Shown here one piece after another: positions 1 through 64,000 of a stretch of DNA of 64,000 nucleotides. The DNA is from Xanthostigma xanthostigma (Eukaryota > Arthropoda > Insecta > Raphidioptera > Raphidiidae). The notes beneath the pieces were generated by a model that made no database searches, had not been told where the DNA came from, and saw only the letters and a program-made list of their open reading frames with translations. The stretch spans positions 32,086,001 through 32,150,000 of the forward strand of contig OY754466.1 in the NCBI GenBank assembly GCA_963575645.1, read 5' to 3'. Positions within the stretch are counted from its first letter, which is position 1. Each line of letters begins with the position of its first letter. The translations under genes and the position numbers were made by a program.

Positions 1-20
1 ATTTGCACGCAATTGTCGTA

Positions 21-39
21 AAGCATGTAAAAACTGCTT
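21..39. other. Dyad aagca-N9-tgctt, repeated in nearly every monomer
   Basis: Monomer positions 21-25 and 35-39 are perfect 5-base inverted repeats around tgtaaaaac. B monomers (aaccatg) break the left arm, Z monomers (aaacatg) also alter it, and M/O monomers (aacagctt) alter the right arm. Shown here for the first monomer. The arms are short, so any cruciform would be weak; a bound protein dimer is an alternative reading. Confidence 0.6.
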
Positions 40-63
40 CTCTGCGTTAAAATAATGGTTAAT

Positions 64-76
64 ATGCAGTTTGCAT
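64..76. other. Dyad atgca-gtt-tgcat, repeated in most monomers
   Basis: Monomer positions 64-68 and 72-76 form a 5-base inverted repeat with a 3-base loop. It is broken in D (gcagtctgcat keeps partial pairing), f (gcacactgcat), P (aagcag) and the tttacatt kinds R, a, b and c. Shown for the first monomer. It sits in the middle of the interval where most fused monomers could have switched. Confidence 0.6.
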
Positions 77-308
77 TTTCTTATGAGAGAATGATCCAAA
101 CCTGAATGTTATAGTGAAAGTAGACTTACCTTTGTGAAATAAAACAATTTTGCCTTTAAGGACTTATTTGCACCTAATTGTCGTAAACCATGTAAAAACT
201 GCTTGTCTGCGTGAAAATGATAGTCAATATTCAGTTTGCATTTTCTTATGAGAGAATGATCCAAACCTGAATGTTATAGTGTAAATAGACTTACCCTCAT
301 GAAATAAA

Positions 309-318
309 GCAATTTTGC
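309..318. other. Dyad gcaa-tt-ttgc, repeated in most monomers
   Basis: Monomer positions 144-153 form a compact 10-base inverted repeat. A, c and similar kinds have aca for gca and lose one pair, C has atttcgcc, and S has gcaatattgc, which keeps the arms. Shown for the second monomer (start 166). Confidence 0.55.
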
Positions 319-2474
319 CTATAAGGACTCATTTGCACCTAATTGTCTTAAAGCATGTAAAAACTGCTTGTATGCGTTAAAATAATAGTTAATATGCAGT
401 TTGCATTTCCTTGTGAGAGAATGATCCAAACCTGAATGTTATAGTGTAAGTAAACTTACCTTTATGAAATCAAGCAATTTCGCCTATAAGGACTCATTTG
501 CACCTAATTGTCGTAAAGCATGTAAAAACTGCTTGTCTGCGTTAAAATAATGGTTAATATGCAGTCTGCATTTTCTTATGAGAGAATAATCCAAACCTGA
601 ATGTTATAGTGTAAATAGACTAACCTTCATGAAATAAAGCAATTTTGCCTATAAGGACCCATTTGCCCCTAATTGTCATAAAGCATGTAAAAACTGCTTG
701 TATGCGTTAAAATGATAGTAAATATGCAGTTTGCATTTTCTTATGAGAGAATGATCCAAACCTAAATGTTATAGTGTAAATAGACTAACCCTCATGAAAT
801 AAAGCAATTTTGCCTATAAGGACTCATTTGCACCTAATTGTCGTAAAGCATGTAAAAACTGCTTGTCTGCGTTAAAATAATGGTTAATATGCAGTTTGCA
901 TTTTCTTATGAGAGAATGATCCAAACCTGAATGTTATAGTCTAAATAGACTTACCTTCATGAAATAAAGCAATTTTGCCTATAAGGACTTATTTGCCCCT
1001 AATTGTCATAAAGCATGTAAAAACTGCTTGTATGCGTTAAAATAATGGTTAATATGCAGTTTGCATTTTCTTATGAGAGAATGATACAAACCTGAATGTT
1101 ATAGTGTAAATAGACTTACCCTCATGAAATAAAGCAATTTTGCCTATAAGGACTCATTATCCCCTAATTGTCATAAAGCATGTAAAAACTGCTTGTATGC
1201 GTTAAAATAATGGTTAATATGCAGATTGCATTTTCTTATGAGAGAATGATTCAAACCTGAATGTTATAGTGTAAATAGACTTACCCTCATGAAATAAAGC
1301 AATTTTGCCTATAAAGACTCATTTGCACCTAATTGTCGTAAAGCATGTAAAAACTGCTTGTCTGCGTTTAAATAATGGTTAATATGCAGTTTGCATTTTC
1401 TTATGACAGAAAGATCCAAACCTGAATTATATAGTGTAAATAGACTTACCCTTCATGAAGTAAAGAAATTTTGCCTATAAGGACTCATTTGCCCCTAATT
1501 GTCATAAAGCATGTAAAAACTGCTTGTATGCGTTAAAATAATGGTTAATATGCAGTTTGCATTTTCTTATGAGAGAATGATCCAAACCTGAATGTTATAG
1601 TGAAAATAGACTTACCTTTGTAAAATAAAGCAATTTTGCCTATAAGGACTCATTTGCACGCAATTGTCGTGAAGCATGTAAAAACTGCTTGTCTGCGTTA
1701 AAATAATGGTTAATATGCAGTTTGCATTTTCTTATGAGAGAAATCCAAACCTGAATGTTATAGTGTAAATAGACTAACTTTCATGAAATAAAGCAATTTT
1801 GCCTATAAGGACCCATTTGCCCCTAATTGTCATAAAGCATGTAAAAACTGCTTGTATGCGTTAAAATAATGGTTAATATGCTGTTTGCATTTTCTTATGA
1901 GAGAATGATCCAAACCTAAATGTTATAGTGAAAATAGACTAATCTTTGTAAAATACCGCAATTTTGCCTATAAGGACTCATTTGCACGCAATTGTCGTGA
2001 AGCATGTAAAAACTGCTTGTCTGCGTTAAAATAATGGTTAATATGCAGTTTACATTTTCTTATGAGAGAACGTTCCAAACCTGAATGTTATAGTGAAAAT
2101 AGACTAATCTTTGTAAAATACCGCAATTTTGCCTATAAGGACTCATTTGCACGCAATTGTCGTGAAGCATGTAAAAACTGCTTGTCTGCGTTAAAATAAT
2201 GGTTAATATGCAGTTTACATTTTCTTATGAGAGAATGATCCAAACCTGAATGTTATAGTGTAAATAGACTTACCTTCATGAAATAAAACAATTTTGCCTA
2301 TAAAGACTCATTTGCTTCTAATTGTCATAAAGCATGTAAAAACTGCTTGTCAGCGTTAAAAAAATGGTTAATATGCAGTTTGCATTTTCTTATGAGAGAA
2401 TGATCCAAACCTGAATGTTATAGTGTAAATAGACTTACCTTCATGAAATAAAGCAATTTTGCCTATAAGGACTC

Positions 2475-2639
2475 ATTTGCCCCTAATTGTCATAAAGCAT
2501 GTAAAAACTGCTTCTCTGCGTTAAAATAATGGTTAATATGCAGTTTGCATTTTCTTATGAGAGAATGATCCAAACCTGAATGTTATAGTGAAAGTAGACT
2601 TACCTTTGTGAAATAAAACAATTTTGCCTTTAAGGACTT
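2475..2639. repeat. Fused monomer e/A
   Basis: The head is e-like (tttgcccc, gtcataaagc) and the rest is A (cttctctgcg, gaaagtagac). It replaces the e, f, A series present in the sister unit H5, a net loss of two monomers. The exchange lies between monomer positions 19 and 40. Confidence 0.9.
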
Positions 2640-3628
2640 ATTTGCACCTAATTGTCGTAAACCATGTAAAAACTGCTTGTCTGCGTGAAAATGATAGTCA
2701 ATATTCAGTTTGCATTTTCTTATGAGAGAATGATCCAAACCTGAATGTATAGTGTAAATAGACTTACCCTCATGAAATAAAGCAATTTTGCCTATAAGGA
2801 CTCATTTGCACCTAATTGTCATAAAGCATGTAAAAACTGCTTGTATGCGTTAAAATAATAGTTAATATGCAGTTTGCATTTCCTTGTGAGAGAATGATCC
2901 AAACCTGAATGTTATAGTGTAAGTAAACTTACCTTTATGAAATCAAGCAATTTCGCCTATAAGGACTCATTTGCACCTAATTGTCGTAAAGCATGTAAAA
3001 ACTGCTTGTCTGCGTTAAAATAATGGTTAATATGCAGTCTGCATTTTCTTATGAGAGAATAATCCAAACCTGAATGTTATAGTGTAAATAGACTAACCTT
3101 CATGAAATAAAGCAATTTTGCCTATAAGGACCCATTTGCCCCTAATTGTCATAAAGCATGTAAAAACTGCTTGTATGCGTTAAAATGATAGTAAATATGC
3201 AGTTTGCATTTTCTTATGAGAGAATGATCCAAACCTAAATGTTATAGTGTAAATAGACTAACCCTCATGAAATAAAGCAATTTTGCCTATAAGGACTCAT
3301 TTGCACCTAATTGTCGTAAAGCATGTAAAAACTGCTTGTCTGCGTTAAAATAATGGTTAATATGCAGTTTGCATTTTCTTATGAGAGAATGATCCAAACC
3401 TGAATGTTATAGTCTAAATAGACTTACCTTCATGAAATAAAGCAATTTTGCCTATAAGGACTTATTTGCCCCTAATTGTCATAAAGCATGTAAAAACTGC
3501 TTGTATGCGTTAAAATAATGGTTAATATGCAGTTTGCATTTTCTTATGAGAGAATGATACAAACCTGAATGTTATAGTGTAAATAGACTTACCCTCATGA
3601 AATAAAGCAATTTTGCCTATAAGGACTT

Positions 3629-3792
3629 ATTATCCCTTAATTGTCATAAAGCATGTAAAAACTGCTTGTATGCGTTAAAATAATGGTTAATATGCAGTTT
3701 GCATTTTTATATGAGAGAATGATCCAAACCTGAATGTTATAGTGTAAATAGACTTACCTTCATGAAATAAAGCAATTTTGCCAAAAGGACTC
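3629..3792. repeat. Fused monomer H/M type (also at 13,529 and 19,960)
   Basis: The head is attatccctt without the H change gcagattgc, and the tail is M (tttttatatgag, ccaaaagg, one base short). The same form recurs at 13,529-13,692 and 19,960-20,123, always after G ending in ggactt and always in units whose B has the tgtatagtg deletion. It is therefore a shared derived junction that bypasses I to L. Confidence 0.88.
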
Positions 3793-5114
3793 ATTTGCAC
3801 CTAATTGTCATAAAGCATGTAAAAACTGCTTGTATGCGTTAAAATAATGGTCAATATGCAGTTTACATTTTCTTATGAGAGAATGATCCAAACCTGAATG
3901 TTATAGTGTAAATAGACTTACCCTCATGAAATAAAGCAATTTTGCTTATAAAGACTCATTTGCACCATATTGTCATAAAGCATGTAAAAACAGCTTGTGT
4001 GCGTTAAAATAATGGTTAATATGCAGTTTGCATTTTCTTATGAGAGAATGATCCAAACCTGAATTATATAGTGTAAATAGACTTACCTTCAGGAAATAAA
4101 GCAATTTTGCCTATAAGGACTTATTTGCCCCTAATTGTCATAAAGCATGTAAAAACTGCTTGTATGCGTTAAAATAATGGTTAATAAGCAGTTTGCATTT
4201 TCTTATGAGAGAATGATCCAAACCTGAATGTTATAGTGTAAATAGACTTACCTTTGTAAAATAAAGGAATTTTGCCTATAAGGACTCATTTGCCCGCAAT
4301 TGTCGTGAAGCATGTAAAAACTGCTTGTCTGCGTTTAAATAATGGTTAATATGCAGTTGGCATTTTCTTATTAGATAAAGATCCAAACCTGAATGTTATA
4401 GTGTAAATAGACTTACCTTTCATGAAATAAAGCAATTTTGCCTATAAGGACTCATTTGCCCCTAATTGTCATAAAGCATGTAAAAACTGCTTGTATGCGT
4501 TAAAATAATGGTCAATATGCAGTTTACATTTTCTTATGAGAGAATGATCCAAACCTGAATGTTATAGTGTAAATAGACTTACCCTTCATGAAATAAAGCA
4601 ATTTTGCCTATAAGGACTCATTTGCCCCTAATTGTCATAAAGCATGTAAAAACTGCTTGTATGCGTTAAAGTAATGGTTAATATGCAGTTTGCATTTTCT
4701 TATGAGAGAATGTTCCAAACCTGAATGTTATAGTGAAAATAGACTTACCTTTGTAAAATAAAGCAATTTTGCCTATAAGGACTCATTTGCACGCAATTGT
4801 CGTGAAGCATGTAAAAACTGCTTGTCTGCGTTAAAATAATGGTTAATATGCAGTTTGCATTTTCTTATGAGAGAATGATCCAAACCTGAATGTTATAGTG
4901 TAAATAGACTAACCTTCATGAAATAAAGCCATTTTGCCTATAAGGACCCATTTGCCCCTAATTGTCATAAAGCATGTAAAAACTGCTTGTATGCGTTAAA
5001 ATAATGGTTAATATGCAGTTTGCATTATCTTATGAGAGAATGATCCAAACCTGAATGTTATAGTGTAAATAGACTTACCCTCATGAAATAAAGCAATTTT
5101 GCCTATAAGGACTT

Positions 5115-5609
5115 ATTTGCACCTAATTGTCATAAAGCATGTAAAAACTGCATGTAAGCGTTAAAATGATAGTAAATATGCAGTTTGCATTTTCTTATGA
5201 GAGAATGATCCAAACGTAATTGTTATAGTGTAAATAGACTAACCCTCATGAAATAAAGCAATTTTGCCTATAAAGACTCATTTACACCTAATTGTCGTAA
5301 AGCATGTAAAAACTGCTTCTCTGCGTTAAAATAATTGTTAATATGCAGTTTGCATTTTCTTATGAGAGAACGATCAAAACCTGAATTTTATAGTGGAAAT
5401 ACACTTACCTTCATAAAATAAAGCAATTTTGCCTATAAGGACTTATTTGCTCCTAATTGTCAGAAAGCATGTAAAAACTGCTTGTATGCGTTAAAATAAT
5501 GGTTAATATGCAGTTTGCATTTTCTTATGAAAGAATGATCCAAACCTGAATGTTATAGTGTAAATAGACTTACCCTCATGAAATAAAGCAATTTTGCCTA
5601 TAAGGACTC
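5115..5609. repeat. Extra monomer trio g h i (also at 21,776, 31,014 and 52,958)
   Basis: g has actgcatgtaagcg and aaacgtaattg, h has atcaaaacc, gtggaaatacac and ttcataaaat, and i has cagaaagc with gaaagaatg. The trio sits before V in H2, H6 and H8 and before the i/W/V mosaic in H13, and is absent from the 32-mer H3, where S T U stand instead. The H2 copy of h has cttctctgcg, a mark otherwise private to A, whereas the H6 copy has gtctgcg. Confidence 0.9.
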
Positions 5610-7259
5610 ATTTGCACCTAATTGTCGTAAAGCATGTAAAAACTGCTTGTAAGGGATAAAATAATGGTTAATATGCAGTTTGCATTTTCTTATGAGAGAA
5701 TGATCCAAACCTGAATGTTATAGTCTAAATAGACTTACCTTAATGAAATAAAGCAATTTTGCCTATTCGGACTCATTTGCCCCTAATTGTCATAAAGCAT
5801 GTAAAAACTGCTTGTATGCGTTAAAATAATGGTTAATATGCAGTTTGCATGTTCTTATGAGAGAACGATCCAAACCTGAATGTTATAGTGAAAATAGACT
5901 TACCTTCATGAAATAAAGCAATTTTGCCTATAAGGACTCATTTGCCCCTAATTGTCATAAAGCATGTAAAAACTGCTTGTATGCGTTAAAATAATGTATA
6001 ATATGCAGTTTGCATTTTCATATGAGAGAATGATCCAAACCTGAATGTTATAGTGAAAATAGACTAACCTTTGTAAAATAAAGCAATTTTGCCTATAAGG
6101 ACTCATTATCCCCTAATTGTCATAAAGCATGTAAAAACTGCTTGTATGCGTTAAAATAATGGTTAATATGCAGTTTGCATTTTCTTATGTGAGAACGATC
6201 CAAACCTAAATGTTATAGTGAAAATAGACTAACCTTCATGAAATAAAGCAATTTTGCCTATAAGGACCCATTTGCTCCTAATTGTCATAAAACATGTAAA
6301 AACTGCTTGTATGCGTTAAAATAATTGTTAATATGCAGTTTGCATTTTCTTATGAGAGAACGATCCAAACCTGAATGTTATAGTGAAAATAGACTAACCT
6401 TTGTAAAATAACGCAATTTTGCCTATAAGGACTCATTTGCACGCAATTGTCGTGAAGCATGTAAAAACTGCTTGTCTGCGTTAAAATAATGGTTAATATG
6501 CAGTTTACATTTTCTTATGAGAGAATGATCCAAACCTGAATGTTATAGTGTAAATAGACTTACCTTCATGAAATAAAACAATTTTGCCTATAAAGACTCA
6601 TTTGCTTCTAATTGTCATAAAGCATGTAAAAACTGCTTGTCAGCGTTAAAAAAATGGTTAATATGCAGTTTGCATTTTCTTATGAGAGAATGATCCAAAC
6701 CTGAATGTTATAGTGTAAATAGACTTACCTTCATGAAATAAAGCAATTTTGCCTATAAGGACTCATTTGCCCCTAATTGTCATAAAGCATGTAAAAACTG
6801 CTTGTATGCGTTAAAATAATGTATAATATGCAGTTTGCATTTTCTTATGAGAGAATGATCCAAACCTATATGTTATAGTGAAAATAGACTTACCTTTGTA
6901 AAATAAAGCAATTTTGCCTATAAGGACTCATTATCCCTTAATTGTCATAAAGCATGTAAAAACTGCTTGTATGCGTTAAAATAATGGTTAATATGCACAC
7001 TGCATTTTCTTATGAGAGAATGATCCAAACCTGAATGTTATAGTGTAAATAGACTTACCTTTGTAAAATAAAGCAATTTTGCCTATAAGGACTCATTTGC
7101 ACGCAATTGTCGTAAAGCATGTAAAAACTGCTTCTCTGCGTTAAAATAATGGTTAATATGCAGTTTGCATTTTCTTATGAGAGAATGATCCAAACCTGAA
7201 TGTTATAGTGAAAGTAGACTTACCTTTGTGAAATAAAACAATTTTGCCTTTAAGGACTT

Positions 7260-10200
7260 ATTTGCACCTAATTGTCGTAAACCATGTAAAAACTGCTTGT
7301 CTGCGTGAAAATGATAGTCAATATTCAGTTTGCATTTTCTTATGAGAGAATGATCCAAACCTGAATGTTATAGTGTAAATAGACTTACCCTCATGAAATA
7401 AAGCAATTTTGCCTATAAGGACTCATTTGCACCTAATTGTCATAAAGCATGTAAAAACTGCTTGTATGCGTTAAAATAATAGTTAATATGCAGTTTGCAT
7501 TTCCTTGTGAGAGAATGATCCAAACCTGAATGTTATAGTGTAAGTAAACTTACCTTTATGAAATCAAGCAATTTCGCCTATAAGGACTCATTTGCACCTA
7601 ATTGTCGTAAAGCATGTAAAAACTGCTTGTCTGCGTTAAAATAATGGTTAATATGCAGTCTGCATTTTCTTATGAGAGAATAATCCAAACCTGAATGTTA
7701 TAGTGTAAATAGACTAACCTTCATGAAATAAAGCAATTTTGCCTATAAGGACCCATTTGCCCCTAATTGTCATAAAGCATGTAAAAACTGCTTGTATGCG
7801 TTAAAATGATAGTAAATATGCAGTTTGCATTTTCTTATGAGAGAATGATCCAAACCTAAATGTTATAGTGTAAATAGACTAACCCTCATGAAATAAAGCA
7901 ATTTTGCCTATAAGGACTCATTTGCACCCAATTGTCGTAAAGCATGTAAAAACTGCTTGTCTGCGTTAAAATAATGGTTAATATGCAGTTTGCATTTTCT
8001 TATGAGAGAATGATCTAAACCTGAATGTTATAGTCTAAATAGACTTACCTTCATGAAATAAAGCAATTTTGCCTATAAAGACCTATTTGCCCCTAATTGT
8101 CATAAAGCATGTAAAAACTGCTTGTATGCGTTAAAATAATGGTTAATATGCAGTTTGCATTTTCTTATGAGAGAATGATACAAACCTGAATGTTATAGTG
8201 TAAATAGACTTACCCTCATGAAATAAAGCAATTTTGCCTATAAGGACTCATTATCCCCTAATTGTCATAAAGCATGTAAAAACTGCTTGTATGCGTTAAA
8301 ATAATGGTTAATATGCAGATTGCATTTTCTTATGAAAGAATGATTCAAACCTGAATGTTATAGTGTAAATAGACTTACCCTCATGAAATAAAGCAATTTT
8401 GCCTATAAAGACTCATTTGCACCTAATTGTCGTAAAGCATGTAAAAACTGCTTGTCTGCGTTTAAATAATGGTTAATATGCAGTTTGCATTTTCTTATGA
8501 CAGAAAGATCCAAACCTGAATGTTATAGTGTAAATAGACTTACCCTTCATGAAATAAAGAAATTTTGCCTATAAGGACTCATTTGCCCCTAATTGTCATA
8601 AAGCATGTAAAAACTGCTTGTATGCGTTAAAATAATGGTTAATATGCAGTTTGCATTTTCTTATGAGAGAATGATCCAAACCTGAATGTTATAGTGAAAA
8701 TAGACTTACCTTTGTAAAATAAAGCAATTTTGCCTATAAGGACTCATTTGCACGCAATTGTCGTGAAGCATGTAAAAACTGCTTGTCTGCGTTTAAATAA
8801 TGGTTAATATGCAGTTTGCATTTTCTTATGACAGAAATATCCAAACCTGAATGTTATAGTGTAAATAGACTAACTTTCATGAAATAAAGCAATTTTGCCT
8901 ATAAGGACCCATTTGCCCCTAATTGTCATAAAGCATGTAAAAACTGCTTGTATGCGTTAAAATAATGGTTAATATGCTGTTTGCATTTTCTTATGAGAGA
9001 ATGATCCAAACCTAAATGTTATAGTGTAAATAGACTAACCCTCATGAAATAAAGCAATTTTGCTTATAAAGACTCATTTGCACCTAATTGTCATAAAGCA
9101 TGTAAAAACAGCTTGTATGCGTTAAAATAATGGTTAATATGCAGTTTGCATTTTTATATGAGAGAATGATCCAAACCTGAATGTTATAGTGTAAATAGAC
9201 TTACCCTTAATGAAATAAAGCAATTTTGCCAAAAGGACTCATTTGCACCTAATTGTCATAAAGCATGTAAAATATGCTTGTATGCGTTAAAATGATAGTA
9301 AATATGCAGTTTGCATTTTCTTATGAGAGAATGATCCAAACCTGAATGTTATAGTGTAAATAGACTTACCCTCATGAAATAAAGCAATTTTGCTTATAAA
9401 GACTCATTTGCACCTAATTGTCATAAAGCATGTAAAAACAGCTTGTATGCGTTAAAATAATGGTTAATATGCAGTTTGCATTTTCTTATGAGAGAATGAT
9501 CCAAACCTGAATGTTATAGTGTAAATAGACTTACCTTCAGGAAATAAAGCAATTTTGCCTATAAGGACTTATTTGCCCCTAATTGTCATAAAGCATGTAA
9601 AAACTGCTTGTATGCGTTAAAATAATGGTTAATAAGCAGTTTGCATTTTCTTATGAGAGAATGATCCAAACCTGAATGTTATAGTGTAAATAGACTTACC
9701 TTTGTAAAATAAATGAATTTTGCCTATAAGGACTCATTTGCCCGCAATTGTCGTGAAGCATGTAAAAACTGCTTGTCTGCGTTTAAATAATGGTTAATAT
9801 GCAGTTTGCATTTTCTTATGAGATAAAGATCCAAACCTGAATGTTATAGTGTAAATAGACTTACCTTTCATGAAATAAAGCAATTTTGCCTATAAGGACT
9901 CATTTGCCCCTAATTGTCATAAAGCATGTAAAAACTGCTTGTATGCGTTAAAATAATGGTCAATATGCAGTTTACATTTTCTTATGAGAGAATGATCCAA
10001 ACCTGAATGTATAGTGTAAATAGACTTACCTTCAGGAAATAAAGCAATTTTGCCTATAAGGACTTATTTGCCCCTAATTGTCATAAAGCATGTAAAAACT
10101 GCTTGTATGCGTTTAAATAATGGTTAATATGCAGTTTGCATTTTCTTATGAGATAAAGATCCAAACCTGAATGTTATAGTGTAAATAGACTTACCCTCAT

Positions 10201-12539
10201 GAAATAAAGCAATATTGCCTATAAGGACTCATTTGCACCTACTTGTCGTAAAGCATGTAAAAACTGCTTGTCTGCGTTTAAATAATGGTTAATATGCAGT
10301 TTGCATTTTCTTATGAGAGAATGATCCAAACCTAAATGTTATAGTGTAAATAGACTTACCCTCATGAAATAAAGCAATTTTGCCTATAAGGACACATTTG
10401 CACCTACTTGTCGTAAAGCATGTAAAAACTGCTTGTATGCGTTAAAATAATGGTTAATATGCAGTTTGCATTTTCTTATGAGAGAATGATCCAAACCTGA
10501 ATGTTATAGTGTAAATAGACTTACCCTCATGAAATAAAGCAATTTTGCCTATAAGGACTCATTTGCACCTAATTGTCGTAAAGCATGTAAAAACTGCTTG
10601 TAAGGGATAAAATAATGGTTAATATGCAGTTTGCATTTTCTTATGAGAGAATGATCCAAACCTGAATGTTATAGTCTAAATAGACTTACCTTAATGAAAT
10701 AAAGCAATTTTGCCTATACGGACTCATTTGCCCCTAATTGTCATAAAGCATGTAAAAACTGCTTGTATGCGTTAAAATAATGGTTAATATGCAGTTTGCA
10801 TGTTCTTATGAGAGAACGATCCAAACCTGAATGTTATAGTGAAAATAGACTTACCTTCATGAAATAAAGCAATTTTGCCTATAAGGACTCATTTGCCCCT
10901 AATTGTCATAAAGCATGTAAAAACTGCTTGTATGCGTTAAAATAATGTATAATATGCAGTTTGCATTTTCTTATGAGAGAATGATCCAAACCTGAATGGT
11001 ATAGTGAAAATAGACTAACCTTTGTAAAATAAAGCAATTTTGCCTATAAGGACTCATTATCCCCTAATTGTCATAAAGCATGTAAAAACTGCTTGTATGC
11101 GTTAAAATAATGATTAATATGCAGTTTGCATTTTCTTATGTGAGAACGATCCAAACCTGAATGTTATAGTGAAAATAGACTAACCTTCATGAAATAAAGC
11201 AATTTTGCCTATAAGGACCCATTTGCTCCTAATTGTCATAAAACATGTAAAAACTGCTTGTATGCGTTAAAATAATTGTTAATATGCAGTTTGCATTTTC
11301 TTATGAGAGAACGATCCAAACCTGAATGTTATAGTGAAAATAGACTAATCTTTGTAAAATACCGCAATTTTGCCTATAAGGACTCATTTGCACGCAATTG
11401 TCGTGAAGCATGTAAAAACTGCTTGTCTGCGTTAAAATAATGGTTAATATGCAGTTTACATTTTCTTATGAGAGAACGATCCAAACCTGAATGTTATAGT
11501 GAAAATAGACTAATCTTTGTAAAATACCGCAATTTTGCCTATAAGGACTCATTTGCACGCAATTGTCGTGAAGCATGTAAAAACTGCTTGTCTGCGTTAA
11601 AATAATGGTTAATATGCAGTTTACATTTTCTTATGAGAGAACGTTTCAAACCTGAATGTTATAGTGAAAATAGACTAATCTTTGTAAAATACCGCAATTT
11701 TGCCTATAAGGACTCATTTGCACGCAATTGTCGTGAAGCATGTAAAAACTGCTTGTCTGCGTTAAAATAATGGTTAATATGCAGTTTACATTTTCTTATG
11801 AGAGAATGATCCAAACCTGAATGTTATAGTGTAAATAGACTTACCTTCATGAAATAAAACAATTTTGCCTATAAAGACTCATTTGCTTCTAATTGTCATA
11901 AAGCATGTAAAAACTGCTTGTCAGCGTTAAAAAAATGGTTAATATGCAGTTTGCATTTTCTTATGAGAGAATGATCCAAACCTGAATGTTATAGTGTAAA
12001 TAGACTTACCTTCATGAAATAAAGCAATTTTGCCTATAAGGACTCATTTGCCCCTAATTGTCATAAAGCATGTAAAAACTGCTTGTATGCGTTAAAATAA
12101 TGTATAATATGCAGTTTGCATTTTCTTATGAGAGAATGATCCAAACCTATATGTTATAGTGAAAATAGACTTACCTTTGTAAAATAAAGCAATTTTGCCT
12201 ATAAGGACTCATTATCCCTTAATTGTCATAAAGCATGTAAAACTGCTTGTATGCGTTAAAATAATGGTTAATATGCACACTGCATTTTCTTATGAGAGAA
12301 TGATCCAAACCTGAATGTTATAGTGTAAATAGACTTACCTTTGTAAAATAAAGCAATTTTGCCTATAAGGACTCATTTGCACGCAATTGTCGTAAAGCAT
12401 GTAAAAACTGCTTCTCTGCGTTAAAATAATGGTTAATATGCAGTTTGCATTTTCTTATGAGAGAATGATCCAAACCTGAATGTTATAGTGAAAGTAGACT
12501 TACCTTTGTGAAATAAAACAATTTTGCCTTTAAGGACTT
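7260..12539. repeat. HOR unit H3, the 32-monomer reference unit (5,280 bp)
   Basis: This is the most complete ordered unit. Monomer starts: B 7,260; C 7,425; D 7,590; E 7,755; F 7,920; G 8,085; H 8,250; I 8,415; J 8,581; K 8,746; L 8,911; M 9,076; N 9,241; O 9,406; P 9,571; Q 9,736; R 9,902; S 10,066; T 10,231; U 10,396; V 10,561; W 10,726; X 10,891; Y 11,056; Z 11,221; a 11,386; b 11,551; c 11,716; d 11,881; e 12,046; f 12,211; A 12,375. Small indels (I and Q +1, R and f -1) balance, so the unit is exactly 32 x 165 bp. The F copy has the private head caccca shared with H8 (second half), H9 and H14. I cannot tell whether 32 is the ancestral number; it is the fullest order without obvious fused monomers. 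Confidence 0.92.
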
Positions 12540-15500
12540 ATTTGCACCTAATTGTCGTAAACCATGTAAAAACTGCTTGTCTGCGTGAAAATGATAGTCA
12601 ATATTCAGTTTGCATTTTCTTATGAGAGAATGATCCAAACCTGAATGTATAGTGTAAATAGACTTACCCTCATGAAATAAAGCAATTTTGCCTATAAGGA
12701 CTCATTTGCACCTAATTGTCATAAAGCATGTAAAAACTGCTTGTATGCGTTAAAATAATAGTTAATATGCAGTTTGCATTTCCTTGTGAGAGAATGATCC
12801 AAACCTGAATGTTATAGTGTAAGTAAACTTACCTTTATGAAATCAAGCAATTTCGCCTATAAGGACTCATTTGCACCTAATTGTCGTAAAGCATGTAAAA
12901 ACTGCTTGTCTGCGTTAAAATAATGGTTAATATGCAGTCTGCATTTTCTTATGAGAGAATAATCCAAACCTGAATGTTATAGTGTAAATAGACTAACCTT
13001 CATGAAATAAAGCAATTTTGCCTATAAGGACCCATTTGCCCCTAATTGTCATAAAGCATGTAAAAACTGCTTGTATGCGTTAAAATGATAGTAAATATGC
13101 AGTTTGCATTTTCTTATGAGAGAATGATCCAAACCTAAATGTTATAGTGTAAATAGACTAACCCTCATGAAATAAAGCAATTTTGCCTATAAGGACTCAT
13201 TTGCACCTAATTGTCGTAAAGCATGTAAAAACTGCTTGTCTGCGTTAAAATAATGGTTAATATGCAGTTTGCATTTTCTTATGAGAGAATGATCCAAACC
13301 TGAATGTTATAGTCTAAATAGACTTACCTTCATGAAATAAAGCAATTTTGCCTATAAGGACTTATTTGCCCCTAATTGTCATAAAGCATGTAAAAACTGC
13401 TTGTATGCGTTAAAATAATGGTTAATATGCAGTTTGCATTTTCTTATGAGAGAATGATACAAACCTGAATGTTATAGTGTAAATAGACTTACCCTCATGA
13501 AATAAAGCAATTTTGCCTATAAGGACTTATTATCCCTTAATTGTCATAAAGCATGTAAAAACTGCTTGTATGCGTTAAAATAATGGTTAATATGCAGTTT
13601 GCATTTTTATATGAGAGAATGATCCAAACCTGAATGTTATAGTGTAAATAGACTTACCTTCATGAAATAAAGCAATTTTGCCAAAAGGACTCATTTGCAC
13701 CTAATTGTCATAAAGCATGTAAAAACTGCTTGTATGCGTTAAAATAATGGTCAATATGCAGTTTACATTTTCTTATGAGAGAATGATCCAAACCTGAATG
13801 TTATAGTGTAAATAGACTTACCCTCATGAAATAAAGCAATTTTGCTTATAAAGACTCATTTGCACCTAATTGTCATAAAGCATGTAAAAACAGCTTGTGT
13901 GCGTTAAAATAATGGTTAATATGCAGTTTGCATTTTCTTATGAGAGAATGATCCAAACCTGAATTATATAGTGTAAATAGACTTACCTTCAGGAAATAAA
14001 GCAATTTTGCCTATAAGGACTCATTTGCCCCTAATTGTCATAAAGCATGTAAAAACTGCTTGTATGCGTTAAAATAATGGTCAATATGCAGTTTACATTT
14101 TCTTATGAGAGAATGATCCAAACCTGAATGTTATAGTGTAAATAGACTTACCTTCAGGAAATAAAGCAATTTTGCCTATAAGGACTTATTTGCCCCTAAT
14201 TGTCATAAAGCATGTAAAAACTGCTTGTCTGCGTTTAAATAATGGTTAATATGCAGTTTGCATTTTCTTATGAGATAAAGATCCAAACCTGAATGTTATA
14301 GTGTAAATAGACTTACCCTCATGAAATAAAGCAATATTGCCTATAAGGACTCATTTGCACCTACTTGTCGTAAAGCATGTAAAAACTGCTTGTCTGCGTT
14401 TAAATAATGGTTAATATGCAGTTTGCATTTTCTTATGAGAGAATGATCCAAACCTAAATGTTATAGTGTAAATAGACTTACCCTCATGAAATAAAGCAAT
14501 TTTGCCTATAAGGACACATTTGCACCTACTTGTCGTAAAGCATGTAAAAACTGCTTGTATGCGTTAAAATAATGGTTAATATGCAGTTTGCATTTTCTTA
14601 TGAGAGAATGATCCAAACCTGAATGTTATAGTGTAAATAGACTTACCCTCATGAAATAAAGCAATTTTGCCTATAAGGACTCATTTGCACCTAATTGTCG
14701 TAAAGCATGTAAAAACTGCTTGTAAGGGATAAAATAATGGTTAATATGCAGTTTGCATTTTCTTATGAGAGAATGATCCAAACCTGAATGTTATAGTCTA
14801 AATAGACTTACCTTAATGAAATAAAGCAATTTTGCCTATACGGACTCATTTGCCCCTAATTGTCATAAAGCATGTAAAAACTGCTTGTATGCGTTAAAAT
14901 AATGGTTAATATGCAGTTTGCATGTTCTTATGAGAGAACGATCCAAACCTGAATGTTATAGTGAAAATAGACTTACCTTCATGAAATAAAGCAATTTTGC
15001 CTATAAGGACTCATTTGCCCCTAATTGTCATAAAGCATGTAAAAACTGCTTGTATGCGTTAAAATAATGTATAATATGCAGTTTGCATTTTCTTATGAGA
15101 GAATGATCCAAACCTGAATGGTATAGTGAAAATAGACTAACCTTTGTAAAATAAAGCCATTTTGCCTATAAGGACTCATTATCCCCTAATTGTCATAAAG
15201 CATGTAAAAACTGCTTGTATGCGTTAAAATAATGATTAATATGCAGTTTGCATTTTCTTATGTGAGAACGATCCAAACCTGAATGTTATAGTGAAAATAG
15301 ACTAACCTTCATGAAATAAAGCAATTTTGCCTATAAGGACCCATTTGCTCCTAATTGTCATAAAACATGTAAAAACTGCTTGTATGCGTTAAAATAATTG
15401 TTAATATGCAGTTTGCATTTTCTTATGAGAGAACGATCCAAACCTGAATGTTATAGTGAAAATAGACTAATCTTTGTAAAATACCGCAATTTTGCCTATA

Positions 15501-16167
15501 AGGACTCATTTGCACGCAATTGTCGTGAAGCATGTAAAAACTGCTTGTCTGCGTTAAAATAATGGTTAATATGCAGTTTACATTTTCTTATGAGAGAATG
15601 ATCCAAACCTGAATGTTATAGTGTAAATAGACTTACCTTCATGAAATAAAACAATTTTGCCTATAAAGACTCATTTGCTTCTAATTGTCAAAAAGCATGT
15701 AAAAACTGCTTGTCAGCGTTAAAAAAATGGTTAATATGCAGTTTGCATTTTCTTATGAGAGAATGATCCAAACCTGAATGTTATAGTGTAAATAGACTTA
15801 CCTTCATGAAATAAAGCAATTTTGCCTATAAGGACTCATTTGCCCCTAATTGTCATAAAGCATGTAAAAACTGCTTGTATGCGTTAAAATAATGTATAAT
15901 ATGCAGTTTGCATTTTCTTATGAGAGAATGATCCAAACCTATATGTTATAGTGAAAATAGACTTACCTTTGTAAAATAAAGCAATTTTGCCTATAAGGAC
16001 TCATTATCCCTTAATTGTCATAAAGCATGTAAAAACAGCTTGTATGCGTTAAAATAATGGTTAATATGCACACTGCATTTTCTTATGAGAGAATGATCCA
16101 AACCTGAATGTTATAGTGAAAGTAGACTTACCTTTGTGAAATAAAACAATTTTGCCTTTAAGGACTT
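12540..16167. repeat. HOR unit H4, 22 monomers
   Basis: Order: B C D E F G, H/M-type fusion (13,529-13,692), N/R-like, O (gtgtgcg, gaattatatag), R, S T U V W X Y Z, c d e, and a fused f/A monomer (16,003-16,167). The one-base deletion in B (tgtatagtg) and the H/M fusion are shared with H2 and H6. I-L, P, Q, a and b of the 32-mer are missing. X has gccatttt. The unit is two bases short of 22 x 165. Confidence 0.92.
16003..16167. repeat. Fused monomer f/A
   Basis: The head is f (attatccctt, gcacactgc) and the tail is A (gaaagtagac, tttaaggactt). It removes exactly one monomer between e and B. The exchange lies between monomer positions 74 and 114. The aacagcttg in its head is otherwise typical of M and O. 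Confidence 0.9.
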
Positions 16168-18970
16168 ATTTGCACCTAATTGTCGTAAACCATGTAAAAA
16201 CTGCTTGTCTGCGTGAAAATGATAGTCAATATTCAGTTTGCATTTTCTTATGAGAGAATGATCCAAACCTGAATGTTATAGTGTAAATAGACTTACCCTC
16301 ATGAAATAAAGCAATTTTGCCTATAAGGACTCATTTGCACCTAATTGTCTTAAAGCATGTAAAAACTGCTTGTATGCGTTAAAATAATAGTTAATATGCA
16401 GTTTGCATTTCCTTGTGAGAGAATGATCCAAACCTGAATGTTATAGTGTAAGTAAACTTACCTTTATGAAATCAAGCAATTTCGCCTATAAGGACTCATT
16501 TGCACCTAATTGTCGTAAAGCATGTAAAAACTGCTTGTCTGCGTTAAAATAATGGTTAATATGCAGTCTGCATTTTCTTATGAGAGAATAATCCAAACCT
16601 GAATGTTATAGTGTAAATAGACTAACCTTCATGAAATAAAGCAATTTTGCCTATAAGGACCCATTTGCCCCTAATTGTCATAAAGCATGTAAAAACTGCT
16701 TGTATGCGTTAAAATGATAGTAAATATGCAGTTTGCATTTTCTTATGAGAGAATGATCCAAACCTAAATGTTATAGTGTAAATAGACTAACCCTCATGAA
16801 ATAAAGCAATTTTGCCTATAAGGACTCATTTGCACCTAATTGTCGTAAAGCATGTAAAAACTGCTTGTCTGCGTTAAAATAATGGTTAATATGCAGTTTG
16901 CATTTTCTTATGAGAGAATGATCCAAACCTGAATGTTATAGTCTAAATAGACTTACCTTCATGAAATAAAGCAATTTTGCCTATAAGGACTTATTTGCCC
17001 CTAATTGTCATAAAGCATGTAAAAACTGCTTGTATGCGTTAAAATAATGGTTAATATGCAGTTTGCATTTTCTTATGAGAGAATGATACAAACCTGAATG
17101 TTATAGTGTAAATAGACTTACCCTCATGAAATAAAGCAATTTTGCCTATAAGGACTCATTATCCCCTAATTGTCATAAAGCATGTAAAAACTGCTTGTAT
17201 GCGTTAAAATAATGGTTAATATGCAGATTGCATTTTCTTATGAGAGAATGATTCAAACCTGAATGTTATAGTGTAAATAGACTTACCCTCATGAAATAAA
17301 GCAATTTTGCCTATAAAGACTCATTTGCACCTAATTGTCGTAAAGCATGTAAAAACTGCTTGTCTGCGTTTAAATAATGGTTAATATGCAGTTTGCATTT
17401 TCTTATGACAGAAAGATCCAAACCTGAATTATATAGTGTAAATAGACTTACCCTTCATGAAGTAAAGAAATTTTGCCTATAAGGACTCATTTGCCCCTAA
17501 TTGTCATAAAGCATGTAAAAACTGCTTGTATGCGTTAAAATAATGGTTAATATGCAGTTTGCATTTTCTTATGAGAGAATGATCCAAACCTGAATGTTAT
17601 AGTGAAAATAGACTTACCTTTGTAAAATAAAGCAATTTTGCCTATAAGGACTCATTTGCACGCAATTGTCGTGAAGCATGTAAAAACTGCTTGTCTGCGT
17701 TAAAATAATGGTTAATATGCAGTTTGCATTTTCTTATGAGAGAAATCCAAACCTGAATGTTATAGTGTAAATAGACTAACTTTCATGAAATAAAGCAATT
17801 TTGCCTATAAGGACCCATTTGCCCCTAATTGTCATAAAGCATGTAAAAACTGCTTGTATGCGTTAAAATAATGGTTAATATGCTGTTTGCATTTTCTTAT
17901 GAGAGAATGATCCAAACCTAAATGTTATAGTGAAAATAGACTAATCTTTGTAAAATACCGCAATTTTGCCTATAAGGACTCATTTGCACGCAATTGTCGT
18001 GAAGCATGTAAAAACTGCTTGTCTGCGTTAAAATAATGGTTAATATGCAGTTTACATTTTCTTATGAGAGAACGTTCCAAACCTGAATGTTATAGTGAAA
18101 ATAGACTAATCTTTGTAAAATACCGCAATTTTGCCTATAAGGACTCATTTGCACGCAATTGTCGTGAAGCATGTAAAAACTGCTTGTCTGCGTTAAAATA
18201 ATGGTTAATATGCAGTTTACATTTTCTTATGAGAGAATGATCCAAACCTGAATGTTATAGTGTAAATAGACTTACCTTCATGAAATAAAACAATTTTGCC
18301 TATAAAGACTCATTTGCTTCTAATTGTCATAAAGCATGTAAAAACTGCTTGTCAGCGTTAAAAAAATGGTTAATATGCAGTTTGCATTTTCTTATGAGAG
18401 AATGATCCAAACCTGAATGTTATAGTGTAAATAGACTTACCTTCATGAAATAAAGCAATTTTGCCTATAAGGACTCATTTGCCCCTAATTGTCATAAAGC
18501 ATGTAAAAACTGCTTGTATGCGTTAAAATAATGTATAATATGCAGTTTGCATTTTCTTATGAGAGAATGATCCAAACCTATATGTTATAGTGAAAATAGA
18601 CTTACCTTTGTAAAATAAAGCAATTTTGCCTATAAGGACTCATTATCCCTTAATTGTCATAAAGCATGTAAAACTGCTTGTATGCGTTAAAATAATGGTT
18701 AATATGCACACTGCATTTTCTTATGAGAGAATGATCCAAACCTGAATGTTATAGTGTAAATAGACTTACCTTTGTAAAATAAAGCAATTTTGCCTATAAG
18801 GACTCATTTGCACGCAATTGTCGTAAAGCATGTAAAAACTGCTTCTCTGCGTTAAAATAATGGTTAATATGCAGTTTGCATTTTCTTATGAGAGAATGAT
18901 CCAAACCTGAATGTTATAGTGAAAGTAGACTTACCTTTGTGAAATAAAACAATTTTGCCTTTAAGGACTT
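16168..18970. repeat. HOR unit H5, 17 monomers
   Basis: Order: B C D E F G H I J K L b c d e f A. C carries gtctta like H1; I has gaattatatag/gaagtaaag; K is the 2-base deleted form; L has the Z-like tail; b has cgttcc. It parallels H1 but keeps separate e, f and A monomers; f lacks one A in gtaaaactgc, a deletion also in the f of H3. M to Z are absent: L runs straight into b because the L tail is of the Z/a kind. Confidence 0.92.
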
Positions 18971-21900
18971 ATTTGCACCTAATTGTCGTAAACCATGTAA
19001 AAACTGCTTGTCTGCGTGAAAATGATAGTCAATATTCAGTTTGCATTTTCTTATGAGAGAATGATCCAAACCTGAATGTATAGTGTAAATAGACTTACCC
19101 TCATGAAATAAAGCAATTTTGCCTATAAGGACTCATTTGCACCTAATTGTCATAAAGCATGTAAAAACTGCTTGTATGCGTTAAAATAATAGTTAATATG
19201 CAGTTTGCATTTCCTTGTGAGAGAATGATCCAAACCTGAATGTTATAGTGTAAGTAAACTTACCTTTATGAAATCAAGCAATTTCGCCTATAAGGACTCA
19301 TTTGCACCTAATTGTCGTAAAGCATGTAAAAACTGCTTGTCTGCGTTAAAATAATGGTTAATATGCAGTCTGCATTTTCTTATGAGAGAATAATCCAAAC
19401 CTGAATGTTATAGTGTAAATAGACTAACCTTCATGAAATAAAGCAATTTTGCCTATAAGGACCCATTTGCCCCTAATTGTCATAAAGCATGTAAAAACTG
19501 CTTGTATGCGTTAAAATGATAGTAAATATGCAGTTTGCATTTTCTTATGAGAGAATGATCCAAACCTAAATGTTATAGTGTAAATAGACTAACCCTCATG
19601 AAATAAAGCAATTTTGCCTATAAGGACTCATTTGCACCTAATTGTCGTAAAGCATGTAAAAACTGCTTGTCTGCGTTAAAATAATGGTTAATATGCAGTT
19701 TGCATTTTCTTATGAGAGAATGATCCAAACCTGAATGTTATAGTCTAAATAGACTTACCTTCATGAAATAAAGCAATTTTGCCTATAAGGACTTATTTGC
19801 CCCTAATTGTCATAAAGCATGTAAAAACTGCTTGTATGCGTTAAAATAATGGTTAATATGCAGTTTGCATTTTCTTATGAGAGAATGATACAAACCTGAA
19901 TGTTATAGTGTAAATAGACTTACCCTCATGAAATAAAGCAATTTTGCCTATAAGGACTTATTATCCCTTAATTGTCATAAAGCATGTAAAAACTGCTTGT
20001 ATGCGTTAAAATAATGGTTAATATGCAGTTTGCATTTTTATATGAGAGAATGATCCAAACCTGAATGTTATAGTGTAAATAGACTTACCTTCATGAAATA
20101 AAGCAATTTTGCCAAAAGGACTCATTTGCACCTAATTGTCATAAAGCATGTAAAAACTGCTTGTATGCGTTAAAATAATGGTCAATATGCAGTTTACATT
20201 TTCTTATGAGAGAATGATCCAAACCTGAATGTTATAGTGTAAATAGACTTACCCTCATGAAATAAAGCAATTTTGCTTATAAAGACTCATTTGCACCTAA
20301 TTGTCATAAAGCATGTAAAAACAGCTTGTGTGCGTTAAAATAATGGTTAATATGCAGTTTGCATTTTCTTATGAGAGAATGATCCAAACCTGAATTATAT
20401 AGAGTAAATAGACTTACCTTCAGGAAATAAAGCAATTTTGCCTATAAGGACTTATTTGCCCCTAATTGTCATAAAGCATGTAAAAACTGCTTGTATGCGT
20501 TAAAATAATGGTTAATAAGCAGTTTGCATTTTCTTATGAGAGAATGATCCAAACCTGAATGTTATAGTGTAAATAGACTTACCTTTGTAAAATAAAGGAA
20601 TTTTGCCTATAAGGACTCATTTGCCCGCAATTGTCGTGAAGCATGTAAAAACTGCTTGTCTGCGTGAAAATGATAGTAAATATGCAGTTTGCTTTTTCTT
20701 ATGAGAGAATGATCCAAACCTGAATGTTATAGTGTAAATAGACTTACCCTCATGAAATAAAGCAATTTTGCCTATAAAGACTCATTTGCACCTAATTGTC
20801 GTAAAGCATGTAAAAACTGCTTGTCTGCGTTTAAATAATGGTTAATATGCAGTTGGCATTTTCTTATTAGATAAAGATCCAAACCTGAATGTTATAGTGT
20901 AAATAGACTTACCTTTCATGAAATAAAGCAATTTTGCCTATAAGGACTCATTTGCCCCTAATTGTCATAAAGCATGTAAAAACTGCTTGTATGCGTTAAA
21001 ATAATGGTCAATATGCAGTTTACATTTTCTTATGAGAGAATGATCCAAACCTGAATGTTATAGTGTAAATAGACTTACCCTTCATGAAATAAAGCAATTT
21101 TGCCTATAAGGACTCATTTGCCCCTAATTGTCATAAAGCATGTAAAAACTGCTTGTATGCGTTAAAATAATGGTTAATATGCAGTTTGCATTTTCTTATG
21201 AGAGAATGTTCCAAACCTGAATGTTATAGTGAAAATAGACTTACCTTTGTAAAATAAAGCAATTTTGCCTATAAGGACTCATTTGCACGCAATTGTCGTG
21301 AAGCATGTAAAAACTGCTTGTCTGCGTTAAAATAATGGTTAATATGCAGTTTGCATTTTCTTATGAGAGAATGATCCAAACCTGAATGTTATAGTGTAAA
21401 TAGACTAACCTTCATGAAATAAAGCCATTTTGCCTATAAGGACCCATTTGCCCCTAATTGTCATAAAGCATGTAAAAACTGCTTGTATGCGTTAAAATAA
21501 TGGTTAATATGCAGTTTGCATTATCTTATGAGAGAATGATCCAAACCTGAATGTTATAGTGTAAATAGACTTACCCTCATGAAATAAAGCAATATTGCCT
21601 ATAAGGACTCATTTGCACCTACTTGTCGTAAAGCATGTAAAAACTGCTTGTCTGCGTTTAAATAATGGTTAATATGCAGTTTGCATTTTCTTATGAGAGA
21701 ATGATCCAAACCTAAATGTTATAGTGTAAATAGACTTACCCTCATGAAATAAAGCAATTTTGCCTATAAGGACTTATTTGCACCTAATTGTCATAAAGCA
21801 TGTAAAAACTGCATGTAAGCGTTAAAATGATAGTAAATATGCAGTTTGCATTTTCTTATGAGAGAATGATCCAAACGTAATTGTTATAGTGTAAATAGAC

Positions 21901-23095
21901 TAACCCTCATGAAATAAAGCAATTTTGCCTATAAAGACTCATTTACACCTAATTGTCGTAAAGCATGTAAAAACTGCTTGTCTGCGTTAAAATAATTGTT
22001 AATATGCAGTTTGCATTTTCTTATGAGAGAATGATCAAAACCTGAATTTTATAGTGGAAATACACTTACCTTCATAAAATAAAGCAATTTTGCCTATAAG
22101 GACTTATTTGCTCCTAATTGTCAGAAAGCATGTAAAAACTGCTTGTATGCGTTAAAATAATGGTTAATATGCAGTTTGCATTTTCTTATGAAAGAATGAT
22201 CCAAACCTGAATGTTATAGTGTAAATAGACTTACCCTCATGAAATAAAGCAATTTTGCCTATAAGGACTCATTTGCACCTAATTGTCGTAAAGCATGTAA
22301 AAACTGCTTGTAAGGGATAAAATAATGGTTAATATGCAGTTTGCATTTTCTTATGAGAGAATGATCCAAACCTGAATGTTATAGTCTAAATAGACTTACC
22401 TTAATGAAATAAAGCAATTTTGCCTATACGGACTCATTTGCCCCTAATTGTCATAAAGCATGTAAAAACTGCTTGTATGCGTTAAAATAATGGTTAATAT
22501 GCAGTTTGCATGTTCTTATGAGAGAACGATCCAAACCTGAATGTTATAGTGAAAATAGACTTACCTTCATGAAATAAAGCAATTTTGCCTATAAGGACTC
22601 ATTTGCCCCTAATTGTCATAAAGCATGTAAAAACTGCTTGTATGCGTTAAAATAATGTATAATATGCAGTTTGCATTTTCTTATGAGAGAATGATCCAAA
22701 CCTGAATGTTATAGTGAAAATAGACTAACCTTTGTAAAATAAAGCAATTTTGCCTATAAGGACTCATTATCCCCTAATTGTCATAAAGCATGTAAAAACT
22801 GCTTGTATGCGTTAAAATAATGGTTAATATGCAGTTTGCATTTTCTTATGTGAGAACGATCCAAACCTGAATGTTATAGTGAAAATAGACTAACCTTCAT
22901 GAAATAAAGCAATTTTGCCTATAAGGACCCATTTGCTCCTAATTGTCATAAAACATGTAAAAACTGCTTGTATGCGTTAAAATAATTGTTAATATGCAGT
23001 TTGCATTTTCTTATGAGAGAACGATCCAAACCTGAATGTTATAGTGAAAATAGACTAACCTTTGTAAAATAACGCAATTTTGCCTATAAGGACTC

Positions 23096-23260
23096 ATTTG
23101 CACGCAATTGTCGTGAAGCATGTAAAAACTGCTTGTCTGCGTTAAAATAATGGTTAATATGCAGTTTACATTTTCTTATGAGAGAATGATCTAAACCTGA
23201 ATGTTATAGTCTAAATAGACTTACCTTCATGAAATAAAGCAATTTTGCCTATAAGGACCT
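23096..23260. repeat. Fused monomer a/F
   Basis: The head is a/c type (cgtgaagc, gtctgcg, tttacatt) and the tail is F (gatctaaacc, agtctaaat, ggacct). The exchange lies between monomer positions 74 and 95. It links Z directly to F-G and removes c, d, e, f, A and B-E, which is why no B landmark exists between 18,971 and 26,561. Confidence 0.9.
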
Positions 23261-23425
23261 ATTTGCCCCTAATTGTCATAAAGCATGTAAAAACTGCTTG
23301 TATGCGTTAAAATAATGGTTAATATGCAGTTTGCATTTTCTTATGAGAGAATGATACAAACCTGAATGTTATAGTGTAAATAGACTTACCTTCATGAAAT
23401 AAAGCAATTTTGCCTATAAGGACTC

Positions 23426-23590
23426 ATTATCCCCTAATTGTCATAAAGCATGTAAAAACTGCTTGTATGCGTTAAAATAATGGTTAATATGCAGTTTGCA
23501 TTTTCTTATGAGAGAATGATCCAAACCTGAATGTTATAGTGAAAATAGACTTACCTTTGTAAAATAAAGCAATTTTGCCTATAAGGACTC
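23426..23590. repeat. Fused monomer H/J
   Basis: The head is H/Y-like (attatcccc) without gcagattgc or gattcaaac, and the rest is J (gaaaatagac, tttgtaaaat). It removes H's tail and I. It marks the left end of the 7.35-kb duplication. Confidence 0.85.
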
Positions 23591-25075
23591 ATTTGCACGC
23601 AATTGTCGTGAAGCATGTAAAAACTGCTTGTCTGCGTTTAAATAATGGTTAATATGCAGTTTGCATTTTCTTATGACAGAAATATCCAAACCTGAATGTT
23701 ATAGTGTAAATAGACTAACTTTCATGAAATAAAGCAATTTTGCCTATAAGGACCCATTTGCCCCTAATTGTCATAAAGCATGTAAAAACTGCTTGTATGC
23801 GTTAAAATAATGGTTAATATGCTGTTTGCATTTTCTTATGAGAGAATGATCCAAACCTAAATGTTATAGTGTAAATAGACTAACCCTCATGAAATAAAGC
23901 AATTTTGCTTATAAAGACTCATTTGCACCTAATTGTCATAAAGCATGTAAAAACAGCTTGTATGCGTTAAAATAATGGTTAATATGCAGTTTGCATTTTT
24001 ATATGAGAGAATGATCCAAACCTGAATGTTATAGTGTAAATAGACTTACCTTCATGAAATAAAGCAATTTTGCCAAAAGGACTCATTTGCACCTAATTGT
24101 CATAAAGCATGTAAAATATGCTTGTATGCGTTAAAATGATAGTAAATATGCAGTTTGCATTTTCTTATGAGAGAATGATCCAAACCTGAATGTTATAGTG
24201 TAAATAGACTTACCCTCATGAAATAAAGCAATTTTGCTTATAAAGACTCATTTGCACCTAATTGTCATAAAGCATGTAAAAACAGCTTGTATGCGTTAAA
24301 ATAATGGTTAATATGCAGTTTGCATTTTCTTATGAGAGAATGATCCAAACCTGAATGTTATAGTGTAAATAGACTTACCTTCAGGAAATAAAGCAATTTT
24401 GCCTATAAGGACTTATTTGCCCCTAATTGTCATAAAGCATGTAAAAACTGCTTGTATGCGTTAAAATAATGGTTAATAAGCAGTTTGCATTTTCTTATGA
24501 GAGAATGATCCAAACCTGAATGTTATAGTGTAAATAGACTTACCTTTGTAAAATAAATGAATTTTGCCTATAAGGACTCATTTGCCCGCAATTGTCGTGA
24601 AGCATGTAAAAACTGCTTGTCTGCGTTTAAATAATGGTTAATATGCAGTTTGCATTTTCTTATGAGATAAAGATCCAAACCTGAATGTTATAGTGTAAAT
24701 AGACTTACCTTTCATGAAATAAAGCAATTTTGCCTATAAGGACTCATTTGCCCCTAATTGTCATAAAGCATGTAAAAACTGCTTGTATGCGTTAAAATAA
24801 TGGTCAATATGCAGTTTACATTTTCTTATGAGAGAATGATCCAAACCTGAATGTTATAGTGTAAATAGACTTACCTTCAGGAAATAAAGCAATTTTGCCT
24901 ATAAGGACTTATTTGCCCCTAATTGTCATAAAGCATGTAAAAACTGCTTGTATGCGTTTAAATAATGGTTAATATGCAGTTTGCATTTTCTTATGAGATA
25001 AAGATCCAAACCTGAATGTTATAGTGTAAATAGACTTACCCTCATGAAATAAAGCAATATTGCCTATAAGGACTC

Positions 25076-25240
25076 ATTTGCACCTACTTGTCGTAAAGCA
25101 TGTAAAAACTGCTTGTCTGCGTTAAAATAATGGTTAATATGCAGTTTGCATGTTCTTATGAGAGAACGATCCAAACCTGAATGTTATAGTGAAAATAGAC
25201 TTACCTTCATGAAATAAAGCAATTTTGCCTATAAGGACTC
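25076..25240. repeat. Fused monomer T/W (also at 36,130 and 40,751)
   Basis: The head is T (ctacttgtcg, gtctgcg) and the tail is W (gcatgttc, agaacgatcc, gaaaat). It removes U and V and most of T. The same fusion recurs at 36,130-36,294 and 40,751-40,915, so it predates the duplications that spread it. Confidence 0.9.
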
Positions 25241-26560
25241 ATTTGCCCCTAATTGTCATAAAGCATGTAAAAACTGCTTGTATGCGTTAAAATAATGTAT
25301 AATATGCAGTTTGCATTTTCTTATGAGAGAATGATCCAAACCTGAATGGTATAGTGAAAATAGACTAACCTTTGTAAAATAAAGCAATTTTGCCTATAAG
25401 GACTCATTATCCCCTAATTGTCATAAAGCATGTAAAAACTGCTTGTATGCGTTAAAATAATGATTAATATGCAGTTTGCATTTTCTTATGTGAGAACGAT
25501 CCAAACCTGAATGTTATAGTGAAAATAGACTAACCTTCATGAAATAAAGCAATTTTGCCTATAAGGACCCATTTGCTCCTAATTGTCATAAAACATGTAA
25601 AAACTGCTTGTATGCGTTAAAATAATTGTTAATATGCAGTTTGCATTTTCTTATGAGAGAACGATCCAAACCTGAATGTTATAGTGAAAATAGACTAATC
25701 TTTGTAAAATACCGCAATTTTGCCTATAAGGACTCATTTGCACGCAATTGTCGTGAAGCATGTAAAAACTGCTTGTCTGCGTTAAAATAATGGTTAATAT
25801 GCAGTTTACATTTTCTTATGAGAGAATGATCCAAACCTGAATGTTATAGTGTAAATAGACTTACCTTCATGAAATAAAACAATTTTGCCTATAAAGACTC
25901 ATTTGCTTCTAATTGTCATAAAGCATGTAAAAACTGCTTGTCAGCGTTAAAAAAATGGTTAATATGCAGTTTGCATTTTCTTATGAGAGAATGATCCAAA
26001 CCTGAATGTTATAGTGTAAATAGACTTACCTTCATGAAATAAAGCAATTTTGCCTATAAGGACTCATTTGCCCCTAATTGTCATAAAGCATGTAAAAACT
26101 GCTTGTATGCGTTAAAATAATGTATAATATGCAGTTTGCATTTTCTTATGAGAGAATGATCCAAACCTATATGTTATAGTGAAAATAGACTTACCTTTGT
26201 AAAATAAAGCAATTTTGCCTATAAGGACTCATTATCCCTTAATTGTCATAAAGCATGTAAAAACTGCTTGTATGCGTTAAAATAATGGTTAATATGCACA
26301 CTGCATTTTCTTATGAGAGAATGATCCAAACCTGAATGTTATAGTGTAAATAGACTTACCTTTGTAAAATAAAGCAATTTTGCCTATAAGGACTCATTTG
26401 CACGCAATTGTCGTAAAGCATGTAAAAACTGCTTCTCTGCGTTAAAATAATGGTTAATATGCAGTTTGCATTTTCTTATGAGAGAATGATCCAAACCTGA
26501 ATGTTATAGTGAAAGTAGACTTACCTTTGTGAAATAAAACAATTTTGCCTTTAAGGACTT

Positions 26561-29199
26561 ATTTGCACCTAATTGTCGTAAACCATGTAAAAACTGCTTG
26601 TCTGCGTGAAAATGATAGTCAATATTCAGTTTGCATTTTCTTATGAGAGAATGATCCAAACCTGAATGTTATAGTGTAAATAGACTTACCCTCATGAAAT
26701 AAAGCAATTTTGCCTATAAGGACTCATTTGCACCTAATTGTCGTAAAGCATGTAAAAACTGCTTGTCTGCGTTAAAATAATGGTTAATATGCAGTCTGCA
26801 TTTTCTTATGAGAGAATAATCCAAACCTGAATGTTATAGTGTAAATAGACTAACCTTCATGAAATAAAGCAATTTTGCCTATAAGGACCCATTTGCCCCT
26901 AATTGTCATAAAGCATGTAAAAACTACTTGTATGCGTTAAAATGATAGTAAATATGCAGTTTGCATTTTCTTATGAGAGAATGATCCAAACCTAAATGTT
27001 ATAGTGTAAATAGACTAACCCTCATGAAATAAAGCAATTTTGCCTATAAGGACTCATTTGCACCTAATTGTCGTAAAGCATGTAAAAACTGCTTGTCTGC
27101 GTTAAAATAATGGTTAATATGCAGTTTGCATTTTCTTATGAGAGAATGATCCAAACCTGAATGTTATAGTCTAAATAGACTTACCTTCATGAAATAAAGC
27201 AATTTTGCCTATAAGGACTTATTTGCCCCTAATTGTCATAAAGCATGTAAAAACTGCTTGTATGCGTTAAAATAATGGTTAATATGCAGTTTGCATTTTC
27301 TTATGAGAGAATGATACAAACCTGAATGTTATAGTGTAAATAGACTTACCCTCATGAAATAAAGCAATTTTGCCTATAAGGACTCATTATCCCCTAATTG
27401 TCATAAAGCATGTAAAAACTGCTTGTATGCGTTAAAATAATGGTTAATATGCAGATTGCATTTTCTTATGAGAGAATGATTCAAACCTGAATGTTATAGT
27501 GTAAATAGACTTACCCTCATGAAATAAAGCAATTTTGCCTATAAAGACTCATTTGCACCTAATTGTCGTAAAGCATGTAAAAACTGCTTGTCTGCGTTTA
27601 AATAATGGTTAATATGCAGTTTGCATTTTCTTATGACAGAAAGATCCAAACCTGAATTATATAGTGTAAATAGACTTACCCTTCATGAAGTAAAGAAATT
27701 TTGCCTATAAGGACTCATTTGCCCCTAATTGTCATAAAGCATGTAAAAACTGCTTGTATGCGTTAAAATAATGGTTAATATGCAGTTTGCATTTTCTTAT
27801 GAGAGAATGATCCAAACCTGAATGTTATAGTGAAAATAGACTTACCTTTGTAAAATAAAGCAATTTTGCCTATAAGGACTCATTTGCACGCAATTGTCGT
27901 GAAGCATGTAAAAACTGCTTGTCTGCGTTAAAATAATGGTTAATATGCAGTTTGCATTTTCTTATGAGAGAAATCCAAACCTGAATGTTATAGTGTAAAT
28001 AGACTAACTTTCATGAAATAAAGCAATTTTGCCTATAAGGACCCATTTGCCCCTAATTGTCATAAAGCATGTAAAAACTGCTTGTATGCGTTAAAATAAT
28101 GGTTAATATGCTGTTTGCATTTTCTTATGAGAGAATGATCCAAACCTAAATGTTATAGTGAAAATAGACTAATCTTTGTAAAATACCGCAATTTTGCCTA
28201 TAAGGACTCATTTGCACGCAATTGTCGTGAAGCATGTAAAAACTGCTTGTCTGCGTTAAAATAATGGTTAATATGCAGTTTACATTTTCTTATGAGAGAA
28301 CGATCCAAACCTGAATGTTATAGTGAAAATAGACTAATCTTTGTAAAATACCGCAATTTTGCCTATAAGGACTCATTTGCACGCAATTGTCGTGAAGCAT
28401 GTAAAAACTGCTTGTCTGCGTTAAAATAATGGTTAATATGCAGTTTACATTTTCTTATGAGAGAATGATCCAAACCTGAATGTTATAGTGTAAATAGACT
28501 TACCTTCATGAAATAAAACAATTTTGCCTATAAAGACTCATTTGCTTCTAATTGTCATAAAGCATGTAAAAACTGCTTGTCAGCGTTAAAAAAATGGTTA
28601 ATATGCAGTTTGCATTTTCTTATGAGAGAATGATCCAAACCTGAATGTTATAGTGTAAATAGACTTACCTTCATGAAATAAAGCAATTTTGCCTATAAGG
28701 ACTCATTTGCCCCTAATTGTCATAAAGCATGTAAAAACTGCTTGTATGCGTTAAAATAATGTATAATATGCAGTTTGCATTTTCTTATGAGAGAATGATC
28801 CAAACCTATATGTTATAGTGAAAATAGACTTACCTTTGTAAAATAAAGCAATTTTGCCTATAAGGACTCATTATCCCTTAATTGTCATAAAGCATGTAAA
28901 AACTGCTTGTATGCGTTAAAATAATGGTTAATTTGCACACTGCATTTTCTTATGAGAGAATGATCCAAACCTGAATGTTATAGTGTAAATAGACTTACCT
29001 TTGTAAAATAAAGCAATTTTGCCTATAAGGACTCATTTGCACGCAATTGTCGTAAAGCATGTAAAAACTGCTTCTCTGCGTTAAAATAATGGTTAATATG
29101 CAGTTTGCATTTTCTTATGAGAGAATGATCCAAACCTGAATGTTATAGTGAAAGTAGACTTACCTTTGTGAAATAAAACAATTTTGCCTTTAAGGACTT
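26561..29199. repeat. HOR unit H7, 16 monomers
   Basis: Order: B D E F G H I J K L a c d e f A. C is absent: B is followed directly by D at 26,726. E has the private change actacttg (about 26,925), shared with H9 and H10. f has ttaatttgcacac (about 28,931), shared with H10 and H12. K is the 2-base deleted form, I the gaattatatag form. Unit H10 has the same order and the same private changes at an offset of 15,675 bp. Confidence 0.92.
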
Positions 29200-30189
29200 A
29201 TTTGCACCTAATTGTCGTAAACCATGTAAAAACTGCTTGTCTGCGTGAAAATGATAGTCAATATTCAGTTTGCATTTTCTTATGAGAGAATGATCCAAAC
29301 CTGAATGTTATAGTGTAAATAGACTTACCCTCATGAAATAAAGCAATTTTGCCTATAAGGACTCATTTGCACCTAATTGTCATAAAGCATGTAAAAACTG
29401 CTTGTATGCGTTAAAATAATAGTTAATATGCAGTTTGCATTTCCTTGTGAGAGAATGATCCAAACCTGAATGTTATAGTGTAAGTAAACTTACCTTTATG
29501 AAATCAAGCAATTTCGCCTATAAGGACTCATTTGCACCTAATTGTCGTAAAGCATGTAAAAACTGCTTGTCTGCGTTAAAATAATGGTTAATATGCAGTC
29601 TGCATTTTCTTATGAGAGAATAATCCAAACCTGAATGTTATAGTGTAAATAGACTAACCTTCATGAAATAAAGCAATTTTGCCTATAAGGACCCATTTGC
29701 CCCTAATTGTCATAAAGCATGTAAAAACTGCTTGTATGCGTTAAAATGATAGTAAATATGCAGTTTGCATTTTCTTATGAGAGAATGATCCAAACCTAAA
29801 TGTTATAGTGTAAATAGACTAACCCTCATGAAATAAAGCAATTTTGCCTATAAGGACTCATTTGCACCTAATTGTCGTAAAGCATGTAAAAACTGCTTGT
29901 CTGCGTTAAAATAATGGTTAATATGCAGTTTGCATTTTCTTATGAGAGAATGATCCAAACCTGAATGTTATAGTCTAAATAGACTTACCTTCATGAAATA
30001 AAGCAATTTTGCCTATAAGGACTTATTTGCCCCTAATTGTCATAAAGCATGTAAAAACTGCTTGTATGCGTTAAAATAATGGTTAACATGCAGTTTGCAT
30101 TTTCTTATGAGAGAATGATACAAACCTGAATGTTATAGTGTAAATAGACTTACCCTCATGAAATAAAGCAATTTTGCCTATAAGGACTC

Positions 30190-30353
30190 ATTATCCCCTA
30201 ATTGTCATAAAGCATGTAAAAACTGCTTGTATGCGTTAAAATAATGGTTAATATGCAGTTTGCATTTTTATATGAGAGAATGATCCAAACCTGAATGTTA
30301 TAGTGTAAATAGACTTACCTTCATGAAATAAAGCAATTTTGCCAAAAGGACTC
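30190..30353. repeat. Fused monomer H/M, second type (also at 45,864 and 51,142)
   Basis: The head is attatcccc and the tail is M (tttttatatgag, ccaaaagg). It differs from the 3,629 type by cccc for cctt and by the preceding ggactc. It follows the G monomer with ggttaacatg in all three places. Its exchange lies between monomer positions 34 and 70. Confidence 0.88.
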
Positions 30354-30518
30354 ATTTGCACCTAATTGTCATAAAGCATGTAAAATATGCTTGTATGCGT
30401 TAAAATGATAGTAAATATGCAGTTTGCATTTTCTTATGAGAGAATGATCCAAACCTGAATGGTATAGTGAAAATAGACTAACCTTTGTAAAATAAAGCAA
30501 TTTTGCCTATAAGGACTC
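30354..30518. repeat. Fused monomer N/X (also at 46,028)
   Basis: The head is N (taaaatatgc, gatagtaaatatgc) and the tail is X (gaatggtatag, gaaaat, aacctttg). It jumps from N to Y and so removes O through W. The identical fusion at 46,028-46,192 is part of the 7.35-kb duplication, whereas H13 has an intact N in the same place. Confidence 0.9.
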
Positions 30519-30683
30519 ATTATCCCCTAATTGTCATAAAGCATGTAAAAACTGCTTGTATGCGTTAAAATAATGATTAATATGCAGTTTGCATTTTCTT
30601 ATGTGAGAACGATCCAAACCTGAATGTTATAGTGAAAATAGACTAACCTTCATGAAATAAAGCAATTTTGCCTATAAGGACCC

Positions 30684-30848
30684 ATTTGCTCCTAATTGTC
30701 ATAAAACATGTAAAAACTGCTTGTATGCGTTAAAATAATTGTTAATATGCAGTTTGCATTTTCTTATGAGAGAACGATCAAAACCTGAATTTTATAGTGG
30801 AAATACACTTACCTTCATAAAATAAAGCAATTTTGCCTATAAGGACTT
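30684..30848. repeat. Fused monomer Z/h and repeated i
   Basis: The head is Z (tgctcct, aaaacatg) and the tail is h (atcaaaacc, gtggaaatacac, ttcataaaat). An i monomer follows, then g h i, so the h-tail/i pair occurs twice 495 bp apart (three monomers). This is the right-hand breakpoint of the 7.35-kb duplication. Confidence 0.9.
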
Positions 30849-32993
30849 ATTTGCTCCTAATTGTCAGAAAGCATGTAAAAACTGCTTGTATGCGTTAAAA
30901 TAATGGTTAATATGCAGTTTGCATTTTCTTATGAAAGAATGATCCAAACCTGAATGTTATAGTGTAAATAGACTTACCCTCATGAAATAAAGCAATTTTG
31001 CCTATAAGGACTTATTTGCACCTAATTGTCATAAAGCATGTAAAAACTGCATGTAAGCGTTAAAATGATAGTAAATATGCAGTTTGCATTTTCTTATGAG
31101 AGAATGATCCAAACGTAATTGTTATAGTGTAAATAGACTAACCCTCATGAAATAAAGCAATTTTGCCTATAAAGACTCATTTACACCTAATTGTCGTAAA
31201 GCATGTAAAAACTGCTTGTCTGCGTTAAAATAATTGTTAATATGCAGTTTGCATTTTCTTATGAGAGAATGATCAAAACCTGAATTTTATAGTGGAAATA
31301 CACTTACCTTCATAAAATAAAGCAATTTTGCCTATAAGGACTTATTTGCTCCTAATTGTCAGAAAGCATGTAAAAACTGCTTGTATGCGTTAAAATAATG
31401 GTTAATATGCAGTTTGCATTTTCTTATGAAAGAATGATCCAAACCTGAATGTTATAGTGTAAATAGACTTACCCTCATGAAATAAAGCAATTTTGCCTAT
31501 AAGGACTCATTTGCACCTAATTGTCGTAAAGCATGTAAAAACTGCTTGTAAGGGATAAAATAATGGTTAATATGCAGTTTGCATTTTCTTATGAGAGAAT
31601 GATCCAAACCTGAATGTTATAGTCTAAATAGACTTACCTTAATGAAATAAAGCAATTTTGCCTATACGGACTCATTTGCCCCTAATTGTCATAAAGCATG
31701 TAAAAACTGCTTGTATGCGTTAAAATAATGGTTAATATGCAGTTTGCATGTTCTTATGAGAGAACGATCCAAACCTGAATGTTATAGTGAAAATAGACTT
31801 ACCTTCATGAAATAAAGCAATTTTGCCTATAAGGACTCATTTGCCCCTAATTGTCATAAAGCATGTAAAAACTGCTTGTATGCGTTAAAATAATGTATAA
31901 TATGCAGTTTGCATTTTCTTATGAGAGAATGATCCAAACCTGAATGTTATAGTGAAAATAGACTAACCTTTGTAAAATAAAGCAATTTTGCCTATAAGGA
32001 CTCATTATCCCCTAATTGTCATAAAGCATGTAAAAACTGCTTGTATGCGTTAAAATAATGGTTAATATGCAGTTTGCATTTTCTTATGTGAGAACGATCC
32101 AAACCTGAATGTTATAGTGAAAATAGACTAACCTTCATGAAATAAAGCAATTTTGCCTATAAGGACCCATTTGCTCCTAATTGTCATAAAACATGTAAAA
32201 ACTGCTTGTATGCGTTAAAATAATTGTTAATATGCAGTTTGCATTTTCTTATGAGAGAACGATCCAAACCTGAATGTTATAGTGAAAATAGACTAACCTT
32301 TGTAAAATAACGCAATTTTGCCTATAAGGACTCATTTGCACGCAATTGTCGTGAAGCATGTAAAAACTGCTTGTCTGCGTTAAAATAATGGTTAATATGC
32401 AGTTTACATTTTCTTATGAGAGAATGATCCAAACCTGAATGTTATAGTGTAAATAGACTTACCTTCATGAAATAAAACAATTTTGCCTATAAAGACTCAT
32501 TTGCTTCTAATTGTCATAAAGCATGTAAAAACTGCTTGTCAGCGTTAAAAAAATGGTTAATATGCAGTTTGCATTTTCTTATGAGAGAATGATCCAAACC
32601 TGAATGTTATAGTGTAAATAGACTTACCTTCATGAAATAAAGCAATTTTGCCTATAAGGACTCATTTGCCCCTAATTGTCATAAAGCATGTAAAAACTGC
32701 TTGTATGCGTTAAAATAATGTATAATATGCAGTTTGCATTTTCTTATGAGAGAATGATCCAAACCTATATGTTATAGTGAAAATAGACTTACCTTTGTAA
32801 AATAAAGCAATTTTGCCTATAAGGACTCATTATCCCTTAATTGTCATTAAGCATGTAAAAACTGCTTGTATGCGTTAAAATAATGGTTAATATGCACACT
32901 GCATTTTCTTATGAGAGAATGATCCAAACCTGAATGTTATAGTGTAAATAGACTTACCTTTGTAAAATAAAGCAATTTTGCCTATAAGGACTC

Positions 32994-33323
32994 ATTTGCA
33001 CGCAATTGTCGTAAAGCATGTAAAAACTGCTTCTCTGCGTTAAAATAATGGTTAATATGCAGTTTGCATTTTCTTATGAGAGAACGATCCAAACCTGAAT
33101 GTTATAGTGAAAATAGACTAACCGTCATGAAATAAAGCAATTTTGCCTATAAGGACCCATTTGCTCCTAATTGTCATAAAACATGTAAAAACTGCTTGTA
33201 TGCGTTAAAATAATTGTTAATATGCAGTTTGCATTTTCTTATGAGAGAATGATCCAAACCTGAATGTTATAGTGTAAATAGACTTACCCTCATGAAATAA
33301 AGCAATTTTGCCTATAAGGACTC
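32994..33323. repeat. Adjacent fused monomers A/Y and Z/B
   Basis: 32,994-33,158 has an A head (cttctctgcg) and a Y-like tail (agaacgatcc, gaaaat, actaaccgtc, ggaccc). 33,159-33,323 has a Z head (tgctcct, aaaacatg, ataattgtt) and a B tail (gaatgatcc, taccctc). Between f and C the normal A B pair has thus been replaced by A/Y Z/B, as if a Y-Z stretch was pasted across the A-B boundary with no net change in monomer number. Confidence 0.88.
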
Positions 33324-33818
33324 ATTTGCACCTAATTGTCATAAAGCATGTAAAAACTGCTTGTATGCGTTAAAATAATAGTTAATATGCAGTTTGCATT
33401 TCCTTGTGAGAGAATGATCCAAACCTGAATGTTATAGTGTAAGTAAACTTACCTTTATGAAATCAAGCAATTTCGCCTATAAGGACTCATTTGCACCTAA
33501 TTGTCGTAAAGCATGTAAAAACTGCTTGTCTGCGTTAAAATAATGGTTAATATGCAGTCTGCATTTTCTTATGAGAGAATAATCCAAACCTGAATGTTAT
33601 AGTGTAAATAGACTAACCTTCATGAAATAAACCAATTTTGCCTATAAGGACCCATTTGCCCCTAATTTTCATAAAGCATGTAAAAACTGCTTGTATGCGT
33701 TAAAATGATAGTAAATATGCAGTTTGCATTTTCTTATGAGAGAATGATCCAAACCTAAATGTTATAGTGTAAATAGACTAACCCTCATGAAATAAAGCAA
33801 TTTTGCCTATAAGGACTC

Positions 33819-36800
33819 ATTTGCACCCAATTGTCGTAAAGCATGTAAAAACTGCTTGTCTGCGTTAAAATAATGGTTAATATGCAGTTTGCATTTTCTT
33901 ATGAGAGAATGATCTAAACCTGAATGTTATAGTCTAAATAGACTTACCTTCATGAAATAAAGCAATTTTGCCTATAAGGACCTATTTGCCCCTAATTGTC
34001 ATAAAGCATGTAAAAACTGCTTGTATGCGTTAAAATAATGGTTAATATGCAGTTTGCATTTTCTTATGAGAGAATGATACAAACCTGAATGTTATAGTGT
34101 AAATAGACTTACCCTCATGAAATAAAGCAATTTTGCCTATAAGGACTCATTATCCCCTAATTGTCATAAAGCATGTAAAAACTGCTTGTATGCGTTAAAA
34201 TAATGGTTAATATGCAGATTGCATTTTCTTATGAGAGAATGATTCAAACCTGAATGTTATAGTGTAAATAGACTTACCCTCATGAAATAAAGCAATTTTG
34301 CCTATAAAGACTCATTTGCACCTAATTGTCGTAAAGCATGTAAAAACTGCTTGTCTGCGTTTAAATAATGGTTAATATGCAGTTTGCATTTTCTTATGAC
34401 AGAAAGATCCAAACCTGAATGTTATAGTGTAAATAGACTAACCCTTCATGAAATAAAGAAATTTTGCCTATAAGGACTCATTTGCCCCTAATTGTCATAA
34501 AGCATGTAAAAACTGCTTGTATGCGTTAAAATAATGGTTAATATGCAGTTTGCATTTTCTTATGAGAGAATGATCCAAACCTGAATGTTATAGTGAAAAT
34601 AGACTTACCTTTGTAAAATAAAGCAATTTTGCCTATAAGGACTCATTTGCACGCAATTGTCGTGAAGCATGTAAAAACTGCTTGTCTGCGTTTAAATAAT
34701 GGTTAATATGCAGTTTGCATTTTCTTATGACAGAAATATCCAAACCTGAATGTTATAGTGTAAATAGACTAACTTTCATGAAATAAAGCAATTTTGCCTA
34801 TAAGGACCCATTTGCCCCTAATTGTCATAAAGCATGTAAAAACTGCTTGTATGCGTTAAAATAATGGTTAATATGCTGTTTGCATTTTCTTATGAGAGAA
34901 TGATCCAAACCTAAATGTTATAGTGTAAATAGACTAACCCTCATGAAATAAAGCAATTTTGCTTATAAAGACTCATTTGCACCTAATTGTCATAAAGCAT
35001 GTAAAAACAGCTTGTATGCGTTAAAATAATGGTTAATATGCAGTTTGCATTTTTATATGAGAGAATGATCCAAACCTGAATGTTATAGTGTAAATAGACT
35101 TACCTTCATGAAATAAAGCAATTTTGCCAAAAGGACTCATTTGCACCTAATTGTCATAAAGCATGTAAAATATGCTTGTATGCGTTAAAATGATAGTAAA
35201 TATGCAGTTTGCATTTTCTTATGAGAGAATGATCCAAACCTGAATGTTATAGTGTAAATAGACTTACCCTCATGAAATAAAGCAATTTTGCTTATAAAGA
35301 CTCATTTGCACCTAATTGTCATAAAGCATGTAAAAACAGCTTGTATGCGTTAAAATAATGGTTAATATGCAGTTTGCATTTTCTTATGAGAGAATGATCC
35401 AAACCTGAATGTTATAGTGTAAATAGACTTACCTTCAGGAAATAAAGCAATTTTGCCTATAAGGACTTATTTGCCCCTAATTGTCATAAAGCATGTAAAA
35501 ACTGCTTGTATGCGTTAAAATAATGGTTAATAAGCAGTTTGCATTTTCTTATGAGAGAATGATCCAAACCTGAATGTTATAGTGTAAATAGACTTACCTT
35601 TGTAAAATAAATGAATTTTGCCTATAAGGACTCATTTGCCCGCAATTGTCGTGAAGCATGTAAAAACTGCTTGTCTGCGTTTAAATAATGGTTAATATGC
35701 AGTTTGCATTTTCTTATGAGATAAAGATCCAAACCTGAATGTTATAGTGTAAATAGACTTACCTTTCATGAAATAAAGCAATTTTGCCTATAAGGACTCA
35801 TTTGCCCCTAATTGTCATAAAGCATGTAAAAACTGCTTGTATGCGTTAAAATAATGGTCAATATGCAGTTTACATTTTCTTATGAGAGAATGATCCAAAC
35901 CTGAATGTTATAGTGTAAATAGACTTACCTTCAGGAAATAAAGCAATTTTGCCTATAAGGACTTATTTGCCCCTAATTGTCATAAAGCATGTAAAAACTG
36001 CTTGTATGCGTTTAAATAATGGTTAATATGCAGTTTGCATTTTCTTATGAGATAAAGATCCAAACCTGAATGTTATAGTGTAAATAGACTTGCCCTCATG
36101 AAATAAAGCAATATTGCCTATAAGGACTCATTTGCACCTACTTGTCGTAAAGCATGTAAAAACTGCTTGTCTGCGTTAAAATAATGGTTAATATGCAGTT
36201 TGCATGTTCTTATGAGAGAACGATCCAAACCTGAATGTTATAGTGAAAATAGACTTACCTTCATGAAATAAAGCAATTTTGCCTATAAGGACTCATTTGC
36301 CCCTAATTGTCATAAAGCATGTAAAAACTGCTTGTATGCGTTAAAATAATGTATAATATGCAGTTTGCATTTTCTTATGAGAGAATGATCCAAACCTGAA
36401 TGGTATAGTGAAAATAGACTAACCTTTGTAAAATAAAGCAATTTTGCCTATAAGGACTCATTATCCCCTAATTGTCATAAAGCATGTAAAAACTGCTTGT
36501 ATGCGTTAAAATAATGCTTAATATGCAGTTTGCATTTTCTTATGTGAGAACGATCCAAACCTGAATGTTATAGTGAAAATAGACTAACCTTCATGAAATA
36601 AAGCAATTTTGCCTATAAGGACCCATTTGCTCCTAATTGTCATAAAACATGTAAAAACTGCTTGTATGCGTTAAAATAATTGTTAATATGCAGTTTGCAT
36701 TTTCTTATGAGAGAACGATCCAAACCTGAATGTTATAGTGAAAATAGACTAATCTTTGTAAAATACCGCAATTTTGCCTATAAGGACTCATTTGCACGCA

Positions 36801-38439
36801 ATTGTCGTGAAGCATGTAAAAACTGCTTGTCTGCGTTAAAATAATGGTTAATATGCAGTTTACATTTTCTTATGAGAGAATGATCCAAACCTGAATGTTA
36901 TAGTGTAAATAGACTTACCTTCATGAAATAAAACAATTTTGCCTATAAAGACTCATTTGCTTCTAATTGTCATAAAGCATGTAAAAACTGCTTGTCAGCG
37001 TTAAAAAAATGGTTAATATGCAGTTTGCATTTTCTTATGAGAGAATGATCCAAACCTGAATGTTATAGTGTAAATAGACTTACCTTCATGAAATAAAGCA
37101 ATTTTGCCTATAAGGACTCATTTGCCCCTAATTGTCATAAAGCATGTAAAAACTGCTTGTATGCGTTTAAATAATGTATAATATGCAGTTTGCATTTTCT
37201 TATGAGAGAATGATCCAAACCTATATGTTATAGTGAAAATAGACTTACCTTTGTAAAATAAAGCAATTTTGCCTATAAGGACTCATTATCCCTTAATTGT
37301 CATAAAGCATGTAAAAACTGCTTGTATGCGTTAAAATAATGGTTAATATGCACACTGCATTTTCTTATGAGAGAATGATCCAAACCTGAATGTTATAGTG
37401 TAAATAGACTTACCTTTGTAAAATAAAGCAATTTTGCCTATAAGGACTCATTTGCACGCAATTGTCGTAAAGCATGTAAAAACTGCTTCTCTGCGTTAAA
37501 ATAATGGTTAATATGCAGTTTGCATTTTCTTATGAGAGAATGATCCAAACCTGAATGTTATAGTGAAAGTAGACTTACCTTTGTGAAATAAAACAATTTT
37601 GCCTTTAAGGACTTATTTGCACCTAATTGTCGTAAACCATGTAAAAACTGCTTGTCTGCGTGAAAATGATAGTCAATATTCAGTTTGCATTTTCTTATGA
37701 GAGAATGATCCAAACCTGAATGTTATAGTGTAAATAGACTTACCCTCATGAAATAAAGCAATTTTGCCTATAAGGACTCATTTGCACCTAATTGTCGTAA
37801 AGCATGTAAAAACTGCTTGTCTGCGTTAAAATAATGGTTAATATGCAGTCTGCATTTTCTTATGAGAGAATAATCCAAACCTGAATGTTATAGTGTAAAT
37901 AGACTAACCTTCATGAAATAAAGCAATTTTGCCTATAAGGACCCATTTGCCCCTAATTGTCATAAAGCATGTAAAAACTACTTGTATGCGTTAAAATGAT
38001 AGTAAATATGCAGTTTGCATTTTCTTATGAGAGAATGATCCAAACCTAAATGTTATAGTGTAAATAGACTAACCCTCATGAAATAAAGCAATTTTGCTTA
38101 TAAGGACTCATTTGCACCTAATTGTCGTAAAGCATGTAAAAACTGCTTGTCTGCGTTAAAATAATGGTTAATATGCAGTTTGCATTTTCTTATGAGAGAA
38201 TGATCCAAACCTGAATGTTATAGTCTAAATAGACTTACCTTCATGAAATAAAGCAATTTTGCCTATAAGGACTTATTTGCCCCTAATTGTCATAAAGCAT
38301 GTAAAAACTGCTTGTATGCGTTAAAATAATGGTTAATATGCAGTTTGCATTTTCTTATGAGAGAATGATACAAACCTGAATGTTATAGTGTAAATAGACT
38401 TACCCTCATGAAATAAAGCAATTTTGCCTATAAGGACTC
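33819..38439. repeat. 4,621-bp tandem duplication, copy 1
   Basis: Copy 1 runs from F (33,819) through A, B, D, E, F and G to 38,439 and is followed directly by copy 2. Equivalent landmarks lie exactly 4,621 bp apart: cttgccctc in S at 36,090 and 40,711, aatgctta in Y at 36,516 and 41,137, the T/W fusion at 36,130 and 40,751. These changes are not seen elsewhere in the window. The unit is 28 monomers plus one base. Confidence 0.95.
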
Positions 38440-41400
38440 ATTTGCACCCAATTGTCGTAAAGCATGTAAAAACTGCTTGTCTGCGTTAAAATAATGGTTA
38501 ATATGCAGTTTGCATTTTCTTATGAGAGAATGATCTAAACCTGAATGTTATAGTCTAAATAGACTTACCTTCATGAAATAAAGCAATTTTGCCTATAAGG
38601 ACCTATTTGCCCCTAATTGTCATAAAGCATGTAAAAACTGCTTGTATGCGTTAAAATAATGGTTAATATGCAGTTTGCATTTTCTTATGAGAGAATGATA
38701 CAAACCTGAATGTTATAGTGTAAATAGACTTACCCTCATGAAATAAAGCAATTTTGCCTATAAGGACTCATTATCCCCTAATTGTCATAAAGCATGTAAA
38801 AACTGCTTGTATGCGTTAAAATAATGGTTAATATGCAGATTGCATTTTCTTATGAGAGAATGATTCAAACCTGAATGTTATAGTGTAAATAGACTTACCC
38901 TCATGAAATAAAGCAATTTTGCCTATAAAGACTCATTTGCACCTAATTGTCGTAAAGCATGTAAAAACTGCTTGTCTGCGTTTAAATAATGGTTAATATG
39001 CAGTTTGCATTTTCTTATGACAGAAAGATCCAAACCTGAATGTTATAGTGTAAATAGACTAACCCTTCATGAAATAAAGAAATTTTGCCTATAAGGACTC
39101 ATTTGCCCCTAATTGTCATAAAGCATGTAAAAACTGCTTGTATGCGTTAAAATAATGGTTAATATGCAGTTTGCATTTTCTTATGAGAGAATGATCCAAA
39201 CCTGAATGTTATAGTGAAAATAGACTTACCTTTGTAAAATAAAGCAATTTTGCCTATAAGGACTCATTTGCACGCAATTGTCGTGAAGCATGTAAAAACT
39301 GCTTGTCTGCGTTTAAATAATGGTTAATATGCAGTTTGCATTTTCTTATGACAGAAATATCCAAACCTGAATGTTATAGTGTAAATAGACTAACTTTCAT
39401 GAAATAAAGCAATTTTGCCTATAAGGACCCATTTGCCCCTAATTGTCATAAAGCATGTAAAAACTGCTTGTATGCGTTAAAATAATGGTTAATATGCTGT
39501 TTGCATTTTCTTATGAGAGAATGATCCAAACCTAAATGTTATAGTGTAAATAGACTAACCCTCATGAAATAAAGCAATTTTGCTTATAAAGACTCATTTG
39601 CACCTAATTGTCATAAAGCATGTAAAAACAGCTTGTATGCGTTAAAATAATGGTTAATATGCAGTTTGCATTTTTATATGAGAGAATGATCCAAACCTGA
39701 ATGTTATAGTGTAAATAGACTTACCTTCATGAAATAAAGCAATTTTGCCAAAAGGACTCATTTGCACCTAATTGTCATAAAGCATGTAAAATATGCTTGT
39801 ATGCGTTAAAATGATAGTAAATATGCAGTTTGCATTTTCTTATGAGAGAATGATCCAAACCTGAATGTTATAGTGTAAATAGACTTACCCTCATGAAATA
39901 AAGCAATTTTGCTTATAAAGACTCATTTGCACCTAATTGTCATAAAGCATGTAAAAACAGCTTGTATGCGTTAAAATAATGGTTAATATGCAGTTTGCAT
40001 TTTCTTATGAGAGAATGATCCAAACCTGAATGTTATAGTGTAAATAGACTTACCTTCAGGAAATAAAGCAATTTTGCCTATAAGGACTTATTTGCCCCTA
40101 ATTGTCATAAAGCATGTAAAAACTGCTTGTATGCGTTAAAATAATGGTTAATAAGCAGTTTGCATTTTCTTATGAGAGAATGATCCAAACCTGAATGTTA
40201 TAGTGTAAATAGACTTACCTTTGTAAAATAAATGAATTTTGCCTATAAGGACTCATTTGCCCGCAATTGTCGTGAAGCATGTAAAAACTGCTTGTATGCG
40301 TTTAAATAATGGTTAATATGCAGTTTGCATTTTCTTATGAGATAAAGATCCAAACCTGAATGTTATAGTGTAAATAGACTTACCTTTCATGAAATAAAGC
40401 AATTTTGCCTATAAGGACTCATTTGCCCCTAATTGTCATAAAGCATGTAAAAACTGCTTGTATGCGTTAAAATAATGGTCAATATGCAGTTTACATTTTC
40501 TTATGAGAGAATGATCCAAACCTGAATGTTATAGTGTAAATAGACTTACCTTCAGGAAATAAAGCAATTTTGCCTATAAGGACTTATTTGCCCCTAATTG
40601 TCATAAAGCATGTAAAAACTGCTTGTATGCGTTTAAATAATGGTTAATATGCAGTTTGCATTTTCTTATGAGATAAAGATCCAAACCTGAATGTTATAGT
40701 GTAAATAGACTTGCCCTCATGAAATAAAGCAATATTGCCTATAAGGACTCATTTGCACCTACTTGTCGTAAAGCATGTAAAAACTGCTTGTCTGCGTTAA
40801 AATAATGGTTAATATGCAGTTTGCATGTTCTTATGAGAGAACGATCCAAACCTGAATGTTATAGTGAAAATAGACTTACCTTCATGAAATAAAGCAATTT
40901 TGCCTATAAGGACTCATTTGCCCCTAATTGTCATAAAGCATGTAAAAACTGCTTGTATGCGTTAAAATAATGTATAATATGCAGTTTGCATTTTCTTATG
41001 AGAGAATGATCCAAACCTGAATGGTATAGTGAAAATAGACTAACCTTTGTAAAATAAAGCAATTTTGCCTATAAGGACTCATTATCCCCTAATTGTCATA
41101 AAGCATGTAAAAACTGCTTGTATGCGTTAAAATAATGCTTAATATGCAGTTTGCATTTTCTTATGTGAGAACGATCCAAACCTGAATGTTATAGTGAAAA
41201 TAGACTAACCTTCATGAAATAAAGCAATTTTGCCTATAAGGACCCATTTGCTCCTAATTGTCATAAAACATGTAAAAACTGCTTGTATGCGTTAAAATAA
41301 TTGTTAATATGCAGTTTGCATTTTCTTATGAGAGAACGATCCAAACCTGAATGTTATAGTGAAAATAGACTAATCTTTGTAAAATACCGCAATTTTGCCT

Positions 41401-42235
41401 ATAAGGACTCATTTGCACGCAATTGTCGTGAAGCATGTAAAAACTGCTTGTCTGCGTTAAAATAATGGTTAATATGCAGTTTACATTTTCTTATGAGAGA
41501 ATGATCCAAACCTGAATGTTATAGTGTAAATAGACTTACCTTCATGAAATAAAACAATTTTGCCTATAAAGACTCATTTGCTTCTAATTGTCATAAAGCA
41601 TGTAAAAACTGCTTGTCAGCGTTAAAAAAATGGTTAATATGCAGTTTGCATTTTCTTATGAGAGAATGATCCAAACCTGAATGTTATAGTGTAAATAGAC
41701 TTACCTTCATGAAATAAAGCAATTTTGCCTATAAGGACTCATTTGCCCCTAATTGTCATAAAGCATGTAAAAACTGCTTGTATGCGTTTAAATAATGTAT
41801 AATATGCAGTTTGCATTTTCTTATGAGAGAATGATCCAAACCTATATGTTATAGTGAAAATAGACTTACCTTTGTAAAATAAAGCAATTTTGCCTATAAG
41901 GACTCATTATCCCTTAATTGTCATAAAGCATGTAAAAACTGCTTGTATGCGTTAAAATAATGGTTAATATGCACACTGCATTTTCTTATGAGAGAATGAT
42001 CCAAACCTGAATGTTATAGTGTAAATAGACTTACCTTTGTAAAATAAAGCAATTTTGCCTATAAGGACTCATTTGCACGCAATTGTCGTAAAGCATGTAA
42101 AAACTGCTTCTCTGCGTTAAAATAATGGTTAATATGCAGTTTGCATTTTCTTATGAGAGAATGATCCAAACCTGAATGTTATAGTGAAAGTAGACTTACC
42201 TTTGTGAAATAAAACAATTTTGCCTTTAAGGACTT
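37615..42235. repeat. HOR unit H9, 28 monomers, spans the 4.6-kb duplication junction
   Basis: Order: B D E F G, then again F G H I J K L M N O P Q R S, T/W fusion (40,751-40,915), X Y Z c d e f A. C is absent. The F G pair appears twice in a row (38,110 and 38,440), which marks the junction of the tandem duplication. E carries actacttg and gcttataagg. Q has gtatgcg where the other copy has gtctgcg (about 40,297), one of the few differences between duplicate copies. Confidence 0.92.
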
Positions 42236-43060
42236 ATTTGCACCTAATTGTCGTAAACCATGTAAAAACTGCTTGTCTGCGTGAAAATGATAGTCAATAT
42301 TCAGTTTGCATTTTCTTATGAGAGAATGATCCAAACCTGAATGTTATAGTGTAAATAGACTTACCCTCATGAAATAAAGCAATTTTGCCTATAAGGACTC
42401 ATTTGCACCTAATTGTCGTAAAGCATGTAAAAACTGCTTGTCTGCGTTAAAATAATGGTTAATATGCAGTCTGCATTTTCTTATGAGAGAATAATCCAAA
42501 CCTGAATGTTATAGTGTAAATAGACTAACCTTCATGAAATAAAGCAATTTTGCCTATAAGGACCCATTTGCCCCTAATTGTCATAAAGCATGTAAAAACT
42601 ACTTGTATGCGTTAAAATGATAGTAAATATGCAGTTTGCATTTTCTTATGAGAGAATGATCCAAACCTAAATGTTATAGTGTAAATAGACTAACCCTCAT
42701 GAAATAAAGCAATTTTGCTTATAAGGACTCATTTGCACCTAATTGTCGTAAAGCATGTAAAAACTGCTTGTCTGCGTTAAAATAATGGTTAATATGCAGT
42801 TTGCATTTTCTTATGAGAGAATGATCCAAACCTGAATGTTATAGTCTAAATAGACTTACCTTCATGAAATAAAGCAATTTTGCCTATAAGGACTTATTTG
42901 CCCCTAATTGTCATAAAGCATGTAAAAACTGCTTGTATGCGTTAAAATAATGGTTAATATGCAGTTTGCATTTTCTTATGAGAGAATGATACAAACCTGA
43001 ATGTTATAGTGTAAATAGACTTACCCTCATGAAATAAAGCAATTTTGCCTATAAGGACTC
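38440..43060. repeat. 4,621-bp tandem duplication, copy 2
   Basis: Copy 2 begins at the second F monomer (caccca head) and ends at the G before H (43,061), where the surrounding H10 order resumes. I noticed one difference from copy 1 by eye (Q: gtctgcg at about 35,673 against gtatgcg at about 40,297); the copies look more than 99.9% identical, so the event is recent or the region has been misassembled. Confidence 0.95.
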
Positions 43061-46000
43061 ATTATCCCCTAATTGTCATAAAGCATGTAAAAACTGCTTG
43101 TATGCGTTAAAATAATGGTTAATATGCAGATTGCATTTTCTTATGAGAGAATGATTCAAACCTGAATGTTATAGTGTAAATAGACTTACCCTCATGAAAT
43201 AAAGCAATTTTGCCTATAAAGACTCATTTGCACCTAATTGTCGTAAAGCATGTAAAAACTGCTTGTCTGCGTTTAAATAATGGTTAATATGCAGTTTGCA
43301 TTTTCTTATGACAGAAAGATCCAAACCTGAATTATATAGTGTAAATAGACTTACCCTTCATGAAGTAAAGAAATTTTGCCTATAAGGACTCATTTGCCCC
43401 TAATTGTCATAAAGCATGTAAAAACTGCTTGTATGCGTTAAAATAATGGTTAATATGCAGTTTGCATTTTCTTATGAGAGAATGATCCAAACCTGAATGT
43501 TATAGTGAAAATAGACTTACCTTTGTAAAATAAAGCAATTTTGCCTATAAGGACTCATTTGCACGCAATTGTCGTGAAGCATGTAAAAACTGCTTGTCTG
43601 CGTTAAAATAATGGTTAATATGCAGTTTGCATTTTCTTATGAGAGAAATCCAAACCTGAATGTTATAGTGTAAATAGACTAACTTTCATGAAATAAAGCA
43701 ATTTTGCCTATAAGGACCCATTTGCCCCTAATTGTCATAAAGCATGTAAAAACTGCTTGTATGCGTTAAAATAATGGTTAATATGCTGTTTGCATTTTCT
43801 TATGAGAGAATGATCCAAACCTAAATGTTATAGTGAAAATAGACTAATCTTTGTAAAATACCGCAATTTTGCCTATAAGGACTCATTTGCACGCAATTGT
43901 CGTGAAGCATGTAAAAACTGCTTGTCTGCGTTAAAATAATGGTTAATATGCAGTTTACATTTTCTTATGAGAGAACGATCCAAACCTGAATGTTATAGTG
44001 AAAATAGACTAATCTTTGTAAAATACCGCAATTTTGCCTATAAGGACTCATTTGCACGCAATTGTCGTGAAGCATGTAAAAACTGCTTGTCTGCGTTAAA
44101 ATAATGGTTAATATGCAGTTTACATTTTCTTATGAGAGAATGATCCAAACCTGAATGTTATAGTGTAAATAGACTTACCTTCATGAAATAAAACAATTTT
44201 GCCTATAAAGACTCATTTGCTTCTAATTGTCATAAAGCATGTAAAAACTGCTTGTCAGCGTTAAAAAAATGGTTAATATGCAGTTTGCATTTTCTTATGA
44301 GAGAATGATCCAAACCTGAATGTTATAGTGTAAATAGACTTACCTTCATGAAATAAAGCAATTTTGCCTATAAGGACTCATTTGCCCCTAATTGTCATAA
44401 AGCATGTAAAAACTGCTTGTATGCGTTAAAATAATGTATAATATGCAGTTTGCATTTTCTTATGAGAGAATGATCCAAACCTATATGTTATAGTGAAAAT
44501 AGACTTACCTTTGTAAAATAAAGCAATTTTGCCTATAAGGACTCATTATCCCTTAATTGTCATAAAGCATGTAAAAACTGCTTGTATGCGTTAAAATAAT
44601 GGTTAATTTGCACACTGCATTTTCTTATGAGAGAATGATCCAAACCTGAATGTTATAGTGTAAATAGACTTACCTTTGTAAAATAAAGCAATTTTGCCTA
44701 TAAGGACTCATTTGCACGCAATTGTCGTAAAGCATGTAAAAACTGCTTCTCTGCGTTAAAATAATGGTTAATATGCAGTTTGCATTTTCTTATGAGAGAA
44801 TGATCCAAACCTGAATGTTATAGTGAAAGTAGACTTACCTTTGTGAAATAAAACAATTTTGCCTTTAAGGACTTATTTGCACCTAATTGTCGTAAACCAT
44901 GTAAAAACTGCTTGTCTGCGTGAAAATGATAGTCAATATTCAGTTTGCATTTTCTTATGAGAGAATGATCCAAACCTGAATGTTATAGTGTAAATAGACT
45001 TACCCTCATGAAATAAAGCAATTTTGCCTATAAGGACTCATTTGCACCTAATTGTCATAAAGCATGTAAAAACTGCTTGTATGCGTTAAAATAATAGTTA
45101 ATATGCAGTTTGCATTTCCTTGTGAGAGAATGATCCAAACCTGAATGTTATAGTGTAAGTAAACTTACCTTTATGAAATCAAGCAATTTCGCCTATAAGG
45201 ACTCATTTGCACCTAATTGTCGTAAAGCATGTAAAAACTGCTTGTCTGCGTTTAAATAATGGTTAATATGCAGTCTGCATTTTCTTATGAGAGAATAATC
45301 CAAACCTGAATGTTATAGTGTAAATAGACTAACCTTCATGAAATAAAGCAATTTTGCCTATAAGGACCCATTTGCCCCTAATTGTCATAAAGCATGTAAA
45401 AACTGCTTGTATGCGTTAAAATGATAGTAAATATGCAGTTTGCATTTTCTTATGAGAGAATGATCCAAACCTAAATGTTATAGTGTAAATAGACTAACCC
45501 TCATGAAATAAAGCAATTTTGCCTATAAGGACTCATTTGCACCTAATTGTCGTAAAGCATGTAAAAACTGCTTGTCTGCGTTAAAATAATGGTTAATATG
45601 CAGTTTGCATTTTCTTATGAGAGAATGATCCAAACCTGAATGTTATAGTCTAAATAGACTTACCTTCATGAAATAAAGCAATTTTGCCTATAAGGACTTA
45701 TTTCCCCTAATTGTCATAAAGCATGTAAAAACTGCTTGTATGCGTTAAAATAATGGTTAACATGCAGTTTGCATTTTCTTATGAGAGAATGATACAAACC
45801 TGAATGTTATAGTGTAAATAGACTTACCCTCATGAAATAAAGCAATTTTGCCTATAAGGACTCATTATCCCCTAATTGTCATAAAGCATGTAAAAACTGC
45901 TTGTATGCGTTAAAATAATGGTTAATATGCAGTTTGCATTTTTATATGAGAGAATGATCCAAACCTGAATGTTATAGTGTAAATAGACTTACCTTCATGA

Positions 46001-46453
46001 AATAAAGCAATTTTGCCAAAAGGACTCATTTGCACCTAATTGTCATAAAGCATGTAAAATATGCTTGTATGCGTTAAAATGATAGTAAATATGCAGTTTG
46101 CATTTTCTTATGAGAGAATGATCCAAACCTGAATGGTATAGTGAAAATAGACTAACCTTTGTAAAATAAAGCAATTTTGCCTATAAGGACTCATTATCCC
46201 CTAATTGTCATAAAGCATGTAAAAACTGCTTGTATGCGTTAAAATAATGATTAATATGCAGTTTGCATTTTCTTATGTGAGAACGATCCAAACCTGAATG
46301 TTATAGTGAAAATAGACTAACCTTCATGAAATAAAGCAATTTTGCCTATAAGGACCCATTTGCTCCTAATTGTCATAAAACATGTAAAAACTGCTTGTAT
46401 GCGTTAAAATAATTGTTAATATGCAGTTTGCATTTTCTTATGAGAGAACGATC
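39106..46453. repeat. 7.35-kb segmental duplication, copy 2
   Basis: This copy contains the same 44-monomer series as 23,431-30,779. Differences seen: S ttgccctc for ttaccctc, Y aatgctta for aatgatta, e with gtttaaat, E gcttataagg for gcctataagg, D gtttaaat, Q gtatgcg, and the one-base loss in G at about 45,703. Its first part is also copy 2 of the 4,621-bp tandem duplication, so the two events are nested. A shorter third relative, D to N, lies at about 47,678-51,400. Confidence 0.92.
42236..44874. repeat. HOR unit H10, 16 monomers
   Basis: Order: B D E F G H I J K L a c d e f A, identical in order to H7. It shares actacttg in E (about 42,600), gaattatatag in I, the shortened K, and ttaatttgcacac in f (about 44,607). 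Up to 43,060 it is also the end of the second copy of the 4,621-bp tandem duplication (E with gcttataagg). Confidence 0.92.
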
Positions 46454-47347
46454 CAAACCTGAATGTTATAGTGAAAATAGACTAATCTTTGTAAAATACC
46501 GCAATTTTGCCTATAAGGACTCATTTGCACGCAATTGTCGTGAAGCATGTAAAAACTGCTTGTCTGCGTTAAAATAATGGTTAATATGCAGTTTACATTT
46601 TCTTATGAGAGAATGATCCAAACCTGAATGTTATAGTGTAAATAGACTTACCTTCATGAAATAAAACAATTTTGCCTATAAAGACTCATTTGCTTCTAAT
46701 TGTCATAAAGCATGTAAAAACTGCTTGTCAGCGTTAAAAAAATGGTTAATATGCAGTTTGCATTTTCTTATGAGAGAATGATCCAAACCTGAATGTTATA
46801 GTGTAAATAGACTTACCTTCATGAAATAAAGCAATTTTGCCTATAAGGACTCATTTGCCCCTAATTGTCATAAAGCATGTAAAAACTGCTTGTATGCGTT
46901 AAAATAATGTATAATATGCAGTTTGCATTTTCTTATGAGAGAATGATCCAAACCTATATGTTATAGTGAAAATAGACTTACCTTTGTAAAATAAAGCAAT
47001 TTTGCCTATAAGGACTCATTATCCCTTAATTGTCATAAAGCATGTAAAAACTGCTTGTATGCGTTAAAATAATGGTTAATATGCACACTGCATTTTCTTA
47101 TGAGAGAATGATCCAAACCTGAATGTTATAGTGTAAATAGACTTACCTTTGTAAAATAAAGCAATTTTGCCTATAAGGACTCATTTGCACGCAATTGTCG
47201 TAAAGCATGTAAAAACTGCTTCTCTGCGTTAAAATAATGGTTAATATGCAGTTTGCATTTTCTTATGAGAGAATGATCCAAACCTGAATGTTATAGTGAA
47301 AGTAGACTTACCTTTGTGAAATAAAACAATTTTGCCTTTAAGGACTT
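44875..47347. repeat. HOR unit H11, 15 monomers
   Basis: Order: B C D E F G, H/M fusion (45,864-46,027), N/X fusion (46,028-46,192), Y Z c d e f A. The front matches H8 up to about 46,453, including ggttaacatg in G and both fused monomers; after that H11 continues as an ordinary Z while H8 turns into h. D has gtttaaat and G lost one base (atttcccc, about 45,703), both absent from the H8 copy, so they arose after the duplication. Confidence 0.92.
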
Positions 47348-50151
47348 ATTTGCACCTAATTGTCGTAAACCATGTAAAAACCGCTTGTCTGCGTGAAAAT
47401 GATAGTCAATATTCAGTTTGCATTTTCTTATGAGAGAATGATCCAAACCTGAATGTTATAGTGTAAATAGACTTACCCTCATGAAATAAAGCAATTTTGC
47501 CTATAAGGACTCATTTGCACCTAATTGTCATAAAGCATGTAAAAACTGCTTGTATGCGTTAAAATAATAGTTAATATGCAGTTTGCATTTCCTTGTGAGA
47601 GAATGATCCAAACCTGAATGTTATAGTGTAAGTAAACTTAACTTTATGAAATCAAGCAATTTCGCCTATAAGGACTCATTTGCACCTAATTGTCGTAAAG
47701 CATGTAAAAACTGCTTGTCTGCGTTAAAATAATGGTTAATATGCAGTCTGCATTTTCTTATGAGAGAATAATCCAAACCTGAATGTTATAGTGTAAATAG
47801 ACTAACCTTCATGAAATAAAGCAATTTTGCCTATAAGGACCCATTTGCCCCTAATTGTCATAAAGCATGTAAAAACTGCTTGTATGCGTTAAAATGATAG
47901 TAAATATGCAGTTTGCATTTTCTTATGAGAGAATGATCCAAACCTAAATGTTATAGTGTAAATAGACTAACCCTCATGAAATAAAGCAATTTTGCCTATA
48001 AGGACTCATTTGCACCTAATTGTCGTAAAGCATGTAAAAACTGCTTGTCTGCGTTAAAATAATGGTTAATATGCAGTTTGCATTTTCTTATGAGAGAATG
48101 ATCCAAACCTGAATGTTATAGTCTAAATAGACTTACCTTCATGAAATAAAGCAATTTTGCCTATAAGGACTTATTTGCCCCTAATTGTCATAAAGCATGT
48201 AAAAACTGCTTGTATGCGTTAAAATAATGGTTAATATGCAGTTTGCATTTTCTTATGAGAGAATGATACAAACCTGAATGTTATAGTGTAAATAGACTTA
48301 CCCTCATGAAATAAAGCAATTTTGCCTATAAGGACTCATTATCCCCTAATTGTCATAAAGCATGTAAAAACTGCTTGTATGCGTTAAAATAATGGTTAAT
48401 ATGCAGATTGCATTTTCTTATGAGAGAATGATTCAAACCTGAATGTTATAGTGTAAATAGACTTACCCTCATGAAATAAAGCAATTTTGCCTATAAAGAC
48501 TCATTTGCACCTAATTGTCGTAAAGCATGTAAAAACTGCTTGTCTGCGTTTAAATAATGGTTAATATGCAGTTTGCATTTTCTTATGACAGAAAGATCCA
48601 AACCTGAATTATATAGTGTAAATAGACTTACCCTTCATGAAGTAAAGAAATTTTGCCTATAAGGACTCATTTGCCCCTAATTGTCATAAAGCATGTAAAA
48701 ACTGCTTGTATGCGTTAAAATAATGGTTAATATGCAGTTTGCATTTTCTTATGAGAGAATGATCCAAACCTGAATGTTATAGTGAAAATAGACTTACCTT
48801 TGTAAAATAAAGCAATTTTGCCTATAAGGACTCATTTGCACGCAATTGTCGTGAAGCATGTAAAAACTGCTTGTCTGCGTTAAAATAATGGTTAATATGC
48901 AGTTTGCATTTTCTTATGAGAGAAATCCAAACCTGAATGTTATAGTGTAAATAGACTAACTTTCATGAAATAAAGCAATTTTGCCTATAAGGACCCATTT
49001 GCCCCTAATTGTCATAAAGCATGTAAAAACTGCTTGTATGCGTTAAAATAATGGTTAATATGCTGTTTGCATTTTCTTATGAGAGAATGATCCAAACCTA
49101 AATGTTATAGTGAAAATAGACTAATCTTTGTAAAATACCGCAATTTTGCCTATAAGGACTCATTTGCACGCAATTGTCGTGAAGCATGTAAAAACTGCTT
49201 GTCTGCGTTAAAATAATGGTTAATATGCAGTTTACATTTTCTTATGAGAGAACGATCCAAACCTGAATGTTATAGTGAAAATAGACTAATCTTTGTAAAA
49301 TACCGCAATTTTGCCTATAAGGACTCATTTGCACGCAATTGTCGTGAAGCATGTAAAAACTGCTTGTCTGCGTTAAAATAATGGTTAATATGCAGTTTAC
49401 ATTTTCTTATGAGAGAATGATCCAAACCTGAATGTTATAGTGTAAATAGACTTACCTTCATGAAATAAAACAATTTTGCCTATAAAGACTCATTTGCTTC
49501 TAATTGTCATAAAGCATGTAAAAACTGCTTGTCAGCGTTAAAAAAATGGTTAATATGCAGTTTGCATTTTCTTATGAGAGAATGATCCAAACCTGAATGT
49601 TATAGTGTAAATAGACTTACCTTCATGAAATAAAGCAATTTTGCCTATAAGGACTCATTTGCCCCTAATTGTCATAAAGCATGTAAAAACTGCTTGTATG
49701 CGTTAAAATAATGTATAATATGCAGTTTGCATTTTCTTATGAGAGAATGATCCAAACCTATATGTTATAGTGAAAATAGACTTACCTTTGTAAAATAAAG
49801 CAATTTTGCCTATAAGGACTCATTATCCCTTAATTGTCATAAAGCATGTAAAAACTGCTTGTATGCGTTAAAATAATGGTTAATTTGCACACTGCATTTT
49901 CTTATGAGAGAATGATCCAAACCTGAATGTTATAGTGTAAATAGACTTACCTTTGTAAAATAAAGCAATTTTGCCTATAAGGACTCATTTGCACGCAATT
50001 GTCGTAAAGCATGTAAAAACTGCTTCTCTGCGTTAAAATAATGGTTAATATGCAGTTTGCATTTTCTTATGAGAGAATGATCCAAACCTGAATGTTATAG
50101 TGAAAGTAGACTTACCTTTGTGAAATAAAACAATTTTGCTTTTAAGGACTT
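47348..50151. repeat. HOR unit H12, 17 monomers
   Basis: Order: B C D E F G H I J K L a c d e f A. It equals H7/H10 in the later part (I gaattatatag, shortened K, a with cgatcc, f with ttaatttgcacac at about 49,883) but retains C. B has a private aaccgcttg and C a private taactttatg. With the start of H13 it forms a third copy of the segment found at H7/H8 and H10/H11. Confidence 0.92.
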
Positions 50152-53100
50152 ATTTGCACCTAATTGTCGTAAACCATGTAAAAACTGCTTGTCTGCGTGA
50201 AAATGATAGTCAATATTCAGTTTGCATTTTCTTATGAGAGAATGATCCAAACCTGAATGTTATAGTGTAAATAGACTTACCCTCATGAAATAAAGCAATT
50301 TTGCCTATAAGGACTCATTTGCACCTAATTGTCATAAAGCATGTAAAAACTGCTTGTATGCGTTAAAATAATAGTTAATATGCAGTTTGCATTTCCTTGT
50401 GAGAGAATGATCCAAACCTGAATGTTATAGTGTAAGTAAACTTACCTTTATGAAATCAAGCAATTTCGCCTATAAGGACTCATTTGCACCTAATTGTCGT
50501 AAAGCATGTAAAAACTGCTTGTCTGCGTTAAAATAATGGTTAATATGCAGTCTGCATTTTCTTATGAGAGAATAATCCAAACCTGAATGTTATAGTGTAA
50601 ATAGACTAACCTTCATGAAATAAAGCAATTTTGCCTATAAGGACCCATTTGCCCCTAATTGTCATAAAGCATGTAAAAACTGCTTGTATGCGTTAAAATG
50701 ATAGTAAATATGCAGTTTGCATTTTCTTATGAGAGAATGATCCAAACCTAAATGTTATAGTGTAAATAGACTAACCCTCATGAAATAAAGCAATTTTGCC
50801 TATAAGGACTCATTTGCACCTAATTGTCGTAAAGCATGTAAAAACTGCTTGTCTGCGTTAAAATAATGGTTAATATGCAGTTTGCATTTTCTTATGAGAG
50901 AATGATCCAAACCTGAATGTTATAGTCTAAATAGACTTACCTTCATGAAATAAAGCAATTTTGCCTATAAGGACTTATTTGCCCCTAATTGTCATAAAGC
51001 ATGTAAAAACTGCTTGTATGCGTTAAAATAATGGTTAACATGCAGTTTGCATTTTCTTATGAGAGAATGATACAAACCTGAATGTTATAGTGTAAATAGA
51101 CTTACCCTCATGAAATAAAGCAATTTTGCCTATAAGGACTCATTATCCCCTAATTGTCATAAAGCATGTAAAAACTGCTTGTATGCGTTAAAATAATGGT
51201 TAATATGCAGTTTGCATTTTTATATGAGAGAATGATCCAAACCTGAATGTTATAGTGTAAATAGACTTACCTTCATGAAATAAAGCAATTTTGCCAAAAG
51301 GACTCATTTGCACCTAATTGTCATAAAGCATGTAAAATATGCTTGTATGCGTTAAAATGATAGTAAATATGCAGTTTGCATTTTCTTATGAGAGAATGAT
51401 CCAAACCTGAATGTTATAGTGTAAATAGACTTACCCTCATGAAATAAAGCAATTTTGCTTATAAAGACTCATTTGCACCTAATTGTCATAAAGCATGTAA
51501 AAACAGCTTGTGTGCGTTAAAATAATGGTTAATATGCAGTTTGCATTTTCTTATGAGAGAATGATCCAAACCTGAATGTTATAGTGTAAATAGACTTACC
51601 TTCAGGAAATAAAGCAATTTTGCCTATAAGGACTTATTTGCCCCTAATTGTCATAAAGCATGTAAAAACTGCTTGTATGCGTTAAAATAATGGTTAATAA
51701 GCAGTTTGCATTTTCTTATGAGAGAATGATCCAAACCTGAATGTTATAGTGTAAATAGACTTACCTTTGTAAAATAAAGGAATTTTTCCTATACGGACTC
51801 ATTTGCCCGCAATTGTCGTGAAGCATGTAAAAACTGCTTGTCTGCGTGAAAATGATAGTAAATATGCAGTTTGCTTTTTCTTATGAGAGAATGATCCAAA
51901 CCTGAATGTTATAGTGTAAATAGACTTACCCTCATGAAATAAAGCAATTTTGCCTATAAAGACTCATTTGCACCTAATTGTCGTAAAGCATGTAAAAACT
52001 GCTTGTCTGCGTTTAAATAATGGTTAATATGCAGTTGGCATTTTCTTATTAGATAAAGATCCAAACCTGAATGTTATAGTGTAAATAGACTTACCTTTCA
52101 TGAAATAAAGCAATTTTGCCTATAAGGACTCATTTGCCCCTAATTGTCATAAAGCATGTAAAAACTGCTTGTATGCGTTAAAATAATGGTCAATATGCAG
52201 TTTACATTTTCTTATGAGAGAATGATCCAAACCTGAATGTTATAGTGTAAATAGACTTACCCTTCATGAAATAAAGCATATTTGCCTATAAGGACTCATT
52301 TGCCCCTAATTGTCATAAAGCATGTAAAAACTGCTTGTATGCGTTAAAATAATGGTTAATATGCAGTTTGCATTTTCTTATGAGAGAATGTTCCAAACCT
52401 GAATGTTATAGTGAAAATAGACTTACCTTTGTAAAATAAAGCAATTTTGCCTATAAGGACTCATTTGCACGCAATTGTCGTGAAGCATGTAAAAACTGCT
52501 TGTCTGCGTTAAAATAATGGTTAATATGCAGTTTGCATTTTCTTATGAGAGAATGATCCAAACCTGAATGTTATAGTGTAAATAGACTAACCTTCATGAA
52601 ATAAAGCCATTTTGCCTATAAGGACCCATTTGCCCCTAATTGTCATAAAGCATGTAAAAACTGCTTGTATGCGTTAAAATAATGGTTAATATGCAGTTTG
52701 CATTTTCTTATGAGAGAATGATCCAAACCTGAATGTTATAGTGTAAATAGACTTACCCTCATGAAATAAAGCAATATTGCCTATAAGGACTCATTTGCAC
52801 CTACTTGTCGTAAAGCATGTAAAAACTGCTTGTCTGCGTTTAAATAATGGTTAATATGCAGTTTGCATTTTCTTATGAGAGAATGATCCAAACCTAAATG
52901 TTATAGTGTAAATAGACTTACCCTCATGAAATAAAGCAATTTTGCCTATAAGGACTTATTTGCACCTAATTGTCATAAAGCATGTAAAAACTGCATGTAA
53001 GCGTTAAAATGATAGTAAATATGCAGTTTGCATTTTCTTATGAGAGAATGATCCAAACGTAATTGTTATAGTGTAAATAGACTAACCCTCATGAAATAAA

Positions 53101-54937
53101 GCAATTTTGCCTATAAAGACTCATTTACACCTAATTGTCGTAAAGCATGTAAAAACTGCTTGTCTGCGTTAAAATAATTGTTAATATGCAGTTTGCATTT
53201 TCTTATGAGAGAATGATCAAAACCTGAATGCTATAGTGGAAATACACTTACCTTCATAAAATAAAGCAATTTTGCCTATAAGGACTTATTTGCTCCTAAT
53301 TGTCAGAAAGCATGTAAAAACTGCTTGTATGCGTTAAAATAATGGTTAATATGCAGTTTGCATGTTCTTATGAGAGAACGATCCAAACCTGAATGTTATA
53401 GTGAAAATAGACTTACCTTAATGAAATAAAGCAATTTTGCCTATACGGACTCATTTGCCCCTAATTGTCATAAAGCATGTAAAAACTGCTTGTATGCGTT
53501 AAAATAATGGTTAATATGCAGTTTGCATGTTCTTATGAGAGAACGATCCAAACCTGAATGTTATAGTGAAAATAGACTTACCTTCATGAAATAAAGCAAT
53601 TTTGCCTATAAGGACTCATTTGCCCCTAATTGTCATAAAGCATGTAAAAACTGCTTGTATGCGTTAAAATAATGTATAATATGCAGTTTGCATTTTCTTA
53701 TGAGAGAATGATCCAAACCTGAATGTTATAGTGAAAATAGACTAACCTTTGTAAAATAAAGCAATTTTGCCTATAAGGACTCATTATCCCCTAATTGTCA
53801 TAAAGCATGTAAAAACTGCTTGTATGCGTTAAAATAATGGTTAATATGCAGTTTGCATTTTCTTATGTGAGAACGATCCAAACCTGAATGTTATAGTGAA
53901 AATAGACTAACCTTCATGAAATAAAGCAATTTTGCCTATAAGGACCCATTTGCTCCTAATTGTCATAAAACATGTAAAAACTGCTTGTATGCGTTAAAAT
54001 AATTGTTAATATGCAGTTTGCATTTTCTTATGAGAGAACGATCCAAACCTGAATGTTATAGTGAAAATAGACTAACCTTTGTAAAATAACGCAATTTTGC
54101 CTATAAGGACTCATTTGCACGCAATTGTCGTGAAGCATGTAAAAACTGCTTGTCTGCGTTAAAATAATGGTTAATATGCAGTTTACATTTTCTTATGAGA
54201 GAATGATCCAAACCTGAATGTTATAGTGTAAATAGACTTACCTTCATGAAATAAAACAATTTTGCCTATAAAGACTCATTTGCTTCTAATTGTCATAAAG
54301 CATGTAAAAACTGCTTGTCAGCGTTAAAAAAATGGTTAATATGCAGTTTGCATTTTCTTATGAGAGAATGATCCAAACCTGAATGTTATAGTGTAAATAG
54401 ACTTACCTTCATGAAATAAAGCAATTTTGCCTATAAGGACTCATTTGCCCCTAATTGTCATAAAGCATGTAAAAACTGCTTGTATGCGTTAAAATAATGT
54501 ATAATATGCAGTTTGCATTTTCTTATGAGAGAATGATCCAAACCTATATGTTATAGTGAAAATAGACTTACCTTTGTAAAATAAAGCAATTTTGCCTATA
54601 AGGACTCATTATCCCTTAATTGTCATAAAGCATGTAAAAACTGCTTGTATGCGTTAAAATAATGGTTAATATGCACACTGCATTTTCTTATGAGAGAATG
54701 ATCCAAACCTGAATGTTATAGTGTAAATAGACTTACCTTTGTAAAATAAAGCAATTTTGCCTATAAGGACTCATTTGCACGCAATTGTCGTAAAGCATGT
54801 AAAAACTGCTTCTCTGCGTTAAAATAATGGTTAATATGCAGTTTGCATTTTCTTATGAGAGAATGATCCAAACCTGAATGTTATAGTGAAAGTAGACTTA
54901 CCTTTGTGAAATAAAACAATTTTGCCTTTAAGGACTT
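50152..54937. repeat. HOR unit H13, 29 monomers
   Basis: Order: B C D E F G, H/M fusion (51,142-51,305), N, O, P, Q variant, S/Q-like (ttggcatt), R, J-like (gaatgttcc), K-like (gccatttt), L-like, T, g (52,958), h (53,123), an i/W/V mosaic (53,288-53,452), W X Y Z c d e f A. The front shares ggttaacatg with H8 and H11, while the middle from O to Z follows H2/H6. P ends in tatacgg and R has a private gcatatttgcc. Confidence 0.9.
53288..53452. repeat. Three-part mosaic monomer i/W/V
   Basis: The head is i (tgctcct, cagaaagc), the middle is W (gcatgttc, agaacgatcc, gaaaat) and the tail is V (ttaccttaatg, tatacgg). V itself is missing and an ordinary W follows. Two switches in one monomer suggest gene conversion or two successive exchanges rather than one crossover. 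Confidence 0.85.
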
Positions 54938-56751
54938 ATTTGCACCTAATTGTCGTAAACCATGTAAAAACTGCTTGTCTGCGTGAAAATGATAGTCAAT
55001 ATTCAGTTTGCATTTTCTTATGAGAGAATGATCCAAACCTGAATGTTATAGTGTAAATAGACTTACCCTCATGAAATAAAGCAATTTTGCCTATAAGGAC
55101 TCATTTGCACCTAATTGTCATAAAGCATGTAAAAACTGCTTGTATGCGTTAAAATAATAGTTAATATGCAGTTTGCATTTCCTTGTGAGAGAATGATCCA
55201 AACCTGAATGTTATAGTGTAAGTAAACTTACCTTTATGAAATCAAGCAATTTCGCCTATAAGGACTCATTTGCACCTAATTGTCGTAAAGCATGTAAAAA
55301 CTGCTTGTCTGCGTTAAAATAATGGTTAATATGCAGTCTGCATTTTCTTATGAGAGAATAATCCAAACCTGAATGTTATAGTGTAAATAGACTAACCTTC
55401 ATGAAATAAAGCAATTTTGCCTATAAGGACCCATTTGCCCCTAATTGTCATAAAGCATGTAAAAACTGCTTGTATGCGTTAAAATGATAGTAAATATGCA
55501 GTTTGCATTTTCTTATGAGAGAATGATCCAAACCTAAATGTTATAGTGTAAATAGACTAACCCTCATGAAATAAAGCAATTTTGCCTATAAGGACTCATT
55601 TGCACCCAATTGTCGTAAAGCATGTAAAAACTGCTTGTCTGCGTTAAAATAATGGTTAATATGCAGTTTGCATTTTCTTATGAGAGAATGATCCAAACCT
55701 GAATGTTATAGTCTAAATAGACTTACCTTCATGAAATAAAGCAATTTTGCCTATAAGGACCTATTTGCCCCTAATTGTCATAAAGCATGTAAAAACTGCT
55801 TGTATGCGTTAAAATAATGGTTAATATGCAGTTTGCATTTTCTTATGAGAGAATGATACAAACCTGAATGTTATAGTGTAAATAGACTTACCCTCATGAA
55901 ATAAAGCAATTTTGCCTATAAGGACTCATTATCCCCTAATTGTCATAAAGCATGTAAAAACTGCTTGTATGCGTTAAAATAATGGTTAATATGCAGATTG
56001 CATTTTCTTATGAGAGAATGATTCAAACCTGAATGTTATAGTGTAAATAGACTTACCCTCATGAAATAAAGCAATTTTGCCTATAAAGACTCATTTGCAC
56101 CTAATTGTCGTAAAGCATGTAAAAACTGCTTGTCTGCGTTTAAATAATGGTTAATATGCAGTTTGCATTTTCTTATGACAGAAAGATCCAAACCTGAATG
56201 TTATAGTGTAAATAGACTTACCCTTCATGAAATAAAGAAATTTTGCCTATAAGGACTCATTTGCCCCTAATTGTCATAAAGCATGTAAAAACTGCTTGTA
56301 TGCGTTAAAATAATGGTTAATATGCAGTTTGCATTTTCTTATGAGAGAATGATCCAAACCTGAATGTTATAGTGAAAATAGACTTACCTTTGTAAAATAA
56401 AGCAATTTTGCCTATAAGGACTCATTTGCACGCAATTGTCGTGAAGCATGTAAAAACTACTTGTCTGCGTTAAAATAATGGTTAATATGCAGTTTGCATT
56501 TTCTTATGAGAGAAATCCAAACCTGAATGTTATAGTGTAAATAGACTAACTTTCATGAAATAAAGCAATTTTGCCTATAAGGACCCATTTGCCCCTAATT
56601 GTCATAAAGCATGTAAAAACTGCTTGTATGCGTTAAAATAATGGTTAATATGCTGTTTGCATTTTCTTATGAGAGAATGATCCAAACCTAAATGTTATAG
56701 TGTAAATAGACTAACCCTCATGAAATAAAGCAATTTTGCTTATAAAGACTC

Positions 56752-57740
56752 ATTTGCACCTAATTGTCATAAAGCATGTAAAAACAGCTTGTATGCGTTA
56801 AAATAATGGTTAATATGCAGTTTGCATTTTTATATGAGAGAATGATCCAAACCTGAATGTTATAGTGTAAATAGACTTACCTTCATGAAATAAAGCAATT
56901 TTGCCAAAAGGACTCATTTGCACCTAATTGTCATAAAGCATGTAAAATATGCTTGTATGCGTTAAAATGATAGTAAATATGCAGTTGGCATTTTCTTATG
57001 AGAGAATGATCCAAACCTGAATGTTATAGTGTAAATAGACTTACCCTCATGAAATAAAGCAATTTTGCTTATAAAGACTCATTTGCACCTAATTGTCATA
57101 AAGCATGTAAAAACAGCTTGTATGCGTTAAAATAATGGTTAATATGCAGTTTGCATTTTCTTATGAGAGAATGATCCAAACCTGAATGTTATAGTGTAAA
57201 TAGACTTACCTTCAGGAAATAAAGCAATTTTGCCTATAAGGACTTATTTGCCCCTAATTGTCATAAAGCATGTAAAAACTGCTTGTATGCGTTAAAATAA
57301 TGGTTAATAAGCAGTTTGCATTTTCTTATGAGAGAATGATCCAAACCTGAATGTTATAGTGTAAATAGACTTACCTTTGTAAAATAAAGGAATTTTGCCT
57401 ATAAGGACTCATTTGCCCGCAATTGTCGTGAAGCATGTAAAAACTGCTTGTCTGCGTGAAAATGATAGTAAATATGCAGTTTGCTTTTTCTTATGAGAGA
57501 ATGATCCAAACCTGAATGTTATAGTGTAAATAGACTTACCCTCATGAAATAAAGCAATTTTGCCTATAAAGACTCATTTGCACCTAATTGTCGTAAAGCA
57601 TGTAAAAACTGCTTGTCTGCGTTTAAATAATGGTTAATATGCAGTTTGCATTTTCTTATGAGATAAAGATCCAAACCTAAATGTTATAGTGTAAATAGAC
57701 TAACCCTCATGAAATAAAGCAATTTTGCTTATAAAGACTC
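56752..57740. repeat. 989-bp tandem duplication M N O P Q S, copy 1
   Basis: Six monomers M N O P Q plus an S/L fusion occur directly before a second M N O P Q plus S/Q-like monomer. The fused last monomer (57,576-57,740) has an S head (gagataaagatcc) and an L tail (cctaaatg, aaccctc, gcttataaag), which recreates the junction into the next M. N in this copy has a private ttggcatt. Confidence 0.93.
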
Positions 57741-58729
57741 ATTTGCACCTAATTGTCATAAAGCATGTAAAAACAGCTTGTATGCGTTAAAATAATGGTT
57801 AATATGCAGTTTGCATTTTTATATGAGAGAATGATCCAAACCTGAATGTTATAGTGTAAATAGACTTACCTTCATGAAATAAAGCAATTTTGCCAAAAGG
57901 ACTCATTTGCACCTAATTGTCATAAAGCATGTAAAATATGCTTGTATGCGTTAAAATGATAGTAAATATGCAGTTTGCATTTTCTTATGAGAGAATGATC
58001 CAAACCTGAATGGTATAGTGTAAATAGACTTACCCTCATGAAATAAAGCAATTTTGCTTATAAAGACTCATTTGCACCTAATTGTCATAAAGCATGTAAA
58101 AACAGCTTGTATGCGTTAAAATAATGGTTAATATGCAGTTTGCATTTTCTTATGAGAGAATGATCCAAACCTGAATGTTATAGTGTAAATAGACTTACCT
58201 TCAGGAAATAAAGCAATTTTGCCTATAAGGACTTATTTGCCCCTAATTGTCATAAAGCATGTAAAAACTGCTTGTATGCGTTAAAATAATGGTTAATAAG
58301 CAGTTTGCATTTTCTTATGAGAGAATGATCCAAACCTGAATGTTATAGTGTAAATAGACTTACCTTTGTAAAATAAAGGAATTTTGCCTATAAGGACTCA
58401 TTTGCCCGCAATTGTCGTGAAGCATGTAAAAACTGCTTGTCTGCGTGAAAATGATAGTAAATATGCAGTTTGCTTTTTCTTATGAGAGAATGATCCAAAC
58501 CTGAATGTTATAGTGTAAATAGACTTACCCTCATGAAATAAAGCAATTTTGCCTATAAAGACTCATTTGCACCTAATTGTCGTAAAGCATGTAAAAACTG
58601 CTTGTCTGCGTTTAAATAATGGGTAATATGCAGTTTGCATTTTCTTATGAGATAAAGATCCAAACCTGAATGTTATAGTGTAAATAGACTTACCTTTCAT
58701 GAAATAAAGCAATTTTGCCTATAAGGACT
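57741..58729. repeat. 989-bp tandem duplication M N O P Q S, copy 2
   Basis: Second M N O P Q series, ending in an S/Q-like monomer with tacctttcatg and a private gggtaatatg, then R. N here has ggtatagtg with a taaatag tail, unlike copy 1, so the copies have each picked up changes. A further P Q pair follows after R (58,896-59,225), with P carrying aaactaaagg. Confidence 0.9.
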
Positions 58730-60215
58730 CATTTGCCCCTAATTGTCATAAAGCATGTAAAAACTGCTTGTATGCGTTAAAATAATGGTCAATATGCAGT
58801 TTACATTTTCTTATGAGAGAATGATCCAAACCTGAATGTTATAGTGTAAATAGACTTACCTTCAGGAAATAAAGCAATTTTGCCTATAAGGACTTATTTG
58901 CCCCTAATTGTCATAAAGCATGTAAAAACTGCTTGTATGCGTTAAAATAATGGTTAATAAGCAGTTTGCATTTTCTTATGAGAGAATGATCAAAACCTGA
59001 ATGTTATAGTGTAAATAGACTTACCTTTGTAAACTAAAGGAATTTTGCCTATAAGGACTCATTTGCCCGCAATTGTCGTGAAGCATGTAAAAACTGCTTG
59101 TCTGCGTGAAAATGATAGTAAATATGCAGTTTGCTTTTTCTTATGAGAGAATGATCCAAACCTGAATGTTATAGTGTAAATAGACTTACCCTCATGAAAT
59201 AAAGCAATTTTGCCTATAAAGACTCATTTGCACCTAATTGTCTTAAAGCATGTAAAAACTGCTTGTCTGCGTTTAAATAATGGTTAATATGCAGTTTGCA
59301 TTTTCTTATGAGATAAAGATCCAAACCTGAATGTTATAGTGTAAATAGACTTACCCTCATGAAATAAAGCAATATTGCCTATAAGGACTCATTTGCACCT
59401 ACTTGTCGTAAAGCATGTAAAAACTGCTTGTCTGCGTTTAAATAATGGTTAATATGCAGTTTGCATTTTCTTATGAGAGAATGATCCAAACCTAAATGTT
59501 ATAGTGTAAATAGACTTACCCTCATGAAATAAAGCAATTTTGCCTATAAGGACACATTTGCACCTACTTGTCGTAAAGCATGTAAAAACTGCTTGTATGC
59601 GTTAAAATAATGGTTAATATGCAGTTTGCATTTTCTTATGAGAGAATGATCCAAACCTGAATGTTATAGTGTAAATAGACTTACCCTCATGAAATAAAGC
59701 AATTTTGCCTATAAGGACTCATTTGCACCTAATTGTCGTAAAGCATGTAAAAACTGCTTGTAAGGGATAAAATAATGGTTAATATGCAGTTTGCATTTTC
59801 TTATGAGAGAATGATCCAAACCTGAATGTTATAGTCTAAATAGATTTACCTTAATGAAATAAAGCAATTTTGCCTATACGGACTCATTTGCCCCTAATTG
59901 TCATAAAGCATGTAAAAACTGCTTGTATGCGTTAAAATAATGGTTAATATGCAGTTTGCATGTTCTTATGAGAGAACGATCCAAACCTGAATGTTATAGT
60001 GAAAATAGACTTACCTTCATGAAATAAAGCAATTTTGCCTATAAGGACTCATTTGCCCCTAATTGTCATAAAGCATGTAAAAACTGCTTGTATGCGTTAA
60101 AATAATGTATAATATGCAGTTTGCATTTTCTTATGAGAGAATGATCCAAACCTGAATGGTATAGTGAAAATAGACTAACCTTTGTAAAATAAAGCAATTT
60201 TGCCTATAAGGACTC

Positions 60216-60545
60216 ATTATCCCCTAATTGTCATAAAGCATGTAAAAACTGCTTGTATGCGTTAAAATAATGATTAATATGCAGTTTGCATTTTCTTATG
60301 TGAGAACGATCCAAACCTGAATGTTATAGTGAAAATAGAGTAACCTTCATGAAATAAAGCAATTTTGCCTATAAGGACCCATTTGCTCCTAGTTGTCATA
60401 AAACATGTAAAAACTGCTTGTATGCGTTAAAATAATTGTTAATATGCAGTTTGCATTTTCTTATGAGAGAACGATCCAAACCTGAATGTTATAGTGAAAA
60501 TAGACTAATCTTTGTAAAATACCGCAATTTTGCCTATAAAGACTC
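60216..60545. repeat. 330-bp Y Z tandem duplication, copy 1
   Basis: The Y Z dimer has two private changes, gagtaacc in Y (60,339) and ctagttgtc in Z (about 60,390). Both recur exactly 330 bp further on and nowhere else in the window. Z in this copy ends in ataaagactc so that it leads into the second attatcccc head. Confidence 0.96.
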
Positions 60546-60875
60546 ATTATCCCCTAATTGTCATAAAGCATGTAAAAACTGCTTGTATGCGTTAAAATAA
60601 TGATTAATATGCAGTTTGCATTTTCTTATGTGAGAACGATCCAAACCTGAATGTTATAGTGAAAATAGAGTAACCTTCATGAAATAAAGCAATTTTGCCT
60701 ATAAGGACCCATTTGCTCCTAGTTGTCATAAAACATGTAAAAACTGCTTGTATGCGTTAAAATAATTGTTAATATGCAGTTTGCATTTTCTTATGAGAGA
60801 ACGATCCAAACCTGAATGTTATAGTGAAAATAGACTAATCTTTGTAAAATACCGCAATTTTGCCTATAAGGACTC
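60546..60875. repeat. 330-bp Y Z tandem duplication, copy 2
   Basis: Copy 2 carries the same private gagtaacc and ctagttgtc. Z ends in ataaggactc and leads into c at 60,876, as in the other units without a and b. The only difference I see from copy 1 is that terminal a/g. This is the clearest very recent expansion in the window and is exactly two monomers. Confidence 0.96.
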
Positions 60876-61700
60876 ATTTGCACGCAATTGTCGTGAAGCA
60901 TGTAAAAACTGCTTGTCTGCGTTAAAATAATGGTTAATATGCAGTTTACATTTTCTTATGAGAGAATGATCCAAACCTGAATGTTATAGTGTAAATAGAC
61001 TTACCTTCATGAAATAAAACAATTTTGCCTATAAAGACTCATTTGCTTCTAATTGTCATAAAGCATGTAAAAACTGCTTGTCAGCGTTAAAAAAATGGTT
61101 AATATGCAGTTTGCATTTTCTTATGAGAGAATGATCCAAACCTGAATGTTACAGTGTAAATAGACTTACCTTCATGAAATAAAGCAATTTTGCCTATAAG
61201 GACTCATTTGCCCCTAATTGTCATAAAGCATGTAAAAACTGCTTGTATGCGTTAAAATAATGTATAATATGCAGTTTGCATTTTCTTATGAGAGAATGAT
61301 CCAAACCTATATGTTATAGTGAAAATAGACTTACCTTTGTAAAATAAAGCAATTTTGCCTATAAGGACTCATTATCCCTTAATTGTCATAAATCATGTAA
61401 AAACTGCTTGTATGCGTTAAAATAATGGTTAATATGCACACTGCATTTTCTTATGAGAGAATGATCCAAACCTGAATGTTATAGTGTAAATAGACTTACC
61501 TTTGTAAAATAAAGCAATTTTGCCTATAAGGACTCATTTGCACGCAATTGTCGTAAAGCATGTAAAAACTGCTTCTCTGCGTTAAAATAATGGTTAATAT
61601 GCAGTTTGCATTTTCTTATGAGAGAATGATCCAAACCTGAATGTTATAGTGAAAGTAGACTTACCTTTGTGAAATAAAACAATTTTGCCTTTAAGGACTT

Positions 61701-64000
61701 ATTTGCACCTAATTGTCGTAAACCATGTAAAAACTGCTTGTCTGCGTGAAAATGATAGTCAATATTCAGTTTGCATTTTCTTATGAGAGAATGATCCAAA
61801 CCTGAATGTTATAGTGTAAATAGACTTACCCTCATGAAATAAAGCAATTTTGCCTATAAGGACTCATTTGCACCTAATTGTCATAAAGCATGTAAAAACT
61901 GCTTGTATGCGTTAAAATAATAGTTAATATGCAGTTTGCATTTCCTTGTGAGAGAATGATCCAAACCTGAATGTTATAGTGTAAGTAAACTTACCTTTAT
62001 GAAATCAAGCAATTTCGCCTATAAGGACTCATTTGCACCTAATTGTCGTAAAGCATGTAAAAACTGCTTGTCTGCGTTAAAATAATGGTTAATATGCAGT
62101 CTGCATTTTCTTATGAGAGAATAATCCAAACCTGAATGTTATAGTGTAAATAGACTAACCTTCATGAAATCAAGCAATTTTGCCTATAAGGACCCATTTG
62201 CCCCTAATTGTCATAAAGCATGTAAAAACTGCTTGTATGCGTTAAAATGATAGTAAATATGCAGTTTGCATTTTCTTATGAGAGAATGATCCAAACCTAA
62301 ATGTTATAGTGTAAATAGACTAACCCTCATGAAATAAAGCAATTTTGCCTATAAGGACTCATTTGCACCTAATTGTCGTAAAGCATGTAAAAACTGCTTG
62401 TCTGCGTTAAAATAATGGTTAATATGCAGTTTGCATTTTCTTATGAGAGAATGATCCAAACCTGAATGTTATAGTGTAAATAGACTTACCCTCATGAAAT
62501 AAAGCAATTTTGCCTATAAGGACCCATTTGCCCCTAATTGTCATAAAGCATGTAAAAACTGCTTGTATGCGTTAAAATAATGGTTAATATGCTGTTTGCA
62601 TTTTCTTATGAGAGAATGATCCAAACCTAAATGTTATAGTGTAAATAGACTTACCCTCATGAAATAAAGCAATTTTGCTTATAAAGACTCATTTGCACCT
62701 AATTGTCATAAAGCATGTAAAAACAGCTTGTATGCGTTAAAATAATGGTTAATATGCAGTTTGCATTTTTATATGAGAGAATGATCCAAACCTGAATGTT
62801 ATAGTGTAAATAGACTTACCTTCATGAAATAAAGCAATTTTGCCAAAAGGACTCATTTGCACCTAATTGTCATAAAGCATGTAAAATATGCTTGTATGCG
62901 TTAAAATGATAGTAAATATGCAGTTTGCATTTTCTTATGAGAGAATGATCCAAACCTGAATGTTATAGTGTAAATAGACTTACCCTCATAAAATAAAGCA
63001 ATTTTGCTTATAAAGACTCATTTGCACCTAATTGTCATAAAGCATGTAAAAACAGCTTGTGTGCGTTAAAATAATGGTTAATATGCAGTTTGCATTTTCT
63101 TATGAGAGAATGATCCAAACCTGAATGTTATAGTGTAAATAGACTTACCTTCAGGAAATAAAGCAATTTTGCCTATAAGGACTTATTTGCCCCTAATTGT
63201 CATAAAGCATGTAAAAACTGCTTGTATGCGTTAAAATAATGGTTAATAAGCAGTTTGCATTTTCTTATGAGAGAATGATCCAAACCTGAATGTTATAGTG
63301 TAAATAGACTTACCTTTGTAAAATAAAGGAATTTTGCCTATAAGGACTCATTTGCCCGCAATTGTCGTGAAGCATGTAAAAACTGCTTGTCTGCGTGAAA
63401 TTGATAGTAAATATGCAGTTTGCTTTTTCTTATGAGAGAATGATCCAAACCTGAATGTTATAGTGTAAATAGACTTACCCTCATGAAATAAAGCAATTTT
63501 GCCTATAAAGACTCATTTGCACCTAATTGTCGTAAAGCATGTAAAAACTGCTTGTCTGCGTTTAAATAATGGTTAATATGCAGTTTGCATTTTCTTATTA
63601 GATAAAGATCCAAACCTGAATGTTATAGTGTAAATAGACTTACCTTTCATGAAATAAAGCAATTTTGCCTATAAGGACTCATTTGCCCCTAATTGTCATA
63701 AAGCATGTAAAAACTGCTTGTATGCGTTAAAATAATGGTCAATATGCAGTTTACATTTTCTTATGAGAGAATGATCCAAACCTGAATGTTATAGTGTAAA
63801 TAGACTTACCCTTCATGAAATAAAGCAATTTTGCCTATAAGGACTCATTTGCCCCTAATTGTCATAAAGCATGTAAAAACTGCTTGTATGCGTTAAAATA
63901 ATGGTTAATATGCAGTTTGCATTTTCTTATGAGAGAATGTTCCAAACCTGAATGTTATAGTGAAAATAGACTTACCTTTGTAAAATAAAGCAATTTTGCC
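61701..64000. repeat. HOR unit H15, 14 monomers, cut by the window edge
   Basis: Order: B C D E, an F-headed monomer with an unlike tail (62,361-62,525), L (62,526), M N O P, Q variant (gtgaaattgatag), S/Q-like (ttagataaag), R (tacccttcatg), and a J-like monomer with gaatgttcc that runs off the end. G to K are missing: the F-headed monomer ends in ggaccc, which normally precedes L. From P onward it follows H2/H6/H13. Confidence 0.9.
62361..62525. repeat. Fused monomer F/K-like
   Basis: The head matches F (cacctaattgtcg, gtctgcg) but the tail lacks the F mark agtctaaat and ends taccctc and ggaccc. L follows. The join removes G through K. The ggaccc end is what K normally has before L; the taccctc part fits several kinds, so the donor is uncertain. 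Confidence 0.75.

What the first reader, a model, noticed from the sequence alone, without database searches (positions are those of the whole stretch)
1..64000. A 64-kb pure satellite array with a long ordered higher-order repeat of a 165-bp unit
About 35 monomer kinds follow each other in a fixed order across 15 units, so the array is not a random tandem repeat. The reference order has 32 monomers (5,280 bp). Long, many-kind HORs are best known from primate alpha satellite; here the monomer is a different, 165-bp sequence with no CENP-B box. The order and counts are read directly; the centromeric role is inferred.
Basis: partly seen in the sequence, partly recalled or inferred. Interest (0 to 1): 0.75.

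Follow-up and report, generated by a model that had tools for sequence, protein, structure and literature searches.

The report
Snakefly centromere-like ordered satellite array
This is a stretch of the megabase-long repeated DNA block in the middle of chromosome 3 of a snakefly, built from about 50 versions of a 165-letter repeat that recur in a shared order, as in human centromeres, and it is probably part of that insect's centromere region.

Summary
The higher-order repeat (HOR) is real. The 64 kb is pure, one-orientation 165-bp satellite: 387 whole monomers in 55 kinds, 99.6% identical within a kind, 92.2% between kinds, in an order far from random. The array is a modular mosaic: a shared core of 11 monomers with alternative tails.

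The genome is the snakefly Xanthostigma xanthostigma (28 scaffolds, all 13 chromosome lengths match the published table). The satellite (extrapolated 21-26 Mb, 3-4% of the genome) was found in one stretch per chromosome on 12 of 13 chromosomes; 37 probes of X found none. This window's HOR belongs to a 0.3-0.5-Mb domain inside a 2.7-3.2-Mb chromosome-3 array. A CenH3 (CENP-A-like) gene candidate and a marginal CENP-C match exist. A centromeric or pericentromeric role is likely but unproven. HOR satellites are widespread, so this is a new member of a known kind.

More unusual, outside the window: chromosome 1's array flips strand repeatedly at recurrent, identical junctions, resembling the macro-dyads that a 2026 paper says were documented only in Tribolium beetles.

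The parts
1..64000 (+). uninterrupted 165-bp satellite array, 388 monomers (last one partial), one orientation, no gap, no other sequence
1..2144 (+). partial HOR unit, 13 monomers (kinds IEJBCDARcKXdU; kind letters as printed)
2145..6434 (+). HOR unit, 26 monomers; holds rare monomer u
6435..11715 (+).
11716..15507 (+). HOR unit, 23 monomers
15508..18146 (+). HOR unit, 16 monomers; holds rare monomer v
18147..25735 (+). HOR unit, 46 monomers (longest); holds rare monomer w
25736..28374 (+). HOR unit, 16 monomers
28375..32333 (+). HOR unit, 24 monomers; holds rare monomers t and x
32334..36789 (+). HOR unit, 27 monomers; holds rare monomers y and z
36790..41410 (+). HOR unit, 28 monomers
41411..44049 (+). 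HOR unit, 16 monomers
44050..46522 (+). HOR unit, 15 monomers (shortest); holds rare monomer t
46523..49326 (+). HOR unit, 17 monomers
49327..54112 (+). HOR unit, 29 monomers; holds rare monomer 0
54113..60875 (+). HOR unit, 41 monomers; holds rare monomers 1 and 2
60876..63846 (+). HOR unit cut by the window edge, 18 whole monomers

Best explanation
The window lies inside the main centromeric/pericentromeric satellite block of chromosome 3 of the snakefly Xanthostigma xanthostigma. A 165-bp, nucleosome-sized monomer diversified into a few types shared between chromosomes. Groups of 15-46 monomers were then amplified together on this chromosome, giving a local HOR domain (dense at about 32.03-32.34 Mb, scattered copies to 32.54 Mb) that is reshuffled by in-register unequal exchange and deletion. 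By analogy with other HOR centromeres, such a recently homogenised domain is the likeliest platform for CenH3 nucleosomes and the kinetochore, with the flanking satellite as pericentric heterochromatin. Shown by calls: array, HOR, hybrid monomers, location, approximate domain limits, a CenH3-like gene. Inferred: CenH3 occupancy, heterochromatin state, and that this domain rather than another part of the block is active (homogeneity of the different domains was not compared).
For: Identity of genome: 28 contigs, 84.21-Mb longest, all 13 chromosome lengths and the 17.75-kb mitochondrion match PMC11871431. HOR. Exchange: for 8 of 9 testable rare monomers (two of the 8 are copies of one kind, t) the parent pair predicted by the neighbours ties for best of all pairs, only 0.05-0.61% of pairs being as good. 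Domain: the window's first 330 bp has 40 scored places out of 834 candidates (19 at full score, 21 one step lower, itself included), all on C3 between 32.045 and 32.540 Mb. In ten 10-kb loci of C3 only 3-28 of 59-60 monomers match a window kind within 3 differences, against 50 of 60 at 32.03 Mb and 153 of 160 in eight 3.3-kb loci at 32.16-32.34 Mb (those eight were picked by the window query). Location: all 255 places in the six completely listed pattern searches fall in one stretch on each of 11 chromosomes, and C5 was found by probes (2 of 30). Machinery: a 125-aa divergent H3 at C2:24266218 matches H3/CENP-A chimeras best and without gaps through loop 1; CENP-C_C match at C1:27322174.
Against: No CenH3 mapping exists. 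X (C13) gave no satellite in 37 probes (10 of 400 bp, 19 of 300 bp, 8 of 50 bp) and no hit in the six complete listings, so not every chromosome is shown to have it. The CENP-C match is marginal (29.4 bits, cut-off 29), and the same profile also rang below its cut-off in 4 of 14 control genomes. The CenH3 call rests on a lead of two orders of magnitude over ordinary H3 chains; plain CENP-A chains are not among the 60 rows shown of 176. At 32.50 Mb, inside the range of the 330-bp hits, only 14 of 59 monomers match window kinds, so the domain is patchy there. There is no CENP-B box, and the consensus monomer is poorer, not richer, in short dyads than shuffles (2 against 6.5 for 5-bp arms). Localised centromeres in snakeflies were not confirmed in a paper here; only in a related order (Neuroptera, Sisyra nigra; PMC12734326, passages).
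Confidence: 0.7

Rival explanations
1. The satellite is a pericentromeric or interstitial heterochromatin block (knob) with HOR structure, and the kinetochore forms on other DNA beside or inside it (for example a small CenH3 domain or a transposon island).
For: No CenH3 data. X lacks a detectable array yet must segregate. C1 has satellite-free sequence at 40.50 Mb between satellite hits. Drosophila melanogaster is an example of retrotransposon-rich centromeres flanked by simple repeats (PMC11917152 passages).
Against: One stretch on each of 12 chromosomes, at 0.28-0.66 of the chromosome length (positions), is what a centromere would give; knobs are usually variable in number and place (the last point is general knowledge).
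Confidence: 0.24
2. The modular variation in unit length is partly an assembly artefact (mis-joined, collapsed or switched haplotypes) of a near-identical array assembled from 12-20-kb HiFi fragments.
For: Exact repeats of up to 2767 bp exist in the window; copies of a kind mostly differ by 0-1 base; the assembly is not fully phased and has 58 gaps, whose places I do not know (PMC11871431).
Against: The longest exact repeat is far shorter than the sheared fragment size; QV 66.1 is reported; no N in the window; rare monomers have the parents their neighbours predict, which random assembly error would not give. Errors could alter the number and length of units, not create the order.
Confidence: 0.06
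3. There is no higher-order structure; it is an ordinary satellite with random variants.
For: None found.
Against: Entropy and word tests against 1000 shuffles.
Confidence: 0

Closest known systems
Primate alpha satellite HORs
   Same: Nucleosome-sized monomer (165 against about 171 bp), long multi-monomer HORs of which copies are nearly identical, a HOR domain so far seen on one chromosome inside a multi-Mb block; the human Y HOR is a 34-mer (PMC8122249 passages)
   Different: No CENP-B box; monomers of different kinds are 92% alike (about 70% in human HORs); units vary from 15 to 46 monomers side by side; an insect
HOR satellite domains of the Drosophila ananassae subgroup (PMC11917152, abstract and passages)
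   Same: Insect, up to 2-Mb arrays with HOR structure, putative centromeric place
   Different: Several families with 99-411-bp monomers; another order (Diptera)
Macro-dyad satellite arrays of Tribolium (PMC13081366: abstract, section 7 part 1, Discussion part 1, other passages)
   Same: On chromosome 1: kb-scale strand flips with recurrent identical inversion sites, and larger mirrored blocks
   Different: One satellite family rather than two intermixed ones as far as sampled; not present in this window; 131 of 135 exact junction copies are on chromosome 1
TfSat01, major satellite of Tribolium freemani, derived from a 166-bp segment (passages of PMC13081366)
   Same: Almost the same monomer length
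   Different: Sequence not in hand, no alignment made; length alone is no evidence of kinship

Membership tests
HOR-organised satellite DNA | multimer copies much more alike than the monomers within a multimer, in repeated order | tested here: met
   99.6% within kinds against 92.2% between kinds; order tests
HOR-organised satellite DNA | one canonical unit length | tested here: not met
   15-46 monomers; a modular set of related units. Variant unit lengths also occur in known HOR arrays (recalled), so I do not treat this as excluding membership
Primate alpha satellite | CENP-B box (core NTTCGNNNNANNCGGGN; motif recalled) | tested here: not met
   0 matches in 64 kb
Primate alpha satellite | sequence similarity to the 171-bp monomer | not tested
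   no alpha satellite sequence was at hand; the host is an insect
Centromeric satellite of a monocentric species | one block on every chromosome | tested here: inconclusive
   12 of 13; X not found in 37 probes
Centromeric satellite of a monocentric species | CenH3 nucleosomes on the array | not testable with these tools
   needs CUT&RUN/ChIP or immuno-FISH
Centromeric satellite of a monocentric species | genome encodes CenH3 and CENP-C | tested here: inconclusive
   good CenH3 candidate C2:24266218-24266553; CENP-C_C match only just over its cut-off, 29.4 against 29 bits
CenH3 (the C2 gene) | histone fold with a loop 1 longer than in H3 (CATD-like) and a divergent tail | tested here: met
   gapless 101-residue alignment to H3/CENP-A chimeras 7by0/7bxt (2.3e-26, 2.5e-26); canonical H3 chains follow from 2.2e-24, their matched stretches about two residues shorter than the query's
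Tribolium-type macro-dyad arrays | array-level strand inversion at conserved inversion sites | tested here: met
   on chromosome 1, not in the window: 88 and 47 exact copies of two junction words, 84 and 47 of them on C1; window in one orientation
Tribolium-type macro-dyad arrays | short (<10 bp) dyads within the monomer | tested here: not met
   no enrichment: 2 five-bp-arm dyads in the consensus against 6.5 in shuffles; 982 of 1206 sampled monomers (0.81) keep ATGCANNNTGCAT, as column conservation alone predicts (0.82)

The most novel reading that the evidence does not exclude
The snakefly satellite is an independent, second insect lineage with macro-dyad centromere-type architecture: chromosome 1's block is built from inverted compound units amplified together with one pair of recurrent inversion junctions and then mirrored at 50-kb scale or larger, while chromosome 3 uses long direct HORs of the same monomer. 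If CenH3 sits on both, one species would allow a direct test of whether inversion symmetry matters for centromere identity.
Probability: 0.25. Interest if true: 0.7.

Novelty: new member of a known kind. Interest (0 to 1): 0.45.

Why it matters
It would be the first described candidate centromere satellite for the order Raphidioptera, as far as term searches of the held open-access library show (most subscription papers and bioRxiv preprints are not held). It shows that very long, many-kind HORs arise in an insect from a monomer without a CENP-B box. Because chromosome 1 (inverted compound units) and chromosome 3 (long direct HORs at this place) use the same monomer in different architectures, the species offers a natural comparison for what array order and symmetry do for centromeres.

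Tried and rejected
Anchor-regex segmentation missed monomers and was replaced by wrap-around alignment. A first guess that the host was a holocentric hemipteran was dropped when the assembly statistics matched a snakefly. A general two-parent hybrid test was not discriminating (16 of 45 common kinds also fit two other kinds with 0-1 mismatch); the neighbour-predicted test replaced it. Short-dyad enrichment of the monomer: not found. The junction word used matched ordinary monomers and was discarded; stricter words were used. One search translated the mitochondrial locus in a frame full of stops and was not used; one search gave the readings. One search ended with a script error after the results used here; the missing item was redone. 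Abundance is an extrapolation from the share of sampled monomers holding a 34-mer (0.42 with, 0.35 without the window). A search for Raphidioptera with holocentric gave no statement on snakefly centromeres in the passages seen (one of its four papers).
Full report
What was checked. Tandem Repeats Finder reports one row for the window: period 165, 387.9 copies, 92% matches, bases 1-64000. Wrap-around alignment to the consensus cut it into 388 monomers (the last one partial), 340 of them exactly 165 bp, on average 95.3% identical to the consensus. Pairwise differences among the 387 whole monomers are two-peaked: 1545 pairs differ by 0-1 base, few (226 and 216) by 2 or 3, and the main peak lies around 10-15. 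Average-linkage clustering at 3 differences gives 55 kinds; within-kind identity is 99.6% (1841 pairs, 1015 identical), between-kind 92.2%. No reverse-strand 13-mer of the consensus occurs in the window.

Order. Written as letters, the window repeats the block FGHMIEJBCDA, or a close variant, in unit after unit, followed by one of a few tails (RcKXdU; RkKlaWSTOe...QLN; Yop...ZVQLN and others). Unit lengths run from 15 to 46 monomers and only one (6435-11715, 5281 bp) is the 32-mer. Conditional entropy is 0.46 bits against a shuffle mean of 2.96 (1000 shuffles, lowest 2.82); 166 of 377 eleven-kind words recur, none in any shuffle. So the HOR is real, but it is a mosaic of related units rather than one repeated 32-mer.

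How the units change. Eleven monomers belong to ten rare kinds (one or two copies). If they arose by in-register unequal exchange, the left part should come from a kind that elsewhere follows the left neighbour, and the right part from a kind that elsewhere precedes the right neighbour. Nine of the 11 can be tested (the adjacent pair y-z cannot, each being the other's neighbour). In 8 of 9, two of which are copies of the same kind t, the predicted parent pair ties for the best of all pairs, with 0-2 mismatches; in one (kind 0) it is worse than the best, 4 against 2 mismatches. A looser two-parent test without neighbours did not discriminate.

Which organism. The window is bases 32086001-32150000 of contig C3 in a genome of 623,323,696 bases and 28 contigs. 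The lengths of C1-C13 and a 17,745-base contig with insect-type mitochondrial genes match the published table of Xanthostigma xanthostigma, irXanXant1.1: 28 scaffolds, 13 chromosomes from 84.21 to 18.36 Mb, 17.75-kb mitochondrion (PMC11871431, parts 1 and 2 of 4 read and a term search of the main text). That main text has no occurrence of satellite, centromer, repeat or repetitive. C13 is the X.

Where the satellite lies. A 34-mer of the satellite occurs 53,673 times, 28,503 on + and 25,170 on -; extrapolated, 21-26 Mb or 3.4-4.1% of the genome. Exact patterns with complete listings gave 255 places (2, 10, 51, 57, 88 and 47), and all fall in one stretch on each of 11 chromosomes: C1 39.5-43.3 Mb, C2 29.1-31.3, C3 30.9-33.6, C4 26.2-27.4, C6 25.8-27.5, C7 33.4-33.5, C8 29.1-31.0, C9 26.6-27.5, C10 18.4-19.7, C11 10.0-10.9, C12 14.4 (a single hit). 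These patterns sample a small part of the monomers, so small arrays elsewhere are not excluded, and continuity of the stretches was checked only on C3. Two listings were truncated at 100 places, all shown on C1. C5 was found by probes at 15.0 and 16.2 Mb (2 of 30 probes). X gave 0 of 37 probes (10 of 400 bp, 19 of 300 bp, 8 of 50 bp); the widest unprobed gap is 0.8 Mb, so a large X array is unlikely and a smaller one cannot be excluded. On C3, probes at 30.00, 30.60, 33.80 and 34.30 Mb are not satellite, while 30.947 and 33.64 Mb are, and all 11 loci of 10 kb between 31.0 and 33.5 Mb are, so the block is about 2.7-3.2 Mb and the window lies near its middle. Two unplaced scaffolds also begin with it (C15, C25).

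Domain structure on C3. The window's first 330 bp has 40 scored places out of 834 candidates, 19 at full score and 21 one step lower (all shown as 100%), all on C3 between 32.045 and 32.540 Mb. Assigning monomers of other loci to window kinds (3 differences or fewer) gives 50 of 60 at 32.03 Mb and 153 of 160 in eight 3.3-kb loci between 32.16 and 32.34 Mb, which were picked by that 330-bp query. It gives only 3-28 of 59-60 in the other ten 10-kb C3 loci, including 14 of 59 at 32.50 Mb, and 4 of 8 in a 1.5-kb locus at 33.09 Mb. On other chromosomes it gives 5 of 59 and 8 of 52 on C1 and 10 of 41 over C2, C8, C9, C10 and C12; C5 gave one whole monomer, unmatched; C4, C6, C7 and C11 were not sampled. 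Some flanking loci (for example 32.55 Mb) keep a related partial order. The strand alternates in large blocks: minus in most of 30.95-31.76 Mb (one exact hit on plus at 31.61), plus 31.78-32.63, minus 32.71-33.12, plus 33.50-33.64.

Chromosome 1 differs. A fetched 10-kb edge locus shows a sharp start of the satellite at 39,505,914 and a strand flip 8.7 kb further in. A 9.5-kb locus at 41.14 Mb has three flips. Compared by eye on the printed sequences, the forward-to-reverse junction is the same in both loci, in opposite orientation and with one base different in a 50-base core, and the reverse-to-forward junction occurs twice in the second locus. Exact 18- and 22-base junction words occur 88 times (84 on C1, 2 on C4, 2 on C6) and 47 times (all on C1). 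Within 39.51-39.99 Mb, 43 and 38 of them alternate at 64 of 80 neighbours (shuffle mean 40, 0 of 5000 as high), as true flips must if few are missed; the 32 reverse-strand segments so bounded have a median of 2.1 kb. Three blocks at 41.14, 41.46 and 41.61 Mb carry the same junction spacings, exactly or within about 330 bases, the first as a mirror image of the other two. As single-stranded DNA the junction folds as a long hairpin, as any such inverted repeat must. This is like the macro-dyads of Tribolium, which PMC13081366 says were documented only in that genus (passage); a search for macro-dyad with satellite found only that paper and one that cites it in its reference list. Assembly error has not been excluded for the mirrored blocks.

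Centromere machinery. The histone profile finds canonical histone clusters on C11 and C12, a two-part match on C4 and a divergent H3 in one open frame on C2. Its 125-residue reading aligns without gaps over 101 residues to H3/CENP-A chimeras (7by0, 2.3e-26; 7bxt, 2.5e-26), ahead of the H3 chains (from 2.2e-24), whose matched stretches are about two residues shorter; plain CENP-A chains are not among the 60 rows shown of 176. A CENP-C C-terminal profile match lies just above its cut-off (29.4 against 29 bits); the profile also rang in 4 of 14 control genomes, in none above the cut-off. The genome therefore appears to encode the usual kinetochore base; that snakeflies are monocentric was not confirmed in a paper here (localised centromeres are stated for a neuropteran in PMC12734326, passages).

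Reading. The best-supported explanation is the major centromeric/pericentromeric satellite, with this window inside a local HOR domain kept alike by unequal exchange. The array, order, exchange and location are shown; CenH3 binding is inferred. No CENP-B box and no enrichment of short dyads in the monomer argue against two proposed sequence-based recruiters. HORs are common in nature (76 of 171 species with Sanger data), so the window itself is a new member of a known kind. The length and modularity of its units, and above all the chromosome-1 architecture, raise the interest.

Noticed in passing
Scaffold ends of C1-C13 (L032-L041, L056-L071; 500 bases each): 10 of 13 scaffold starts and 6 of 13 scaffold ends consist of 21-24-bp (or 42-43-bp, once called as 107 bp) tandem repeats such as GGGAAAAAACGGGCCAAAAAA; in all 16 the A/G-rich strand runs toward the 3' end, and none of the 26 end stretches holds TTAGGTTAGG. 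A review says TTAGG was not evidenced in Raphidioptera and no alternative motif was detected (PMC9693754, one passage): candidate unconventional telomere or subtelomere repeats.
   Followed up: partly
G000 C1:39.51-43.30 Mb (L016, L115): Satellite stretch with alternating strand segments at two recurrent junctions and mirrored compound blocks; a satellite-free 10 kb at 40.50 Mb.
   Followed up: partly
G000 C11:10529670-10762807: Exact satellite hits repeat at an offset of 147,363 bp, suggesting a duplication of about 147 kb inside the array.
   Followed up: no
G000 C2:24266218-24266553 (L052): CenH3 candidate in one open frame, 125 aa.
   Followed up: partly
G000 C6:1195571-1196020 and C2:16906869-16907126: Partial COX1 matches in nuclear chromosomes, with in-frame stop codons by the standard code: likely nuclear copies of mitochondrial DNA.
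   Followed up: no
G000 C11:4-51159, 6.79-8.19 Mb and C12:16.03-16.20 Mb: Large histone gene clusters, one starting at the very first bases of scaffold C11.
   Followed up: no
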